Shown here: positions 1-64,000 of the stretch, one piece after another
How the letters are laid out: each line of letters begins with the position of its first letter
How positions within the stretch are numbered: the stretch's first letter is position 1
NCBI RefSeq assembly: GCF_004402485.1
Contig: NZ_SOFG01000017.1
Location: 1 to 64,000 of the forward strand
Origin: Cryobacterium algoricola
GTDB lineage: Bacteria; Actinomycetota; Actinomycetes; Actinomycetales; Microbacteriaceae
Direction of reading: 5' to 3'
DNA length: 64,000 nt
Position numbers and translations under genes: made by a program
Notes under the pieces: model-generated
The model's database searches: none
What the model saw: the letters and a program-made list of their open reading frames with translations, nothing else
What the model was told of the DNA's origin: nothing

Positions 1-1
1 C

Positions 2-1333
2 GCGACCGCAGCCACCTCAGCCGAGGCGGCCGCCGCGGCCTCGGCCGCGATGACCGCCGCGGTGTACGCCGCGGCCACCGGCACCGTGTCGATCGCCGCG
101 GTCGCAGCGGCCACGGCGTTTGCCGCCCCGACGTCACCCCAGGCCGTCGACGCCGAGTTGCCCGACCTGTCCGCCGCGGGCGATTCCGCGGCCGGCGCCC
201 CGGCCGCCGCTTCCTCCGACGTTCCCTCATCCGACGTGGCCGTCGCGGACGTTTCGGAGACGTCGGGCCTCGTGGGCGCCTTGGCCGCCGACTCTGCGCC
301 GGATGCCCCGGCTTCAGTCTCCGACCCGGTCGCAGGTGCGCCCCGCGGCGGGTCCGCCGACTCCGGTCCAGCCGTCGCCGCAGACCCCGACGGCAGTGCG
401 GTCGGCGACCTCGGGTCCGACACCGTGGAGCGCGTCGGCACGGCCGCTGCGGTGACCGGGGCATCCGCGGTCACCCCGCCGTCGAGCACGTCGTCCGATG
501 ACGGGCCCGACGACGGTACGCTCACCGCCCCGGCTCCCGGATCCGCGGACGGCACCGCGTCGCTCAGTGCCGACGCCGGTCCGGTCGACTCCGTCGACAC
601 CGCGACCGATGCCGACTCGTCCGCCGACGCATCCGCCGACTCGTCCGGGCCGCGACCCGTGCTGCGCGGGGTGTCCTTCAGCGCTCCGCGCGGGTTGCGC
701 ACCGCGCTCGTCGGGCCGTCCGGCGCCGGCAAGAGCACCATTCTGGCGCTCATCGAACGGTTCTATGACCCGAACGCGGGTGTCGTCCGGCTGGGCGGGC
801 TGGACATCCGCACCCTGGATCGCACCGCGCTGCGCTCGCAGATCGGCTACGTCGAGCAGGATGCCCCCGTGCTCGCCGGCTCGCTGCGCGACAACCTCGT
901 GCTCTCGGCGCCGGACGCGACCGACGAGGAGTGCCTCGCCGTGTTGCACGCGGTCAACCTCGGCGAGGTGCTCGACCGGGACCCGGCCGGGCTCGGCGCG
1001 GCCGTCGGGGAATCCGGCGTGATGCTCTCCGGCGGGGAACGCCAGCGGCTCGCGATCGCACGGGCGCTGCTCGCGGCGCCACCGATCCTGCTGCTCGACG
1101 AGTCGACCTCGAGCCTCGACGGAGTCAACGAACAACTGATGCGGGCGGCGATCGACGCCGTCGCCGTCGACCGCACGCTCATCGTGATCGCGCACCGGCT
1201 GTCGACCGTCGTCGACTCCGACCAGATCGTGGTGCTCGACCACGGCGAGGTGATCGGGACCGGGACGCACTCCGAGCTCGTCGTCTCGACGCCGCTCTAC
1301 CGCGAGCTCGCCAAGCACCAGCTGCTCGTCTAA
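2..1333 (+). CDS. ABC exporter, C-terminal nucleotide-binding part (5' end outside window)
   Basis: The reading frame is open to the left edge, so the gene starts outside the window. The last 215 codons form an ABC ATPase of the exporter type (permease fused to ATPase): Walker A GPSGAGKST (nt 713-739), Q-loop region GYVEQD, signature LSGGERQ (1025-1045), Walker B ILLLDES (about 1084-1104) and an H-loop histidine (1192). All catalytic motifs are intact. The 200-plus codons before it are unusual: an Ala/Ser/Asp/Pro/Val-rich low-complexity stretch where an exporter normally has only a short linker after its membrane domain. It probably exports a lipid, peptide or drug, but the substrate cannot be read. 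It is convergent with the mannosidase gene. Confidence 0.85.
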   Translation, partial: ATAATSAEAAAAASAAMTAAVYAAATGTVSIAAVAAATAFAAPTSPQAVDAELPDLSAAGDSAAGAPAAASSDVPSSDVAVADVSETSGLVGALAADSAPDAPASVSDPVAGAPRGGSADSGPAVAADPDGSAVGDLGSDTVERVGTAAAVTGASAVTPPSSTSSDDGPDDGTLTAPAPGSADGTASLSADAGPVDSVDTATDADSSADASADSSGPRPVLRGVSFSAPRGLRTALVGPSGAGKSTILALIERFYDPNAGVVRLGGLDIRTLDRTALRSQIGYVEQDAPVLAGSLRDNLVLSAPDATDEECLAVLHAVNLGEVLDRDPAGLGAAVGESGVMLSGGERQRLAIARALLAAPPILLLDESTSSLDGVNEQLMRAAIDAVAVDRTLIVIAHRLSTVVDSDQIVVLDHGEVIGTGTHSELVVSTPLYRELAKHQLLV

Positions 1334-1375
1334 CCGCGCGGGCACATCGCGCCCGGCGCCCGCCCTGCCCCTGAC

Positions 1376-1454
1376 GAATTCGACGGAGTTTCTGCGTTTC
1401 CGGCACGTGGGAGGCCGGTTTCGGGCCGAAAACCCTCACAACTTCGTCGAATCC
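1376..1454. repeat. Intergenic inverted-repeat element, member 1
   Basis: Left arm gaattcgacggagtt (1376-1390) pairs with aacttcgtcgaatcc (1440-1454), 13 of 15 positions. An inner GTTTCGGGC...CGAA segment resembles the core of the element at 42175. It lies between two convergent genes, and the mannosidase stop codon (1436-1438) sits just before the right arm, so the arm lies in the last codons of that gene. This is the most diverged of five members; it may act as a bidirectional terminator or be a short mobile repeat. Confidence 0.6.
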
Positions 1455-4400
1455 ATTCGGGGGTAGCGGAGGGTGAGGAGCTGGAACGGCCGCAACTCGA
1501 TGTCGACGGCGGGCCCGGTTTGCGCGAGCGGAAGTCCGGGCTCGGACAGCCGGCGTTCGAGCAGGTCGGTCGGGTAGGCATCCGCTGCCTCGAAACGGCG
1601 GATCACCCTGGCCCGCGCCCGGGACCCGTGCGCCTCGTAGATGCGCACGATCAGGTCCCCGCTGCGGTCCTCGGCGAGCTTGACCGCCTCGATCACCACG
1701 GCCGGGTTGTCGACCTCGAGGAGCGGGTCGATGCCGTCGTTCGCGACACCGGTCACAGTGCGGAGCGGGAGGTTGAGCCGGTAGCCCTCGGTGATCGCGT
1801 CGGCGATGGTCGCGCCCGGGCGCACCGCGAGGCGGAACGAGTGCCGTCCCTGGTCGGCCCCGGGATCGGGGAAGAGTGCCGCGCGCAGCAGCGACAGCCG
1901 CACGGTCGTCGTGGCGCGGCCGCCGGCATCCGTCGAGCGGCCGATGTCGTGCCCGTAGGTCGAGTCGTTCGCGACCGCGACCCCGTAGCCGGTCTCGCCG
2001 ACGTGCACCCAGCGGTGCGCGCAGGTCTCGAAGCGGGCGGTGTCCCAGGAGGTGTTCGCATGCGTCGGGCGGTAGACGTGCCCGAACTGGATCTCCGAGG
2101 CGGCCCGCTCGGCGTGCACGTCGAACGGGAACTCGATCTTCAGGAGCTTCTGGCGTTCGTGCCAGTCGACGTCGAAGACGAGGTCGAGCGTCGGGGAACC
2201 GGCGGCGAGGGTGATCTGCTCCACGAGGCGGGAGGCGCCGAAGACGCGGGTCACCCGCACGCAGGCCTCGGCGGGCGTGTCGGTCACGACCTCGACCGAC
2301 ACCGCGGCATCGAGCGGAACGCTTGCGCGCTTGTAGTGGGCGTCGATGTCCCAGGCGTCCCACTGGGTCGGGGTGTCGCGGTGCAGCAGCAGCCGGTTGC
2401 CGCGCGTGCCCGAGGGGATGAGCTCCCGGTCGGCGACGAGGTCGCGCAGGGAGGTGAGCAGTCCCTCGGCGTCGATCGTGGCGCTGACGAGGGCGTTGGC
2501 GAGCACGAGCAGGCCGGACGCGGTGCGGGTCACGGTCGCGGGGGCATCCGCCGGACCGTTCTCGTCGGCCGCGGAGGCGCCGAAGGCCGGCACCCCGTGC
2601 TGCGCGTAGGGGCCCGCATTGAGCGACACTGTGCGGTCGCCGGCGCCGCAGAGAGCGGTCACGGATGCCGCGATGAGTCCCCCGAGGTCGCGCGCGACCT
2701 CCGCGTAGTGCCGTTCGGCCTCCTGGTGCACCCACGCGATCGAGGAGCCGGGCAGGATGTCGTGGAACTGCTGGAGCAACACGGTCTGCCAGGCTCGCTC
2801 GAGCGCCTCGTATGGGTAGGCGGCCCCGGTGCGGATGCTCGCGGTCGCCGCCCAGAGCTCGGCTTCGCGCAGGAGGTGCTCGCTGCGCCGGTTGCCGCGT
2901 TTGGTGCGGGCCTGCGAGGTGTAGGTGCCGCGGTGGAACTCGAGGTAGAGCTCGCCGGACCAGATCGGCGCCTCGGGGTACTCGGCCTCCGCGGCCTCGA
3001 AGAACCGGCGGGGCGTGGAGAGCTCGACCGTCGGGGACCCCTCGAGCGAGGCGGTCCGGCGTGCGGCCGCGATCATCTCGGCCGTCGGCCCGCCCCCACC
3101 GTCGCCCCAGCCGAACGGGACGAGCGAGGTATTGGCCATGCCTTTCTCGGAATATTGGGCCTCTGCGCGGGCGAGGTCCGCGCCGGAGAGGTCGGAGCTG
3201 TAGGTGTCGACGGGCGGGAAGTGCGTGAAGATGCGGGTGCCGTCGATGCCCTCCCACCGGAAGGTGTGGTGCGGCATCGGGTTCGTCTCGTTCCAGGACG
3301 ACTTCTGGGTGAGGAACCAGCGCGATCCCGCCGCCGCGATGATCTGCGGGAGCGCCGCGGAATAGCCGAACGAGTCCGGCAGCCAGACCTCGAGCGGCTC
3401 GATCCCGAACTCCTCGAGGAAGAACCGCTTGCCGGCGACGAACTGCCTGGCGAGGGATTCCCCGCCCGGCATGTTCGTGTCCGACTCGACCCACATCCCG
3501 CCGACGGGCACGAAGGCACCCGCGGCGACCTGCGCCCGCACCCGGTCGAACAGTTCCGGGTAGTGCTCCTTGAGCCAGGCATACTGCTGGGCGGATGACG
3601 CGGCGAACGTGAATCCGGGATGTTCCTCGGCCAGGGCCAGCACGTTCGAGAAGGTTCGGGCGACCTTGCGCACCGTCTCCCGTACCGGCCAGAGCCAGGC
3701 GCTGTCGATGTGGGCGTGCCCGACCGCGTGCACCCGGTGCGCGCTCGCGACGGCGGGTTGCGCGAGCGCGGGGGCGAGCACCGCCCGCCCGGCGGCCGCG
3801 GACCCGGACACGTCCTCCGGGTCGAGCACGTCGAGGCAGCGCTCCAGGGTGCGCAGGATCCCGACCGCCCGCGTCGATCCCGCGGGCAGGGCGCGACGGA
3901 GCCCGTCGAGGGCGAGGACGTCCTGCAGCAGCTCCCACACCTCGTCGTCGCGGAGAGCGAGATCGAGCTGTCGCAGCCGGTAGAGCGGTTCGGTGCCGGC
4001 CGTGGCCGGGTCGCCGTTCCGGGTCGGCACGAACGTGAAGCCCGCGGTGACGTCGGGGTTGGCGGCGGCCTCGACGTAGAAGTCGACGGCTCCAGGGCCG
4101 CCCGCGTCGTCCGAGGTGTCCGGGGCGCTCGGCGCGTCCGCGGCGTCGGAGATGACAGGGGTATCCGATGATCGCGGCGTTAGGAGCGCGAGGGGCAGGG
4201 TCCGGTTGCGCGGCGCGATGCCCTTGATCACGGTGCCCGTCGCGGTCCACGCGATGCCCTCCGCCTGGAAGCCCGGGGCCGCGTCGGAAAAGCCGAGGTC
4301 GACGACGGCCTCGATCCGGGTGCCGGGCTGCCCGGCCCAGTCGGCCGGGATCGCGCCGGTCGCGTGGAACCAGACCGTTCCCCAGGGGCGGCCCCATGCC

Positions 4401-4591
4401 TCGCCGAGGGCGAACGGGGTGTAGGACTGCCGGACGGCCTTGACGACGGTCGCCGGGGCATCCGTCACCGGAGCCGTCGACACCCAGGCCGAGACCTTCA
4501 GCGGCACGGCCGCGCGGTACACGGCCGGCCGCAGCCGTTCGCGCAGGAACCGGTCGATGCGCTTCTGGATCAGTGCGGCCTCGTCGTCCAT
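1436..4591 (-). CDS. Alpha-mannosidase, glycoside hydrolase family 38
   Basis: A 1051-residue retaining alpha-mannosidase, normal length for bacterial GH38 enzymes. GH38 needs a divalent metal: H292-A-H294-I-D296 is the metal-binding motif, and D371 in the WVESDTNMPGG segment fits both metal ligand and catalytic nucleophile. The N-terminal 250 residues match the usual all-beta region, followed by the catalytic barrel, helical bundle and C-terminal beta domains. No signal peptide is visible, so it probably trims mannosides in the cytoplasm after uptake. The ATG at 4591 is chosen because the sequence MDDEAALIQKRIDRFLRERL is a typical family start. Its stop touches a palindromic element, and it stands alone between two such elements. 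Confidence 0.93.
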   Translation of the reverse strand: MDDEAALIQKRIDRFLRERLRPAVYRAAVPLKVSAWVSTAPVTDAPATVVKAVRQSYTPFALGEAWGRPWGTVWFHATGAIPADWAGQPGTRIEAVVDLGFSDAAPGFQAEGIAWTATGTVIKGIAPRNRTLPLALLTPRSSDTPVISDAADAPSAPDTSDDAGGPGAVDFYVEAAANPDVTAGFTFVPTRNGDPATAGTEPLYRLRQLDLALRDDEVWELLQDVLALDGLRRALPAGSTRAVGILRTLERCLDVLDPEDVSGSAAAGRAVLAPALAQPAVASAHRVHAVGHAHIDSAWLWPVRETVRKVARTFSNVLALAEEHPGFTFAASSAQQYAWLKEHYPELFDRVRAQVAAGAFVPVGGMWVESDTNMPGGESLARQFVAGKRFFLEEFGIEPLEVWLPDSFGYSAALPQIIAAAGSRWFLTQKSSWNETNPMPHHTFRWEGIDGTRIFTHFPPVDTYSSDLSGADLARAEAQYSEKGMANTSLVPFGWGDGGGGPTAEMIAAARRTASLEGSPTVELSTPRRFFEAAEAEYPEAPIWSGELYLEFHRGTYTSQARTKRGNRRSEHLLREAELWAATASIRTGAAYPYEALERAWQTVLLQQFHDILPGSSIAWVHQEAERHYAEVARDLGGLIAASVTALCGAGDRTVSLNAGPYAQHGVPAFGASAADENGPADAPATVTRTASGLLVLANALVSATIDAEGLLTSLRDLVADRELIPSGTRGNRLLLHRDTPTQWDAWDIDAHYKRASVPLDAAVSVEVVTDTPAEACVRVTRVFGASRLVEQITLAAGSPTLDLVFDVDWHERQKLLKIEFPFDVHAERAASEIQFGHVYRPTHANTSWDTARFETCAHRWVHVGETGYGVAVANDSTYGHDIGRSTDAGGRATTTVRLSLLRAALFPDPGADQGRHSFRLAVRPGATIADAITEGYRLNLPLRTVTGVANDGIDPLLEVDNPAVVIEAVKLAEDRSGDLIVRIYEAHGSRARARVIRRFEAADAYPTDLLERRLSEPGLPLAQTGPAVDIELRPFQLLTLRYPRMDSTKL

Positions 4592-4615
4592 GCCAGCATC
4601 CTACGACCGCCGGCG

Positions 4616-4711
4616 GGGGCTAACTCAGGAGATCCGCACCGGCCAGTCCGGAACGCCGCACTGTTCCGCGGTCCCGGCTGAGTATCCCGGCAGATCTCCT
4701 GAGTTAGCCCC
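4616..4711. repeat. Intergenic inverted-repeat element, member 2
   Basis: Perfect 19-bp arms ggggctaactcaggagatc (4616-4634) and its complement (4693-4711) flank a 58-nt core. The core holds a GGA-ACGCCGCACTGTTCCG stretch that matches the core of the element at 21690. It lies upstream of the mannosidase start and 47 bp beyond the 3' end of the MFS gene. The centre can fold into a second hairpin. Confidence 0.8.
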
Positions 4712-4757
4712 GCGCGGTCGCCGTGAGGCCGAGAGCGCGGTGGACACGGAGGGCGGG

Positions 4758-6248
4758 TCAGCCCAGGTGCACGATCTCGGGGGCGCCGACGAGGTCCGCC
4801 TTCGAGTGCTTGATCATGAAGAACGAGATCGGGGCGGCAAGCAGGATCAGCCCGGCCGCCCAGAGGAACGCGACCGAATACCCGCTCACGAACGCGTCGA
4901 GCTGAACGGTCGGCGTCGCGGGGTTCGAGGACAGGTAGCTCGAGATCGCGGCGGTGTACAGGGCGGTGAACAAGGCGGTGCCGATCGATCCGCCGATCTG
5001 CTGCGTCGCGGAGACGGCGGCACTGGCCACGCCGGCGTCGTGCGCGTCGATGCCGGCGAGGGCGACGTTCTGCAGCGGCACGAAGATGGCTGCGAGTCCG
5101 ATGCCGAGCAGGATGACGCCCGGCAGCACGCGCAGGACATAGTCGTCCTGGACCGTGACGAAGGACAACCAGGCGAGCCCGGCGGCGGCGATGACCGGGC
5201 CGATCGTCAGGGGCAGGCGCACGCCGACCTTCGGCAGGATGCCGGAGAGCGCGGTCGCGCAGACCATGATGGTCGCGGTCATCGGGAGCGAGGCGAGCCC
5301 GGAGCGGAGCGGCGAGTAGCCGAGCACGATCTGGAAGTACAGGGTGAGGAAGAAGAGCCCGCCGAGGAGGCTCGCGCCGGTGAGCAGCGAGACCAGGAAC
5401 GCGCCGCCGCGGACCCGGTCGGTCACGACCCGAAGCGGAAGCAGCGGGTTCGTCGCCCGGGCCTCGACGATAACGAAGGCCACGAGCAACACGACGCCGA
5501 GGGCGAGGAAGCCGATCGTCTCGACCCGCCCCCAGCCGTTCTCCGCCTGGCTGAAGCCGTAGACGAGGGACGCGAGGCCGGCGACGATGAGGATCACGCC
5601 GGGCAGGTCGTAGCGGGTGTTTCCGTGCGCACGACTCTCGTGCATCAGCGGGATCGCGGCGAGGATCGCGACGAGGGCGATCGGCACGTTGACGAGCAGG
5701 CACCAGTTCCAGCTGGTGAACTCGGTGAGCACGCCGCCGAGCACGAGGCCGACGGCCGCTCCACCGCCGCCGATCGCGCCATAGACGGCGAATGCCTTGA
5801 TCCGGTCCTTGCCACCGGGGAAGGTGATCGTGAGGATCGCGAGCGAGGCCGGGGCGAGCAGGGCGGCGAACGCGCCCTGAAGTCCGCGGGAGATCAGCAG
5901 CTGGGTGGTGGTGTCGGCGAGGCCACCGATCATGGATGCCAGCGCGAAGCCGGCCATTCCGACCAGGAAGGAGCGCTTGCGGCCCCAGTAGTCGGCGATG
6001 CGGCCGCCGAGCAGCAACAGGGAGCCGAAGGCGAGCGCGTAGATCGTGACGACCCAGGTGCGGTCGCCGTCGCTCATGTCGAGGGCGATCTGGGCCTTCG
6101 GCAGGGCGATGTTGACGATGGTTCCGTCGAGGACGACCATGAGCTGGGCGAGCGCGAGAACGGCGAGGAGCCACCAGCGGCGCGGGTGCGACGCGGGATC
6201 GGACAGGGGCGGGGTGGAGAGGGAGACAGCAGGAGCGGGGGAACTCAT
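4758..6248 (-). CDS. MFS drug-efflux transporter, DHA2 (14-helix) family
   Basis: A proton-driven multidrug exporter of the QacA/EmrB type. Motif VVLDGTIVNIALP in the first helix is diagnostic of DHA2, and about 14 hydrophobic segments follow, including the motif-C-like GPVLGG relative GLVLGGVLTEFTSWNW. The 496-residue length fits. I start at the ATG at 6248: an upstream in-frame TTG (6269) lies inside the operator palindrome that separates this gene from the divergent tetR gene. The arrangement is the classic one of a TetR repressor controlling a divergent efflux pump. The substrate is unknown. Confidence 0.88.
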   Translation of the reverse strand: MSSPAPAVSLSTPPLSDPASHPRRWWLLAVLALAQLMVVLDGTIVNIALPKAQIALDMSDGDRTWVVTIYALAFGSLLLLGGRIADYWGRKRSFLVGMAGFALASMIGGLADTTTQLLISRGLQGAFAALLAPASLAILTITFPGGKDRIKAFAVYGAIGGGGAAVGLVLGGVLTEFTSWNWCLLVNVPIALVAILAAIPLMHESRAHGNTRYDLPGVILIVAGLASLVYGFSQAENGWGRVETIGFLALGVVLLVAFVIVEARATNPLLPLRVVTDRVRGGAFLVSLLTGASLLGGLFFLTLYFQIVLGYSPLRSGLASLPMTATIMVCATALSGILPKVGVRLPLTIGPVIAAAGLAWLSFVTVQDDYVLRVLPGVILLGIGLAAIFVPLQNVALAGIDAHDAGVASAAVSATQQIGGSIGTALFTALYTAAISSYLSSNPATPTVQLDAFVSGYSVAFLWAAGLILLAAPISFFMIKHSKADLVGAPEIVHLG

Positions 6249-6268
6249 CGAGACAGAAATCCTATTCA

Positions 6269-6284
6269 AACGAACTAGTTGGTT
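6269..6284. promoter_or_regulatory. Probable TetR operator between MFS pump and tetR
   Basis: AACGAACTAGTTGGTT is a 16-bp near-perfect palindrome (two mismatched positions) midway between the two divergent genes. A -10-like TATGAT (6293-6298) for tetR begins 8 bp later, so a bound repressor would block both promoters. Confidence 0.6.
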
Positions 6285-6305
6285 GGGATAGGTATGATCT
6301 TAGTC

Positions 6306-6878
6306 ATGAGAAGTGACGGCGAAGCGACCCGCGACCGAATTCTCGATGCCGCCCAGGCCGAGTTCGCCCGGTACGGCCTGGCCGGCGCCCGGGTCGACCG
6401 CATCGCCACGGCCGCGAAGGCGAGCAAGGAGCGCCTCTACGCCTACTTCGGCGACAAGGGCTCCCTGTTCACGGCCGTGCTCGAGGTGAACCGGCGCGAT
6501 GTGATGGCCGCCATCCCGATGGACACGAACGACCTGCCCGGCTTCGTCGGACGGGTCTTCGACCACGTCGTCGAGTACCCTGAGCACTCGCGGATGCTCG
6601 ACTGGGCCAGGCTCGAAGGCGCCGCCGCGCTGTTGCCGACGACCACGGAATGGCGCAACGGCCCGGAGGCGGCCGCGATCGCCGCAGCCCAGGCCCGCGG
6701 CGAGATCGACCCCAGTTGGGATCCGGAAGACCTCGTCACCCTCGTCTTCTCGCTCGCGACCTCGTGGGTGCACTCCCCCGGGGTGTTCCCGGCCCCGGGA
6801 GCCGAGCCGGCGGAATCCGTGCGCGACCGCCGCCGTGCCGCAGCGATCGTCGCCGCCCGCAAACTCATCGCCCCCTGA
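6306..6878 (+). CDS. TetR/AcrR-family repressor of the neighbouring efflux pump
   Basis: A 190-residue regulator. The N-terminal helix-turn-helix spans residues 8-50 (TRDRILDAAQ, then a recognition helix ending KERLYAYFGDKGSLF). The C-terminal half is the usual all-helical ligand-binding domain. It is divergent from the MFS gene with a palindromic operator between them, so it most likely represses both and is released by a pump substrate. The ATG at 6306 is preferred over a TTG at 6279 because it gives the usual family N-terminus and lies 7 nt after the TATGAT box, implying a leaderless transcript. A strong hairpin follows the gene. Confidence 0.88.
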   Translation: MRSDGEATRDRILDAAQAEFARYGLAGARVDRIATAAKASKERLYAYFGDKGSLFTAVLEVNRRDVMAAIPMDTNDLPGFVGRVFDHVVEYPEHSRMLDWARLEGAAALLPTTTEWRNGPEAAAIAAAQARGEIDPSWDPEDLVTLVFSLATSWVHSPGVFPAPGAEPAESVRDRRRAAAIVAARKLIAP

Positions 6879-6893
6879 GCCCGGGTCCCCGAA

Positions 6894-6919
6894 CGGTCGC
6901 GACGACACCGTCGCGACCG
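6894..6919. terminator. Hairpin terminator after tetR
   Basis: cggtcgcgacg and its complement form an 11-bp perfect stem with a 4-nt acac loop, 15 nt after the tetR stop. There is no T-run, as is common in high-GC actinobacteria. It lies between convergent genes. Confidence 0.65.
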
Positions 6920-6931
6920 AGTGAGCGGATG

Positions 6932-6950
6932 CCGCGGGCCGGCCCCGCGG
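6932..6950. terminator. Second hairpin between tetR and pckG
   Basis: ccgcggg / cccgcgg stem with a 5-nt loop, 7 bp beyond the pckG stop codon. It probably terminates pckG transcription from the minus strand. Confidence 0.5.
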
Positions 6951-6957
6951 ACCGCCC

Positions 6958-8808
6958 TTATCCCTTGAGGTGGTAGCGCACGCTCGCGAGTTCGGCGAGC
7001 AGCGCAGCGGGGACCCGGTCGCCGAACTGGGCGAAGTACTCCTCGGTGAGATCGCACTCGGCGAGCCAGCTCGTCCTGTCGATGTGGAACAGCTGCTCTA
7101 CGGTCTCCTCGGCGAGGTCGAGACCGCCGAGGTTGAGGGCGCCCGCGGCGGGGAGGCGCCCGATCGGGGTGTCGACGGCATCCGTCGACCCTTCGATGCG
7201 GCGCACGATCCACTCGATCACCCGCGAGTTCTCGCCGAAGCCGGGCCAGAGGAAGCCGCCGTCCGCGCCCTTGCGGAACCAGTTGACCTGGAAGATCTCG
7301 GGGGCGCGGCTGCCGAGGCCCTTGCCGACCCGCAGCCAGTGCGCCCAGTAGTCGGCCATGTTGTAGCCGCAGAACGGGAGCATCGCGAAGGGGTCGCGGC
7401 GGAGTTCGCCGACGGTGCCCTCTGCGGCGGCGGTCTTCTCCGAGGAGATCGTCGCGCCCATGAAGACACCGTGCTTCCAGCTGCGGGCCTGGGCGACGAG
7501 CGGCACGTTCGTGGCGCGCCGCCCGCCGAAGAGGATGGCGTCGATGGGGACGCCACCGGCTGCCTCCCAGTCGTCGGAGATCGAGGGGCACTGTGCCGCG
7601 GCGACCGTGAAGCGGGAGTTCGGGTGGGCGGCCGGGGTCGGCGACGCGGGCGTCCAGTCGTTGCCCTCCCAGTCGATCAGGTGGCTCGGCGGGGTCTCGG
7701 TGAGGCCTTCCCACCACACGTCGCCGTCGTCGCGAAGGGCGACGTTCGTGAAGATCGTGTTGCCCCAGACGGTCTGCACCGCGGTCGGGTTGGTCTCGAC
7801 GCCGGTGCCGGGGGCGACGCCGAAGAAGCCGGCCTCCGGGTTGATCGCCCACAGGCGCCCGTCGGGGCCGGGCCGGAGCCAGGCGATGTCGTCGCCGATG
7901 GTTTCGACGGTCCAGCCGGGGATGGTCGGACGCAGCATCGACAGGTTGGTCTTGCCGCAGGCGGAGGGGAAGGCGCCGGCGAGGTGCACGGCGCGTCCCT
8001 CCGGCGAGGTCACCTTGATCAGGAGCATGTGCTCGGCGAGCCAGCCCTCATCGCGGGCCATCACCGACGCGATCCGCAGCGCGAACGACTTCTTCGAGAG
8101 CAACGCGTTGCCGCCGTACCCCGAACCGTACGACCACACCTCGCGGGTCTCGGGGAACTGCACAATGTACTTGGTGTCGTTGCAGGGCCACGTGACGTCG
8201 GGGCGGGTCTCGCCCGCGGCATCCGTGAGCGGGTAGCCGACGCTGTGGATGGTCTGCACCCAGCGGGCGCCGGCCTCGATCAGCTCGAGCACGGCATTGC
8301 CCATCCGGGTCATGATGCCCATGTTGAGCACGACGTACGGCGAGTCGGTGATCTCGACGCCGAGCTGGGAGATCGGGCCGCCGAGCGGTCCCATCGAGAA
8401 CGGCACGACGTACATCGTGCGGCCGCGCATGCTGCCGGCGAAGACGGCGCGGAGCTCGTCTTTCATCGCGGCGGGGTCGGCCCAGTTGTTGGTGGGGCCC
8501 GCGTCTTCCGGGTCGGTCGAGCAGATGAAGGTGCGGTCCTCGACCCGGGCGACGTCGGTCGGGCTCGTGCGGGCGAGGTAGCTGTTGGGGCGCCACTCGG
8601 GGTTGAGCTTGATGAGCTTGCCCTCGGCGACGAGCTGCTTGGAGAGTTCGTCGGCCTCCCGGCTCGACCCGTCGCACCAGACCACTTCGTCCGGCCGGGT
8701 CAGCCGGGCGATGGAATCAACCCAGGACTGGAGGTTCGGGTCCGTGGTACCGGCGGTGTCGTCGGAATCGCTCCCGCTGGATGTGACTCGGAAGTGGGCG
8801 ATGGTCAT
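6958..8808 (-). CDS. pckG: Phosphoenolpyruvate carboxykinase (GTP)
   Basis: Converts oxaloacetate plus GTP to phosphoenolpyruvate, GDP and CO2, the entry step of gluconeogenesis. The 616-residue length is typical of the GTP-dependent family. The kinase loop [13 protein letters not shown] includes the active-site cysteine C284 and K286. [12 protein letters not shown] and the substrate-binding [11 protein letters not shown] are also present. I start at the ATG at 8808, which yields MTIAHFRV and has AAAGG seven bases upstream; the frame is open to 8892 but that extension is not family-like. It is divergent from a RamB-type regulator, which suggests control by acetate or carbon source. Confidence 0.95.
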
Positions 8809-8901
8809 CTCCTGGCCTTTCTCGGTATGGCGTGTGCAGCGGATGCCTGCGGTCGTGTCGGAAGCATCCGCCCGGCTTGTCGTCGGTGACATTCGGTGCG
8901 T

Positions 8902-8908
8902 AACTTTG
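8902..8908 (+). promoter_or_regulatory. Possible RamB half-site in the pckG/regulator intergenic region
   Basis: AACTTTG matches the left part of the RamB box known from Corynebacterium (AACTTTGCAAA); the right part, TGC, matches poorly. The surrounding 8893-8995 stretch is AT-rich for this genome and must hold both divergent promoters. Confidence 0.3.
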
Positions 8909-8995
8909 TGCTGCAGAACCAGAATGCGCGCGATTTTCGGAGAGGAACCAAAAAACTCTTGTTAAGAATCAGGCTTCTTTAGATATTGTTAAGGA

Positions 8996-10438
8996 ATGCC
9001 GACTCGAGCCTCCGACCTCGTCACCCTGGGACTGCGCATCCGCCACTATCGCGGCGAGCGCGGCCTCACCCTCGATCAGCTCGGCGAGAGGGTCGGGCTG
9101 GCCGGCAGCCAGCTATCGCTCATCGAGAACGGCAGGCGAGAGCCGAAGCTGTCGATCCTGCAGGACGTCGCGACGGTGCTCGGCGTTCCGATCGCCGACC
9201 TGCTCAACGGCGAGGCGCCGAACAAGCGGGCCGCGCTCGAGATCGAGCTCGCGCGCGCTCAGAAGAACCCGCTCTACGGTGCGCTCGGCTTGCCCGAGGT
9301 CAAAGTCACCAAGGGGATGCCGGTCACGGCCCTCGAGTCGCTCATCGGGTTGCACCGTGAGCTGGCGCGGCGGGCGAGCGAGGCGATCGCGACGCCGGAG
9401 GAGGCCAGGCGGGCGAACACCGAGCTGCGCGAGCTCATGCGCGAGCAGAACAACTACATGCCCGACATCGAGCAGCTCGCCGAGGACCGGGTGCGGGCGT
9501 CCGGCCACGTCTCCGGAGCCCTCACACACCGCGAGGTGAGCGTGATGGCGGAGCAGCTCGGCTTCAGCCTGATCTACGTCAACGACCTGCCGAACTCGAC
9601 CCGCTCGGTGACCGACCTCGTCAACCACCGGATCTACCTCCCGCCGGCGTCGATCCCCGGCGGTCATGGGCTGCGGTCGATGGCGCTGCAGGCGATGGGG
9701 CACCGGCTGCTCGGTCATGAGCGGCCGGCGAGTTACGCCGAATTCCTCTGGCAACGGCTGCAGATCAACTATTTCGCGGCCGCGTGCCTGATGCCGCCCG
9801 CCGCGTCGGTCGCGTTCCTCGCGCGCGCGAAACGCGAGCGCGAGCTCTCGGTCGAGGACTTCCGCGACGCCTTCGGCGTCACCCACGAAGCTGCGGCACT
9901 CCGCCTGACCAACCTCGCGACCTCGCACCTCGACATGCCGCTGCACTTCCTCAGGGTCAACGGTGACGGCGCCCTGCAGAAAGGCTACGAGAACGATGGA
10001 CTGCCGCTGCCGGTCGACGTCACCGGTTCGATCGAGGGCCAGTTCGTCTGCAAGCAGTGGAGCGCCCGCAGCGCCTTCACCCACACCAACCGCACCACGG
10101 AGTTCTACCAGTACACCGACACACCGGTCGGAACCTTCTGGTCGGCGACCCAGACCGGCGCGGCGGACGGCGGCGAGTTCTCGATCAGCGTCGGGGTGCC
10201 GTTCGTGCACGCCAAGTGGTTCCGCGGTCGCGAGACCGTGCAGCGGGCGGTGTCACGCTGCCCCGACGAATCCTGCTGCCGCCGCCCCGCCTCCGACCTG
10301 GCCGCGCACTGGGCAGGTCACGCCTGGCCGAGCGCACGACTGCACGCCCACGTGCTCTCGCCCCTGCCGAGCGGTACCTTCCCCGGCGTCGACGACACCG
10401 AGGTCTACGAGTTCCTCGAGGCCCACGCCACCAGCTGA
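8996..10438 (+). CDS. RamB/ScfR-type XRE regulator of short-chain fatty acid metabolism
   Basis: A 480-residue regulator. Residues 10-65 form an XRE helix-turn-helix (LTLDQLGERVGLAGSQLSLI). The middle (about 150-300) is an IrrE-like zinc-peptidase-derived domain, with H-R-L-L-G-H where a metalloprotease would have HExxH, so it is probably non-catalytic. The C-terminal 160 residues form the DUF2083 region of RamB and ScfR proteins, including a cysteine cluster CPDESCC that could bind metal. RamB proteins sense acyl-CoA or acetate status and control acetate, glyoxylate and propionate genes. Divergence from pckG suggests that pckG is a target. An AAGGA ribosome site precedes the ATG directly. 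Confidence 0.85.
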   Translation: MPTRASDLVTLGLRIRHYRGERGLTLDQLGERVGLAGSQLSLIENGRREPKLSILQDVATVLGVPIADLLNGEAPNKRAALEIELARAQKNPLYGALGLPEVKVTKGMPVTALESLIGLHRELARRASEAIATPEEARRANTELRELMREQNNYMPDIEQLAEDRVRASGHVSGALTHREVSVMAEQLGFSLIYVNDLPNSTRSVTDLVNHRIYLPPASIPGGHGLRSMALQAMGHRLLGHERPASYAEFLWQRLQINYFAAACLMPPAASVAFLARAKRERELSVEDFRDAFGVTHEAAALRLTNLATSHLDMPLHFLRVNGDGALQKGYENDGLPLPVDVTGSIEGQFVCKQWSARSAFTHTNRTTEFYQYTDTPVGTFWSATQTGAADGGEFSISVGVPFVHAKWFRGRETVQRAVSRCPDESCCRRPASDLAAHWAGHAWPSARLHAHVLSPLPSGTFPGVDDTEVYEFLEAHATS

Positions 10439-10537
10439 CCCGCGAGGTGTCCCGAAACCACCCTGCGCATCGAGGGAGAGGCCTCGCACCTGAGGATCTA
10501 TCCACTCACGCAGCAGAGCGACGGACGTGCGCTACCG

Positions 10538-10570
10538 TCGTACGAGACGTTCGTACCACGTTCATACGAC
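10538..10570. promoter_or_regulatory. Candidate Lrp-regulator operator
   Basis: GTCGTACGA (10538-10546) and TCATACGAC (10562-10570) form an inverted repeat, with a further CGTTCGTAC copy between them, just upstream of the Lrp-type gene. Phased repeats of this kind suit an octameric Lrp regulator. Confidence 0.45.
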
Positions 10571-10581
10571 AGGGGGAATCC

Positions 10582-11064
10582 ATGGCAGACAACGACGCCG
10601 AAGCGGTGCTACCCGATGACGGGCTCGATGCGATCGATCGGTCTCTGATCGTGGCTCTCCAGGCCGATGGACGAATGACGTACGCGGAGTTGGGCGCAGA
10701 GGTCGGGCTCTCGGCCGGCGGGGCTCGTCTTCGTGTGCGCCGACTGGAAGAACGTGAGATCGTCCAGGTCGTCGGGGTCACCGACCCGCTCAAGCTGGGG
10801 TACGAGCGAATGGCGATGCTGCACCTGTCGGTTGAGGGCGACGTGCGCGCAGTCGCTGATGCAATCGGTGCCTTGGAAGGGGTGATCTATCTGGTCATCG
10901 GTGCGGGCTCCTACGACCTGCTGGTCGAGGTCATCGCCGTCAACGCTGACGCACTCCTCGAATTGATCAACGGGCGCATCCGCACGATCCCGGGAGTCTC
11001 ACGCTGTGAGACGTTCTCGTATTACAACATCCACACCCATCGATTCACGTGGGGCACGAGATAG
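10582..11064 (+). CDS. Lrp/AsnC-family transcriptional regulator
   Basis: A 160-residue regulator with the standard two parts: an N-terminal winged helix-turn-helix (LDAIDRSLIVALQADGRMTY, then LSAGGARLRVRRLEE) and a C-terminal RAM effector domain (about 75-150; VIYLVIGAGSYDLLVEV and the PGVSRCETF strand). AGGGGG precedes the ATG. The next gene, convergent and 5 bp away, is a kinase/aminotransferase fusion. Lrp proteins commonly sense an amino acid, so the likely role is to control catabolism of an amino alcohol or amino acid by that fusion. The coupling is inferred from position only. Confidence 0.88.
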   Translation: MADNDAEAVLPDDGLDAIDRSLIVALQADGRMTYAELGAEVGLSAGGARLRVRRLEEREIVQVVGVTDPLKLGYERMAMLHLSVEGDVRAVADAIGALEGVIYLVIGAGSYDLLVEVIAVNADALLELINGRIRTIPGVSRCETFSYYNIHTHRFTWGTR

Positions 11065-11069
11065 CCGGA

Positions 11070-13991
11070 TCAACCTCGACTCCGTGCGCACAGGACCCGA
11101 TCGAGCGCCTCGACAAAGAAGTCGACACTCTCGGTCGTGATGTTCAGCGGCGGTTTGATCTTGAGCACGTTCTTGTAATCTCCGGTCGGCTGGACAATGC
11201 AGCCTTCACGCAGCAGCTCCTCGCAGATCTCGGACGCTGCCACTGAGGCCGGCTCGAGGGTAGCAAGGTCGCGTACGAGCTCGACGCCCAGATACAGGCC
11301 CAACCCGTGCACAGCGCCGATGATGTCGTGCCGGCCCTGCAGCGTGAGGAGCTTGGCTTTCAGGTCGCCTCCGACTGTGCGCGCGTTCTCCTGCAGGCCT
11401 TCGTCGCGGAGGATGTCGAGCACGGTCAGCCCGACGACGCAGCTGACCGGGCTTCCACCGGCAGAGGAGAACAGGCTGCCCTCTTCAGCGAATTTCTCGG
11501 CGATGTCACGCCGCGTGATCACGGCGCCGACCGGCTGCCCATTGCCCATGCCCTTGGCAATCGTGATGATGTCCGGGGTGACCCCCTGCTGTTCGACCCC
11601 CCAGAAATACTCTCCGAGGCGACCGTATCCGACCTGCACCTCGTCCGAAATGGTGAGCCCGCCTCTGGATCTCACCTTCTCGAAAACACCGGCCAGGTAT
11701 CCGTCCGGCAAGAGCACTCCACCGGCATTTCCGAAGACCGGTTCCCCGATGAAGGCCGCAAGACCGGTTCCTGCGTCATCGAGTACTCCGAGCCGGGCTT
11801 CGAGATCGTCCAGATAGCGGGCAGCTGAATCGGCGCCGCGGTGTGTGCCGCGGAAGGGATGGGGCGCATCGATGACGTGCACCCAGTCCGGCCGGGTTTC
11901 CAGCGCACGCGGGTTGTCTCCGATGGAGGATGAAACGGCGTCGGCGCCCACGGTCCAGCCGTGGTACGCCTCCTGGAAGGCGAGGACCGCATCATTCCCG
12001 GTGTAGGTCTTCGCCAGCCGCAACGCGAGATCGACCGCTTCGCTGCCGCTGTTCACCAGGAAGACGGTGTCCAGACCTTCTGGCGCCAGGGCCACCAGCC
12101 GTTCCGTGAAACGCGGCAACGCACTGTAGTTGAAACGGGAGTTGGTGTTCAACAGCGACCATTGATTACTCACGGCCTTGACCAACCGGGGATGGGCGTG
12201 TCCGGTCAGTGCGACGTTGTTCACCAGGTCGAGATAGCACTGAGCGTGCACGTCGATGAGGTGTTCCCGCCAACCGCGTTCAATTTCCGGCGGCTCCGTG
12301 TAGTAGTGCTCCTGGACTTCGGCGAACGTCGAGACACGCCGCTCGAGGACATCCGCGGACAGCAGTTCAGGTGCGGCAAGGTCGATGCCGAGAAGCGGGG
12401 AGGGGTCGGGGCAGACGCGCTGCCAGATCTCGGCTTCAGCGGGAGTAGCGAAGAAGGCTGGGCGGATGCCCGCTAGCCGTGACAGTTGGACCCTGACGTG
12501 GACGGGAGCTTCGGACCGTGCCGTGCCCGCGCGTGCCGCGCCGATGCGCTGCCCTGCGCTGACGTGACCCGGCGCCAGGGGTTCGAGTCCGACGAGCCAG
12601 ATCTCGTACCCGCTCGCTTCCAGCACCAGTGCGTCGCCCTCCATGCGCACGACGCCGTCGACCGGCGCCGAGAAGACCGTTCCGGGTGCAGTCACCACCT
12701 CGACGCCGAGCGCCAGCGTCGCGGTTTCCCCGGTGTGATGCAGCTTCGCGCGCGTCAACCGGTACTCGCCGTAGCGCGTGACGGCTGTGCCTGATGTTCG
12801 GACGACCGCCGCGGCGAGGACGGCCTCGGAATCGGGGCGCAGCCAGATCCCGTCGCTGAGTTCCGGGTTGGTGACGGAGAAGTCCAGGACGGACAGCGAG
12901 GCGGCCGGGAGGAGGAGGCCCTCGGGGCGTTCGATGACGCTATGCCGATCGAGGCGCACGCGAGCTCTGATCAACGCGCACATCTGCTGAGCGTCAAGGC
13001 CCTCAGCGACTTCGAATGCGATCCATTCGTGGTCACGATTCTCAGACGCATAGTGGTTCGCGTCGTCAACGGCGACCTGCTGCTCGCCGCTGACGACGAG
13101 GACGCAGGTTCTGAGGACGATGAGGCCCCAGAGCGCAGCGAGCTCGTCGTCGGTCAACGGCGTATGGGTGACGAACGCGGCGATCGTCTCGAGGATGATC
13201 AACGGTGTTCGCGGGTTGTGGTGAAGGATGGATGCGCAGGTGACGGCCAGTTCGGCGACAACCCAGCTGTCGGCGATGTCGCCGAAGTCGATGACACCGA
13301 GGTCGACGACACCGAGCGGGCTGCCGTGCCGGGTGACGACATTGTCATCGGTGATGTCACCGTGGATGGGCTGCGATCGGAGCTTATCGCTGAGCGGTTC
13401 CAGCACCGCCTGTGCTCGCGCCGCGGCCACTCGAACACGCTCCCGGCGACCAGGGTCGGGCACATGCGGCAGATACATCTGCACGACCTGCGTCGCGATC
13501 CGGAGATTCCATTGGGTGATTCGCTCGGTGCCGGGGTGGACGAATGCTTCGAGGGAGGCGGCGAGACGGCCGGCCGTGTGGCCCAGGGAGCGGGCTTCCG
13601 CGACGGTGAGAGCGCCGCGACCGGTGAGCGCATCCCCTTCGACGAAGCTCAGGAGTCGGACGTGGAGGTCGACGTCGCCGACATGAACGATCCGGATCGC
13701 GGCTCCCTCGTGTGACGGGACGCTCCGAGGAACGTCGATTCCGGCCAGGCTCACCCGTTCGGCGGCAGCATCCTGAGCCTCGAGCTCCTGGGCGGAGAAC
13801 TCTGGATTGGAGAATTTGAGGAGCCAACGCGTGTCGCCGTCGTCGATGAGGAAGTTGCGGTCCTGTTGACTTCCCAGTTCGGTGAGCTGTCCGCTCACGT
13901 GGAAGAGATCCCTGGCGACGGCCGTCGCGTCGTGTTCCGTGACGGCGGGCCTGGGGAGAGAGGGAGTGGAGAAGAAGTTGTAGTTCGTCAT
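11070..13991 (-). CDS. Three-domain fusion: APH-type kinase, M23-like domain, class III PLP aminotransferase/phospho-lyase
   Basis: A 973-residue protein. Residues 1-370 are an APH/choline-kinase-like phosphotransferase with the catalytic loop H210-G-D212-I-T-D-D-N and DFGD. Residues about 405-520 resemble a LytM/M23 beta domain (APGTVFSAPVDGVV, then VHVRVQL) but lack the zinc ligands, so this is probably a structural insert. Residues about 560-970 are a class III PLP enzyme with lysine K813 in TIAKGMGNG. Human relatives of the two ends are hydroxylysine kinase and the phospho-lyases acting on phosphoethanolamine or phosphohydroxylysine. The fusion could therefore phosphorylate an amino alcohol and then eliminate phosphate and ammonia. 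The substrate is not determined. An Lrp regulator is adjacent. Confidence 0.85.
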   Translation of the reverse strand: MTNYNFFSTPSLPRPAVTEHDATAVARDLFHVSGQLTELGSQQDRNFLIDDGDTRWLLKFSNPEFSAQELEAQDAAAERVSLAGIDVPRSVPSHEGAAIRIVHVGDVDLHVRLLSFVEGDALTGRGALTVAEARSLGHTAGRLAASLEAFVHPGTERITQWNLRIATQVVQMYLPHVPDPGRRERVRVAAARAQAVLEPLSDKLRSQPIHGDITDDNVVTRHGSPLGVVDLGVIDFGDIADSWVVAELAVTCASILHHNPRTPLIILETIAAFVTHTPLTDDELAALWGLIVLRTCVLVVSGEQQVAVDDANHYASENRDHEWIAFEVAEGLDAQQMCALIRARVRLDRHSVIERPEGLLLPAASLSVLDFSVTNPELSDGIWLRPDSEAVLAAAVVRTSGTAVTRYGEYRLTRAKLHHTGETATLALGVEVVTAPGTVFSAPVDGVVRMEGDALVLEASGYEIWLVGLEPLAPGHVSAGQRIGAARAGTARSEAPVHVRVQLSRLAGIRPAFFATPAEAEIWQRVCPDPSPLLGIDLAAPELLSADVLERRVSTFAEVQEHYYTEPPEIERGWREHLIDVHAQCYLDLVNNVALTGHAHPRLVKAVSNQWSLLNTNSRFNYSALPRFTERLVALAPEGLDTVFLVNSGSEAVDLALRLAKTYTGNDAVLAFQEAYHGWTVGADAVSSSIGDNPRALETRPDWVHVIDAPHPFRGTHRGADSAARYLDDLEARLGVLDDAGTGLAAFIGEPVFGNAGGVLLPDGYLAGVFEKVRSRGGLTISDEVQVGYGRLGEYFWGVEQQGVTPDIITIAKGMGNGQPVGAVITRRDIAEKFAEEGSLFSSAGGSPVSCVVGLTVLDILRDEGLQENARTVGGDLKAKLLTLQGRHDIIGAVHGLGLYLGVELVRDLATLEPASVAASEICEELLREGCIVQPTGDYKNVLKIKPPLNITTESVDFFVEALDRVLCARSRG

Positions 13992-14304
13992 TGGGGCGTT
14001 TCAGCCGATCCGTGTGATTGTCCTGTGGGTGAACTCGTCGATGGCGAATCGTACGCCTGCGCGACCGTGTGCTGGTGTTTTGATTCCGCCGAAGGGAGGG
14101 TCAATCCATGGCGTCAGTATTCCATAAATGTCATTGAATCAGTCGCTTTGGTGATAAATCATTAGCTTGATGTTTATTTGCATGATTTTTGCACACCGCT
14201 GGAGGGGCGACCCTGTGGCTTCGTCGTCGAACGCGACGATCCCCTGGAATGGGACAGAAGATCCCCTCACGGAGGACCGGTGAGCGGATGCCGCGGCGCG
14301 GGGC
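13992..14304. other. Intergenic region upstream of the kinase/aminotransferase fusion
   Basis: No convincing gene. The stretch 14120-14200 is markedly AT-rich for this genome (TAAATCATTAGCTTGATG and neighbours) and probably carries the minus-strand promoter of the fusion gene with a long leader. A short plus-strand frame here has no family resemblance or ribosome site. Confidence 0.5.
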
Positions 14305-14934
14305 TCAGGCGGATGCGGGGGCGAGAGCGCCGGCCGGGAGGCCGAGCTCGTGCTCCGCGACGGTGCGCACGAGGTCGCGCTGGCCGCGGGCGTCGCCGTA
14401 GCGCACGACCGCGTGCGCGTTGATTCCGTCGATGATCGCGAGCAGCTGCCAGGCCAGCGCGCCGCTATCGGCGACGGCGAACTCGCCGCGCGCAGAACCT
14501 CGGTTCAGGAGGGCCACCAGGAACGCCTGCCAGGCATCCATCTGCACGCCGACCTCGCGAGCCAGGGCGATGTTGCGACGCCCGACGCTCCAGGCGTCGA
14601 GCCAGACGGTGGTCACGGCGCTGCGATCCGGGCCCAGGAGCGTGTCGATCAGCGCGCGCAACGCCTCGACGGAACTCGGGAGCGCGGACAACTCCCGGGT
14701 GATCTCCGCGAGCTCGGCGCCGGCGATCGAGCCGAAGGTCTTCGCGACCAGGGCCTCCGTGCTCGGTTCGTAGTGGCTGACCAGGGCGGGGGTGACGCCG
14801 ATCCGGGCCGCGATCGAGCGCAGGGTGATCGCGTCGAGGCCGTCGTAGCGGGCGATCTCGCGCGCGGTGCGGGCGATCTCGGCGGCGCGCTCGACGCCGG
14901 TCCTGCGCTTGGTCCGGCTCGGAAGGGTTGACAT
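14305..14934 (-). CDS. TetR-family regulator (BetI-like) of the agmatine/putrescine operon
   Basis: A 209-residue TetR protein. The DNA-binding part is at residues 17-60 (AAEIARTAREIARYDGLDAI, recognition region GVTPALVSHYEPS). The C-terminal part resembles the BetI/RutR group, which often sense small nitrogen compounds. It is transcribed divergently from the nitrilase/agmatine deiminase pair with a long perfect-core palindrome between them, so it most likely represses that operon and itself and responds to agmatine, carbamoylputrescine or a polyamine. The effector is inference. The ATG has AGGTG upstream. Confidence 0.85.
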   Translation of the reverse strand: MSTLPSRTKRRTGVERAAEIARTAREIARYDGLDAITLRSIAARIGVTPALVSHYEPSTEALVAKTFGSIAGAELAEITRELSALPSSVEALRALIDTLLGPDRSAVTTVWLDAWSVGRRNIALAREVGVQMDAWQAFLVALLNRGSARGEFAVADSGALAWQLLAIIDGINAHAVVRYGDARGQRDLVRTVAEHELGLPAGALAPASA

Positions 14935-14962
14935 CGCACCTCAGTGTATATAGTTTTGCCTC

Positions 14963-14992
14963 GAGCTTATTGATCAAGTGATCAACTGGCTC
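14963..14992. promoter_or_regulatory. TetR operator in the divergent agu promoter
   Basis: TTGATCA-AG-TGATCAA (14970-14985) is a perfect inverted repeat. Flanking GAGC and GGCTC extend the symmetry to 30 bp. It lies between tetR and the nitrilase gene, over the presumed promoters; a TATATA element for tetR lies at about 14946-14951. Confidence 0.65.
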
Positions 14993-15036
14993 GATATCCT
15001 TCCTTCGATCGCCGTTTCGGCCCCCCAGGAGACGCC

Positions 15037-16107
15037 TTGCAGCTCATCATCGCCCCCGCCGCCCCGCCGCTGACCCGGGTCACCGACGCCGCACCCACCG
15101 CCGGCAGCGCCGCCGGCACATCGGCGGCCCGCCCGACAGCGGTCCCCGCCGGCCCGCTCCGGGTCGGACTCGTGCAGCACCGCTGGCACGCGGACGACGC
15201 GGTCCTCCGCGCCGAACTCGCCGACGGCATCCGCCTCGCCGCCGAGGCCGGCGCCCGGATCGTGTTCCTCCCGGAACTGACCCTCCGCAAGTACCCGGGC
15301 AACCGGCGTGCGACCGGCGTGCCCAAGCAGGGCGCCGAGGACCTGCTCACCGGGCCGACGTTCGCCTTCGCCGCCGAGCAGGCCCGTGCGCACGGCGTCA
15401 TCGTGCACGCCTCCCTGTTCGAGCGCCCCGACGCGGCCGACCGGCCGGACGACCCGCGCGGCTACAACACCGCGATCATCGTGTCCCCGACCGGCGTGCT
15501 GCTCGGTCGCACCCGCAAGCTGCACATCCCGGTGACCGAGGGCTACTACGAGGACACCTACTTCCGGCCCGGACCGCCCGAGGACGCCTACCCCGTCTAC
15601 GCACCGGCCGAACTGGGCGGCGCGCGCATCGGCCTGCCGACCTGCTGGGACGAGTGGTTCCCCGAGGTCTCCCGCCTCTACGGCCTCGCCGGGGCGCAGA
15701 TCCTCGCCTACCCGACCGCGATCGGCTCCGAACCGGGCTTCCCCGCCTTCGACACCCAGCCGATCTGGCAGCACGTCATCGTCGGCAACGGCATCACGAG
15801 CGGCCTCTTCATGGTCGTACCCAACCGCTGGGGCGACGAGGGTGACCTGACCTTCTACGGCTCCTCGTTCATCTCAGACCCCTACGGGCGGATGCTGGCC
15901 CAGGCCCCCCGCGACAAGTCGGCCGTGCTCGTGGCCGACCTCGATCTCGCCCAGCGGGCCGAGTGGCTGACCCTGTTCCCGTTCCTGGGCACGCGCCGAC
16001 CCGACAGCTACGGGCGCCTGACCACCCCGGTCGAGCCGGGACATCCGTTCGGCGCGGACGCGGACTCGAGCGCGACCGCGAGCGCGACCGCGGCGACTCA
16101 CGCATGA
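15037..16107 (+). CDS. aguB: Nitrilase-superfamily amidase, likely N-carbamoylputrescine amidase
   Basis: A carbon-nitrogen hydrolase whose catalytic triad is visible: E80 (FLPELTL), K161 (GRTRKLHIP) and C203 (LPTCWDEWFPE). Adjacency to agmatine deiminase (4-bp ATGA overlap) makes N-carbamoylputrescine the likely substrate, giving putrescine, CO2 and ammonia. The protein is 356 residues, longer than the usual 290-300. The extra length is an Ala/Pro/Thr-rich N-terminal 40 residues and a degenerate Ser/Ala/Thr tail. I accept the TTG start because CAGGAG lies seven bases before it; translation from about residue 41 would also give a complete enzyme. Confidence 0.85.
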   Translation: MQLIIAPAAPPLTRVTDAAPTAGSAAGTSAARPTAVPAGPLRVGLVQHRWHADDAVLRAELADGIRLAAEAGARIVFLPELTLRKYPGNRRATGVPKQGAEDLLTGPTFAFAAEQARAHGVIVHASLFERPDAADRPDDPRGYNTAIIVSPTGVLLGRTRKLHIPVTEGYYEDTYFRPGPPEDAYPVYAPAELGGARIGLPTCWDEWFPEVSRLYGLAGAQILAYPTAIGSEPGFPAFDTQPIWQHVIVGNGITSGLFMVVPNRWGDEGDLTFYGSSFISDPYGRMLAQAPRDKSAVLVADLDLAQRAEWLTLFPFLGTRRPDSYGRLTTPVEPGHPFGADADSSATASATAATHA

Positions 16108-17180
16108 CCTGGCGGATGCCCGCGGAGACCGCGCCGCAGGAGCGGGTCTGGATGGCGTTCCCCTCCGGCGGTTACACGCTCGGCGACACGGCGGCCGAGG
16201 CGGAGGAGGCGCGCAGCACCTGGGCGGCCGTCGCCCATGCGGTGCTCGAGTTCGAGCCGGTGACCATGGTGGTCGACCCCGGCGGGAACACCGGGAACCC
16301 GGGAAACACCCGAAGTACCAGGAGCATCGCCGAGGCTCGGGCCGAGGCCGCGCGGCATCTCTCCGCCGAAGTCGACGTGATCGAAGCCCCGCTCGACGAC
16401 GCGTGGATGCGCGACATCGGGCCGACGTTCGTGCTCGATCCGGCCGGGCGGCTCGGCGCGGTCGACTGGATCTTCAACGGCTGGGGCGGCCAGGACTGGG
16501 CGAGCTGGGGCCGCGATGCCGGCATCGCCGCCCTGGTGACCCGCGCGACGGGGGCGGTCCCGGTGTCCTCGCTGCTCGTCAACGAGGGCGGCGGCATCCA
16601 GGTCGACGGGGAGGGTACCGTCATCGTCACCGAGACCGTGCAACTCGACCCGGGCCGGAACCCGCACGCCACCCGGGCCAGGGTCGAGGCCGAACTCGCC
16701 CGCACGATCGGGGCGACGCAGGTGATCTGGTTGCCGCGCGGCCTCACCCGCGACCAGGCCCGCTTCGGCACCCGCGGGCACGTCGACATCGTCGCCGCGA
16801 TCCCCGCGCCCGGCACCCTCCTGGTGCACGCCCAGGACGACCCGGCGCATCCCGATTACGCCGTGTCCCGTGAGCTGCGCGCGGTGCTCGCGGCGTCAAC
16901 GGATGCCGCCGGCCGGCCCTGGACGATCATGGACCTGCCCGCGCCCGCCCGGCTCACCGACGCGGAGGGCTTCGTCGACTACAGCTACGTGAACCACCTC
17001 GTGGTCAACGGCGGCGTGATCGCGTGCGGCTTCGGCGAGCCCCGGGCGGATGCCGCGGCCCGGTCGATCCTCGAGGACGCCTACCCGGGGCGGAAGGTGG
17101 TGACCGTGGACGCGCGGCCGCTCTTCGCCCGCGGCGGAGGCATCCACTGCATCACCCAGCAGCAGCCCGCGACGGGGTAA
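16104..17180 (+). CDS. aguA: Agmatine deiminase
   Basis: Hydrolyses agmatine to N-carbamoylputrescine and ammonia; a member of the guanidine-modifying (PAD) fold. Diagnostic segments are WMRDIGPTF, the NEGGGIQVDG region, HVDIVA with the active-site histidine, and C349 in GGGIHCITQQQP. The 358-residue length fits. It is translationally coupled to the amidase, so the operon runs agmatine to putrescine in the cytoplasm. A divergent TetR gene with a palindromic operator is the probable switch. Confidence 0.93.
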   Translation: MTWRMPAETAPQERVWMAFPSGGYTLGDTAAEAEEARSTWAAVAHAVLEFEPVTMVVDPGGNTGNPGNTRSTRSIAEARAEAARHLSAEVDVIEAPLDDAWMRDIGPTFVLDPAGRLGAVDWIFNGWGGQDWASWGRDAGIAALVTRATGAVPVSSLLVNEGGGIQVDGEGTVIVTETVQLDPGRNPHATRARVEAELARTIGATQVIWLPRGLTRDQARFGTRGHVDIVAAIPAPGTLLVHAQDDPAHPDYAVSRELRAVLAASTDAAGRPWTIMDLPAPARLTDAEGFVDYSYVNHLVVNGGVIACGFGEPRADAAARSILEDAYPGRKVVTVDARPLFARGGGIHCITQQQPATG

Positions 17181-17573
17181 CGCGCCGCAATGGCTGGCGG
17201 TGACGCTGTCGGCGCAGCTAGGGTATGGGTGGGCGCGTGATTCTCCCCCTGTTCTGGGGTCGGTCGCACGGCCGACCACACCCATCTATCACTACGTAAC
17301 CTTTCGTCGGAAGGTCTGTCGTTCGCCCCAGCGGCTGATTCGATTTTCCAGACGGTGCCGGACCCCTCGCAGCGCTGCCTGCGGGCCCGTCCCGTCCGTT
17401 CGACTGCCGACTTCACGGTCCCGAAACCCCGGTCGGCTGAGCACCCCGACGAAAAGGTGGCGTCGAAGCGAGAAACGCGGACCCACCGTGACCCACCCGA
17501 CACCTGATACACCGATACCCGATGCTTTCCACCGGCCGCCGGCCCCCGGCGCTGGACGAGCGGGTGATCTCGG
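17181..17573. other. Intergenic region upstream of the alanine-rich protein
   Basis: No supported gene. A GGTCGG/CCGACC hairpin (17259-17277) may end the agu operon. A 13-mer at 17296-17308 recurs upstream of the GGDEF-EAL operon. A plus-strand frame ending 17577 overlaps the next ATG as ATGA, but its sequence is Arg/Pro-rich with no recognisable features. Confidence 0.5.
17296..17308 (+). promoter_or_regulatory. Shared 13-mer GTAACCTTTCGTC, copy 1
   Basis: Identical to the sequence at 35447-35459 on the minus strand; both copies point towards the downstream gene. It may be a promoter or operator shared by the alanine-rich protein gene and the c-di-GMP operon. No function is known. Confidence 0.35.
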
Positions 17574-19415
17574 ATGAGCGCCGCAGGCGATTTCCGTGAC
17601 GTCGAACGTGAGGCCCTGCTGCGCCGCAGCCAGCGGACGGCCGCACGCACGGCTGGGAAGAATCCGCCGCCCGCACGCGTGGCCCAGCCCGCGACCGGGT
17701 CCTCGGCCGTCGTCCGGCTGGGGCGCAGCGTTGCGATCACATTCAACCCGGCGCTCCTGAGCCCAGCCGAACGAAGCCGGTTCAGCCGGCACATGAATGC
17801 CCGGGTGTCTCCCGGGAAGGGCGTGCTCTCGAACGCGGAGTACTACGCCCAACAGGCGTTCATCGACGTCGCCCAGATCTCGGTACCCACGGTGAGCGGC
17901 CGGGACAATGTGGACTGGGTGCTCAAGCGGGGAGACGGCAGCACCGAGGTCGTCCCGGACTTCGTGGCCAGGGCCGTCCAGCCTCGGGAAACCGGGTACG
18001 CGGGTGCAGCTGCTGCGACTGTGCCCACGCCCGTTGCTGTACCGCCTGCCCTTCTGCCGGCCACGGTCCTGGCCGCGCCGCCGGTCACCGCGCCGCTCAG
18101 TGGCGCGCTGTCTACTGCCGCACCGCTCGTCGGCCCACTGTCCATCGCCGCACCGCAGTTCGCCGCACCACCCGTTGCCGCACCGCAGTTCGCCGCGCCA
18201 TCGGTCGCCGCACCGCTGTTTGCCGCACCACCGGTGGCGGCACAGCCGGCGCGATCCGACGCATCCGCTGCCGCTCTGGCTCTCGCCGCCGCGGCAGAGA
18301 CCGCGGTCGCTCAGGCGGTAGCGGCGCAAGCGGCCGCCGTGCACGCGGAGTCGGCCCAGCTCGAGGCGGCACGGGTCGCCGCCACTCAGACCGCGGAAGC
18401 ACGAGCAGCAGCACACCGTGCGGCCGAGCAGGCCGAGGCGGCGCAGGCTGCGGCTGCGGAGGTCGCCGTGGAGCAATCCGCGCGGGTGCACGCGGCCGCA
18501 GCACAAACGGCAGCCGCGCACGCTGCCGCACAGGTCGCGTCCGAGCACGCCGCAACCGCCCGAGCGGCTGCCGCCCAAGCCGCGGCGGACGCCGCAGAAC
18601 AGTCAGCGGCGCAGGCCGCAGCCGAGCAGGCCGCCGCCGCTGAGCGATCAGTCGCAGAGCAGGCCGCACGGTCACACGCCGCCGCCCAGGCCGCGGCACA
18701 AGCCGCCGCCGAACAGGCCGCAGCCGCGACAGCACACGCCGCATCAGCATACGCATCGACATTCGCGCGGACGGTGCAGGTGCCGGTGCCGCTGGCCGGC
18801 CCGTCACGACTGCCCGCGCCGCCGGAGCCGGAACCGTCGGCCGTGGTGCGGTCCGCGGCGGAGTCCGCCGCACGCGTCGCGGCCCAGCGCGCACCGCAGG
18901 CTTCCCTGACCCGGTCGACGCGCGTGCCGGCGGCGCCCGTGCCGGGAGGGCCGATCGTGCCGAGCTACGTCGGTGCTGTCACGGGCTCGCAGATGCTCCG
19001 CGCCGAACGGGACCGGGCCAGGGAAATCCTGGCAAGGGCGACCGCACTGCGGGTGCAGACCGGTCACAAGAGCACCGGCCCCAACTACCGCGCTGCTCTC
19101 ATCTCGGAGAACCGGGCGCGCACGAAGTTCTTCGACCTGAATGCCCAGACCGAGCAGGCCACCGCCCGCGAGGCCCGCATCGAGTACGCCGCCGTGCGCA
19201 GTTCGCTGACGGAGGGCACCGAGAACTACCGGCTCGAGTATGAGGCGCAGCTCACGGCGCTGGCCTCGGGCGTGGTACTGCCGAGCCTGACGGACCGGAT
19301 CGCGGCCGCCGAGGCGATCGTGCAGCGCCAGGACGAGGCGGCCGCGCTCGCGACGGACTCCGCGGAGCGCTGGGCGGCCGGTGCCGCCCAGCGGAAGGTC
19401 AACCACACCGAGTAG
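17574..19415 (+). CDS. Alanine-rich predicted coiled-coil protein, function unknown
   Basis: A 613-residue protein that I do not recognise. Residues 1-130 look folded (AERSRFSRHMNARVSPGKG, then SNAEYYAQQAFIDVAQ). Residues 140-225 are Pro/Ala repeats of the type FAAPPVAAPQFAAPSVAAP. Residues 225-410 are a near-continuous helix made mostly of Ala, Glu, Gln, Arg and His, with AAAQAA/AAEQAA-type heptad repeats. A second Pro-rich linker follows, then a charged helical C-terminal domain (480-613). There is no signal peptide or membrane helix. The layout suits a long cytoplasmic rod or scaffold. Alanine-rich rods of this kind occur in polar-growth and tail-fibre-like proteins, but no homology is claimed. 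It appears to be a single-gene unit. Confidence 0.7.
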   Translation: MSAAGDFRDVEREALLRRSQRTAARTAGKNPPPARVAQPATGSSAVVRLGRSVAITFNPALLSPAERSRFSRHMNARVSPGKGVLSNAEYYAQQAFIDVAQISVPTVSGRDNVDWVLKRGDGSTEVVPDFVARAVQPRETGYAGAAAATVPTPVAVPPALLPATVLAAPPVTAPLSGALSTAAPLVGPLSIAAPQFAAPPVAAPQFAAPSVAAPLFAAPPVAAQPARSDASAAALALAAAAETAVAQAVAAQAAAVHAESAQLEAARVAATQTAEARAAAHRAAEQAEAAQAAAAEVAVEQSARVHAAAAQTAAAHAAAQVASEHAATARAAAAQAAADAAEQSAAQAAAEQAAAAERSVAEQAARSHAAAQAAAQAAAEQAAAATAHAASAYASTFARTVQVPVPLAGPSRLPAPPEPEPSAVVRSAAESAARVAAQRAPQASLTRSTRVPAAPVPGGPIVPSYVGAVTGSQMLRAERDRAREILARATALRVQTGHKSTGPNYRAALISENRARTKFFDLNAQTEQATAREARIEYAAVRSSLTEGTENYRLEYEAQLTALASGVVLPSLTDRIAAAEAIVQRQDEAAALATDSAERWAAGAAQRKVNHTE

Positions 19416-19516
19416 ACGCCGGGTCGCGGGTCCGGGCGCCGCGAGCCTGCGTCACCGCTGTCGCCGACCGCACCGCACCGCATCGGTCAGCACCCGTCGG
19501 TGCGGGGCGGCGGCGG

Positions 19517-20365
19517 TCAGCGGGGCGGCATCCGGATTCCGCCGTCGAGCCGGATCGTCTCGCCGTTGAGCATCGGGTTCTCCACGATGTGCCGCACGAG
19601 CGCGGCGAACTCGCTGGGGTCCCCGAGCCGGGCCGGGTGCGGAACCTGCGCGGCGAGCGATTCGCGCACGGTCGCCGGCATGCTCTGCAGCATCGCGGTG
19701 TCGAAGACGCCGGGCGCGATCGACACGACCCGGATCTGCGAGCGCGCAAACTCCCGGGCGAGCGGCAGCGTCATCGCCGCGACCCCGCCCTTCGACGCCG
19801 CGTACGCCGCCTGCCCGACCTGCCCGTCGAAAGCGGCGACGGATGCCGTCGTCACGATCACCCCACGCTCGGCGGTCCCGCCTCCCCCGGCCCCACCACC
19901 CGCGCCGGGACGGGCACCGGCGCCGGCCCCGGAGCCGAACCCGAGGCCGATGCCCCGGGCGTCGATCAGCTCTGAGGCGAGCATCGCGGCCGCCGCGAGC
20001 CTGATCACGTTGAACGTCCCGGTGAGGTTCACCCGGATCACTCGCTCGAAGTCGTCGAGCGGAAGCGGGCCGTCCCGGCCGACCGTGCGGTCCGCCGGAG
20101 CGATTCCCGCGCACGTCACGACAATGCGCAGTGGCGCCATCGACACGGCCGCCTCGACGGCGCTGTGCACATCGCCCGCGCTCGTGACGTCGCCGGCGAC
20201 GAAACGCGCCCGGTCCCCGAGGGCGGACACGATGGCGGCCCCGGGCGCGCCGGGCAGGTCGAGGAGCACGACGGCCGCCCCGGCCGCGTGCAGTGCCGTT
20301 GCGGTGGCCAGCCCGAGGCCGGAGGCGGCCCCGGTCACAAGCGCGGAGCATCCGTCGATGCGCAT
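19517..20365 (-). CDS. SDR oxidoreductase, 3-hydroxyacyl-CoA dehydrogenase type 2-like
   Basis: A classical short-chain dehydrogenase: TGAASGLG cofactor loop (11-18), CAGIAP, a catalytic serine near 175 (TTASVAAFDG) and Y188-x3-K192. The ASVAAFDGQVGQAAYAASKGG region is characteristic of the HSD10-like group that oxidises 3-hydroxyacyl-CoA or branched-chain intermediates with NAD. It is longer than usual (282 versus about 255) because of a Gly/Ala-only insertion at residues 138-166, just before the active-site strand. It lies 107 bp downstream of a thiolase on the same strand, which fits a beta-oxidation or ketone-body pair. Confidence 0.88.
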   Translation of the reverse strand: MRIDGCSALVTGAASGLGLATATALHAAGAAVVLLDLPGAPGAAIVSALGDRARFVAGDVTSAGDVHSAVEAAVSMAPLRIVVTCAGIAPADRTVGRDGPLPLDDFERVIRVNLTGTFNVIRLAAAAMLASELIDARGIGLGFGSGAGAGARPGAGGGAGGGGTAERGVIVTTASVAAFDGQVGQAAYAASKGGVAAMTLPLAREFARSQIRVVSIAPGVFDTAMLQSMPATVRESLAAQVPHPARLGDPSEFAALVRHIVENPMLNGETIRLDGGIRMPPR

Positions 20366-20472
20366 CTCAGAGCCTTTCGAGACGAGTCGCCCGACGCGCC
20401 GGAGGGCGGCCCGGGGTGGTGGATCGGAGGAACGCGCAGGTATGCCGCGCGCGGCATCCGCTGCCGGTCATC

Positions 20473-21660
20473 TCAGAGCCTCTCGATGATCGTGGCATTG
20501 GCCATGCCACCGCCCTCGCACATGGTCTGCAGGCCGAAGCGGCCACCGGTGCGCTCGAGGGTGCCGAGCAAGGTGCCGAGCAGGCGGGTGCCGGAAGAGC
20601 CGAGCGCGTGGCCGAGGGCGATCGCGCCGCCTGCCGGGTTGAGACGCGCGGGGTCGGCGCCGAGTTCGCGCGCCCAGACGAGCGGCACGCAGGCGAAGGC
20701 CTCGTTGACCTCGTAGGCGTCGAGGTCGTCGAGGTCGAGGCCGGAGCGGGCGAGGATGCGCCGGGTCGCCGGGATCACGCCCGTGAGCATCAGGAGCGGG
20801 TCGCTCCCGGTGACGGCGAAACTGTCGAACCGCGCTCGCGGGGTGCAGCCGAGCTCGGCGGCGCGGGCGGCGCTCATGATCAGTACCGCGGAGGCGCCGT
20901 CGGTGAGCGGGGAGGAGTTGCCGGCGGTGGTGTGCCACTCGAGGTCGGGGAACCGGGCGGCGAGGGCGTCGGTGCGGAACGCCGGCGGCAGGGCGGCGAG
21001 ACCCGCCGCGGTCGTGCCGGGACGGACGGTCTCGTCGGTGGTGACGGTCGAGCCGTCGGGGAGCCGGACCGGGACGAGCGCGCGGTCGAAGTCTCCGCGG
21101 CCGATCGCATCCGCTGCGAGGAGGTGCGACCGGGCCGCGTACTCGTCGAGTTCGGTGCGGGTGAGGCCCCAGCGGCGGGTGATCAGCTCGGCGGAGACGC
21201 CCTGGCCGATGAGACCGCTCGGGTAGCGCTCGTGCAGGAGCCGCCCGGACGGGTCCTGGCCCGCGCGCAGGGACGAGCCGAGCGGAACCCGGCTCATCGA
21301 CTCGACGCCGCACGCGATCACGATGTCGTAGCTGCCGGCGATCACGCCCTGGGCGGCGAAGCTCGCGGCCTGCTGGCTGGAACCGCACTGCCGGTCGATC
21401 GTCGTGCCCGGAACCGATTCGGGGAAACCCGCGCTGAGCAGCGCGGTGCGGGTCACGTTGTAGCCCTGCTCGCCCGCCTGCGTGACGCAGCCGCCGATCA
21501 CGTCGTCGACGAGCGCGGGGTCGAGGTCGTTCCGGCGCACCAGTTCGGCGAGCACCCCGGCGAGCAGGTCCGCCGGGTGCACCCCCGCCAGAGCGCCATT
21601 CGGCTTGCCCCGCCCGGACGGGGTGCGCACGACATCGATGATCACGGCCTCGTTGCTCAT
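20473..21660 (-). CDS. Acetyl-CoA C-acyltransferase (thiolase)
   Basis: A 395-residue thiolase. The nucleophile C92 is in DRQCGSSQQA, GHALGSSG carries the active-site histidine, and the second cysteine is in TMCEGGGMANA near the C-terminus. It cleaves 3-ketoacyl-CoA, or condenses two acetyl-CoA. With the downstream 3-hydroxyacyl-CoA dehydrogenase-like SDR it supplies the last two steps of a beta-oxidation cycle. It resembles FadA/degradative thiolases more than biosynthetic ones, though chain-length preference cannot be read. Its promoter must lie within or just beside the palindromic element 30 bp upstream. Confidence 0.92.
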   Translation of the reverse strand: MSNEAVIIDVVRTPSGRGKPNGALAGVHPADLLAGVLAELVRRNDLDPALVDDVIGGCVTQAGEQGYNVTRTALLSAGFPESVPGTTIDRQCGSSQQAASFAAQGVIAGSYDIVIACGVESMSRVPLGSSLRAGQDPSGRLLHERYPSGLIGQGVSAELITRRWGLTRTELDEYAARSHLLAADAIGRGDFDRALVPVRLPDGSTVTTDETVRPGTTAAGLAALPPAFRTDALAARFPDLEWHTTAGNSSPLTDGASAVLIMSAARAAELGCTPRARFDSFAVTGSDPLLMLTGVIPATRRILARSGLDLDDLDAYEVNEAFACVPLVWARELGADPARLNPAGGAIALGHALGSSGTRLLGTLLGTLERTGGRFGLQTMCEGGGMANATIIERL

Positions 21661-21689
21661 GCCGACAGCCTAGGCCCGTCGGTGCTGTT

Positions 21690-21790
21690 CCGAATTCAGG
21701 AGTTGAGGTCCGGAACGGCACCGACGGGACCGGACTGCCGCACTGCTCCGGGGCCGCCCCTGCCGCAGCCGCCTCAACTCCTGAATTCGG
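21690..21790. repeat. Intergenic inverted-repeat element, member 3
   Basis: Perfect 19-bp arms ccgaattcaggagttgagg (21690-21708) and its complement (21772-21790) around a 63-nt core. The arms are the same as those at 42175 apart from the last base. The core CGGACTGCCGCACTGCTCCG matches the core at 4616. It lies between the thiolase start and the 3' end of the methyltransferase gene. Confidence 0.85.
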
Positions 21791-21836
21791 CACAAGCCAG
21801 GGGCAGAGGAACGGGCGGGCGGATGCGCGGCGCGGG

Positions 21837-22634
21837 TCAGGCGGAGAGCGCCCACATCGCGACGGCGCTGGCCGCGGCCACGTTGAGGGAGTCGATGCCG
21901 TGCTTCATCGGGATCTGCACGACACTGTCCGAGGCGGCGAGGGCGTCCTCGGTGAGGCCCTCGCCTTCGGCACCGAGTAGCAGGGCGAGCTTGTCGTGCT
22001 CCCGACCGTCGAAGTCGCGCAGGCTGACGGCATCCGCCCGGAGGGCGAGCGCGGCGACGTGGAAGCCGTGCCTCGACAGCAGGGCGCGGGTGCTCGTCCA
22101 GTCGCCGGCGCGGGTCCACGGCACCTGCAACACCGTGCCCATCGAGACCCGGATGGCGCGGCGGTAGAACGGGTCGGAGCAGCGCGGCGTGACGAGGATC
22201 GCATCCGCCCCGATCGCGCCGGCGGAGCGGAAGATCGCGCCGACGTTGGTGGGATCTGACACGTTCTCGAGGATGACGATGCGCCGGGCGCCGGCAAGCA
22301 GGGTGTCGGCGTCGGGCAGGGCGGGCCGGTTCATGGCCGCGATCAGGCCGCGGTGCAGGATGTACCCGGTCAGCTCGGCGAGGAGCTCCCCCGGCCCGAC
22401 GAACACCGGTACGTCCTCGCCGACGAGCGCGCGGGCCTCGTCGACCGTGTTGCCGAGCGCGAGCACGGAGCGGGGCCGGTGGCCGGCCCGGAGCGCCCGC
22501 TCGAGCACGAGCGCCGACTCCGCGATGTACAGGCCGTGCTCGGTGCCGTGCGCCTTCTTCAGGGCGACGTCGGTGACGTGGGCGTAGTCGACGAGCCTCG
22601 GGTCGTCGAGGTCGGTGATCTCGATGACGGGCAT
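21837..22634 (-). CDS. TrmH/SpoU-family RNA 2'-O-methyltransferase
   Basis: A 265-residue SPOUT methyltransferase that uses S-adenosylmethionine to methylate a ribose in tRNA or rRNA. The N-terminal substrate-binding domain (about 1-100) is followed by the knotted catalytic domain with the three SpoU motifs: NVSDPTNVGAIFRSAGA (motif 1), LLLGAEGEGL (motif 2) and IPMKHGIDSLNVAAASAVAMW (motif 3). The target base cannot be deduced. It is followed by a palindromic element and preceded by gabD on the same strand, with a 41-bp gap. Confidence 0.9.
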   Translation of the reverse strand: MPVIEITDLDDPRLVDYAHVTDVALKKAHGTEHGLYIAESALVLERALRAGHRPRSVLALGNTVDEARALVGEDVPVFVGPGELLAELTGYILHRGLIAAMNRPALPDADTLLAGARRIVILENVSDPTNVGAIFRSAGAIGADAILVTPRCSDPFYRRAIRVSMGTVLQVPWTRAGDWTSTRALLSRHGFHVAALALRADAVSLRDFDGREHDKLALLLGAEGEGLTEDALAASDSVVQIPMKHGIDSLNVAAASAVAMWALSA

Positions 22635-22675
22635 CCGTTCAGTCTACGAGCCGCGCGGTGGGCGAAACCACGGGG

Positions 22676-24151
22676 CTAGTCGGCGAAGGGGTCCGGGGTC
22701 ATCGTGTACTTGGTGGTGAGGTACTCCTGGATGCCCTCGGGCCCGCCCTCGCGGCCGAGGCCGGACTGCTTGACCCCGCCGAACGGCGCGGCCGCGTTCG
22801 AGATCACGCCGACGTTGAGCCCCATCATGCCGGTCTGCAGGCGTTCGACCATCCGCTGCCCGCGGGCGAGGTCCCGGGTGAAGACGTAGCTGACCAGCCC
22901 GAACTCGGTGTCGTTGGCGAGGCGCACGGCGTCCTCCTCCTCGTCGAAGGTCGCGATCGCGAGCACCGGCCCGAAGATCTCTTCGCGCAGGATGTCGCTC
23001 CCCGCCGCGACCCCGGCGAGCACGGTCGGCTCGAAGAAGGTGCCGGCGCCCTCGATCGAGTCGCCGCCGGTGAGGAGCGTCGCGCCGCGTTCGAGGGCGT
23101 CCTGCACGAGGGCGGATGCTTTCTCCACGGCCCCGGCGTTGATCAGCGGTCCGATGTTCACATTCTCGGCGGTGCCGCGACCCACGACGAAGTCCTGCAC
23201 CCGCGCGGTGACCCGGCGGGCGAACTCCTCCGCGACGGATGCCTGCACGATGAACCGGTTGGCGGCCGTGCAGGCCTGCCCGACGTTGCGGAACTTCGCC
23301 GCGATGGCGCCGTCGACGGCCTTGTCGAGGTCGGCGTCGGCGAAGACGATGAACGGCGCATTCCCGCCGAGCTCCATCGAGGTGCGCAACACGCCCTGGC
23401 CGGCCTGGCCGATCATGCGGCGCCCCACGGCGGTTGAGCCGGTGAAGCTGAGCTTGCGCAGCCGCGGGTCGGCGATGATCGGGTCGGACACCGCGCCGGA
23501 GCGCGAGGTCGTGATGACGTTGAGCACGCCGGCGGGGAGCCCCACCTCGGCGAGGAGCTTGGCGAAATACAGGGTCGTGAGCGGGGTCAGCGACGCCGGC
23601 TTCACGACGACGGTGCAGCCCGCGGCGAGCGCCGGCGCGATCTTGCGGGTGGCCATGGCGAGCGGGAAGTTCCAGGGCGTGATCAGGAAGCAGGGGCCGA
23701 CCGGGTGCTGGGACACCAGCATCCGCCCGGTGCCCTCGGGGTTGCTGCCGTACCGGCCGCTGATGCGCACGGCTTCTTCGCTGAACCAGCGCAGGAATTC
23801 ACCGCCGTACGCGACCTCGCCGTATGCCTCGGCGAGCGGCTTGCCCATCTCGATCGTCATCAGCAGCGCGAATTCCTGCTTGCGCTCCTGCATCAGGTCG
23901 AAGGCCCGGCGCAGGATCTCGCCGCGCACCCGAGGCGGGGTCGCCGCCCAGCTGTCCTGGGCGTCGACGGCCGCGTCGAGGGCCGCGGCACCGTCGGCGA
24001 CCCCGGCGTCGGCGATCGAGGCGATGACGAGACCGGTGGCCGGGTCGACGACGTCGAGGGTCGCCCCGTCAGCCGCGGGGACCCACTCCCCGTTGATGAA
24101 GAGTTCCTTCGGAACCATCCGGAGAAGTTCCGCTTCGGTGACGTTTGTCAT
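22676..24151 (-). CDS. gabD: NAD(P)-dependent succinate-semialdehyde dehydrogenase
   Basis: An aldehyde dehydrogenase of 491 residues that oxidises succinate semialdehyde to succinate, the last step of GABA and putrescine breakdown. The general-base glutamate is in MELGGNAPF and the catalytic cysteine in NVGQACTAANRF; the GSTAVGRRM cofactor loop is present. Closest in style to GabD-type SSADH (ITPWNFPLAMATRKIAPALA), but related aldehydes are possible. I start at the ATG at 24151 with GGGAG upstream; an open extension to 24358 is Arg/Thr-rich and not family-like. Putrescine made by the agu operon 7 kb away could feed this enzyme. Confidence 0.9.
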   Translation of the reverse strand: MTNVTEAELLRMVPKELFINGEWVPAADGATLDVVDPATGLVIASIADAGVADGAAALDAAVDAQDSWAATPPRVRGEILRRAFDLMQERKQEFALLMTIEMGKPLAEAYGEVAYGGEFLRWFSEEAVRISGRYGSNPEGTGRMLVSQHPVGPCFLITPWNFPLAMATRKIAPALAAGCTVVVKPASLTPLTTLYFAKLLAEVGLPAGVLNVITTSRSGAVSDPIIADPRLRKLSFTGSTAVGRRMIGQAGQGVLRTSMELGGNAPFIVFADADLDKAVDGAIAAKFRNVGQACTAANRFIVQASVAEEFARRVTARVQDFVVGRGTAENVNIGPLINAGAVEKASALVQDALERGATLLTGGDSIEGAGTFFEPTVLAGVAAGSDILREEIFGPVLAIATFDEEEDAVRLANDTEFGLVSYVFTRDLARGQRMVERLQTGMMGLNVGVISNAAAPFGGVKQSGLGREGGPEGIQEYLTTKYTMTPDPFAD

Positions 24152-24215
24152 GGTGTCTCCCTGTCGCGTGCGTCTGATGCCTGCCTCGAACCAGCCTATC
24201 CGCGGGCGGTCGCGC

Positions 24216-25172
24216 TCACGTGGCGTGCAGTTCGCCGCGCACGATCGAATTTCCCGAGTGGGCCGGGTTTCCGTTGTCGGGCTCCGCCGAGACGTCGACG
24301 AGCGGGTACTGGCTGAGGTCGACGTCGTCGGGGATGTCGAAGTGGCCGGTGTTGCCATCGAGGAGGCCGATGCTGATCAGGCCGGAGGCATCCGCCTTGA
24401 TCAGCCAGACCTCGCGGAGGGGAGCCGCCGCTGTGGCGTCGGCAAGCCCGGTGAGGTCGACGACGACCTCGCGGTGTCCCCCGGGCATGGCCTCGACCTC
24501 GGCGCTGCCGCTCGCCTGCCAGCCGGGGAACGGCGTGAGCCGGGCCTCGAAGGTGACGGGCGCGGTCGCGGGCTGCTGCATCGTGTCGATCCAGCGCGCC
24601 GCGACGAAGCCGCCGAGGACCAGCACCACGGCCGCGGCCCCGCTGAGGAGGAAACGCGTCGCGGTACGGCTCCGGGCCGCCCTCCGTCGGCGCGGACGCA
24701 GTGCGGCGGGCGAGTCGGACGTCGGCGGTCGCGCGGACGGCGGGTCCGCGACGGCGGGGCCTGCGGCGGACGCGACAGCGGGAGCGGGTACGGCAGTGGG
24801 AGACGGCACGACGGGCGGATGCGCGGCGAATGCCTCCCGTTCGCCCTCGAGAAGCTCGGCCACGTCATCAGCGGTATCGGCAGCATCCGCGGCACCCGCA
24901 GCATCCTCCGGACGCACGAAGTCGCGGAGTCGCGGCGGCGCACCGACGGCGGCGCTGAGGCCGAGGGTCGCGTGGATGCCCGCCCACACGGTGGCGGACG
25001 GTTCGGTGAGGCTGACGTGACGGGCGGCCCGGCCGACCGCTGCGATGTGCTGCAGCGAAATGAGTTCGAGCGCGCATTGCGGGCACTCGGCGAGGTGACC
25101 GCGCTCAGCCTCGGTGAGGTCGAATTCGGCGAGGGCGATGAGTGCGAGGTCGTCGCGGTCAATATGTGTCAT
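24216..25172 (-). CDS. rskA: Anti-sigma-K factor, RskA family
   Basis: A 318-residue membrane anti-sigma factor. The cytoplasmic N-terminus has the zinc-type motif H-x3-C-x2-C (HLAECPQC) and the anti-sigma helix. A long Pro/Ala-rich linker leads to one transmembrane helix (about 175-195, FLLSGAAAVVLVLGGFVAARW). The extracytoplasmic RskA domain follows, with PLREVWLIKADASGLISIGLLDG and a C-terminal HSGNSIVRGEL. RskA holds SigK inactive until intramembrane proteolysis, and its gene overlaps sigK by 14 bp here. The ATG at 25172 is chosen because a longer frame would consist of sigK antisense of the wrong register. Confidence 0.9.
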   Translation of the reverse strand: MTHIDRDDLALIALAEFDLTEAERGHLAECPQCALELISLQHIAAVGRAARHVSLTEPSATVWAGIHATLGLSAAVGAPPRLRDFVRPEDAAGAADAADTADDVAELLEGEREAFAAHPPVVPSPTAVPAPAVASAAGPAVADPPSARPPTSDSPAALRPRRRRAARSRTATRFLLSGAAAVVLVLGGFVAARWIDTMQQPATAPVTFEARLTPFPGWQASGSAEVEAMPGGHREVVVDLTGLADATAAAPLREVWLIKADASGLISIGLLDGNTGHFDIPDDVDLSQYPLVDVSAEPDNGNPAHSGNSIVRGELHAT

Positions 25173-25767
25173 CGTTGGCCTCCAATCGCGCGCGCAGCCG
25201 GCCGAGACTTCGGCGGATGTGACTCTTGACGGTTCCGAGCGGCAGACCGAGCATCGCGGCGATCTGCGCGTGCGTGAGGTCAGCATAGAAGGCAAGACGC
25301 ATCACCCGCTGCGGGACAGGCTCGAGCCGCTGTAACTCCTCGGCAAACATCACCCGGTCGGCGACGTCGACCGAATCGTCGACGGGTGTCGTGCGCAATT
25401 CGCCCGCGACCGCCTGCTCGATCCGGCGGCGCCGCGAGCGGGCCTCGTGCGTGTCCGCGACGGTGTGCCGGGTGATCCCCACGATCCAGGCGGGGAGCCT
25501 CGCCCGCTCGGGATTGTAGTTGTCCCGCCCGCGCCAGGCCGCGATGAAGACCGTCTGCGTCACGTCCTCGGCTTCGCCGGGATCTCCGAGCGACCGCACC
25601 GCGATCGTGTACACGAGCGACGACCAGCGCGCATAGGCCTCGGCGAGGGCGCGCTCATCCCCCGCGCGGAACGCGGCGACGAGGCGCAGGTGGTCGACGT
25701 CATCGATGGGTGCGGTCACGGGCGTGCGTCGCCTCCCGGCTGGCAGGTTGGTGCGGTTCCCGGTCAT
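25159..25767 (-). CDS. sigK: ECF sigma factor, SigK-like
   Basis: A 202-residue extracytoplasmic-function sigma factor. Region 2 includes DPGEAEDVTQTVFIAAWRG (promoter -10 recognition and core binding). Region 4 includes the helix-turn-helix LTHAQIAAMLGLPLGTVKSHIRR. It is co-transcribed with its anti-sigma partner RskA (14-bp overlap). In mycobacteria SigK drives secreted surface antigens; here the adjacent upstream genes encode a sortase and two exported DUF4397 proteins, so these are the likely regulon. I use the ATG at 25767 (AGAGG eight bases upstream) rather than a GTG at 25776. Confidence 0.9.
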   Translation of the reverse strand: MTGNRTNLPAGRRRTPVTAPIDDVDHLRLVAAFRAGDERALAEAYARWSSLVYTIAVRSLGDPGEAEDVTQTVFIAAWRGRDNYNPERARLPAWIVGITRHTVADTHEARSRRRRIEQAVAGELRTTPVDDSVDVADRVMFAEELQRLEPVPQRVMRLAFYADLTHAQIAAMLGLPLGTVKSHIRRSLGRLRARLEANDDTY

Positions 25768-25831
25768 GCGCGGCACCTCTCGGGTGCGGCAAGCCCGGCT
25801 TCATCGGCGACAGCATAGCCAGACCCGCTCA

Positions 25832-26566
25832 TCAGGGAACCGGCATCGCGGAAACGATCACGTTCGAGAGGTACCGCCTCGCGGTGTAGTCGAATTCACC
25901 GCCGCACGTGACGAGCGTGAGGCGGGCGGGCCCGGTGCGGTCGAAGATTGCCGGCCAGGGCACGTCGGGCTTGAGCACGAGCTCGACGGATGCGACCCGG
26001 TAGCGCCGCTCGCCGCCGTCGGCGAGCGAGAGGACGATTTCCGTGCCCGCTGGCGCGGTGGCGAGCCGGGAGAACGGGCCCACGTCGTACTCGAGCGAGT
26101 CGACATGCGCCGCGATCACGGTCGCGCCCGCCACACTCGCCGGGGACGGCCCGAACTTGTACCACGCGGCAATCGCCGGGTTCTTCGGCAGCCCCATGCC
26201 ACCGCTGTCGCCGAGTCCGACGGCTTCGATGCCCATGTCGATCCCGAGCGCCTCGATCCTGATCCGCACCGGCGCGACCGGCACCTGCTCCGCGGCCTGC
26301 ACCGAGCGGATGTCGGCGCTCACCCCGGTGAGAAGCGGCACGGCCGGCGTCGTCGCGGTCGGAGAAGGCAGTGTCGCGGTCGGCGCTGGCGCCGGCGTGG
26401 ACGGTGACGTCGCGGGGAGCTGCGTCGGCGCGGCGGCGAGGGTCCGTGCGCCGGGCACGCTCCCGCATCCGCTCAGCATCAGCATCAGCATCAGACCAAG
26501 GGCGAGAGCGGAAAGCAGGACAAGGGCCACGGCGAGCATCCCGATCTTGCCCGCCGTGGCCCTCAT
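25832..26566 (-). CDS. Class F-type sortase, exported
   Basis: A 244-residue sortase, a cysteine transpeptidase. The N-terminus is a lipoprotein-type signal (hydrophobic stretch, then LMLMLSGC, Cys32). A Thr/Pro/Ala-rich spacer reaches about residue 75, then the sortase barrel. The triad is visible: His in VIAAHVDS, Cys in LTLVTCGGEF and Arg in TARRYLSN. These short-substrate, single-domain sortases with a Cys near the C-terminus fit class F of actinobacteria, whose substrates are mostly unknown. It sits between the sigK pair and two exported DUF4397 proteins, one with a C-terminal membrane anchor. GGAGGA precedes the ATG. Confidence 0.82.
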   Translation of the reverse strand: MRATAGKIGMLAVALVLLSALALGLMLMLMLSGCGSVPGARTLAAAPTQLPATSPSTPAPAPTATLPSPTATTPAVPLLTGVSADIRSVQAAEQVPVAPVRIRIEALGIDMGIEAVGLGDSGGMGLPKNPAIAAWYKFGPSPASVAGATVIAAHVDSLEYDVGPFSRLATAPAGTEIVLSLADGGERRYRVASVELVLKPDVPWPAIFDRTGPARLTLVTCGGEFDYTARRYLSNVIVSAMPVP

Positions 26567-26594
26567 CGTTCTTCCTCCGTCCTGGCTCGCACGC

Positions 26595-27452
26595 TCAGCG
26601 GCGCGCTCGGCGGAGTCCGAGGAACGTAGCCGACCCGAGGCCGAGCAGCACGAGCACGGCGATGCCGCCGAGCCAGAGCGGGGTCTGGTCCGCCGGTCGG
26701 TTGGTCGCGACGAGTCCGGCCTCACCGGCGGGGATGCCGTTGGGGTCGGAGTTCATGCCCGAGACGGTCTGCACGGCGACGGCGAGGTTCTTGTCCGCGA
26801 GGCTGCCCCAGGCGTAGACGATCGTGTCGACTCCCTCGGCCACCTTCACATCGGCCGGGCCGATCACGGGTGCCGTGGTGCCGGTGGCCGCGACGACGGC
26901 CGAGATCGTTCCCGCGGGAATCACGAGAACCGATTCCTTCGGGTTGGACAGGTTCGAGATCGCGACCGCGCCGTTCGCCAGGACGTCGACGGCGGGCGCT
27001 GCGGCCACGTGACGGACGACGAGGCGGCCGGAACCTGCCGCGATCGTGGACGTGTCGTTCGTGAACAGGGTGGCCGTGGGTTTCGCGTCCGCCCCGAGGT
27101 GCGCGACGGCGGTGTAGTTCATGCCCGCCTCGAGCTTCAGGTCGACCGGGCCGATCGCGGGCTTGCTCGCGTCAGCGGCATCGGAGGCCGTGATCGCGAC
27201 GGTGTACGTGCCTGCGGCGAGGGCAACGGGTCCGGCCATATCACCCGGCTTGAAGTTGTCGATCGTCAGCTTGTTGTTGACGTAGACGTCGACGGTGAGG
27301 CCGGGGACGCCGTGGAACACCGACAGTTGCGCGTCTCCGGTGGCGGCGTTCGCGGGGGCCAGACCACCGAAGACGACGAACGCCCCGATCGACGCGGCCG
27401 TGAGTGAAGCGGCGAGGGAAGCCGTGAATCGTGTGCTGTGTGTCGCGTGCAT
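26595..27452 (-). CDS. Exported DUF4397 protein with C-terminal membrane anchor
   Basis: A 285-residue surface protein. A signal peptide ends near GLAPANA-A (about residue 36). Two DUF4397 repeats follow (LSVFHGVPGLTVDVYVNN and LVVRHVAAAPAVDVLANG). The C-terminus has a transmembrane helix and RRARR tail, which is sortase-substrate architecture, but no clear LPxTG is present; the nearest sequence before the helix is NRPADQTPLW. It lies 28 bp upstream of the sortase gene. DUF4397 function is not established; small-ligand or adhesion roles are possible. AGGAGG precedes the start. Confidence 0.83.
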   Translation of the reverse strand: MHATHSTRFTASLAASLTAASIGAFVVFGGLAPANAATGDAQLSVFHGVPGLTVDVYVNNKLTIDNFKPGDMAGPVALAAGTYTVAITASDAADASKPAIGPVDLKLEAGMNYTAVAHLGADAKPTATLFTNDTSTIAAGSGRLVVRHVAAAPAVDVLANGAVAISNLSNPKESVLVIPAGTISAVVAATGTTAPVIGPADVKVAEGVDTIVYAWGSLADKNLAVAVQTVSGMNSDPNGIPAGEAGLVATNRPADQTPLWLGGIAVLVLLGLGSATFLGLRRARR

Positions 27453-27548
27453 CGTGTCCTCCTGCGTTGGGTTCTGCGTTGGGTTGAACTGCTCCTTCCC
27501 CGTACTTCCCGTTCATGGGCCATTTCGGATGCAGTGGCAAGAACGGAA

Positions 27549-27563
27549 ATCCTCCAGGAGGAT
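27549..27563. promoter_or_regulatory. Palindrome upstream of the anchored DUF4397 gene
   Basis: ATCCTCC-A-GGAGGAT is a perfect 15-bp palindrome about 97 bp before the start codon. It may be an operator or part of the promoter region. No factor can be assigned. Confidence 0.35.
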
Positions 27564-27588
27564 GATCGACGGCTGTGGACGGACGAAG

Positions 27589-27623
27589 ACCGGCCCGCGC
27601 AGTGGGTGTCTGCGCGGGCCGGT
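27589..27623. terminator. Strong hairpin after the second DUF4397 gene
   Basis: accggcccgcgcag and its perfect complement form a 14-bp GC-rich stem with a 7-nt loop, 65 nt past the stop codon of the minus-strand DUF4397 gene. It separates that gene from the anchored paralogue. Confidence 0.7.
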
Positions 27624-27687
27624 CGGCTCGAGTCGGTAGCTGACGTGTCAGTGTCGACGATCAGTTCCGACGGTCAGTTGTGACGGG

Positions 27688-28407
27688 TCAGTGCCGGTGA
27701 CCCTTCTCGAGCGCGACCGTCTGCACGGCGAGCGCCAGGGTTCCGTCGGCGAGGCTGCCGTAGGCATACACAATCGTGTTCGTGCGCTTCGCGATCGAGA
27801 CATCTGCCGGCCCGAGCAGCGGGTCGGTGGTGCCCGTCGCCGCGACGGCCGCGGAGATCGTGCCGGTCGGGAGGGTGAGTTCGACCTCGTCGGGGTTGGT
27901 GAGGTCGGTGATGGCGGCGGCACCGTTGGCGAGGATGTCGACGGACGGCGCAGCGGCAACGTGACGCACCGTGAGCCGGCCATTGCCCTTGCCGACCGAG
28001 TCGGGGTTGTTGGTGAACAAGGTTGCCGTCGGCATCCCTGACTCGGTGAGGTGGGCGACGGCGGTGTAGTTGTCGCCGCTCTCGAGGGCGAGGTCGACCG
28101 GGCCGATCACGGGGTTGCTCGCGTCCGCGGCGTCGGCGGCCGTGATCGCGACAGAGTAGGTGCCCGGGTCGAGGGACAGCGTGTCCGAGAAGGAGCCCGG
28201 CGTGAAATCGTCGAGCGTGAGGGCTCCGTCGACATACACGTCGACGGTGACCCCGGGGATGCCGTGGAACACGGTCAGTTCGGCGGGCCCGTTGTCCCCG
28301 GAACCGTGACCGTGGCCGTGGCCGCCGTCTCCGGCGTATGCCGGCCCGAATCCTGCGAGAGCGACGAGTACACCGGCTGCGGCGCCTACGGCGAGAATCT
28401 TGCGCAT
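27688..28407 (-). CDS. Secreted DUF4397 protein
   Basis: A 239-residue paralogue of the neighbouring anchored protein. The signal peptide cleaves near GPAYA-G, followed by a His/Gly-rich stretch GGHGHGHGSG that could bind metal. Two DUF4397 repeats follow (LTVFHGIPGVTVDVYVDG, LTVRHVAAAPSVDILANG). It ends in LEKGHRH with no membrane helix, so it is probably released or peptidoglycan-bound. A good AGGAGG site precedes the ATG. The pair looks like a duplication in which one copy kept a wall/membrane anchor. SigK control is likely but inferred. Confidence 0.83.
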   Translation of the reverse strand: MRKILAVGAAAGVLVALAGFGPAYAGDGGHGHGHGSGDNGPAELTVFHGIPGVTVDVYVDGALTLDDFTPGSFSDTLSLDPGTYSVAITAADAADASNPVIGPVDLALESGDNYTAVAHLTESGMPTATLFTNNPDSVGKGNGRLTVRHVAAAPSVDILANGAAAITDLTNPDEVELTLPTGTISAAVAATGTTDPLLGPADVSIAKRTNTIVYAYGSLADGTLALAVQTVALEKGHRH

Positions 28408-28493
28408 GGTTACCTCCTGCTTATCGTGGTGGCGGGAGGCAGCATTACCTCCCATCCCCACTTCGGGAGTTACCCCTCATCCGGATGCACCCA

Positions 28494-28587
28494 GGCATAA
28501 CTCCTGCAGATTTCCGCGTGGCCGGTGCGGCGCCCTGGAATTCCGCGGCAGGAATCCCGGCCGGCCGGAATCTGCAGGAGTTATGCC
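28494..28587. repeat. Intergenic inverted-repeat element, member 4
   Basis: Arms of 23 and 22 nt (28494-28516 and 28566-28587), complementary except for one extra T, around a GC-rich core containing GGTGCGGCG. The nicotinamidase stop codon (28581-28583) lies inside the right arm, so the element overlaps a gene end, as member 1 does. Confidence 0.8.
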
Positions 28588-29192
28588 ACTTGGACGGGCG
28601 GGAGGGCCGCGGCCGTGGTCGAGAGGAGCGCTCCGGCGTAGGCGAGGGCGGCGAGGGCCTCGGCACTCGCGTCCGGGTGGACGCCGACCACGAGGTCCGT
28701 GAGCACACGCACCCGCTGGCCGTGCTCGAGCGCGTCGAGGCCCGAGGCTCGCACACAGTGATCGGTCGCGATGCCGACGACGTCGACATCCGTCACTGCG
28801 TGCTCGATCAGCAGCTCGCCCGTACGAGTGCCGGAATCGTCGACGCCGGCGAAGATCGAGTACCCCGGTTCGCCCTGTCCCTTGCGGATGTGAACGGTCC
28901 CGGCCGGCAGCGCGAGGTCCGGGTGGTAGTCGGCGCCTGCGGTATCCGCGACGCAGTGCACCGGCCAGGTGCCGATGTAGTCGGGCTCGGCGCCCGCCGC
29001 CGCGAAGTGGCCGCCGTTGTCGCCCGCCGCGTTGTGCCAGTCGCGCGAGGCGAAGACGAAGTCGTAGTGCAGCGGATGCCCCGCCAGCAGCCTGCTGATG
29101 CCTGCGGCCACGGCCGCCCCGCCATCGACCCCCAGGGCGCCGCCCTCCGTGAAGTCGTTCTGCACGTCGATGATGAACAAGGCCCTGGTCAC
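28581..29192 (-). CDS. pncA: Nicotinamidase / isochorismatase-family hydrolase
   Basis: Converts nicotinamide to nicotinate for NAD salvage. All key residues are visible: catalytic D9, K104 and C146 (GIATDHCVRASG), and metal ligands D51, H53 and H62. The 203-residue length is typical. It starts with GTG at 29192. The gene is probably in one transcription unit with the upstream dacB gene (36-bp gap) but is functionally unrelated. Confidence 0.92.
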   Translation of the reverse strand: MTRALFIIDVQNDFTEGGALGVDGGAAVAAGISRLLAGHPLHYDFVFASRDWHNAAGDNGGHFAAAGAEPDYIGTWPVHCVADTAGADYHPDLALPAGTVHIRKGQGEPGYSIFAGVDDSGTRTGELLIEHAVTDVDVVGIATDHCVRASGLDALEHGQRVRVLTDLVVGVHPDASAEALAALAYAGALLSTTAAALPPVQVA

Positions 29193-29228
29193 GGTGTTCC
29201 GTTCTGAGTCCTGCGCCTGCGCGAGGCG

Positions 29229-30752
29229 CTACGTATTGGAGAGGTTGTTTCCGCAGCGATAGAACGCCGCCGTGATGGTGTCGATCGCCTGCTTCGCATT
29301 ATCGCCCACATCGCCGAGGGCGTAAACGGCGAAGGTGAGCGGGGTTCCGTCCGCGGCGTGGATGATGCCGGCGAGGGTGTACCCGGTGTCGATCCAGCCG
29401 GTTTTGGCAAAAACGGAACCGTCGGCATCCGCGTTCTTACCCGTGAACCGGTCGCTGTACGAGAGGGACCCGGTCTTGCCGCCCGCGACGGGGAGCCCGT
29501 CGAAGATGACCCCGAGGTTGCCCTGGCGGGCGTTGATCTTGATGAAGAGCTGGGTGAGGTACGCCGGCGGAACGGCGTTGTTGTCGCTCAGGCCGGAGCC
29601 GTCCGCGATCAGGATGCCCGTGGTGTCGATGCCGTATGTCTGCAGGCCCGCGACCGTCGACTTCTGCAGCGCCGAGAAGGTGTTGCCCGAGCCGGACTTG
29701 ATGGCGACGAGCCGGGCGAGCATCTCGGCGATCGTGTTGTCCGAGACGATGAGGGCCTGCTTGATCAGGGTCGACACCGGCTGCGACTGCACGGATGCGA
29801 GCTGGGTCGCCCCGGACGGCGCCGTGCCGCGGGTCACTGTGACGCTCCCGCCGAGGAGGTCGGCGAAGGCCTGCCCCGCGCGCCCGATCGGGTCGCTGCT
29901 GCGCGGTGAGGTGCTCTGCTTCGGGTTGTCCCTGTCGCCGTCGACCTGCAGGGCGGTGATCTCGGGCATGTACCCGTCGGTGAGCTCTTTGCGGTTCCAG
30001 CTCGGGTCCCAGGCCGGATCGCCGAACCGCGAGGAGTCGAGCACGAGCGAGGTGATCGGCGTGTTCGCGGTCGCGGGGTCGGCGTGCCACGCCGCGACGG
30101 CCTGCGCGGCGAGGGTGTCGAGGTGGGCGGCACCGGTGTAGGTGGACTCCGTGCCGCTCGGCAGCCGGGAGAGGGTCAGGTCGCCGCCGCCGACGAGCAC
30201 GATCGACCCGGGTTCCGAACCCTTCACGACGAGCGTCGTCGCCTGGAAGTCGGAACCGAGCACGCTCAGGGCTGCGGCGGAGGTGAGCACCTTGAGCACG
30301 CTTGCGGTGCGCGAGGGCGTTCCCCCGCCCCGGTCGAAGAGCACTTCGCCCGTCGTCGCGTTCACGACCTGGGACTGGAAACTGCCCAGGCGGGAGTCGG
30401 TCGAGAGTGCCGCGACGGAGCACGTGCGCAGGTGGCTCGCGGGAACGACCGTTCCGGGAACCGGGCGGACCGGCGTCGGTGTGGGAGTGGGCGTGGGTGT
30501 CGGCGTCGGGGACTCCGTGACCGGAAGGGGCGCGGGCGCGGAGGCGGAGCTGCGCGTGGACGCGCCGGCGACGACGGCGCCACTGCCGAGCAGGGCGAAG
30601 GCGACGGCCGCGGCGGTGATCCAGGCTGCGGTGCGGTGCCGGGCGAGGAACCCGGCGATCCCGGCTGCCCCTGGGCCGCGCGCCCCGGGGAGGTGCGGGG
30701 CGGTCCCCGGGGCGATGGGGCCCTGCGGCGCGGTGTTGTCCTGATCGTTCAC
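29229..30752 (-). CDS. dacB: D-alanyl-D-alanine carboxypeptidase/endopeptidase (PBP4, peptidase S13)
   Basis: A penicillin-binding protein that trims peptidoglycan peptide stems outside the membrane. The three serine-transferase motifs are S151-V-L-K154, S336-D-N338 and K449-T-G451. The N-terminus has a cytoplasmic Pro/Gly tail, one transmembrane helix (44-64) and a (PT)n linker (82-94), so it is a membrane-anchored 507-residue enzyme. It is translationally coupled (ATGA) to two upstream GGDEF-EAL proteins, an unusual pairing that suggests cell-wall remodelling is produced together with c-di-GMP signalling components. Confidence 0.92.
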   Translation of the reverse strand: MNDQDNTAPQGPIAPGTAPHLPGARGPGAAGIAGFLARHRTAAWITAAAVAFALLGSGAVVAGASTRSSASAPAPLPVTESPTPTPTPTPTPTPVRPVPGTVVPASHLRTCSVAALSTDSRLGSFQSQVVNATTGEVLFDRGGGTPSRTASVLKVLTSAAALSVLGSDFQATTLVVKGSEPGSIVLVGGGDLTLSRLPSGTESTYTGAAHLDTLAAQAVAAWHADPATANTPITSLVLDSSRFGDPAWDPSWNRKELTDGYMPEITALQVDGDRDNPKQSTSPRSSDPIGRAGQAFADLLGGSVTVTRGTAPSGATQLASVQSQPVSTLIKQALIVSDNTIAEMLARLVAIKSGSGNTFSALQKSTVAGLQTYGIDTTGILIADGSGLSDNNAVPPAYLTQLFIKINARQGNLGVIFDGLPVAGGKTGSLSYSDRFTGKNADADGSVFAKTGWIDTGYTLAGIIHAADGTPLTFAVYALGDVGDNAKQAIDTITAAFYRCGNNLSNT

Positions 30753-33075
30753 GCCTGTACTGTACCTGCGTCCGCTGTGAGGCGCGCGGCCAGCCAGTCG
30801 TCGAGAACCGCGGCGGGCACCGGTGGCGACACGTGGTAGCCCTGGGCCTGGTCGCAGCCGAACCGGGCGAGCTGCGCGTATGCCTCTGCGTCCTCGACGC
30901 CCTCTGCCACCATCCGCAGGCCCAGGCTGTGGGCGAGGTGGATGCTCGACGACACCACCGCGGCGGCGCGCTTGTCGCCGTTCAGCGGGGCCACGAACGA
31001 GCGGTCGAGCTTGAGTTCATCGATCGGGAGTTCGCGGAGGTAGGCGAGCGAGCTGTACCCGACGCCGAAGTCGTCGACGGCGATGCGGATGCCGCGGGAG
31101 CGCAGCCTGCCGAGGATGTCGCTCGCGCGACCACGATCGTCGAGCAGGAACGCCTCGGTGATCTCGAACATGAGCGCCGTCGCCGGGAGGTCGCGCGCCG
31201 TGAGCATGGCGCCGACCCGCTCGGGCAGGCCGGAGTCGAGCAGCGAACTTGCCGCGAGGTTGACCGCGATCGTCAGTCTCTCGCCGCGCCGATGCCAGAC
31301 GGCCGCCTGGTCGAGCGCGAGTTCGAGGACCCGCACCGTCAGTGTCTGCATCAGGCCGGCATCCTCGATGAGCTCGAGGAATTCGCTCGGGTAGAGCAGG
31401 CCGCGTTTCGGGTGGTTCCACCGCACGAGGGCCTCGACACCGCGCACCTCCCCGCCGGAGAGCTCGACCTTCGGCTGGTAATGCAGCACCAGCTGGTTCG
31501 CGGCGAGCGCCGCGCGCAGTTCTTCGAGGGTGCGCAGCCGGGTGTCGCCGTGGCTGTCGTCGACCGGTTGGTAGACGCGGTGCCCGCCGCGTCGCACCTT
31601 GGCCCGGTACATCGCCATGTCGGCCTTGCGCATCAGGACGCCCAGGCTGTGGCCGTGCTCGGGGCTCAGCGCGATCCCGATGCTCGCACTCGTCTGCAGG
31701 GAGATTCCTTCGAGGGTGTGCGGTGCCGCCAAGGCGGATTGCACCTTGATCGCGACCACTTCGGCTTCCTCCGCACCGGAGTCGCGGAGGAAGATCGCGA
31801 ATTCGTCGCCGCCGAGCCGCACGAGGAGGTCGTCCGCGGCAAGCTGGGCGCTGATCCGCAGGCCCACCTGCACGAGGAGCACGTCACCGACATCGTGCCC
31901 GAGACTGTCATTGACCTCCTTGAACCGGTCCAGGTCCAGCAGGAGCAGGGCGTTGCGGCCGCCGAGGGCCAGCTGGTCGGGCACCTCGGCGTAGAGCGCG
32001 CGCCGGTTCGGAAGCCCGGTGAGGTCGTCGCTGCGGGCCAGCCGCACGAGATCGCCCAGTCGACCGAGTTCCCGGAAGGCGATGACGGTGCGGGCGGATG
32101 CGACGACGAGCGTGGCCGCGGCGAGCCCCACCGTCACCTGGGACTCCCCGTGCCTGCTCGAAACCAGGAGGACGGCAAGACCGGCGAGCGTCGCGAAAAC
32201 GGGGACCGCGAGTACTGCCGTTCCACTCCCCTGCGACCCCGGCCGCTCGGCTGCGCCCCTGCCGCGTTCTGCCCTGCCGTCGTCGTCCGGGGTCGGGGTC
32301 GCGGCGGTGCGCAGCCACGTCGCGACGAGCGCGAGTCCGATCGACCAGCCGGCGTCGAGCCAGTGACCGACCACGTACGTGCCGTCGAGCTTGCCCAGGG
32401 CGAAGAGGATGTCTCCCGCGGCGAACGAGAGCAGCCCGCCGACGAGCAGGATCCAGCTCTGGCCCGCCCTCAGGATCGGCGACGCCGCGATCGCGACGAC
32501 CGCCGCGACGATCACCAGGTCGAGCACGGGACTCGCGATGCCCACGAAGGTGGAGATCGACGGTGGACCGTCGGAGCCGGCCGCGAGAACGGGACCGAGC
32601 ACGGCGGAGACGACCGCGGCGGCGCCGAGGCCGCCGACGACGCAGTCCAGGGCGATTGCGACGGAGAGGCTCCGCAACTGGTCCCGCACGAGGGTGAACA
32701 GGGCGGCGAGCATCAGCGGATAGAAGCCGAGGTAGCAGATCTGGGCGAGGTCGCCCAGCACGGGGACCCAGTCGCCGAGCGGCAGGTCGGCGGCCGCGAA
32801 GAAGCCGTTGCCGATCACGAACACGGTCACGGCCGAGGCGGCGAGCTGGGCCTGCAGCCGGTTCGACCGGGTGTGCGCGACAGCCACCCAGCAGACGACG
32901 AGGGGCGCGGCCGCTGCGAGCACCCCGAGCAGGATGAACGGAGAGGCGACGTAGTCCGTCGGCGCACGGAGCACGAGGCTCGCGACGTGTGCCGCGATGA
33001 TCAGCCAGAGCGCCCAGAGCATCCACCGGTCGATGCCCTGGCGGGGCGGCGTCACAGCGGCCGTCACAGCGGCCG

Positions 33076-33079
<4 letters not shown>
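30749..33079 (-). CDS. Membrane GGDEF-EAL protein (c-di-GMP synthesis/degradation), second of tandem pair
   Basis: A 776-residue protein. About ten hydrophobic segments (20-335) form a membrane sensor domain. GGDEF follows, with an intact active site GGDEF at 423-427, and then EAL with EAL at 549-551, FEITEAF, DDFGVGYSS, K in ELKLDRS and VAEGVED. Both active sites look complete, so it may make or degrade c-di-GMP. The product-inhibition I-site (RxxD before GGDEF) is absent: the position reads AADD. It overlaps dacB and the upstream paralogue by 4 bp each. The signal sensed is unknown. Confidence 0.9.
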
Positions 33080-35382
<2,303 letters not shown>

Positions 35383-35446
35383 TGGATCCGAGCTCTCGAG
35401 TGCCGCACCGTCCGTCCGGGGCCATGCCCGGGTCGCTGATGTCTGT

Positions 35447-35459
35447 GACGAAAGGTTAC
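35447..35459 (-). promoter_or_regulatory. Shared 13-mer GTAACCTTTCGTC, copy 2
   Basis: On the minus strand, about 65 bp before the start of the GGDEF-EAL/dacB operon. Identical to 17296-17308 upstream of the alanine-rich protein gene, same orientation relative to the gene. Confidence 0.35.
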
Positions 35460-35494
35460 CGTGCCGGACGCACTACCGTCGGCTGATCAGCGGC

Positions 35495-36478
35495 CTATTC
35501 GCCCGGATAGCGCAGTCCGATCCGTTCCCGGACGGTGTCGAGGGTCTCCATGATGCTCACCATCTCCGCGACCGGGAGCAGGTCGCTCTCGGTGAGGCCG
35601 GCGCGGATGACCCGTTCGGCTTCGACCGCCTGGAATTGCATCCCACGACCGGTCACGGCCGACACGTACGATTCGAGCACCTCACCGCTGCTGTTCAGCA
35701 CCCGGAAACTCGTCGGCGAGTACCAGACCGCGTCGATCTCGATCCGGCCGAGGGTGCCCAGGATCACAGCCGTGTTCGTCCCTGCCGTGTCGCTCGCGGA
35801 GAGTGTGACGGCGATCTGGCCGCCCGGGTAACGGAAGGTCGTCGCGACCTGGGCATCCGCTCCCGTCGCCTTGAAGGTCGCCGCGGCGAGGATGGTCTCC
35901 GGCGTCCCGAAGAGCTCGGAGGCGAAGGTGATCGGGTACACGCCCAGGTCGAGCAGCGCGCCGCCGCCGAGCTGCATCGAGTTGAGCCGGTGCCCCGGAT
36001 CGTCGGGGAGGTCCTGGGTGTGGTCGGCGATCAGGGTGTGCACGTCGCCGAGGGTTCCCGCGGCGATGATCTCCCGGATTCGCCGCATGTGCGGCAGGAA
36101 CCGGGTCCACATCGCCTCGAGCACGAACAGGCCCTTCTCGGCCGCGAGTTCGGTGATCTCCCTGGCCTCGCGCGCGTTGAGCGTGAGCGGCTTCTCGATC
36201 AGCACGTGCTTGCCGTTGTTCAGGGCGAGCGTCGCGTTGGCGGCGTGAAACGGATGCGGGGTCGACACGTAGACGATGTCGACCTCGGGGTCAGCAGCGA
36301 GGGCCTCATAGCTCCCGTGGGCGGTGGGGATCCCGAATTCCGTCGCGAAGGCATCCGCCCCGGCCTGGGACCGGGACCCGACGGCCTGGACCGTGTGCCC
36401 GTGGAGAATCAGGTCATTCGTGAACGCATGGGCGATCCCGCCCGTTGCCAGGATTCCCCAGCGAATTGTCTCGGTCAT
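35495..36478 (-). CDS. Gfo/Idh/MocA-family NAD(P)-dependent oxidoreductase
   Basis: A 327-residue dehydrogenase. The Rossmann domain starts RWGILATGGIAHAF, with GSRSQAGADAFA, VDIVYVSTPHPFHAAN and the conserved EKPLTLNAREA (the Lys of the EKP motif is catalytic). The C-terminal alpha/beta domain binds a sugar or inositol-like substrate (GGGALLDLGVYPITFASELFG). It resembles the dihydrodiol/xylose dehydrogenase subgroup. The substrate cannot be stated. It stands alone, 23 bp downstream of the sulfur-enzyme pair on the same strand. Confidence 0.88.
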   Translation of the reverse strand: MTETIRWGILATGGIAHAFTNDLILHGHTVQAVGSRSQAGADAFATEFGIPTAHGSYEALAADPEVDIVYVSTPHPFHAANATLALNNGKHVLIEKPLTLNAREAREITELAAEKGLFVLEAMWTRFLPHMRRIREIIAAGTLGDVHTLIADHTQDLPDDPGHRLNSMQLGGGALLDLGVYPITFASELFGTPETILAAATFKATGADAQVATTFRYPGGQIAVTLSASDTAGTNTAVILGTLGRIEIDAVWYSPTSFRVLNSSGEVLESYVSAVTGRGMQFQAVEAERVIRAGLTESDLLPVAEMVSIMETLDTVRERIGLRYPGE

Positions 36479-36501
36479 GCTCAGAGCCTAGTCAGGTGCC
36501 G

Positions 36502-37890
36502 CTACAGCGCGGAGAGGGCGCGATCGAGGTCGGTGATCAGGTCGGTCGGGTCTTCGATGCCGATCGACAGCCGGATCAGTCCCGGCGCGATGCCGAGCCG
36601 GTCGCGGACCTCGGGCGTGAACGAGGAGTGGGTCGTCGTCGCGGGGTGCAGCGCCATCGAGCGGACGTCGCCGATGTTGGTCATCCGGCTGATCACCCGC
36701 AGGCCGTCGAGGAACCGGCGGGCTCCCGCCGAGCCGCCGCGCACTGTGACGGAGAAGACCGAGCCGCTGCGGCCGCCGTAAAGCCGTTCGGCGAGCTCGT
36801 GGTACGGACTGCCGGGCAGGCCGGCGTAGTCGACACTGTCGACGCGCGGATGCCCGTCGAGCCACTCCGCGATGGTGAGCGAATTCGAGAGGTGCCGTTC
36901 CATCCGGAGCGAGAGAGTCTCGATGCCCTGGTGCAGCAGGAAGGAGTTGAACGGGGAGAGCGCGGGACCGATGTCGTTCACGACGGCCTCGCGGGTCATC
37001 CGTGCGTAGGCGGTAGGGCCGTACTGCTCGAGGATCGAGGGCCGGCCCGGGCGCACCGGGTCAGTAAGCAGCGGGTAGGAGCGCGTGGAGGAGGCCCAGT
37101 CGAAGCGGCCGCCGTCGACGATGGTGCCGGACAGGGCGGCGCCGTGACCGCTCAGGAACTTCGTCGAGGAGTGCACGACGATGTCGGCGCCGTGTTCGAG
37201 GGGCCGGATCAGGAAGGGCGATGCGATCGTGTTGTCGACGACGAGGGGGATCCCGTGCCGGCGGGCGACGCGGGCGACCCGGGCGATGTCGACGATGTCG
37301 TTCTTGGGGTTCGGGATGGTCTCGGTGAAGATCGCCTTGGTGTCCGGCGTGATCTGGCGATCCCACTCGTCGTCGTCCGCTTCGTTCCAGACGTAGTCGA
37401 CGCTGACGCCGAAGCGTTTGAAGCTACGGCCGAAGAGGACCCGCGTGCCGCTGTAGATGCTCGCGGTCGAGACGATCCGTTCGCCGGAGCCGGCGAGCGC
37501 GAGCAGCGCCGCGGTGATCGCCGCCTGGCCGGACGAGACGACGATGGCCTCGGTGCCGCCCTCGAGGGAGGCTATCCGCTTCTCGGCGACGGTGCCGGAG
37601 GGGTTGCGCTGCCGGGAGTAGATGAGGCCGTCGCCCTCGCCGGAGAAACGCCCGGCGGCGTCGTCGTAGGAGTCGAACCGGTAGCCGGCCGTCATCGCGA
37701 TCGGCTGGATCCTGGCACCGTTGGAGCGGTCTTCCGTCTCGCCGGCGTGCACCTGGCGGGTGTCGAAGGCGTAGCCGTCCCAGTCGTACTCCGGAGCGGC
37801 GACGGTGTGCCCCGTGGTCGTGTCCCCGGGCGCGGTCTCCTCGAGGGTGGTGTCCTCGAGGGTGGGTTCGGTATCGGCCTGGTGGGTCAC
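36502..37890 (-). CDS. Cys/Met metabolism PLP enzyme, O-acetylhomoserine sulfhydrylase-like
   Basis: A 462-residue gamma-family PLP enzyme. The cofactor lysine is in VVHSSTKFLSGHG, with the YSRQRNPSGTVAEKRIASLEGG region and SSGQAAITAALLALAGSGE typical of O-acetylhomoserine aminocarboxypropyltransferases (MetY), which make homocysteine from O-acetylhomoserine and sulfide. Cystathionine gamma-synthase activity cannot be excluded. The first 40 residues are Thr/Glu-rich and disordered. I start at GTG 37890 because it overlaps the upstream stop as GTGA; the open frame to 38028 is antisense-like. It forms an operon with a PatB-type lyase. Confidence 0.87.
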   Translation of the reverse strand: MTHQADTEPTLEDTTLEETAPGDTTTGHTVAAPEYDWDGYAFDTRQVHAGETEDRSNGARIQPIAMTAGYRFDSYDDAAGRFSGEGDGLIYSRQRNPSGTVAEKRIASLEGGTEAIVVSSGQAAITAALLALAGSGERIVSTASIYSGTRVLFGRSFKRFGVSVDYVWNEADDDEWDRQITPDTKAIFTETIPNPKNDIVDIARVARVARRHGIPLVVDNTIASPFLIRPLEHGADIVVHSSTKFLSGHGAALSGTIVDGGRFDWASSTRSYPLLTDPVRPGRPSILEQYGPTAYARMTREAVVNDIGPALSPFNSFLLHQGIETLSLRMERHLSNSLTIAEWLDGHPRVDSVDYAGLPGSPYHELAERLYGGRSGSVFSVTVRGGSAGARRFLDGLRVISRMTNIGDVRSMALHPATTTHSSFTPEVRDRLGIAPGLIRLSIGIEDPTDLITDLDRALSAL

Positions 37891-39086
37891 GGTGTTCCTG
37901 TCGTCGTCTGGTTCCGCTGTGCGTGGTGCCGGTGCACGGCATCCGCCATCTGGGTCACGGCCTGCTCGAGGATCGGCCGGGGCATGGCGAAGATCAGTCG
38001 GACGTACCCTGCATAACCCTTCCCGCACTGCGCGCCGTCGGTCACCGCAACACCCGCCTCTGTGCGGAAGAAGTCGGCGAGCGACCCCTCGATACCGAGC
38101 CGCCTACAGTCGAGCCAGGCGATGTAGGTCGCCTCGGGGATGCGGTAGCCGACCTCGGGCAGGTGCTCCGCCAGGAGCCGCCCGAGCTCGAGGCGATTGC
38201 CGTCGAGGTAGCCGGTGACCTCGGTGAGCCACTCCCGACCGTGCCGATAGGCTGCCGCCGCAGCGATGACCCCCGGTGTCGAGGCGCCATGGAGCACCGC
38301 GAAACCGAAGATCTGGTAGAGCTCCTCGTCGGCGGGGTTGGACGTGATGAGCTGCGCGGCCTTGAGCCCGGGGATGTTCCAGGCCTTCGAGGCTGAGGTC
38401 GCGGTGATCGTGTGCCGGGCGGTCACAGTCGAAAGGGACGCGTACGCCACGTGCGGCGTGGACCCGTAGCGGAGCGGCGAATGGATCTCGTCGGCGAAGA
38501 CCCGGCCGTTGTGCCGGTCGACGATCACCGCGATGGCCTCGAGCTCCTCTCGGGAGATCGCGGTCCCGGTCGGGTTGTGCGGGTTGCACAGGATGAGGGT
38601 GCGCGCGCCGGCGTGGAAGGCCGCTTCGATCGCGACGAGGTCGTGCGTCCAGCGCCCGGCGGACTCGATGCCGGGCACCTCGAAGACCTCCCGGCCGAGT
38701 GTCGGGATGAAGGAGAGGAACGGCATGTAGGCGGGCGTCGGGATGATGACGCCGCTCCCGGCCGGGGAGTACTTCGTGATCGCGACCTCGAGGGCGGCCA
38801 TCACGTCGGACACCGGGTGGATGTTCTCCGGGGCGATCTCCCAGCCGCAGTCGGTGCGCAGCCAGTCGGAGGCGGCTTCGGCCATCCGCCGGGTGGTCGC
38901 GGGGGCGAGGTAGCCGAGGTCGCCGTCATCGATCGCCCGGTGCAGGGCTTCGGTGACAGCCGGGGCGGTTCCGAAATCCATCTCGGCGACCCAGGCGCCG
39001 ATGGTGCCGGCGTGCAGGCTCCACTTGCGGCTGTCGGCCCGGCTCAGCTGCTCGCGCGTGATCTCGTCAAAGCGGGAAGTCGTCAT
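37887..39086 (-). CDS. MalY/PatB-type cystathionine beta-lyase (aminotransferase fold)
   Basis: A 399-residue fold-type I PLP enzyme. The internal aldimine lysine is in ATSASKAWNIPGLKAAQ; WVAEMDF, CNPHNPTGTAI and DEIHSPLRY are signature segments of the MalY/PatB C-S lyases. These cleave cystathionine or cysteine conjugates to a thiol, pyruvate and ammonia. Coupled by GTGA to a homocysteine-forming enzyme, it fits methionine/cysteine interconversion. GGAGAG before the ATG lies inside a predicted leader hairpin. Confidence 0.88.
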   Translation of the reverse strand: MTTSRFDEITREQLSRADSRKWSLHAGTIGAWVAEMDFGTAPAVTEALHRAIDDGDLGYLAPATTRRMAEAASDWLRTDCGWEIAPENIHPVSDVMAALEVAITKYSPAGSGVIIPTPAYMPFLSFIPTLGREVFEVPGIESAGRWTHDLVAIEAAFHAGARTLILCNPHNPTGTAISREELEAIAVIVDRHNGRVFADEIHSPLRYGSTPHVAYASLSTVTARHTITATSASKAWNIPGLKAAQLITSNPADEELYQIFGFAVLHGASTPGVIAAAAAYRHGREWLTEVTGYLDGNRLELGRLLAEHLPEVGYRIPEATYIAWLDCRRLGIEGSLADFFRTEAGVAVTDGAQCGKGYAGYVRLIFAMPRPILEQAVTQMADAVHRHHAQRNQTTTGTP

Positions 39087-39094
39087 CAGAATCT

Positions 39095-39164
39095 CTCCGG
39101 TGGATGGCCGGAGGTGCCCCTGCCTGCCAAGTAGTGCTTGACCTGCACGCTACCAACTGCGTGC
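39095..39164 (-). promoter_or_regulatory. Structured leader of the patB/metY operon
   Basis: On the minus strand, CTCCGG...CCGGAG (39113-39095) forms a stem that contains the GGAG ribosome site of patB. A second stem GCACGC...GCGTGC (39164-39145) lies upstream. SD sequestration suggests translational control. It does not match the SAM riboswitch patterns I know. Confidence 0.35.
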
Positions 39165-39218
39165 GATGCGGGGAGTCTCGGTGCGACACATAACGACTCA
39201 GTGCGAGATCACGGCGAA

Positions 39219-39929
39219 CTAGCGCACGGTCGCGGTGCGGAGCGGCAACCAGATGCCCACCATCGCGATCACGACCAGCACGACGCCGGCGACGGCGAGC
39301 CACCAGAGCGCGAAGTTCGCGATCAGCACGGATGCCGACGGGAGCGCGATGATCAGGCCGACGATGATCAGGATGGCAGCGACGGCCGCGATCACCTGCG
39401 GGCCACGCGCCCCGAACCGCACCCAGGATGCGCCGAAGGCCCCGCCGACGCTCAGCAGGGCGAGCACCGAGAGGAAGACGATCGGGATCAGTTTCGCGAG
39501 GTCGCCGGCCCCGAGAATAGTGATGTCGAAGATGTAGAAGCCGGCGAACCAGTGCCCGGTGGCGAGCTCGAGCAGCGTCAGCACGGCGAACACCACGGTG
39601 AGGTAGGCGGCCTGCAGGATGTTCCATGCCAGGGTCCCCAGCGTGAACGCCCGCCGGGTCGCCCCGAGCGCCAGGGCGAACGGGAACGTGGTCGCGGCGG
39701 AGGCGACGCCCATGCTGACCAGGAACCCGGCAAGCGAGAACAGCATGCCGGTGTTGCTCCGGGACGCGTTGACCCACACCGTTGAGCCGGGCACGCTGCC
39801 ACCCCGCAAGAAGAGCAGTGAGATCAGGATCGAGATCACCACGACGACCGCGACGATGAAGAGCGGCACCAGGAGGGCGACCACGCGCCGGTTCAGGTGC
39901 AGTTTGACGACCGATGTGATGGCGTTCAT
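39219..39929 (-). CDS. ABC transporter permease (YtrC/ABC-2-like membrane protein)
   Basis: A 236-residue integral membrane protein with six hydrophobic segments and no recognised catalytic motif. Its gene overlaps the ATPase gene by 4 bp (ATGA), and a GntR/YtrA-type regulator heads the operon, the standard three-gene arrangement of Ytr-like transporters linked to cell-envelope stress. The substrate is unknown. GNTR control by envelope antibiotics is known for Bacillus YtrA; transfer of that role here is inference. Confidence 0.8.
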   Translation of the reverse strand: MNAITSVVKLHLNRRVVALLVPLFIVAVVVVISILISLLFLRGGSVPGSTVWVNASRSNTGMLFSLAGFLVSMGVASAATTFPFALALGATRRAFTLGTLAWNILQAAYLTVVFAVLTLLELATGHWFAGFYIFDITILGAGDLAKLIPIVFLSVLALLSVGGAFGASWVRFGARGPQVIAAVAAILIIVGLIIALPSASVLIANFALWWLAVAGVVLVVIAMVGIWLPLRTATVR

Positions 39930-40864
39930 GCTGCTGCCGCTTCCTTCTGCTGGGTGGTGCGGGTGGACTGGTGATCGGTGTGCTCCGCCGCGTTTCCGGC
40001 GGTAGCGCCGTATGCCGCGACGAGCTGCTGTAGGGAGGCGGACTCGACCTGCACTCCCGCCCGGCGGGCGTCGGCGAGGAGGGCCTCGTCGGCGATCCCG
40101 GTGACGGTCACCGAGCTGAGAGAGCCGATGGCGCGCGTTTGCAGGACCGTGCGGCCTGCGGTCAGCCGGCCGACGGCATCCGCTGCGCCGCTGATCACGA
40201 CCGCGAGTTCGCGGGCCTCGTCACGGTCGCAATCGACGGCCACCCGACCCGCGTTGAGAATGACAACCCGGTCGAAGAGCGACTCCGACTCGTCGATGAG
40301 GTGCGTCGAGAGCAGGATCGTGCGCGGATGCCGGCCGTAGTCCCGCAGGAGCACGTCGTAGAAGAGGGTGCGCGCTCCGACATCCAGACCGAGGTACGGC
40401 TCGTCGAAGAGGGTGACGGGGGCCCGGGAGGCGAGGCCGAGCACGATCGCGACGGCGGACAGCTGGCCACGGGAGAACTTCTTGATCGGCGTCTTCGCCG
40501 GGATCCGGAAGCCCTCGACGAGCTCGGCGGCGACCTCGGCGCTCCAGTCGGGTGCGAATTCGGGGGCGATCCGCAGCACGTGCTTGAGCTGGTAGTTGTC
40601 GGGGTAGCGCTGGTTGTCCCGGATGAAGCTGATCCGTTGGCCGGTGACCTCGTGCTCGAACGGGGTGTCGCCGAGCACGAGGGCCTCGCCGGAGGACGGC
40701 CGGTCGTGACCGGCGATGATCGACATCACCGTGGTCTTTCCGGCACCGTTGCTGCCGAAGAGCCCGCAGATCGAGCCCTCCGGCACACGGAAACTGACGT
40801 TGTCGAGAGCCGTGGCGTGACCGTAGGTTCGGGTCACGGCACGGATGTCGATGGCTGCGGTCAT
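39926..40864 (-). CDS. ABC transporter ATP-binding protein (YtrB-like)
   Basis: A 312-residue ATPase: Walker A GSNGAGKTT (about 36-44), signature FSRGQLS (a variant of LSGGQ), Walker B VTLFDEPYLGLD and switch histidine in LSTHLIDE. The C-terminal 90 residues form the extra domain of export-type ATPases. The ATG at 40864 is used; the frame extends to 41143 through antisense of the regulator. It pairs with the permease encoded next. A GntR regulator lies 20 bp upstream on the same strand. Confidence 0.9.
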   Translation of the reverse strand: MTAAIDIRAVTRTYGHATALDNVSFRVPEGSICGLFGSNGAGKTTVMSIIAGHDRPSSGEALVLGDTPFEHEVTGQRISFIRDNQRYPDNYQLKHVLRIAPEFAPDWSAEVAAELVEGFRIPAKTPIKKFSRGQLSAVAIVLGLASRAPVTLFDEPYLGLDVGARTLFYDVLLRDYGRHPRTILLSTHLIDESESLFDRVVILNAGRVAVDCDRDEARELAVVISGAADAVGRLTAGRTVLQTRAIGSLSSVTVTGIADEALLADARRAGVQVESASLQQLVAAYGATAGNAAEHTDHQSTRTTQQKEAAAA

Positions 40865-40883
40865 GAGAGAACTTCTTTCTCGA

Positions 40884-41318
40884 TCATCGGGTTGGGGTCT
40901 GGGAGTGGGGCTGATTCTGGGAATGGTTCTGATTCTGGGACTGCGACTGCGACTGCGACTGGGCATCGGTCTCGGCTGCGATAATCCGGGCGAGCTCGTC
41001 GGTCTCGATGCCGAGCACGTGCGCCTCGCGGACGAGGGGCTCGACGAACAGCACGCGGAACGCCGCGTGCCGCTGGGCGCTGAGCATGTCGCGGGCGCCT
41101 TCGGACACGAACATGCCGACCCCCCGTTTCTTGAACAGCACACCCTGCTCGACGAGCACGTTCACGGCCTTGCCCGCCGTCGCCGGATTCATCTGGTAGA
41201 AAATCGCGTACTCGCTCGCCGACGGAACGGCCGTGCCCTCCGGATACGTTCCGGCCACGATGTCGTTGGCGATCTGCGCAGCGAGCTGCTGGAAGATCGG
41301 GCTGCCTTCGGAAAACAC
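40884..41318 (-). CDS. GntR-family regulator, YtrA type
   Basis: A 144-residue one-domain GntR regulator: winged helix (SPIFQQLAAQIANDIVAGTY, recognition region NPATAGKAVNVLVEQGVLFKK) and a short helical tail, as in YtrA. It starts with GTG at 41318. The C-terminus is odd: residues 118-144 are Gln/Ser/Asn repeats (QSQSQSQSQNQN) from an imperfect hexanucleotide repeat at 40905-40965, which could change length by slippage. It heads an operon with an ABC ATPase and permease and has a palindrome over its promoter. Confidence 0.87.
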   Translation of the reverse strand: MFSEGSPIFQQLAAQIANDIVAGTYPEGTAVPSASEYAIFYQMNPATAGKAVNVLVEQGVLFKKRGVGMFVSEGARDMLSAQRHAAFRVLFVEPLVREAHVLGIETDELARIIAAETDAQSQSQSQSQNQNHSQNQPHSQTPTR

Positions 41319-41334
41319 CTGTACCCCTTTGGTC

Positions 41335-41350
41335 CATTACTACACTAATG
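41335..41350. promoter_or_regulatory. GntR/YtrA operator
   Basis: CATTA-CTACAC-TAATG is a perfect inverted repeat 17 bp upstream of the regulator start, in an AT-rich stretch likely to be its promoter. Autorepression is the usual mode for YtrA regulators. Confidence 0.55.
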
Positions 41351-41393
41351 AACCTATGGACCCGAGCCGGCCCTGTCAAGCCCGGCGGGACAT

Positions 41394-41430
41394 CCGCCTC
41401 CCCCGTCTTCAGGGGTGAGCACGGAGGCGG
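41394..41430. other. Nested hairpin between divergent regulators
   Basis: ccgcctcc (41394-41401) pairs with ggaggcgg (41423-41430), with cccc/gggg pairing inside. It lies in the 210-bp gap between the GntR and TetR genes. The role is unknown; it may insulate the two promoters. Confidence 0.35.
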
Positions 41431-41528
41431 TGACCACGCCTCGGGTCGCCCGACTGAAGACGCAATACGAAAAACTCTCACGCACACGGTTTTGCGATGG
41501 ACGGTGGGTTTCAGACTAGAGTCGCCGC

Positions 41529-42137
41529 ATGACTATGACGGGGAAGTCGCGTGGGTCCTATGCCAAAACAGCTGGGCGACGGCGGGAGATCCTGGAGGCG
41601 AGCATCGAGGTTTTCGCCAACCACGGGTTCCGGAATGGATCGCTGCGTGAGATCGCCGAGCGGGTGGGAATGAGCCAGGCCGGCCTGCTGCACCACTTCT
41701 CGAACAAGAACGAGTTGCTCGCGGGCGTGCTCGAGCTGCGTGACGAACGCTCCGTGGCGCTCGTCCCCCTCGACGAAACGCCCGGCATCGAGACGATTCG
41801 CGGCATGGTGCGCGCCGCGGAATACAACGCCGAATTCGCCCCGGGGCTTGTCGAACTGCACTGTGTGCTCTCTGCCGAGGCGACGGCGCCAGAGCACCCG
41901 GCCCACCAGTACTTCGTCGACAGGTACACCTGGGTGGTTTCCCTGATGTCCGAGGCATTCACCAACGCTCAGGCTGCCGGTCAGCTGCGCGAAGGGGTCG
42001 ACCCGCGGAGCGCCGCCCGGTCGCTCATCGCGCTCAGCGACGGCCTGCAGGTGCAATGGCTACTTGCCCCGGACACCCTCGACATGGCGGAGGAGCTCCG
42101 GAGTTTCCTGCGCCCCCTCTTTACGATCGACTTCTAG
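41529..42137 (+). CDS. TetR-family regulator
   Basis: A 202-residue TetR protein: helix-turn-helix at about 12-55 (TAGRRREILEASIEVFANHG, recognition region GMSQAGLLHHFSNKNELL) and a helical C-terminal domain. No palindromic operator is obvious in front of it. It is divergent from the GntR/ABC operon and convergent with the heme operon, so its target is unclear; it may regulate a distant gene. Confidence 0.85.
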   Translation: MTMTGKSRGSYAKTAGRRREILEASIEVFANHGFRNGSLREIAERVGMSQAGLLHHFSNKNELLAGVLELRDERSVALVPLDETPGIETIRGMVRAAEYNAEFAPGLVELHCVLSAEATAPEHPAHQYFVDRYTWVVSLMSEAFTNAQAAGQLREGVDPRSAARSLIALSDGLQVQWLLAPDTLDMAEELRSFLRPLFTIDF

Positions 42138-42174
42138 CCCGTTCCCCCGGCGCCCTCACCGGCCCGGTGATGTT

Positions 42175-42253
42175 CCGAATTCAGGAGTTGAGCGCGGATT
42201 CAGCCGGGAAAGCGCTTGTTTCGGGCGCGAACCCGCTCAACTCCTGAATTCGG
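42175..42253. repeat. Intergenic inverted-repeat element, member 5
   Basis: Perfect 19-bp arms ccgaattcaggagttgagc (42175-42193) and its complement (42235-42253) around a 41-nt core containing GATTCAGCCGGGAAAGCG and TTTCGGGCGCGAACCCG. It lies between the convergent tetR and hemH genes, where it could terminate both. Confidence 0.85.
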
Positions 42254-42269
42254 CAGGGACGGGGCAGGA

Positions 42270-43376
42270 CTAATGTGCGGGGCGGCCGGCGCCCTTCTCG
42301 CAGCAGCCGCTCGGGCAGCCGGGCAGCACGGGACCGTGCAGGCGCTCGAGGGCGAGGGTCGCGAGGGCGGCGACGAAAGCCGGGTGGATGCCGGGGGTCG
42401 CGACGCGCTCCATCGTCAGTCCGAGGGTGGTTGCGGTGGCCGCGGCCTCGGTGTCGAGGTCCCAGAGCACCTCCATGTGGTCGGAAATGAAGCCGATCGG
42501 CACGATCACGACGGCCTGCGTCCCGTCGGCGGCGAGCGCCCGGAGGGCGTCGTTCACGTCGGGTTCGAGCCACGGCATCGCCGGCGGACCGGACCGCGAC
42601 TGGAACGCGAGCGACCACGCCGGCACCGACTCCCCGTCGGCCGCGGTGCCGCGATCGCCGCGGGAAGCGGCATCGGCGAGGGCGGCCATTACCGCAGCGG
42701 CGACGGCCCGGTGCTGGGCGAGGTAGGCCCCGCCCGCGCCGAAATCGACGCCGCGCGGCCCGCTGCGTGCGGCATCCGCCGTCGGGATCGAGTGCGTGGT
42801 GAAGAGCACGCGGGTGCGCGCGACCGGCAGCCCCCGCACCGCGAGGCGCGCAAGCGCAGCGCGCACGCCCTCGACGAAGGGCACGGTGAAGCCGGGCTCG
42901 TCGAAGTATGGGCGCACCGCGTCGATGCGCATGGTGGCGTCGAGCCCGGTCGTCATCAGGGCCCCCGCGATGTCCTCGCGGTACTGACGGCAGCTCGAGT
43001 ACGAGCTGTACGCGCTCGTCGTGATCGCGAGCAGCCGGGCGTGTCCGGCAGCGGATGCCGCCCGCACCGTGTCCGCGAGAAGGGGCATCCAGTTGCGGTT
43101 GCCCCAGTACACCGGCAGCGGCTCACCGCGGTCGGCCAACTCGGCCTCGAGGGCGGCCCGCAGGGCCCGGTTCTGCCCGTTGACGGGGCTCACTCCCCCG
43201 AAGGCCCGGTAGTGGGTCGCGACGGTCTCGAGCCGTTCCTCGGGGATCCCGCGCCCACGCGTGACGTTGCGGAGGAACGGGATGACGTCGTCCTGGCCCT
43301 CTGGTCCGCCGAAGCCGAGCAGCAGCACGGCGTCGTATGCGCGGTCAGGCTGGGTCTCCTCCCCGGGCTCGCTCAT
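42270..43376 (-). CDS. hemH: Ferrochelatase (coproporphyrin III ferrochelatase type)
   Basis: Inserts ferrous iron into a porphyrin. Family signatures are LLLGFGGPEG at the start, VYWGNRNW, the active-site histidine in FTTHSIP and IGFISDHMEVLWDLD with the conserved glutamate/aspartate. The 368-residue length is normal. In Gram-positive actinobacteria this enzyme normally works on coproporphyrin III (CpfC), which fits the neighbouring oxidase. The C-terminus carries several cysteines (GCPSGCCEKG), a Cys cluster that could hold the [2Fe-2S] centre known in some actinobacterial ferrochelatases. It is coupled (ATGA) to the radical SAM gene. Confidence 0.92.
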   Translation of the reverse strand: MSEPGEETQPDRAYDAVLLLGFGGPEGQDDVIPFLRNVTRGRGIPEERLETVATHYRAFGGVSPVNGQNRALRAALEAELADRGEPLPVYWGNRNWMPLLADTVRAASAAGHARLLAITTSAYSSYSSCRQYREDIAGALMTTGLDATMRIDAVRPYFDEPGFTVPFVEGVRAALARLAVRGLPVARTRVLFTTHSIPTADAARSGPRGVDFGAGGAYLAQHRAVAAAVMAALADAASRGDRGTAADGESVPAWSLAFQSRSGPPAMPWLEPDVNDALRALAADGTQAVVIVPIGFISDHMEVLWDLDTEAAATATTLGLTMERVATPGIHPAFVAALATLALERLHGPVLPGCPSGCCEKGAGRPAH

Positions 43377-44653
43377 GCCGTCAGGCCGGCCGCAGCATCC
43401 GTCCCCGGCAGGTACGGGCAGGCCGGGTCTTCGCCGAGGGGGTCGCCGCTCGAGGCGAAGGCACGCGCCCGGGAGCCGCCGCAGAGGTCGGCGTATTCGC
43501 AGCTGCCGCAGCGTCCGGTGAATTCGGTCGCGCGGATCTGCTTGAGCAGCGGGTTGTCGCGGTAGATCTCGGCGAGCGGTGTCGTCTCCACATTCCCGAG
43601 GCCGAGCGGCAGGAAGCCGGCCGGATAGACCTCACCGTCGTAGGCGACGAAGACGATGCCCTTGCCGTCGCGGGTCGAGGCCGTCTGCGCGCGGGGTAGT
43701 CCGATCGGCGGGCCCATCAGACTCTCGAGCCGACTGGCCAGCCGTTCGTAGAGCGCGGTTGCCGGTGCCGGGTCTCCCGCGCGGCGCCGGGCGACGACCC
43801 GCCGGAAGAACGGGGCCTCGACCGTGCGGATGATGAAGCCGTGCTGAGAGGCGTCGTAGAGGAAGTGGCAGATCTCCTCGTGCTCCTCGGGGGTCACAGC
43901 CTCCGTCGAGACGCCGCGTCCGACCTGCACGAGGAAGAAGACCTCCCAGATGGCCGCGCCGGCGTTCTGGATCAGGGCAGCGACATCCGCCAGTTCGTCG
44001 ACGTTCGCGCGCATCACCGTGGTGTTCACCTGCACACTGAGTCCGGCGGAGGCGAGGGCGCGGATGGCGTTGACGGTGTCCTCGAAGTGGCCGGGGATGC
44101 CGCGGACGCCCTCGTGGGTCGGTGCGCTCGCCCCGTCGAGGCTGATCGACACGGCCTTGACCCCGCTCGCGACGATCTTCTCGATCATCGCGGCAGTGAG
44201 GGTGGGCGTGACCGAGGGCGAGAGCGCCGTCGGCAGGCCGAGCCCGGTGGCGTATTCGACGAGCTCGAACAGGTCGGGGCGCATCAGGCAGTCGCCACCG
44301 GTGAGCACGAGGATCGGGTACGGCCGGCCGAAGCCGGCGATGTGGTCGATCAGGTCCTTGCCCTGGGCCGTGGTGAGTTCGCCGGGCAGCGCCTGCATCG
44401 TCGCGCTCGCGCGGCAGTGCTTGCAGGCGAGGGCACACGCGCGGGTCGTCTCCCAAAAGACGAGCATCGGGCGCTTCGAGTAGTCCGGCCCGGGGCCGCG
44501 GCGGGCGGCGGGCAGGGTCGGCAGCACGGCGGAGTGACCGAGCACGTGACTGCGGGTCGGGTCGAGCACGTCGACACCGATCGCAGCGGATGCGCCGGCC
44601 CCGGTGGTCTCGACGGCCCCGGTGGTCTGAGTGGTCTGGGTGGCGGTGCTCAT
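43373..44653 (-). CDS. Radical SAM/SPASM protein in the heme operon
   Basis: A 426-residue radical SAM enzyme. C73-x3-C77-x2-C80 (CALACKHC) binds the [4Fe-4S] cluster that cleaves SAM, and GGDCLMRPD is the GGE-like motif. A C-terminal SPASM-type cysteine set (CGSCEYADLCGG, then DPACPYLP) should hold extra clusters. It resembles the AhbC/AhbD/NirJ heme-modifying group. It overlaps its two heme-biosynthesis neighbours by 4 bp each, so a heme-related function is likely. Possible roles are oxygen-independent decarboxylation of a coproheme or another tetrapyrrole step; not proven. Confidence 0.85.
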   Translation of the reverse strand: MSTATQTTQTTGAVETTGAGASAAIGVDVLDPTRSHVLGHSAVLPTLPAARRGPGPDYSKRPMLVFWETTRACALACKHCRASATMQALPGELTTAQGKDLIDHIAGFGRPYPILVLTGGDCLMRPDLFELVEYATGLGLPTALSPSVTPTLTAAMIEKIVASGVKAVSISLDGASAPTHEGVRGIPGHFEDTVNAIRALASAGLSVQVNTTVMRANVDELADVAALIQNAGAAIWEVFFLVQVGRGVSTEAVTPEEHEEICHFLYDASQHGFIIRTVEAPFFRRVVARRRAGDPAPATALYERLASRLESLMGPPIGLPRAQTASTRDGKGIVFVAYDGEVYPAGFLPLGLGNVETTPLAEIYRDNPLLKQIRATEFTGRCGSCEYADLCGGSRARAFASSGDPLGEDPACPYLPGTDAAAGLTA

Positions 44654-46203
44654 GACACGACCTCGCTCGGTGCCTGCGCCGCGGCGATGGTGCCCGCGGC
44701 GCTGCTTGCGGCGATCCGGGTGGCGACGCGTTCGGCGTCGGCGATGCAGCTCGCGAGTCCCACCCCGCGATACGCCGACCCGGTCAGGTGTACCCCGGGC
44801 AGTCCGGCGAGCTCCCGTTCGGCGGTGTCGAGGCGGCCCTGGTGCCCGACGACGTACTGCGGCATCCCGAGCGGCCAGCGCTCGATGTGGTGAGTGGTCG
44901 GTCTCCCGGTCATGCCCAGGGCGTCCACGAGCTCGGCGTGCACCTGCGCGACGAGCGTCTCGTCGTCGAGCCCGGCCCAGCGGGTGTCCCCGGCGCGACC
45001 GACCATGCAGCGGATGAGGACGGTCGCCTCATCGGCCAGGTGCGGCCATTTGTTGCTCGAGACGGTGCAGCCGACCACGAGCTTGCCCTCGACCGGCGGA
45101 ACCAGGAAACCGTTGCCGCCGAGCGGGCGGCCGAGCGCCGAGCGCGGGTAGGCGAGGCAGATCGTGGCGACATCCGTGTAGGGGATCCCGGCGAGCGCGG
45201 CCCCGAGCACGGGGTTCTCGTCCCTGAGCAGGTCGGCGGCGACGAACGCGGGGCCGGCGAGCACCACGGCGTCGGCCTCGACGCTCGTGTCGTCGGAGAG
45301 TCCAACGCGGTAGCCGGCGCCCTCGCGGGCGAGACTCGTCGCGGCCGTGCCGAGGCGGATGTCGTCGCCCGCCGCACGCGCGGCGAGCGCGTCGATGACG
45401 CGACCGAGTCCGCCCTCGACAGTGACGAGCGTAGCCCCGCCGGCCCGGGCGAGCCGGGGCGCTGCACCGGCGGACGCCGCTGCGCGAGACCCGGCCGCGG
45501 CATCCCCCGCGGTGGAGAGAGCCACGGTGGCACCGGTGCCGGCGGAGAGCGCGGCGGCGGCCTTCGCGGCCCCCGCACGGCGCCGGCGGCGGAGCGCGAG
45601 GTTCAGGCTGCGGTTGCCGCGGGCGAGCACTTCGATGTCGGGGGCGGTGCTGTGCGCGCTGAGTTCGTCGGCGCGGCCGGCGTGGATGCCGCCGAGGAGC
45701 GGGTCCACGAGCCGGTCGAAGACCTCACGGCCCATCCGCGGGACCACGATCTCGGCGATGGTGGGGTCGGCCGGCAGTGTGCGCCCGACCGGCAGGGCCA
45801 GGTCGACGAGCACCCGGGCGAAGCCGAGCGGGGTGAGCAGGCGTGACCGAAGCAGCGGCAGGAGGCGGTCGGGGATGCCGAACACGGTTCCGGTGGGCAG
45901 CGTGCGGAGCCGGCCGCGGGACCAGATCCGCGATCCGCCGCTCGCGGGTGCCACGACGAGGTCCGCGAGGCCCAGGTCGGTGAGGAGGTTGACGGCGACG
46001 GGGGCGCGCACCATCAGCGCATCGGGGCCGGCGTCGACCGAGTGCCCGGCGAACTCCTCGGTGACGATCTTTCCGCCGAGGCGGGGCGAGGCTTCGACCA
46101 GGGTGATCAGCACCCCGTCCCCGAGCGACTGGTGCAGATAGTGGGCTGTCGCCAGTCCGCTGATTCCGCCGCCGACGATGACGACCCGGGGTCGAGAGAG
46201 CAC
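44650..46203 (-). CDS. hemY: Coproporphyrinogen/protoporphyrinogen oxidase (HemY/CgoX type)
   Basis: A FAD-dependent oxidase of 517 residues. The dinucleotide loop VVIVGGGISGLATAHYL is at the N-terminus, DAGPDALMVRAP follows the substrate pocket, and the C-terminal GSAYRGVGLASCIADAERVA binds FAD. In actinobacteria this enzyme normally oxidises coproporphyrinogen III. I start at GTG 46203 (GGAAGG upstream); the open frame to 46254 is not family-like. It is the first gene of the heme operon with the radical SAM gene and hemH. An Ala-rich insert at residues about 210-260 is longer than usual. Confidence 0.9.
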   Translation of the reverse strand: MLSRPRVVIVGGGISGLATAHYLHQSLGDGVLITLVEASPRLGGKIVTEEFAGHSVDAGPDALMVRAPVAVNLLTDLGLADLVVAPASGGSRIWSRGRLRTLPTGTVFGIPDRLLPLLRSRLLTPLGFARVLVDLALPVGRTLPADPTIAEIVVPRMGREVFDRLVDPLLGGIHAGRADELSAHSTAPDIEVLARGNRSLNLALRRRRRAGAAKAAAALSAGTGATVALSTAGDAAAGSRAAASAGAAPRLARAGGATLVTVEGGLGRVIDALAARAAGDDIRLGTAATSLAREGAGYRVGLSDDTSVEADAVVLAGPAFVAADLLRDENPVLGAALAGIPYTDVATICLAYPRSALGRPLGGNGFLVPPVEGKLVVGCTVSSNKWPHLADEATVLIRCMVGRAGDTRWAGLDDETLVAQVHAELVDALGMTGRPTTHHIERWPLGMPQYVVGHQGRLDTAERELAGLPGVHLTGSAYRGVGLASCIADAERVATRIAASSAAGTIAAAQAPSEVVS

Positions 46204-46294
46204 GTAAGGTCCTTCCGTTGCCGGTGGACCGGCACAGTCGGAAGGCTGGAGCACACCGTTCCATCGATCCTACGGCTCGGCCGGAAAGGGTTTT

Positions 46295-46310
46295 CCGACA
46301 CTAGTGTCGG
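46295..46310. promoter_or_regulatory. Perfect palindrome upstream of the heme operon
   Basis: CCGACACTAGTGTCGG is a perfect 16-bp palindrome, 92 bp before the hemY start and 46 bp beyond the alsD stop. It may be an operator for a dimeric regulator. The minus-strand side lacks a T-run, so a terminator is less likely. Confidence 0.45.
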
Positions 46311-46355
46311 CGCCCCGTTCCGCCGCGCCCCCGTGACCCCAGACCGCGGCTGCGC

Positions 46356-47090
46356 CTACTTGGCGTGCGCCTCGGTCTTCTGCAGCTGCCACTCGAGGTC
46401 GTCGGGCGAGAGATTGGCGTCGCGGAAGGCATCCGTCAGCGGCAGCTGCAGGCGCAGGTCGGTGCCGAGGCAGAGGGCGGCGTGGCCGGACTTCAGCTTG
46501 AAGTCGAGCACGTGGCCGCCGGCGCTGCGGTCGTCGGTGACGAAGTGGGCGTGGCAGCCGGGAACGCCGATGCCCTGCTCGTAGAGCGGGGTGCGGAAAC
46601 CGACGATGGTGCCGGTCACGTTGTGCAGTTCGACGATCGCGTCCTCGTCGGTCGCCTCGACCATCGGGCGGTACGGCTTCTCCTGCTTGACCACGGTGCG
46701 CATGGTGATCCACTCGAATTCGGCGTCGATCCGCAGCGCGTACATGTAATTCTCTGACGAGGTCATGTGGTCGATGAAGGCGGACGCCTCGGCCCGGAGC
46801 ACGCCGTCAGGCAGGTCGCTCTCGACGTGGGGGACGAAGTTCGTGACGACCGCGTACGGCGTGTGCGCGCCGAGGTCGGCCTTTGAGACGCCGCCGTCGG
46901 CGCGCAGCTGGTAGCAACTGCCGTCGAGGATCAGCATTTCGCCGTCGAGCCCGTTGAAGGTGCCGATGCCGAAGCTGCCGTGGCCGAGCAGGTCGCGCAC
47001 TGTCATCTCGCCCTCGTACACGCCGTCGAGCAGGGCGCTCATCAGGCTCGTTTGGAAGATCTCGTGGCGGGAGACCGTGAATTCACTCAT
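46356..47090 (-). CDS. alsD: Alpha-acetolactate decarboxylase
   Basis: Converts acetolactate to acetoin and CO2. Diagnostic parts are [28 protein letters not shown] at the N-terminus (split here: [19 protein letters not shown]), the zinc ligands in [10 protein letters not shown] and GGHVLDF, and the [16 protein letters not shown] segment. The 244-residue length is typical. It overlaps alsS by 4 bp (ATGA). With alsS it diverts pyruvate to neutral acetoin, limiting acid damage and regenerating NAD. Confidence 0.94.
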
Positions 47091-48862
47091 TGCAACACAT
47101 CGCTTTCCAGATCAGCCATGAGCTCATCCCGGTTGTTTCGGTAGTCGACGCGCACGTCGATGATGCTCGGCCCCGGCTCGGCCATTGCCTGCTTCAGCAC
47201 ACCTGCGAAATCGTCGAGGTGGGTGACCCGGTAGCCGTGCGCGCCGAAGGACTCGGCGTACTGGACCGCGTCGTAGTCGCCGAGCTGCACGCCGGAGGTG
47301 CGGCCGTACTTGCCCTGCTGCTGGAATGCGACCATGTCGTAGGTGCCGTCGTTGAAGATCACGTGGGTGAACGTCGAGCCGAGGCGGACCGCGGTCTCGA
47401 GTTCCATCGCCGAGTAGAGGAAACCACCGTCGCCCGAGACCGAGACGACCGGCGTTCCGGGCCGCACGAGGGTCGCGGCGATCGCCCACGGCAGCGCGAC
47501 GCCGAGCGTCTGCTGGCCGTTCGAGAAGAGCAGCGTCCGCGGGTGATAGGTGCGGAAGTGCCGGGCCATGTAGATGTAGTGCGAGCCGACGTCGCAGAGC
47601 ACGGTCGTGTCGTCGGGCAGCAGTTTCCGCATCGCGAGGGTCAGTGCCGCGGGGTGCACGCCCTCGGACTCGTCCTCGTTCCAGTGCGGCTCGTCGGCCT
47701 CGGCGAGGCGGGACCGCTCGGTGGCGACGACAGCGGATGCCGCGGCGCCGAGCTCGAGGCCGTCGATCTGCCGGGCGAGCGCGTCGATGGTCTCGGCGAC
47801 GTCGCCACGCAGCTCGACCGTCGGACGGTAGTAGTCGTCGAGGTCGGCGGAGAGCTCGTCGAGGTGGATGATCCGGCGCTGGTGGTCCTTGTTCCACTTC
47901 GAGGGCTCGTACTCGACGAAGTCGTAGCCGATCGCGAGGATGAGGTCGGCCTTGTGCAGCAGGATGTCGCCCGGCTGGTTGCGGAACAGACCCACCCGGC
48001 CGAGGTAGTGCTCTTCGAGCTCGTGGGATAGCACGCCGGCCGCCTGGAACGTCTCGACGACGGGGAGGTCGGCGACGCCCAGCAGGCGGTGCAGGGCGGC
48101 AGTGGCCCGGTCGGACCCCGCACGTGCTCCGGCGAGGATGACCGGGAATTCCGCGTTCTTCAGCAGTTCGGCGGCGCGCGTGACGCTCTCCGCGGGGGCG
48201 GCGCCGAGGCGCGGCACCCAGTGCGGGCCTGTCATCGACACGGTCGTCGTGTCGACGAGCACGTCGTACGGAAGCACGACCGCGGCGGCGCCCTTGGGCT
48301 CCTGGGTCGCGCGACGGAAGGCATTGGCGATGGCCTCCGGTACGTTGTCGGCGACGCTGACCTCGCCGGCGGACTTGGTCACGGCGGAGAGCATGCCGAC
48401 GGCGTCCATGGACTGGTGCGTGCGCTTGAGTCGGTCAGCGCGGGAGACCGCGCCGCAGATCGCGACCATCGGGTCGCCCTCGGTCGTGGCCGTGAGCAGC
48501 CCGGTTGCGAGGTTGGAGGTGCCGGGCCCGCTCGTGACGAGCACCACTCCGGGTTGTCCGCTCAGCCGGCCGACGGCGGCGGCCATGAAGGCCGCGTTCT
48601 GCTCGTGCCGGCAGACGATGAGTTCGGGGCCGTCGTCGACGAGGGCGTCGTAGACGGGGTCGATCTTGGCGCCGGGCACGCCGAACACCCATTTCACCCC
48701 GTGGGCCTTGAGCACCTCGACGACCCGGTCGGCCGAGCGGCGGGGCGCTGCGGGCACGCCGAGGCCATCCGTTACTGCCGAGTTCGGGGTGTGTGCCGCC
48801 ACTGCCGGCGTCGGGGTTTCCGCCACGGGGCCGCTGCCCAGGACAGTTGAATTGTTCGTCAC
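47087..48862 (-). CDS. alsS: Acetolactate synthase, catabolic type
   Basis: A thiamine-diphosphate enzyme of 591 residues that condenses two pyruvates to acetolactate. Visible parts: N-terminal catalytic glutamate ([11 protein letters not shown]), central nucleotide-fold domain and C-terminal TPP motif [20 protein letters not shown]. No FAD-type anabolic signature or regulatory subunit gene is nearby, and the gene is coupled to acetolactate decarboxylase, so this is the catabolic AlsS form. It starts with GTG at 48862. A divergent LysR regulator controls the operon. Confidence 0.94.
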
Positions 48863-48954
48863 GTCATGCCTTCCGGTTCGCCGTTCGAGCGGCTCCCTCT
48901 ATCTATCGTCCCGCTCCAACAGATAAGAAACAACGCCGAATGGTGATGGAACCA

Positions 48955-48969
48955 ATCTCCAAATGAGAT
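48955..48969. promoter_or_regulatory. LysR-type binding site
   Basis: ATCTC-CAAAT-GAGAT is a perfect interrupted palindrome with the T-N11-A spacing (T48956, A48968) of LysR boxes, 10 bp before the regulator start and 93 bp before alsS. Confidence 0.6.
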
Positions 48970-48978
48970 GATTTACGG

Positions 48979-49884
48979 GTGGATGTGCGACAGTTCGAAT
49001 TCTTCAGCGCGGTGGCGAGCGAGCTGAGCTTCACGCGGGCCGCCGACCGGCTCACGATCGCGCAGTCGGCGGTGTCCGCGGGGGTGCGCGCGCTCGAGAA
49101 CGAGCTCGGCGTCGAGCTCTTCGACCGGAGCCGCAGGCAGATCCGGCTCACCTCGACGGGCGAGCTGTTGCTGCCCAAGGTGCGCGAGGCGCTCGACGCC
49201 GTCAACGGGGTGCGCGACGCCGCAGAGGAGACCACCCACGCGATCACCGGGTCGATCGTGATCGGCCTGATGACCTCGGTCACCCTCGTCAATGTGCCCC
49301 GGCTGCTCGGGCTGTTCCGCACCGGCCACCCGGGAGTCGGGGTGCGGCTGCGGGCGGCGAGGCGCGGTTCGGCGGGGCTCCTCGACGAGCTCGCGACGGG
49401 CGAACTCGACCTCGCGTTCCTCGCGCTCAGCGGGCCGGTGCCCACCCAGCTCGTGGCCGCACCGATCTCCTCATCGCCGATGGTCCTCGTGGTGCCCGCC
49501 GACCACCGCCTCGCCACGGCGGGACACGTCGGCCTCGACCATCTCGACGACCTCGCCCCCGAGGAATTCATCGACCTGCCGCCCGGCTACGCGAGCCGGC
49601 AGATTGTGGACGAGACCTTCGCCGCGGCCGGCCTCGAGCGCCGGGTGATGATCGAGGTGTCCGACATCGGCACCGCCGCCGAGTACGTGACCAACGGCCT
49701 CGGCGTCGCCCTGCTGCCCGAATTCGCCGCCCGCGACGCCCGCAACGTGCGGCGCCTCCCCGTGGCGGGCATGCCCGACTTCACCGTCTATCTCGCGGCC
49801 TCGCGCACGCGGCGGCTCTCGGCGGCGGTGCGGGCCTTCATCGACCTGGCCCTCGCCGATGACGAGACCGGCGCGATCCGGTGA
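48979..49884 (+). CDS. LysR-family regulator, AlsR-like
   Basis: A 301-residue LysR regulator: winged helix-turn-helix (FFSAVASELSFTRAADRLTI, SQSAVSAGVRALENELG region) and a two-lobe effector domain. It starts with GTG at 48979, directly beside a LysR box. Divergence from alsSD identifies it as the likely activator of acetoin production, responding to acetate or pyruvate as AlsR does in Bacillus. That response is transfer by analogy. Confidence 0.9.
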   Translation: MDVRQFEFFSAVASELSFTRAADRLTIAQSAVSAGVRALENELGVELFDRSRRQIRLTSTGELLLPKVREALDAVNGVRDAAEETTHAITGSIVIGLMTSVTLVNVPRLLGLFRTGHPGVGVRLRAARRGSAGLLDELATGELDLAFLALSGPVPTQLVAAPISSSPMVLVVPADHRLATAGHVGLDHLDDLAPEEFIDLPPGYASRQIVDETFAAAGLERRVMIEVSDIGTAAEYVTNGLGVALLPEFAARDARNVRRLPVAGMPDFTVYLAASRTRRLSAAVRAFIDLALADDETGAIR

Positions 49885-49907
49885 CGCGGTAGCGCGGTGA
49901 TGCAGTG

Positions 49908-50402
49908 ATGCCCCGGCTCGTCGTGGTCCTCCCGCTGGCGCCGCTGAACGTCGGCGACACCTTCCTGGTGCGCGACTGGCCCCTGCACGTGACGGTGCTG
50001 GCGCCGTTCCTGACGGATGCCGCGCCCGGCGCGATCGCGGAGGCTCTCGAGGCCGCGGCATCCGCTCTGCCCGCGCTGAGCGTGGTCGCCGGCGGCGCCG
50101 AACGGTTCGGGCGCCGCCACGACATCCCCGTGACCGTGCTCGAGCCGCACCCCGGACTGACCGCGCTGCATGACCTCGTGGTCGCCGCGGTGCGCCCGTA
50201 TGCAGCCGCCCCGGACGAGGCGGCGTTCACCGGGACCGAATTCCGGGCGCACGTCACCGACAAGCACCACGCGCGCGTGGCGACCGGCGAGACCCTCGAG
50301 CTCGGCCAGCTCGCGCTTGTCGACATGGCGCCCCGGGCCGACCCGGCCGGCCGCGCCGTGCTCGCGACGATCCCGCTGCGCCCGCGCCCGCCCCGCCCCT
50401 AG
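49908..50402 (+). CDS. 2H phosphoesterase, 2'-5' RNA ligase-like
   Basis: A 164-residue protein with the two HxT motifs of the 2H superfamily: H27-V-T29 (PLHVTVLAPF) and H115-V-T117 (FRAHVTDK). Members hydrolyse or ligate 2'-5' or cyclic phosphodiester bonds in RNA or nucleotides. The biological substrate cannot be inferred. It follows the LysR gene by 23 bp and overlaps the convergent MFS gene end by 4 bp. The ATG at 49908 is preferred over GTG at 49905. Confidence 0.82.
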   Translation: MPRLVVVLPLAPLNVGDTFLVRDWPLHVTVLAPFLTDAAPGAIAEALEAAASALPALSVVAGGAERFGRRHDIPVTVLEPHPGLTALHDLVVAAVRPYAAAPDEAAFTGTEFRAHVTDKHHARVATGETLELGQLALVDMAPRADPAGRAVLATIPLRPRPPRP

Positions 50403-51814
50403 CCTCGGCGATGCGCCGTCCGGGGAGCCGGAAGCAGCAGCGAGATCGCGGCGGCGAACCCCGCGAAGCCGATGGTCCACCAGAACGCCGCCGCGAACCC
50501 CGCGGCGAGGCCACCAGGGGCCGAGACCACGGCACCCTGGAGCACGACAGCGACGATGGCCACCCCGAACGAGCCACCGAGTTGCTGGCTGATCCGGGTG
50601 ATCATCGACGCGTGTGGCATCGCCTCCCGGTCGAGGTCCACGTAGGCGACGGTCATCGTCGGGATCAACACGGCGCCGAGGCCCAGGCCGCGCACGAGGA
50701 GCACGACCGCGAGCCACCACTGGTTGGTGTCCGCGCCGGCGAAGGCGAACGGAATGGTCGAGAGCCCCACGATGAGGAAGCCGACCACGGCGATCCAGCG
50801 CGCCCCGAACCGGTCGGTGAGCGACCCGGCGATGGTGCGCGACAGGAGCGAGCCGACGCCCTGCGGAATCAGCAGGAACGCCGCCCCGAGCACGTCGAAG
50901 CCGCGCAGGCTCTGCCAGTAAAGCGGAAGGAGCAGCATCGCCCCGTACATGCAGGCGCCCGTCACGAAGAGGATCACGGACGCGACGCCCACGGGCCGAG
51001 TGGCAAGCAGGTGGATGTCGATGAGCGCTGCGTCGCCCCGGCGCCACGCCCAGACGATGAAGCCGACGAGCAGTGCCACGCCGAGCAGCACCGGCGGGTA
51101 CACGTCGGTCCGTCCGAAACCGCCGTCTCCGTGCACATTCGAGAGACCGAGCAGGATTCCCACGAGCGCGGGCGTCAGGAGGACGAAGCCGACGACATCC
51201 AGCCGCGGACGCGCCACGCCCAGGCCCGGGCGGTCGTCGGGAAGGGCCCGCCACGCGAGGACGAGTCCGACCGCGACGATCGGCACGTTGACCAGGAACA
51301 GCCAGCGCCAGTTCAGCCAGTTCAGGATGAAGCCGCCGAGCACCGGGCCGAGGATGGGCCCGACCGCGATCGGCAGGCTCACCGTTGCCGCGATCTTGCC
51401 GAGGGCCTTCCCGGCGGATGCCTGCATCGCGAGGGTCTGCATCAGCGGGAAGATCATCCCGGCGCCGAACCCCTGCACGACCCGGAACCCGATCAGGCTC
51501 GGCGCGTCCCAGGCGAGCGAGCAGAGGATGGAACCGAGCACAAAGATGACCAGGGCGAGCATCCAGAGTCGCTTGCCGCCGAACCGCGCCTGTGCCCAAC
51601 CGACGAGCGGGATCGCGACGGCGAGCGCCAGCAGATACCCGGTGCTCACCCACTGGATGACGGCGACCGTCGTGTTCAACTCGCTCGCGAGTGTGTGGAT
51701 GGCGATCGTGACAATGGTTGTGTCGAGCACCGCGGCGACCCCGCCGGTGATCAACGCGGTCAGGGCCCGCTTCGTCTGCGGGTCGAGGACGTCCGGGTCC
51801 GTGGCTTGTGTCAT
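50399..51814 (-). CDS. MFS drug-efflux transporter, DHA2 family
   Basis: A 471-residue exporter related to the one at 4758: AAVLDTTIVTIAIHTLAS in the first helix and GPILGPVLGGFILNWLNWRW (motif C) mark the 14-helix DHA2 group. About 14 hydrophobic segments are seen. ATG 51814 is used with GGAGAAGG upstream; the frame continues to 51952 through the operator and antisense of tetR. It is divergent from a TetR gene, so it is probably induced by its substrate. The substrate is unknown. Confidence 0.9.
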   Translation of the reverse strand: MTQATDPDVLDPQTKRALTALITGGVAAVLDTTIVTIAIHTLASELNTTVAVIQWVSTGYLLALAVAIPLVGWAQARFGGKRLWMLALVIFVLGSILCSLAWDAPSLIGFRVVQGFGAGMIFPLMQTLAMQASAGKALGKIAATVSLPIAVGPILGPVLGGFILNWLNWRWLFLVNVPIVAVGLVLAWRALPDDRPGLGVARPRLDVVGFVLLTPALVGILLGLSNVHGDGGFGRTDVYPPVLLGVALLVGFIVWAWRRGDAALIDIHLLATRPVGVASVILFVTGACMYGAMLLLPLYWQSLRGFDVLGAAFLLIPQGVGSLLSRTIAGSLTDRFGARWIAVVGFLIVGLSTIPFAFAGADTNQWWLAVVLLVRGLGLGAVLIPTMTVAYVDLDREAMPHASMITRISQQLGGSFGVAIVAVVLQGAVVSAPGGLAAGFAAAFWWTIGFAGFAAAISLLLPAPRTAHRRG

Positions 51815-51824
51815 CGTGGCCTTC

Positions 51825-51876
51825 TCCAACCGATATAAGAAACTGTCTCGTTTCCTCAGAGCATAGGCCGGTTGGA
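51825..51876. promoter_or_regulatory. Double palindromic operator between MFS and tetR
   Basis: Outer arms TCCAACCG (51825-51832) and CGGTTGGA (51869-51876) enclose an inner GAAAC-TGTCTC-GTTTC (51839-51854). A TAAGAT -10 box for tetR (51877-51882) abuts the right arm. The nested symmetry suggests two dimer sites or one long site. Confidence 0.55.
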
Positions 51877-51888
51877 TAAGATACTCAA

Positions 51889-52521
51889 ATGGATCCTGTA
51901 ATCGAGCGCGTTCCGGCGTCGCGGCGTCGCGGCGCCGAACTGGAGTCCGCAATCCTCGACGCGGCGTGGGAACAGCTGCTCGCAGCGGGTTACGGCGCGC
52001 TCACCTTCGAGGCCGTCGCCGAGCGCGCCCATACGAGCAAACCGGTGCTCTACCGGCGCTGGTCCACCCGTGAGGAGCTCTTCCTCGCGGTCCTGCGGCA
52101 CCGCGGGGCGGCGGATGCCATCCCCCTTCCCGACACCGGATCCCTCCGCGGCGACGTGATGGCCCTGCTCTCGGCAGCGAGCGTACGCCGCACGGGCATG
52201 GCGGCACTCTTGAGCGCCCGCCTGTCGGCCTACTACCAGGAGGGCACGCTCACCCCGGCCGACCTGCGCCGCGAGTTCATCGGCGACCGGCAACTCTCCA
52301 TGGTCACGATCCTCGAGCGGGCCCGGGCACGGGGCGAACTCCGACCCGGGCCGATCAGCGAGCGGGTGGCCGGGGTCCCGTTCGACCTGTTCCGGAACGA
52401 GGCCATGATGACCCTGACCGCCGTGCCGGCCGAGGTGATCCGCGAGATCGTCGACGACGTCTTCCTCCCACTGGTCGCGGCGCCGGTCACCCGGGCGAGT
52501 GCGGCGGACGTCACGCCGTAA
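51889..52521 (+). CDS. TetR-family repressor of the second efflux pump
   Basis: A 210-residue TetR protein with a helix-turn-helix at residues 20-60 (ILDAAWEQLLAAGYGALTFE, recognition region HTSKPVLYRRWSTREELF); this recognition helix with YRRWxxR is typical of the TetR_C-type subfamily controlling pumps. It lies 6 nt downstream of a TAAGAT box, so the mRNA is probably leaderless. It is divergent from the MFS gene and almost touches the convergent hydrolase gene (1-bp gap). Confidence 0.87.
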   Translation: MDPVIERVPASRRRGAELESAILDAAWEQLLAAGYGALTFEAVAERAHTSKPVLYRRWSTREELFLAVLRHRGAADAIPLPDTGSLRGDVMALLSAASVRRTGMAALLSARLSAYYQEGTLTPADLRREFIGDRQLSMVTILERARARGELRPGPISERVAGVPFDLFRNEAMMTLTAVPAEVIREIVDDVFLPLVAAPVTRASAADVTP

Positions 52522-52522
52522 G

Positions 52523-53335
52523 TCACGCCGCGGGCGGCCCGTCCAGCGGATGCGCCGCGAAGAACCTGAGGACGGCATCCGTCGCCCACTCACTCTCGAG
52601 GAAGTACCCGTGCCGCAGCCCGGGCAGCTCCCCGAATGCGGCATTCGGAATATGTTCGGCGAGGCGTTCGCCGTTCGCGGGCGGCGTGACCTCATCGGCA
52701 TCGCCGTGGAGGACGAGCGTCGGCGCGGCGATCCTCGGCAGGTGGTCCCAGGCATCGTGCGCGGTGCTCGCGTCGAACAACAAGCGTCGGGTGTGGATCG
52801 AGGTCGGGCGCACGAACATGGCGGCGACGAGTTCCGAGTGAGACGTGATAAACGCATCCGTGAAGAACAGCGGGCCCATCGAGAGCGCGTCACCTCTGGC
52901 CATGCGCTGGGCGACAGCGACCGACCGGGTCAGGCCACGGGCGTCGCCGCCGCTCGTTGCTCCGAGCACGAGGGCGCCGAGGCGATCGGGGTGATTGATC
53001 GCGAACCACTGCGCGACCCGACCACCCATCGAGTGGCCGTACACGTGCGCCCTGTCGATGCCGGCAGCGTCGAGCACCGCGACGATGTCCTCGGCGAGCG
53101 CCGCGGTCGTGAAGCGCGCGTCGCTGCCGGGCTCACTGCCGCCGACCCCGCGGGTGTCGAAGGTGATCACCCGGTGCCGGGCGCCGAACGCCGGAAGCAA
53201 CGGAGACCACGATCGGCTCGAGACGCCCTGCCCGGCGATCAGCACGACGGGATCGCCGGGTGCGTCGCCGGGTGCGTTTGCGCCGGTCGATGACCAGGCA
53301 ATGCGGGCGCCGTCGGGCGCGGGGGCGTACTCCAT
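52523..53335 (-). CDS. Alpha/beta-fold hydrolase
   Basis: A 270-residue hydrolase. The nucleophile serine is in GHSMGG (VYGHSMGGRVAQ), the acid in HGDADEVTPP and the histidine in LRHGYFLE. The GQGVSSRSWSPLLP oxyanion segment is normal. It belongs to the broad esterase/epoxide-hydrolase/lactonase group; no substrate can be named. It is convergent with tetR. Confidence 0.88.
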   Translation of the reverse strand: MEYAPAPDGARIAWSSTGANAPGDAPGDPVVLIAGQGVSSRSWSPLLPAFGARHRVITFDTRGVGGSEPGSDARFTTAALAEDIVAVLDAAGIDRAHVYGHSMGGRVAQWFAINHPDRLGALVLGATSGGDARGLTRSVAVAQRMARGDALSMGPLFFTDAFITSHSELVAAMFVRPTSIHTRRLLFDASTAHDAWDHLPRIAAPTLVLHGDADEVTPPANGERLAEHIPNAAFGELPGLRHGYFLESEWATDAVLRFFAAHPLDGPPAA

Positions 53336-53418
53336 GGCTGCCTTCCGAGCGGGGCGTGGGACTCCCCCATCGTAACGAGCGGTGCCGCACGGCCCTGCGC
53401 CGGCGGGCGCCGCCGGGC

Positions 53419-53709
53419 TCAGCCGATGAAGGTGCTCGTCGTCACCTCGAACTCCTCGACACCCACGATCGTCAGGTGCTGCTCGACGATCGTGTCCGCG
53501 CGGATGGTGTCAGAGGCCTCCCGGCTCCCCGCGAGGGAGTCCTCCGAGTCCCAGAGCGTGATGGCCAGGGCGGTGTTATTCTCCGTGCCCCTCAGGAAAT
53601 ACATCCCGCGGCAACCGGGATTCGCCAGCACCCGCAGCATGGTGGCATTCTCATTTGCGTGAAGGTCAGTGTCGGGGCTAGTCGTGAACGTGCTGATTCG
53701 GGCATACAT
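53419..53709 (-). CDS. Small ferredoxin-fold protein (antibiotic-monooxygenase-like)
   Basis: A 96-residue protein with the pattern of dimeric alpha-beta-barrel (ABM/DABB) proteins: MYARISTFTTSPD strand, central CRGMYFLRGTENNTALAITLWDS strand pair (split across residues 33-55) and VVTTSTFIG-like end. Roles of such proteins range from heme or quinone oxidation to unknown. It precedes a second small protein by 2 bp in the opposite order (that gene is upstream), so the two are an operon. Confidence 0.65.
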   Translation of the reverse strand: MYARISTFTTSPDTDLHANENATMLRVLANPGCRGMYFLRGTENNTALAITLWDSEDSLAGSREASDTIRADTIVEQHLTIVGVEEFEVTTSTFIG

Positions 53710-53711
53710 CG

Positions 53712-53972
53712 TCAGGACTCCACCATCATCACGACGGTTTCCGGTCGGACGCCGTCGAACTGCATGGCCTCCGCCGCGATTTCGGATGCCATCACCCGCT
53801 GGAAGACGTCCATGTCGTGCACGTCGGCGATCAGCCCGACCCTGTGGTCGTCGGTCGGGTCGATGAAGGTCTGGACGGTGATGCCCAGCGGCCCGAAGAT
53901 CTCTTCCCGCCTGGGTGAGTTTAGCCAGTGCTCGACGTCATCGACTTCGTGGAAGATCAACACCGTTGTCAT
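53712..53972 (-). CDS. Small conserved-looking protein, function unknown
   Basis: An 86-residue soluble protein without a signal peptide (MTTVLIFHEVDDVEHWLNSP). The pattern beta-alpha-beta-beta-alpha with GITVQTFIDPTDDHRVGLIADV suggests a ferredoxin-like dimeric barrel, as for its neighbour. It is the first gene of a two-gene operon with the ABM-like protein. Function is not recognised. Confidence 0.65.
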   Translation of the reverse strand: MTTVLIFHEVDDVEHWLNSPRREEIFGPLGITVQTFIDPTDDHRVGLIADVHDMDVFQRVMASEIAAEAMQFDGVRPETVVMMVES

Positions 53973-54094
53973 GATTGCCTCTCTCGTTTCCGACGCTGGG
54001 ACAGGAGGGTGATCGGCTCGTTCGCGCGCGAATCAGCGATCGCGGCGACCGTACCGCCGCTTGCGCCCGAGCGATAGGGACCGCAGCACCCGTG

Positions 54095-54232
54095 CCTCCG
54101 GACGTGGCCGACCGATTCGGCACCCCCGTCGACGACCTCACCTATTTGAACGATGCGCAATCGATGGGCACGGACAAGCAAACCGCGCCGGCAGGAAATC
54201 GAATCAACCTGCTCCTCGCCGAGCGCTCAAGC
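54095..54232 (+). pseudogene. Stump of a LysM-like lipoprotein C-terminus
   Basis: Translation gives DVADRFGTPVDDLTYLNDAQ and then SMGTDKQTAPAGNRINLLLA, closely matching the last 45 residues of the lipoprotein at 57406. The rest of the gene is missing, and the original stop (TAG) reads TCA here. It is in the same orientation as the intact gene, 3.9 kb away. Probably left by a duplication or insertion that now encloses the 54251-57045 genes. Confidence 0.75.
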
Positions 54233-54250
54233 GGGCATACCCGCCAAGCG

Positions 54251-55234
54251 TCAGTCGGCGAACGGGTTCAGCCCGGTCGCCTGGACCGAGAGTGCGAACA
54301 GGCGCTCGGCGGCGTCCGCGTCGATGGCCCATTCTTTGACCCCACCGGCGATCGCGTCGGTGTGGTCGGGCGAGACGATGCCCTTGATGGAGCAGTCCTC
54401 GCAATACACCCCGCCACGTTCGACCAGTTCGGGGGCGGTCGCGGCCCACAGCGCGGTCGCGGCACCCTGGGCGGCGGTCTTGAACAACGGGTTCGGGTCG
54501 CCGTTCTCGTCGATCCACTTCCGCCGGAGCAACTCCTCACGCGGCATGTGCCGCTGCAGGTCCGTCATGATGCCACCGGGATTCACGGAAAATGCGTGGA
54601 TGTCGCGGGCGGCGGAGCGCGCATCGAGCGCAACGGCGAACAGTGCATCGGCCGTCTTGGACTGGCCGTAGGCTACCCACGGGTCGTACGGCGTGTGCTC
54701 GAAGTTGATGTCTTCGAACCGCACCGGGGAGAGGTAGTGGGCCGTCGAGGAGTAGGCCACGACGCGGGCACCCGGGCGCAGTTGGCCGGCCACCCCAGCG
54801 ACGAGAGCGAAATGTCCCAGGTGGTTGATGCCGAACTGAGACTCCCAGCCCTGCGGCGTGCGCGACAGCGGCGAGGCCATCACCCCGGCCGCGTTGATCA
54901 TGATGTCGATCGGAGTGCCCGCGTTACGCACTGCCGCGGTGAAGGCTGCGACCGAGTCGAGATCGCCGAGATCCATCTGACGGACGGTGACGCCGGGCAC
55001 CTCCACGAGTGCAGCCGTGGCGGCGTCCGGGCGGCGGGCCGGCACCGTGACGGCGACCCCCGCGGCGGCGAGCGCCTTGACGGTCTCGAGTCCGAGGCCG
55101 GAGTAGCCGCCGGTGACGATGGCGGTCATCCCCCCGAGGTCGTGGCCGGCGAGGACTTCGGCGGCGGTGGTGCGGTAGCCGAACTCGGTGGCCAGCGGCT
55201 GCTGGCGGGCGGTGATGTCGTGCGTTGCAGTCAT
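54251..55234 (-). CDS. SDR-family NAD(P)-binding oxidoreductase
   Basis: A 327-residue short-chain dehydrogenase: TGGYSGLG (NADP-type loop), NAAGVMA, a catalytic serine in AYSSTAHY and Y-x3-K in YGQSKTADALF. It resembles the retinol-dehydrogenase-like/WWOX group. ATG 55234 is preferred: the MerR-type promoter places the transcription start near 55235, making the mRNA leaderless; an ATG three codons earlier (55243) lies in the -10 box. It is divergent from the MerR regulator that probably controls it. Confidence 0.85.
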   Translation of the reverse strand: MTATHDITARQQPLATEFGYRTTAAEVLAGHDLGGMTAIVTGGYSGLGLETVKALAAAGVAVTVPARRPDAATAALVEVPGVTVRQMDLGDLDSVAAFTAAVRNAGTPIDIMINAAGVMASPLSRTPQGWESQFGINHLGHFALVAGVAGQLRPGARVVAYSSTAHYLSPVRFEDINFEHTPYDPWVAYGQSKTADALFAVALDARSAARDIHAFSVNPGGIMTDLQRHMPREELLRRKWIDENGDPNPLFKTAAQGAATALWAATAPELVERGGVYCEDCSIKGIVSPDHTDAIAGGVKEWAIDADAAERLFALSVQATGLNPFAD

Positions 55235-55241
55235 ACCCGCC

Positions 55242-55272
55242 ATGCTAAGTTCTAGAGTTCACTCTAGGTCAA
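55242..55272 (-). promoter_or_regulatory. MerR-type promoter/operator
   Basis: On the minus strand: -35 TTGACC, 19-bp spacer, -10 TAGCAT. The spacer holds the perfect palindrome CTAGAGT-GA-ACTCTAG (55252-55267). The 19-bp spacing with a central palindrome is the hallmark of promoters untwisted by MerR activators. Confidence 0.75.
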
Positions 55273-55283
55273 GGACGGATCTC

Positions 55284-55682
55284 ATGACGGCAGAGGCGAC
55301 CATCGCCGAACGCACCTACACGATCGGCGAACTTGCCGCCATTTCCGGCCTGAGCGTTCATGCGCTGCGCTGGTACGAGGCGCAAGGCTTGTTCCCCCGG
55401 GACATCCCACGCACCCCCGGTGGCCAGCGGATCTTCGGCGACGAGGCCGTGCGCTGGTTGGCGCTGCTGAACCGGCTGCGCGATTCGGCCATGCCCGTGG
55501 CTGACATGGCCAGGTACTCTCAACTCGTTCGCGCCGGCGAGGGCAACGAGGCAGACCGGATCGCGTTGATGGAATCGCACGCCCGTTATCTCGATGCCCA
55601 GATCGAAGAACTCATCGCCAGCCGCGAGGTCATCCGGGACAAGATCATCTTCTACCGTCGGGCAGTGGCAAGCAGGACATGA
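55284..55682 (+). CDS. MerR-family regulator of the divergent oxidoreductase
   Basis: A 132-residue regulator: N-terminal winged helix (YTIGELAAISGLSVHALRWYEAQGLF, shown here in parts) and a dimerising coiled coil (95-130). No metal cysteines are visible, so it belongs to the small-molecule- or redox-sensing branch (similar to SoxR-like or AdhR types) rather than metal sensors. AAGGA precedes the ATG. It is divergent from an SDR with a textbook MerR promoter between them. Confidence 0.88.
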   Translation: MTAEATIAERTYTIGELAAISGLSVHALRWYEAQGLFPRDIPRTPGGQRIFGDEAVRWLALLNRLRDSAMPVADMARYSQLVRAGEGNEADRIALMESHARYLDAQIEELIASREVIRDKIIFYRRAVASRT

Positions 55683-55711
55683 CTGCCCGTTCGAACCCCG
55701 CATTGGCGGAT

Positions 55712-55733
55712 TGTTCTACTAGTATTTAGAACA
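55712..55733. promoter_or_regulatory. GntR operator over a leaderless start
   Basis: TGTTCTA-N8-TAGAACA is a perfect inverted repeat. It contains the -10-like TAGTAT (55720-55725), and its last base is the A of the regulator start codon. The regulator very probably represses its own operon. Confidence 0.7.
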
Positions 55734-56080
55734 TGTTGTTTCGAGTGGATGCTGCGTCCACGGTCTCGCTGGCGGAGCAGATCGCCGTCCAAGTGCGTCT
55801 GGCGGTGCTCAACGATGAACTCAAGGCCGGGGAGCGTCTTCCGCCGGCCCGCGAGTTGGCCGCTGCGTTGAGGGTCAACATGCACACCGTGCTCCGCGCA
55901 TACGGCGTGCTCCGCGATGAACGAATCATCGAGATGCGTCAGGGCCGTGGAGCCTGGGTCCGCCAGGACGTCGAACCCGGGTTCGTGCGATTGACCGAAC
56001 TCGCCGGGCAGTTCCTGACCGAAGCACGGAAACTGGGACTGTCACAGCCCGAGATCCGCCGACTGATCGAAGGAGCCTGA
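55733..56080 (+). CDS. GntR-family regulator, YtrA type
   Basis: A 115-residue one-domain GntR regulator: helix-turn-helix LPPARELAAALRVNMHTVLR, wing MRQGRGAWVRQ and a short C-terminal helix. It forms an operon with the DUF1648 membrane protein (stop and start 2 bp apart), a frequent pairing in actinobacteria and firmicutes. The start codon is part of an operator palindrome, and there is no ribosome site, so the mRNA should be leaderless. Confidence 0.87.
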   Translation: MLFRVDAASTVSLAEQIAVQVRLAVLNDELKAGERLPPARELAAALRVNMHTVLRAYGVLRDERIIEMRQGRGAWVRQDVEPGFVRLTELAGQFLTEARKLGLSQPEIRRLIEGA

Positions 56081-56082
56081 CC

Positions 56083-57045
56083 ATGACTTCACGCAGTTCC
56101 GGACGCGCACGCGCTCGTGACATCCTCGCGGCGGCCACTGTCTGGATCCCCCTCGCCGTCGTGGCCGCGACCTGGCTCGTCTGGCGGGCAGAGCTTCCGG
56201 CTGACCTGCCCCGGCAGTGGGGCAATGATGGCGTCAGTTCGACGTGGCCGACGGGGGTCGCGATTGCGCTCTTTTCCGTGGTCTGCCTGGGTTCGGCCGT
56301 TCTGGCGACCTTCGCGTTGCGGGAGGGCGCGGCCCCCACTCGCCGCAAGACGTTCCTGTGGAGCGGATTCGCGGCTGGGCTGGCAACCGGGGCGTGGCTG
56401 ATGACCGCCGGCTCAACGATCACCGCCGGTCCCGGCGCCGAACCGCGGGTCGGTGCGTGGCCACTGCTTCTCATGGCGTTGTTCGGGTACGGCCTCATTC
56501 CTTTTCTTCTCGCGCACCGGTGGGTGGCTGCAGAACCCGAAGAGCGTCCGGTCGAGGTCGTGCTAGCTCCGACAGAGACCGGCGCCTGGATCACAACTGT
56601 CACGGTTCCGTTGTTCGCGATCGCGAGCCTGGCATCGTTCGCCGCCGCCGCGACGCTGCTCATCGTGACGGGAAGAGACGGCCGATCTGGGGCGGATGCC
56701 TTCGGCGGCGTCGTTCTTCTGGTTCTCGGCGTCCTTCTGCTTGGGTTCGCTCGACTTCGGATCAGCGTGGACTGGCGCGGCCTGAAAGTCGTGACCTGGT
56801 TCCTGGGCATCACACTGAAGACAATCCCACTCACGGAGATCGAGTCCGTACACACCGACACTCTGGAACCCCTGCAGTGGGGAGGCTGGGGCTACCGATT
56901 CATGCCCGGGCGGTCAGCGATCATCCTCCGCACCGGACCAGGGGTCATCGTCACCCTCACCAACGGAAAGCAGTTCGCAGTCTCCCTCAATTCGCCTGAG
57001 ATACCCGCAGCGCTTCTCTCCACCCTCAGCACATCCACGCGATAG
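56083..57045 (+). CDS. DUF1648-domain membrane protein
   Basis: A 320-residue membrane protein. The N-terminal DUF1648 region has a first helix (LAAATVWIPLAVVAATWLVW) followed by LPADLPRQWGNDG, and there are about six membrane segments up to residue 225. A soluble C-terminal part (230-320; VDWRGLKVVTWFLGITLK, RTGPGVIVTLTNGKQF) resembles a PH-like or YdbT-type domain. Proteins of this family paired with YtrA regulators are implicated in envelope homeostasis, but no biochemical role is established. Confidence 0.8.
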   Translation: MTSRSSGRARARDILAAATVWIPLAVVAATWLVWRAELPADLPRQWGNDGVSSTWPTGVAIALFSVVCLGSAVLATFALREGAAPTRRKTFLWSGFAAGLATGAWLMTAGSTITAGPGAEPRVGAWPLLLMALFGYGLIPFLLAHRWVAAEPEERPVEVVLAPTETGAWITTVTVPLFAIASLASFAAAATLLIVTGRDGRSGADAFGGVVLLVLGVLLLGFARLRISVDWRGLKVVTWFLGITLKTIPLTEIESVHTDTLEPLQWGGWGYRFMPGRSAIILRTGPGVIVTLTNGKQFAVSLNSPEIPAALLSTLSTSTR

Positions 57046-57073
57046 TCCCCGACCCGGTATCGCCACATCCCGG
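57043..57073 (-). pseudogene. Tiny relE-like scrap
   Basis: A 25-bp exact match (from tagtccccgacc to tatcgccaca) to the relE coding region at 60887-60911, reading WRYRVGDYRV in the same strand sense. Nothing else of relE is left here. It may be a chance hit of a conserved motif, but the exact nucleotide match suggests a relic. Confidence 0.4.
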
Positions 57074-57118
57074 CCCGGCCAAGCTGAACACCGATCACCA
57101 GCGGGCCGAGCCATATCG

Positions 57119-57325
57119 TCAGCCAGTATGCGTCGTCGCGATGACCGTGATCACAACCACCGCGATCGTGAACACGGCGACAATCAGCCAGCCTTGCCAC
57201 GTGCGCGGACCCCAGCCCCCACCCAGTTTCTTCGGACCAAACCACGGTTCGTGTTCCGCCACTGCGTCCCCCTCGAGTTCGAATATCGCGACTCCTGCTC
57301 GGCGCGGTGCAATCTTGTCAGTCAT
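57119..57325 (-). CDS. Small single-pass membrane protein
   Basis: A 68-residue protein starting MTDKIAPRRAGVAIFELEGD, followed by one transmembrane helix near the C-terminus (WQGWLIVAVFTIAVVVITVI). No ribosome site is obvious before the ATG. The frame is open to 57376 but the extension is antisense to the next gene's leader. Function unknown; confidence is moderate because of its length. Confidence 0.5.
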   Translation of the reverse strand: MTDKIAPRRAGVAIFELEGDAVAEHEPWFGPKKLGGGWGPRTWQGWLIVAVFTIAVVVITVIATTHTG

Positions 57326-57405
57326 CGCCGAAATGCGCCAGAGCAACACAATAGTTGATGTGGTCAGGCGTTCCATCCTCTATGATCTGCACACGGGGGT
57401 GTGCG

Positions 57406-58185
57406 ATGCGCGGAATCGCGGCAACATGCGGGTTAATATCGGTGCTGGTGCTTCTTACGGACTGTTCGAGCGGTGGAGCTGTCGGCACACCAGCCCCAAT
57501 GCCGCCTGCATCCACGGATTCACCGGCGACCCGACCAAACGTTCCAGGGACGATCCCGACCGGGACCATCGGAACGGGCACTCTGACCTCCGACAACGGC
57601 ACCACCGGCCGTGTGAGCTTCGGCTTCGACGGAACCGTGCTCACGCTCCACGTCGATGACCTCATCTCGCCGGCAGCCGCGACGGTCGACGCGGTGACCG
57701 CGACCCAGCCTCTACCGGCGAACCAGACCTGCGACGACAGCGGCTTCCGCATGGACTTCGGGCAGTTCACGAGCGGAAGCGGCGCCTCCGATTGGGGTGA
57801 CCTCAGCATTCTCAGCGGAGATCCCAGCGGAATCGACCAGGTCATCCTGGTCACACCCTCCGCCCAACCCGACACGAAGGACCCGGACTGCCGTCAGACC
57901 GTCCTCGCGCGCGCCGACATCCGCTGGACCTTCGAACCGGTCCGCGGCTACCTCAACCCCGTGGACTCCGGTGAGACGCCCGGCGCCCGGGGCACGGTCG
58001 ACGTCATCGACGGCACGCCCGCGGGCTACACCCCCGCAACGAATGAATATCGCGCGGACGTGGCCGCCCGATTCGGAATCACCGTCGACGACCTCACCTA
58101 CTTGAACGATGCCCAGTTGATGGGTACGGACAAGCAAACCGCGCCGACAGGAAAACGGCTCAACCTGCTCGTCGCAGACCGCTAG
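57406..58185 (+). CDS. Lipoprotein with C-terminal LysM-like motif
   Basis: A 259-residue predicted lipoprotein: signal MRGIAATCGLISVLVLLTDC with lipobox Cys20, a Pro/Thr-rich linker (25-50), a beta-rich domain with two cysteine pairs (TCDDSGFRMDFG, DPDCRQTV), and a C-terminal segment VAARFGITVDDLTYLNDAQ that resembles a LysM peptidoglycan-binding motif. The ATG at 57406 (GGGGGTG upstream) is chosen over an upstream start because it gives a standard lipoprotein signal. The last 45 residues recur as a stump at 54095. Confidence 0.75.
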   Translation: MRGIAATCGLISVLVLLTDCSSGGAVGTPAPMPPASTDSPATRPNVPGTIPTGTIGTGTLTSDNGTTGRVSFGFDGTVLTLHVDDLISPAAATVDAVTATQPLPANQTCDDSGFRMDFGQFTSGSGASDWGDLSILSGDPSGIDQVILVTPSAQPDTKDPDCRQTVLARADIRWTFEPVRGYLNPVDSGETPGARGTVDVIDGTPAGYTPATNEYRADVAARFGITVDDLTYLNDAQLMGTDKQTAPTGKRLNLLVADR

Positions 58186-58206
58186 GCACCGACTCGTGGA
58201 GAGACA

Positions 58207-58713
58207 ATGTCCTCACCGCTCGAACCCAACCCAAACATCGAACGCCTGACAATGGTCCAAGACCCACATGCGAAAGAACCGATCCAACGGCATCCCCCGG
58301 GGATCAGCCGCAATAGCGCGCCCTATGCGCTCGGACGGCCGCGGCTCGAGGACATCTCCATCAGGAACGTTGGAGGCTACGACGACCTGACCACATGCGG
58401 GGCCGCCGCGGGCGCGAAGTTCAGCCGTGACGCCAACGGACTGAGAACCCTGGACAACTTCATTGATGCATCGCCTCAGCATTCCCGAGACCTCGCAGCC
58501 GAGATCGCTATGTTCTACGGCGATGTCCTCACCCACACAATCGCTGGATCCCATTGGATAGTCATCGACGCCTCCCACCCGGAGGTTCGGATCGCACCCG
58601 GCATCAGCATTGACGTTGTACGTGTGGCCATGTCGCGATTGGAATCCAATGCGTGGAGCCTGCTCGATCACTACGACCATGCCCGAGCGCTCGCGGCCGG
58701 CAGCGACGGCTGA
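58207..58713 (+). CDS. Hypothetical protein
   Basis: A 168-residue soluble protein I cannot assign. The central part (55-140) has a regular alpha/beta look (AAEIAMFYGDVLTHTIAGSH, then WIVIDASHPEVRIAPGIS). No signal peptide or membrane segment. GGAGAG precedes the ATG by a few bases. It follows the lipoprotein gene by 21 bp on the same strand, so it is probably its operon partner; whether they interact is unknown. Confidence 0.6.
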   Translation: MSSPLEPNPNIERLTMVQDPHAKEPIQRHPPGISRNSAPYALGRPRLEDISIRNVGGYDDLTTCGAAAGAKFSRDANGLRTLDNFIDASPQHSRDLAAEIAMFYGDVLTHTIAGSHWIVIDASHPEVRIAPGISIDVVRVAMSRLESNAWSLLDHYDHARALAAGSDG

Positions 58714-58769
58714 CCGTGCCCAGGCCAACTGGGACTTACGTCCCGAGCCCAGATCGTGGCCCATGCATA

Positions 58770-58949
58770 TCAGAGCGGGCTGCTGCCCTTAGCGCCTGAG
58801 ACCCCGGGTGGGAATTGGAGCGCATCGCCCGTAGCGACATCCTGCTCTGCGCGTGGCTGTCGTCGGGCCGTCTGCTCCGCAGATAGGACGAGAGCCAAGC
58901 CAACCATAGCCAGGCACACGACTGCCGCGACTAACACGAGCATCAACAT
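58770..58949 (-). CDS. Small single-pass membrane protein (59 residues)
   Basis: Starts MLMLVLVAAVVCLAMVGLAL, a strong membrane helix, then a short charged tail (TARRQPRAEQDVATGD) ending GAKGSSPL. It begins just where the truncated relE frame ends (4 bases into the TGT-TGA region), so it was probably placed there by the rearrangement. Ribosome site weak. It is too short for usual gene callers. Confidence 0.4.
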   Translation of the reverse strand: MLMLVLVAAVVCLAMVGLALVLSAEQTARRQPRAEQDVATGDALQFPPGVSGAKGSSPL

Positions 58950-59056
58950 GGTCCGAACCTAGTGCAGCATCCGCGCGAACGCTGCACAGGCCGGTCCAGC
59001 TTCTTGAAATGGCGATCGAACTGCTCGGTGGTCTCAACGTGCCACCGCGCGGTCAC
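58943..59056 (-). pseudogene. relE: Truncated relE toxin, copy A
   Basis: The first 26 codons match the intact relE at 61074 (TARWHVETTEQFDR region), then the frame runs into unrelated sequence and stops after 37 codons. The conserved C-terminal core with the active-site residues is gone. It overlaps relB copy A by 4 bp (GTGA) like the intact pair. The homology begins at about 58979. Confidence 0.8.
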
Positions 59057-59274
59057 AGCTCAGTCTCGGCTTTCAGCGCCGCAAGCGGCCGAGAGCGGCT
59101 CCCAGCAGCTTCGAAAGCGCCCAGCGACTCGTCCGCAGCGAACGCGTCCTCCAGGTCGGTCAGGTGCTCGCGGAGAGCGGCCCGGACGTAGAAGCTCTTC
59201 GAACGCCCCGTGCGCTGCGACAGCTTCTCGAGACGCTCTTCCTCCTCGGGTGTGAGCCGGATCGAGATCGTCAT
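59053..59274 (-). CDS. relB: RelB-family antitoxin, orphan copy A
   Basis: A 73-residue ribbon-helix-helix antitoxin (MTISIRLTPEEEERLEKLSQ, SKSFYVRAALREHL); it differs from the 61071 copy by one residue (SRSRPLAAL here, SRSQPLAAL there). Its toxin gene is truncated, so it could act as a free antitoxin or co-repressor protecting against the intact toxin 2 kb away. An operator-like palindrome lies upstream. Confidence 0.85.
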   Translation of the reverse strand: MTISIRLTPEEEERLEKLSQRTGRSKSFYVRAALREHLTDLEDAFAADESLGAFEAAGSRSRPLAALKAETEL

Positions 59275-59564
59275 GACGCCACCCTTCCGATGTAAGACAT
59301 GTTTACACATAGTCTACGTCGAACCATGAATCCGGTCCAGGGCCAACCCGCGCCGACACGTCAGCGCCGTAGTGCGAGCGTCGTCCCGGTGACGGGCGCC
59401 CAGGCTCCCGATTGCGTTTCCGCCCGGGTGCGTATGGACGGGCCCCTATGAACTTGACGCCCAGCCTCGTGGTCGACGCGATTGGCTAGTGAGGTTATTC
59501 CACATACCCTGGTCGCGGGCAGTCCTGGCGTCTCTCGGATCCAAGGGATGAGGCACCTACCGAG
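59275..59564. other. Intergenic region upstream of relB copy A
   Basis: No gene seen. TGTAAGACATGTTTACA (59291-59307) is a near-perfect palindrome and the probable relB operator. The remainder to the lipoprotein stop is duplicated at 61293-61582 with few differences. Confidence 0.6.
59291..59307. promoter_or_regulatory. RelB operator, copy A
   Basis: TGTAAGACATGTTTACA, a palindrome with one imperfect pair, 17 bp before the relB start, suited to ribbon-helix-helix binding. Confidence 0.55.
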
Positions 59565-60005
59565 CTACTCGCTGCTGCCGGAGCACGCCACGACGGAGTA
59601 GGCGCCGGTGGAGGTTTGCTCAGCAATGACTTCTCCATTTGCCGTGATCTTGCACGAAATCGTCGTTGCCTCAGCTGACGCCGCTGCGGTCAGCGAGAAG
59701 GTGCTTGAGGAGAACAATCCGCCATCTTCGAGCGTCATTTCATTGGTGAAGGGGAGAGGCGCGTCAAAGGTCTGTTCCTGACCCGGGCCGCCGCTATTGA
59801 ACGTCATGTATCTGATGCTCCCGGCCGTGCCAGCATCGCTGGTCACCTCATAAATCACCGTGTTGCCTTTTGATGCCTCCGCTTTGGCGCCCGGGACGTC
59901 GACTGCCCCGGCATCGGACTTGGGCGCTGCAATTGAACTACATCCCGTAAGCACGAACGCCGATAGCAGCATGCCGGTGGTGAGCACCAGCGCGGTATTC
60001 TTCAT
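59565..60005 (-). CDS. Predicted lipoprotein
   Basis: A 146-residue lipoprotein: signal MKNTALVLTTGMLLSAFVLTGC with lipobox cysteine, then a beta-rich domain (YEVTSDAGTAGSIRYMTFNS, ISCKITANGEVIAEQTSTGA, VVACSGSS) with two Cys that could form a disulfide. The pattern is like the MmpS-type accessory fold, but that assignment is tentative. ATG 60005 is used because it gives the proper lipoprotein signal. A 5'-truncated copy lies at 61583. Confidence 0.72.
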   Translation of the reverse strand: MKNTALVLTTGMLLSAFVLTGCSSIAAPKSDAGAVDVPGAKAEASKGNTVIYEVTSDAGTAGSIRYMTFNSGGPGQEQTFDAPLPFTNEMTLEDGGLFSSSTFSLTAAASAEATTISCKITANGEVIAEQTSTGAYSVVACSGSSE

Positions 60006-60132
60006 TGGTCCCCCTGGTTGTTGTGGATGGAATGCCTGCGACAGTCCAAACACAGGCTGGTCCGAATTCGACGAGAAGTTGCTGCAGCGTTTGGTGCCTC
60101 GCGCTCGAAGCCTCGATCGACAAAATCGCGGC

Positions 60133-60552
60133 TTAGACGTTAGGCAGTATCTCTACTCGCACGTTGTCAATCTCAAGTGCGGCGGACTTTGAGGAGTCGA
60201 CACTCCATGGTCTGTGAAACTCAAAGGTGACGGCGTGGAGGTCATCTCGGCAGGGGAACTCCGCCTGATGGGGTTCCAAAGTAATGAAAATAACCTGATC
60301 GCTGTCACTGACGATTCGCGTTGGAACAGCGACACATGTTGTTGCAAATACTGCGGAAACCAAGAGCACATCCCCGTCGTCGGCCCATTCTGCGTGGTAA
60401 TTCTCGTCGAGCAGGTCGTCCATTCCCCCGCGGTAGTCGCTCGGTACCCCATCGAACGTACGAATGGCCGCGGACTCTGGGATGGCTGCGCATCCGGTGA
60501 GAGCGAGCCCGAACAATGACACAAATGCCGCCAACAGAGCTCTTCGCTTCAT
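60133..60552 (-). CDS. Predicted lipoprotein
   Basis: A 139-residue lipoprotein of unknown function: signal MKRRALLAAFVSLFGLALTGC, then a mixed domain with two further cysteines (TTCVAV, FPCRDD) likely to pair outside the membrane. It begins close to the tRNA fragment at 60605 and is transcribed away from it. No homologue recognised. Confidence 0.65.
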   Translation of the reverse strand: MKRRALLAAFVSLFGLALTGCAAIPESAAIRTFDGVPSDYRGGMDDLLDENYHAEWADDGDVLLVSAVFATTCVAVPTRIVSDSDQVIFITLEPHQAEFPCRDDLHAVTFEFHRPWSVDSSKSAALEIDNVRVEILPNV

Positions 60553-60604
60553 GCGCCCAGCTTAGGCGTACGTCTTCCCGGCGAATCGAGAGTGCAACCT
60601 GCAT

Positions 60605-60650
60605 ATGGAGCCGCCTGTCAGAATCGAACTGACGACCTTCTCATTACGAG
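60605..60650 (-). other. 3' half of a tRNA-Thr(CGT): probable attachment site scar
   Basis: On the minus strand the 46 nt run from the anticodon loop (CTCGTAA, anticodon CGT) through the variable region, a perfect T arm (GTCAG-TTCGATT-CTGAC), the acceptor 3' strand AGGCGGC, discriminator T and CCA. The sequence 5' of it is not tRNA, so there is no complete gene. Integrases of actinobacterial islands and phages use tRNA 3' halves as att sites, so this is probably one end of an integrated element. Confidence 0.8.
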
Positions 60651-60745
60651 TGACCTCGGAGCCCTTGATCCTGCGCGGGCAAAATCTGAAACACCTGATA
60701 GATAGGCTATTTAGAGCACAGCTCAATCACCAGAAAACGCCTGAT

Positions 60746-60775
60746 TTGCCCACAGATGTGGGCAAAATGTGGGCA
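60746..60775. promoter_or_regulatory. Palindrome and direct copy near the tRNA fragment
   Basis: TTGCCCACA-GA-TGTGGGCAA (60746-60765) is a perfect 9-bp-arm palindrome, followed by a further TGTGGGCA (60768-60775). Repeats of this kind beside an att site could be recombinase arm sites. The interpretation is tentative. Confidence 0.4.
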
Positions 60776-60807
60776 GAGAATGGGGGCTCGGCCACTCCAC
60801 CATGCCT

Positions 60808-61074
60808 TCAGTACGCGTCTTTGCGGTGGTCGACGTTCACCGCCAGGACGACCAGAGCATCGTCCAGGATCTGCACGAGCACGCGGTAGTCCCCGACCCG
60901 GTATCGCCACACCCCGGAGTGATTCGCCGTCGGCCCCTTGCCGCGTTGGCGTGGATCCTCGAAGCTCTCTATGTCCTCGAGGTACGAGAGGACCCGCCGC
61001 TGCACAGCGCGGTCCAGCTTTTTGAATTGGCGATCGAACTGCTCGGTGGTCTCAACGTGCCACCGCGCGGTCAC
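60808..61074 (-). CDS. relE: RelE-family toxin, intact
   Basis: An 88-residue RelE/ParE-fold toxin: VWRYRVGDYRVLVQILDD core, basic residues in the N-terminal helix (DRQFKKLDRAVQRRVLSYL) and a C-terminal VNVDHRKDAY. RelE toxins cut mRNA in the ribosome. It overlaps relB by 4 bp (GTGA) as a downstream partner, the standard order. Copy A of this gene is truncated. Confidence 0.88.
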   Translation of the reverse strand: MTARWHVETTEQFDRQFKKLDRAVQRRVLSYLEDIESFEDPRQRGKGPTANHSGVWRYRVGDYRVLVQILDDALVVLAVNVDHRKDAY

Positions 61075-61292
61075 AGCTCAGTCTCGGCTTTCAGCGCCGC
61101 AAGCGGCTGAGAGCGGCTCCCAGCAGCTTCGAAAGCGCCCAGCGACTCGTCCGCAGCGAACGCGTCCTCCAGGTCGGTCAGGTGCTCGCGGAGAGCGGCC
61201 CGGACGTAGAAGCTCTTCGAACGCCCCGTGCGCTGCGACAGCTTCTCGAGACGCTCTTCTTCCTCGGGCGTGAGCCGGATCGAGATCGTCAT
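61071..61292 (-). CDS. relB: RelB-family antitoxin, copy B
   Basis: A 73-residue ribbon-helix-helix antitoxin, first gene of the intact relBE pair. The N-terminal TISIRLTPEEEERL strand binds DNA and the C-terminal tail (ADESLGAFEAAGSRSQPL) wraps the toxin. The operator palindrome is at 61309. Cross-neutralisation with copy A is likely because the proteins differ at a single residue. Confidence 0.9.
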   Translation of the reverse strand: MTISIRLTPEEEERLEKLSQRTGRSKSFYVRAALREHLTDLEDAFAADESLGAFEAAGSRSQPLAALKAETEL

Positions 61293-61582
61293 GACGCCAC
61301 CCTTCCGATGTAAGACATGTTTACACGTACTCTACATCGATCCATGAATGCGGTCCAGGGCCAACCCGCGCGGACACGTCAGCGCCATAGTGCGAGTGTC
61401 GTCCCAGTGACGGGCGCCCATTGTGCCGATTGCGTTTCCGCCCGGTTGCGCATGGACGGGCCCCTATGAACTTGACGCCGAGCCTAGTGGTCGACGCGAT
61501 TGGCTAGTGAGGTTACTCCACATACCCTGGTCGCGGGCAGTCCTGGCGTCTCTCGGATCCAAGGGCTGAGGCACCTGCCGAG
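61293..61582. other. Intergenic region upstream of relB copy B
   Basis: Duplicate of 59275-59564; no gene seen. TGTAAGACATGTTTACA at 61309-61325 is the relB operator candidate. Confidence 0.6.
61309..61325. promoter_or_regulatory. RelB operator, copy B
   Basis: Same palindrome as at 59291, conserved without change in the duplicate. Confidence 0.55.
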
Positions 61583-61890
61583 CTACTCGCTGCTGCCGGA
61601 GCACGCCACGACGGAGTAGGCGCCGGTGGAGGTTTGCTCAGCAAGGACTTCTCCATTTGCCGTGATCTTGCACGCAATCGTCGTTGCCTCAGCTGACGCC
61701 GCTGCGGTCAGCGAGACGGTGCTTGAGGAGAACGATCCGCCATCTTCAAGCGTCATTTTGTTGGTGAAGGGGAGAGGCGCGTCAAAGGTCTGTTCCTGAC
61801 CCGGGCTGCCGCTATTGAACGTCATGTATCTGATGCTCCCGGCCGTGCCAGCATCGCTGGTCACCTCATAAGTCACCGTGTTGCTTTTTG
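61583..61890 (-). pseudogene. 5'-truncated lipoprotein gene
   Basis: Copy of the lipoprotein at 59565 lacking its first 44 codons, including the signal peptide and lipobox. The remaining mature part is almost unchanged (TVTYEVTSDAGTAGSIRYMT). Without a signal it is unlikely to work. The break is exactly where the GntR fragment starts. Confidence 0.8.
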
Positions 61891-62123
61891 CCGGAGACCT
61901 AGGGCTGGCACCCAACACGGTGGCGCGTAGTTACCGCGAACTTGAGCGCGACGAGGTCATCCAAACTCGCGGCCGACATGGCTCCTTCGTCGCGAGGCAA
62001 GGCAGTGCCAACCAGCGTCTCGCCCAAGAAGCGGCGCAGGCCTACGTTCTGCGACTAGGAGAGCTCGGTATCGGTCCCGAGGAAGGTCTTGCGTACTTTC
62101 AGGCCGCGATTGGATCAAGGTAG
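61891..62123 (+). pseudogene. C-terminal fragment of a GntR/YtrA-type regulator
   Basis: The translation begins inside the helix-turn-helix (GDLGLAPNTVARSYRELERD) and runs through the wing (IQTRGRHGSFVARQ) and the C-terminal helices to a normal stop. The first part of the gene is missing. It meets the truncated lipoprotein head-to-head at 61890, so one deletion or recombination removed both 5' ends. Confidence 0.75.
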
Positions 62124-62277
62124 GACCGCGAGTCCATTCGAAATTGCCGGCCCGTATTCCATGGGTTATGAAACATGGGCAACAATTATGCGATCTGATG
62201 CCGAGTTGCTGACCGTGTCGACGCCTAAGACAGTGAGCCGGCTTGCGGAGGGTTCTTCGCCGCTCCCAGAACCGCCT

Positions 62278-62706
62278 TCAATCGATCGTCGCCTTGGCTG
62301 GGCCACATCGCCCCGACCTCGTGAGATTGGACGGTGCGGCAATCCAGTGCCCGCGCTCATCGAACGCGACCGTCGACACGAACCGAGGTCGCTCTGTGCG
62401 GAAGATCAATCTGTCCGCCTCCCGATTCACGATCCGTTCGGCATCCGCTGTGCAGTAGTAGGCGACCCTCGATACTCCGTCATGTGTGAGCCGCCTCGAG
62501 TGGTTCTGGTAGATCAGTTTGTAGCGCGGCGCGGACTTCGCCGTAAGCTCCACTTCGACGAACTCCACACGGCCGTCGCGCGTGGCGATACCGTCCGCTT
62601 GGTGGTCGAGCACGCCGACCGGCCGTCGGTCGCGCTGCCAGGCGTAGCCGAGAGCGAGACACCGGGCCGAGACCGCCGCGACAGCGACCTCATGACGCGT
62701 GGTCAG
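62278..62706 (-). pseudogene. Fragment resembling a replication-relaxation (plasmid mobilisation) protein
   Basis: An open frame after an in-frame TAA (62707-62709) reads VEFVEVELTAKSAPRYKLIY and then GVSRVAYYCTADAERIVNRE, the style of the actinobacterial replication-relaxation family of conjugative elements. No natural start codon with a ribosome site is present (GTG at 62613 is internal). It looks like a 5'-truncated gene. The family match is by pattern, not by search. Confidence 0.5.
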
Positions 62707-62730
62707 TTATCTGGCAAGCCCGCAATTCAT

Positions 62731-63123
62731 TCACGGAGTCAGCTGGTTTTGCACTGGTGCGATGTAGCGCAGTGAGACCCCAGTCGTAGCTACATAGATG
62801 ACCAACAGAGGAAAGCAGAGTCCCAGCGCGCTGAGGGCGACGTCTGTCAGCGCTGGCGCAGGTACCGAGGGCCCAAGGAGGAGGGTTGCCGAAATCAACC
62901 AGTATGCGATCGGTGCTAGCAGCCACGATCCTCCCCAACATGCTGTCAAGATCCCGAAAACGCGAGATCTGTTTTTCAGCGTCGTGCTCCCCGAGGTTTG
63001 AGCTCGATGATTTACCCAGAGAATGACTGCAATGGCCACGACTGATGACACGATTGCGAATGACATCAGCGCCAACAGCCAAATAATCCCAAAGAATGGC
63101 TGAATGGAAAACGACACGAGCAC
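62731..63123 (-). CDS. Multi-pass membrane protein, function unknown
   Basis: 130 codons from the GTG at 63123, with four hydrophobic segments (IIWLLALMSFAIVSSVVAIA, GGSWLLAPIAYWLIS, LGLCFPLLVIYVA and others). The GTG starts inside the first helix. The frame is open further to a TAG at 63212-63214, the stop of the previous gene, and the upstream part KPKRIEYLRATIPPF looks like a real N-terminus. GAGGAG is seven bases before an ATT at 63198, so translation may begin at that rare start codon. Confidence 0.55.
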   Translation of the reverse strand: MLVSFSIQPFFGIIWLLALMSFAIVSSVVAIAVILWVNHRAQTSGSTTLKNRSRVFGILTACWGGSWLLAPIAYWLISATLLLGPSVPAPALTDVALSALGLCFPLLVIYVATTGVSLRYIAPVQNQLTP

Positions 63124-63213
63124 AAGTATCAGGGAGACTACGAACGGTGGAATCGTCGCTCTTAGGTATTCGATTCTTTTCGGCTTGACAGGCGTAATAA
63201 CGCAGCTCCTCGT

Positions 63214-63999
63214 CTAGGTAACAATGGAAATATTGCTCATGTTTGAAGCGAATATCGCCCATTCGGCGGATGCACCGAGCAAGTAAGCCGGCCGGCCAAC
63301 GCCCGTAGGGTTGTCGTTGACGATGTAGCCGAAGACCTCCAGAGTGTATGTCGATTCGCCGTCATTCTTGAAGAATCCAAATGAAATATAGGATCCCAAG
63401 CCATCAACATGGCCCGAGGCCGCTTCGAATTCGAACGCCCAAGTCGGATATCCCGGCATGTGTCCGGTCGCTTCTTGACCGAACGTGCAGTGAAAACTCC
63501 ACGGCCCGACCATGAGTGGCAGGTCAGTCCCAACGGTCGGAAAGCGGCTTGGAGCACCCGGCACGGGAAAGTAGCAGCTAAAGCAGCCGTGCATGATCGC
63601 GGAGGCGACACCCGGCGTTGTTGTCCCGATTCCATAGTCGTTGACGTACGTCCACGCTGGGTCGGCCAGGATGGGGTAGGTCAAGTGGCCCGTCGTATCT
63701 ATCCGTTGAACCAACGTATCGCCATCGACTTCGTAGTGGGTCGCCAGATCCTTTCCGATGGCGTCACGAGCCCAGGGTGCCATCACATAGATCTTGCTAT
63801 CGTCCGTGAGCGTCAGCATCAGGCCGTTTCGCTGAGCGGGCTTCGCTGACACTATCGGGAGTTGGACCTTGAGATCACCCAGATGATCCGCGGAACCTAT
63901 CGCAAAGATGATTTGAGCGCCGGCAATGGAGGGCTTGGTGTACGTTCCCATTTTCTTGTCCGCGCTTAGGTAAACATCGAAGTCGCCCGTCCTTTTTGC
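63214..63999 (-). CDS. Secreted-type protein with YPILADP motif (5' end outside window)
   Basis: The frame is open to the right edge (SADKKMGTYTKPS is internal), so only the C-terminal 261 residues are seen. It reads KVQLPIVSAKPAQRNGLMLT, then the motif GHLTYPILADPAWTY, which recurs in large exported actinobacterial proteins just before a variable C-terminal domain. The C-terminal 140 residues are Gly/aromatic-rich with three cysteines (HGCFSCYFP, FHCTFG). The role is unknown. An exported effector or surface protein with a variable tail is possible. Confidence 0.7.
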   Translation of the reverse strand, partial: AKRTGDFDVYLSADKKMGTYTKPSIAGAQIIFAIGSADHLGDLKVQLPIVSAKPAQRNGLMLTLTDDSKIYVMAPWARDAIGKDLATHYEVDGDTLVQRIDTTGHLTYPILADPAWTYVNDYGIGTTTPGVASAIMHGCFSCYFPVPGAPSRFPTVGTDLPLMVGPWSFHCTFGQEATGHMPGYPTWAFEFEAASGHVDGLGSYISFGFFKNDGESTYTLEVFGYIVNDNPTGVGRPAYLLGASAEWAIFASNMSNISIVT

Positions 64000-64000
64000 G

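Follow-up and report, generated by a model that had tools for sequence, protein, structure and literature searches.

The closest described counterparts of the elements reported here are the REP palindromes and their RAYT enzymes, for which the cited passages describe scattered intergenic palindromes, an enzyme gene bracketed by two copies, a match of subtype between enzyme and repeat, and clusters of copies (PMC2817692); REPs are put at 20-40 bp in the excerpted account of PMC3733652. Bacterial MITEs such as Correia and ERIC are, in the cited part of PMC10969869, short, non-coding and intergenic, with terminal inverted repeats and some copies at gene 3' ends. Paramecium IESs, which are eukaryotic and excised by a domesticated transposase, show a ~10-bp length periodicity that was interpreted as a sign that the DNA loops between two bound ends, and the cited passages mention no conserved centre motif (PMC3464196), while AbiEi proteins are described in the cited section of PMC7319586 as binding inverted repeats. 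The elements analysed here share with RAYT-REP systems the scattered intergenic palindromes, the dedicated enzyme gene between two copies, the subtype matching and the copy clusters. The relation of abundance to enzyme is mixed: a trend is seen for types T1 and T3 (four genomes) and T2 (two genomes), but three genomes with a T3 nuclease hold 1-2 exact T3 words. Unlike RAYTs, which are HUH tyrosine transposases, the enzyme here belongs to the PD-(D/E)XK nucleases, its N-terminus weakly resembling AbiEi, and unlike REPs the elements measure about 65-118 bp, have phased spacing and mostly carry a central motif, with arms beginning GTGGCTAACTC, TGTTCCGAATTC or GGCGCATAACTC that, judged from the arm starts alone, lack a GTAG-/CGTC-type tag. 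They resemble Correia and ERIC in being short, non-coding and intergenic, in their terminal inverted repeats and in lying in some cases at gene 3' ends, and differ from them in their helical-turn lengths, in their pairing with a nuclease family and in the absence of a recognised parent insertion sequence among the listed arm matches. With Paramecium IESs they share a ~10-bp periodic length distribution, and with AbiEi antitoxins of type IV toxin-antitoxin systems a weakly similar N-terminal domain, whereas the C-terminus here is a nuclease.

The window, a 64,000-nt stretch of Cryobacterium algoricola (positions 1 to 64,000 of contig NZ_SOFG01000017.1), contains all five inverted repeats that the first-pass annotation had reported (E1-E5, listed without strand), far beyond chance expectation. 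The same annotation had described arms built on one sequence or close variants of it; they fall instead into four related arm types. E1 (1371..1459, 89 bp, type T5, arm beginning CTGACGAATTCGACGGAGTT) lies between convergent ABC-transporter and mannosidase ORFs, and ORF 1436-4591 ends within it. Its orthologues in G064 and G034 are exactly 89 bp long; in G005 the right half is replaced. E2 (4616..4711, 96 bp, type T1, arm beginning GGGGCTAACTCAGGAGATC, span class 84) has the centre motif CCGCACTGTTCCGCGG at 4656..4671 on the + strand and measures exactly 96 bp in G005, G034 and G064; across the four species, 1 of 16 sites varies in the central 16 bp against 15 of 40 in the spacers. E3 (21686..21794, 109 bp, type T2, arm beginning TGTTCCGAATTCAGGAGTTG, span class 95) and E4 (28492..28589, 98 bp, type T3, arm beginning GGCATAACTCCTGCAGAT, span class 84) carry + strand centre motifs assigned by motif class (CCGCACTGCTCCGGGG at 21738..21753 and CCCTGGAATTCCGCGG at 28533..28548, respectively), and the isochorismatase/nicotinamidase-like ORF 28581-29192 has its TAA stop within an arm of E4; E1, too, contains the stop codon of its neighbouring ORF. 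E5 (42171..42257, 87 bp, type T2, span class 73) separates a convergent TetR-type gene and ferrochelatase gene, and was not observed at the corresponding site in G005, G034 or G064. The proposed relatedness of the cores held for their lengths, and for the centre motif in E2-E4 only.

Many further copies turned up within the genome and across the genus and family, lending support to the original guess of a MITE- or REP-like repeat. The genome contains the arm word AACTCCTGNAT 39 times and the reversed word 3 times, and the paired-arm pattern AATTCAGGAG-N48-78-CTCCTGAATT 34 times against 0. The window's genome (G000) holds at least 73 family elements, a count that includes R1 model matches up to E 0.014 and is a lower bound because up to 150 R1 candidates were scored and 33 of 34 T2 places typed. 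Their common architecture is a pair of inverted ~20-bp arms with a central motif and variable spacers (T1-T5 elements mostly 87-110 bp), and matches to the architecture model were found in 39 of 85 sampled genera of the family. On 80 ferrochelatase loci (546 kb), where the G000 density would predict about ten elements, R1 gave no match, which serves as a false-positive check and is yet a negative result too, since many of these loci come from the same bacterial family.

Length is quantised throughout the family. The 240 entries included 22 in which an element recurred under a second arm type or locus; of the 218 non-redundant elements left, 208 had spans of 73-75, 83-87, 94-96 or 106 bp, and several of the other 10 sit in unrelated sequence, with the appearance of chance repeats. 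Among elements with a CAGTGC centre (n = 61), one side measures 45-46 bp and the other 39-40, 49-50 or 60 bp. The steps equal whole turns of the DNA helix (~10.5 bp), which argues for double-stranded DNA as the relevant form. Divergence was lower in arms (0.11) and centre (0.12) than in spacers (0.27) over 68 pairs, which are related, non-independent, drawn from the redundant element set and found via their arms; lower arm and centre divergence is also seen in the E2 and E1 sets defined by synteny, which keep their exact length.

The elements are paired by type with a gene family encoding a weak AbiEi-like N-terminus and a PD-(D/E)XK nuclease C-terminus (MTES_1575/DUF559). Inverted repeats flank both sides of all nine nuclease genes that a search of G000, G064, G072 and G005 found, matching the two-sided flanking of RAYT genes; for four of them, of which G000 has two and G064 and G072 one each, the elements on either side came from genome-wide lists built without the gene, and for the other five they are T5, T6 or T7 repeats found by inspecting the gene flanks. 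Random 888-bp intervals in G000 were flanked likewise in 148 of 2,000,000 draws. Over 18 loci the arm type tracks the nuclease subfamily (T1 at five genes, T3 at four, T6 at three, T2, T5 and T7 at one each, and other arms in three other genera), protein and arm similarity were weakly correlated among nine representatives (Spearman 0.37, permutation P = 0.02), and at 13 of the 18 the nuclease match is preceded by an element no more than ~180 bp away. Besides the nine genes of the four genomes, nine further nuclease loci were met via nearby elements, and three of these have an element on one side only. The T1 nuclease of G000 spans C26:7384-8268, and the T2 nuclease L058:2159-3031. E195, D222, E232, D234, H239 and D248 are invariant in 16 nucleases, in which a domain scan at E 0.01 found MTES_1575 in 15, DUF559 in 13, AbiEi_4 in 6, AbiEi_3_N in 3 and UPF0102 in 1, and no Y1/HUH tyrosine transposase domain (Transposase_17/Y1_Tnp); PADLOC AbiEi models matched six of six proteins weakly. 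The nuclease was chosen after the fact among 396 neighbour proteins, where an ABC-transporter group is as common as its own, at 11 loci apiece, and the larger spoU and thiolase groups owe their size mainly to one locus search. The copy-number evidence for the link is mixed. Exact T1 arm words number 17 and 8 in genomes with a T1 nuclease and 6 and 0 in those without, exact T3 words 19 with a T3 nuclease and 8, 4 and 2 without (four genomes each), and T2 elements 34 in G000, which has a T2 nuclease, against 0 in G005, which has none; yet G067, G020 and G010 have a T3-type nuclease and 2, 1 and 1 exact T3 words, their own elements using variant words, and no T3- or T5-type nuclease was found in G000, though it holds T3 and T5 elements. 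A plasmid or phage origin was considered and rejected. The nuclease had no match in plasmid records and two weak matches in phage records, both unannotated. As for the elements themselves, the matches of a whole element in 48 Rhizobium plasmid records were all short and at chance level, and a 16-base arm had ten viral-contig matches with no partner above 10/16 within 150 nt.

These observations suggest an enzyme-and-repeat partnership in bacteria that has not been described previously. We lean, by a modest degree, towards reading the elements as double-stranded DNA sites of site-specific nucleases (an AbiEi-like winged-helix N-terminus joined to a PD-(D/E)XK, MTES_1575/DUF559, C-terminus) with subfamily-specific arms. 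Each nuclease subfamily is paired with its own arm sequence, its gene sitting between copies of its own element and the other copies scattered among host genes, mostly near 3' ends. The nuclease may bind the two inverted arms, with the centre held or bent so that both arms come to the same side of the helix; with arms so placed, spacers would change in whole turns. By analogy with RAYTs and REPs, the nuclease, perhaps with host repair, might spread or maintain the elements. Several results tell against this reading: the nuclease was a post hoc choice, its N-terminal match is weak, copy numbers are mixed, some loci have an element on one side only, and the comparisons described below showed neither a clean empty site or target duplication nor a dispersed burst of copies. 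A bolder version, which we put forward tentatively and rate somewhat below an even call, makes these nucleases the engine of a transposase-free dispersed-repeat system, in which each would recognise its own palindrome, hold arms and centre on one helix face, thereby fixing element length to whole turns, and seed new copies chromosome-wide. Solitary DUF559/MTES_1575 genes are abundant in actinobacteria. Under the bolder version, these genes would gain a function. If the partnership is real, a nuclease family of unknown function would gain a named DNA substrate; bacteria would have evolved an enzyme-plus-palindrome partnership a second time, independently of its analogue RAYT-REP, and the spacers of a few hundred elements would record the allowed geometries of a natural helical-twist experiment.

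Two other explanations deserve weight, and we consider each unlikely. The elements could serve a host looping protein as operators or as sites of chromosome architecture, with the nuclease merely autoregulated through them in the manner of an AbiEi antitoxin and not moving them. The lower divergence of arms and centre, the exact lengths of the synteny-defined E1 and E2 sets and the upstream elements at 13 of 18 nuclease loci are consistent with such sites, but several arm types, each with its own nuclease, coexist in one genome, elements lie downstream of nuclease genes too, copies are missing from close relatives, and T2 elements number 34 in G000 but no more than 9 in any other genome searched for T2. 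There is a similarly small chance that they are ordinary MITEs, non-autonomous derivatives of DDE-type insertion sequences with the same terminal repeats, the nuclease genes being passengers and the phasing arising from transposase synapsis of short ends. Terminal inverted repeats, many scattered copies and gain or loss between close species are all observed, and helical length steps are reported in the cited part of PMC3464196 for Paramecium IESs and, from work cited there, for short transposons. However, the T1 and T3 arm matches listed from 57 genomes included no recognised longer element bounded by such ends, and syntenic comparisons revealed no clean case of an empty site or a target-site duplication. 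The within-genome pairs compared held no dispersed burst of near-identical copies, the most similar being local tandem duplicates or copies duplicated with a neighbouring gene (some top pairs adjoin DUF222-HNH paralogues and share flank). MITEs would also leave unexplained the bracketing of each nuclease subfamily by an arm type of its own. The only candidate noticed for an autonomous insertion sequence, a 1.3-kb inward-facing T3 pair (G003 C42), turned out to consist of two small elements next to a single gene.

The first-pass annotation had taken compensated variation between copies as a sign of selection on a hairpin, a claim that fared poorly: compensation is strong between arm types, and within types the same deviation in both arms exceeds the expectation under arm independence weakly, with 72 such sites against 58 expected in T1 (509 deviating sites in all), 84 against 63 in T3 (382) and 107 against 54 in the pooled T2 and T2b set (314), in a redundant set restricted to span classes where matched changes are favoured because elements were retained only with arms pairing at 14/20. 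Outer or subtype positions carry the excess; in the T3 core (positions 6-16) 1 deviation in 23 is paired, and T1 inner positions 17-21 have 35 against 41 expected. Spacers do not pair (0.31 against 0.32 expected, 145 deduplicated elements), which, with the weak within-type excess, makes a protein-DNA site a better fit than an RNA hairpin. None of the observations lends support to a Shine-Dalgarno role for the AGGAG in the arms. Bidirectional terminators, or hairpins for RNA processing, under selection at gene 3' ends are improbable: the long arms, the paired-change excess at outer and subtype positions and the excess of convergent over divergent contexts (67 against 24, with 117 tandem, 17 at the edge of a locus and 4 within a called gene; n = 229, redundant set restricted to span classes, gene calls from a home-made finder) would suit them, but they are weakened by the ~10.5-bp locked spacing, the unpaired spacers and the few paired changes in the conserved arm core, and further by the 24 elements between divergent genes, the bracketing of one gene family and the absence of Rfam matches at gathering scores over the window. 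The siting noted earlier is confirmed, with each of E1-E5 adjoining at least one gene 3' end; three of them also precede the next called gene start at short range, E2 by 25 bp, E3 by 26 bp and E4 by 85 bp.

All five inverted repeats that the first-pass annotation had described were present at their places, namely E1 (1371-1459), E2 (4616-4711), E3 (21686-21794), E4 (28492-28589) and E5 (42171-42257), each with inverted arms of about 20 bp, a centre and variable spacers. A scan of the window (≥14/16 paired, 56-140 bp) returned ten inverted repeats, with perfect 16/16 arms only in E2, E3, E4 and E5; E1, whose arm is more degenerate, was absent from the ten. The five elements represented four arm types: T1 in E2 (GTGGCTAACTCAGGAGATTC), T2 in E3 and E5 (TGTTCCGAATTCAGGAGTTG), T3 in E4 (GGCGCATAACTCCTGCAGAT) and T5 in E1 (CTGACGAATTCGACGGAGTT). 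The arm word AACTCCTGNAT occurred 39 times in the 4.15-Mb source genome (G000) compared with 3 times for the reversed control, and the paired-arm pattern recovered 34 elements there and was found in 8 of 60 genomes, G000 among them, all of the same genus. R1, a covariance model derived from 45 elements in the 84-85 class, matched 52 distinct places in G000; adding those from the T2 pattern and four more brings the total to at least 73 elements. In the family Microbacteriaceae R1 matched 66 of 199 genomes and 39 of 85 genera (E 0.001). An order-wide search (198 genomes, E 0.0001) matched 11, of which 8 belonged to the same family, including the own genome, and 3 lay outside it (E 1e-7 to 5e-5, with the matches of one genome just 65-69 bp long). 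Within the genus, 18 of 57 genomes contained exact T1 core words and 28 of 57 contained exact T3 words; neither reversed control had a match. An inverted repeat with other arms and a similar layout was observed in 18 of 19 other-genus loci inspected, and R1 had no match in 546 kb of sequence from 80 named loci around ferrochelatase genes.

The AACTC-to-GAGTT span, with the partner arm sought 60 to 190 nt away (240 entries, 218 after redundancy removal), fell into discrete classes of 73-75 (n = 22), 83-87 (n = 157), 94-96 (n = 27) and 106 (n = 2), with 10 others. The Rayleigh length showed a broad peak near period 10.75-11 (0.881, 215 elements); when elements of the main mode were set aside, the remaining 58 gave 0.80 at period 10.75. 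The elements as a whole are not independent samples, many sharing ancestry. Among 61 entries with a CAGTGC centre, one arm lay at 45-46 and the other at 39-40, 49-50 or 60; with the dyad set 3 bp from this mark, one arm is about 42 bp away and the second 42, 52.5 or 63 bp, and the 73 class appears from its consensus to have about 31 bp from dyad to arm. These steps match turns of B-DNA. In our reading of the consensus, the 84-96 class centres form a single motif, CCGCRYKRKTCCGSGG, with looser or different centres in the 73 class and T5. Paramecium IESs offer a precedent for helical length periodicity with proposed bridging of two ends (PMC3464196).

The first-pass annotation had taken compensated variation between members as a sign of selection on a hairpin. 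Paired change between arm types was indeed abundant (154 cells changed on both sides versus 66 in shuffles), and within types the deviating sites at which both arms carried a common deviation numbered 72/509 in T1 (expected count 58), 84/382 in T3 (63) and 107/314 in the pooled T2 and T2b sets (54). This within-type excess fell on outer and subtype positions, a pattern to be expected of sublineages that each go back to their own symmetric master, while in the T3 core 1 deviation of 23 was matched; the pairing may therefore, but need not, reflect selection. Spacer pairing was 0.31, versus 0.32 between elements (145 elements). In 68 related pairs, which are non-independent and were found through their arms, divergence was 0.11 in arms, 0.12 in the centre and 0.27 in spacers. 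The synteny-defined sets agree with this trend, with variable sites at 9/40 (arms), 1/16 (centre) and 15/40 (spacer) for E2 in four species, and 5/40, 2/16 and 10/33, respectively, for E1 in three species; element length was exactly unchanged in both sets.

The context of 229 entries was tandem in 117, convergent in 67, divergent in 24, inside a called gene in 4 and at a locus edge in 17. Neighbouring gene 3' ends overlapped an element by 8 or 9 nt in 13 of 251 cases, the offset of TAA in T1/T3 arms, as verified by eye for E4 (28581-28583) and in one other locus (L278) only. E1 and E2 were common to close relatives, with the right half of E1 replaced in one of them (G005); the E3 site carried differently armed elements or none across species (30 loci), and none was seen at the orthologous places of E4 and E5 in three close relatives. 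Syntenic comparisons yielded no clean empty site from which to read a target duplication. Elements often occurred close together in twos and threes (L282, L292, L291, L222, L242, L375), like composite REP clusters. Mutually similar elements were also seen at L040, L041 and L042 (G000 contig C21 near 149k, 200k and 304k) and, in relatives, at L170, L185, L189, L225, L233 and L239, with a DUF222-HNH (13E12-like) neighbour at 8 of these 9 loci; since L040-L042 have a long flank on one side in common, a joint duplication of element and flank is probable.

Clustering of 396 neighbour proteins revealed a recurrent nuclease group (11 loci; an ABC-transporter group was equally frequent) with Pfam matches to MTES_1575 and DUF559 and a weak one to AbiEi. 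The name MTES_1575 comes from the Vsr-type nuclease domain of a Microbacterium testaceum protein (PMC3710099), and the nearest solved chain was 3hrl, an endonuclease-like protein (E 2.7e-6). Fifteen alignment columns were invariant in 16 nuclease proteins, as expected of an active PD-(D/E)XK enzyme; they include E195, D222, E232, D234, H239 and D248, which may be catalytic. A search of four genomes yielded nine such genes (G000 three, G064 three, G072 one, G005 two), and all nine had inverted-repeat elements on both sides, with paralogues within one genome differing in flanking arm type: T1 in G000 (C26) and G064, T2 in G000 (C23:409k), T3 in G072, T5 in G064, T6 in G000, G064 and G005, and T7 in G005. 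The elements flanking the four T1-T3 genes come from genome-wide lists compiled without the gene; those of the five T5-T7 genes were identified by inspecting the DNA next to it. Random 888-bp intervals of G000 were similarly flanked in 148 of 2,000,000 draws, a yardstick rather than a P value because the nuclease family was picked after the fact; in the window, 1 of 50 called genes, that between E1 and E2, had inverted repeats on both sides. Nine further nuclease loci, encountered through nearby elements, had them on both sides in six and on one side in three.

In the four genomes, a type's exact words were most numerous where its nuclease was found: T1 words numbered 17 in G064 and 8 in G000 (nuclease found) compared to 6 in G005 and 0 in G072, T3 words 19 in G072 (nuclease found) compared to 8 in G000, 4 in G064 and 2 in G005, and T2 elements 34 in G000 (nuclease found) compared to 0 in G005. 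As a counter-case, G067, G020 and G010 encode a T3-type nuclease, yet exact T3 words number 2, 1 and 1 in them, respectively; the elements of these three genomes have variant words.

This arrangement matches the published description of RAYT-REP, in which the rayt gene always lies between two REPs, coevolves with them and is correlated with its REPs (PMC2817692), although the enzyme here is unrelated to RAYT. AbiEi antitoxins bind inverted repeats (PMC7319586), so the N-terminal domain of the nuclease is a plausible arm reader; on this reading the nuclease would bind, cut, bridge and spread the elements. Among the literature matches listed, in which few subscription journals figure, we found neither these elements described nor any pairing of palindromes with a DUF559/MTES_1575 gene.

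Around nuclease genes (L374, L375, L378, L377), T6/T7 arm steps were near-constant at 48 (once 49) and 54 nt. Paired T6 arms occurred only beside nuclease genes in 26 loci checked, and T7 also elsewhere (L201, L203). Another type of palindrome, TGAGGTGTCGCATATCGA, in which the arm step is always 39 nt (L201:886-942; L203:9132-9188 and 9293-9349) sits between a TetR-type gene and ferrochelatase in the relatives G005 and G064.
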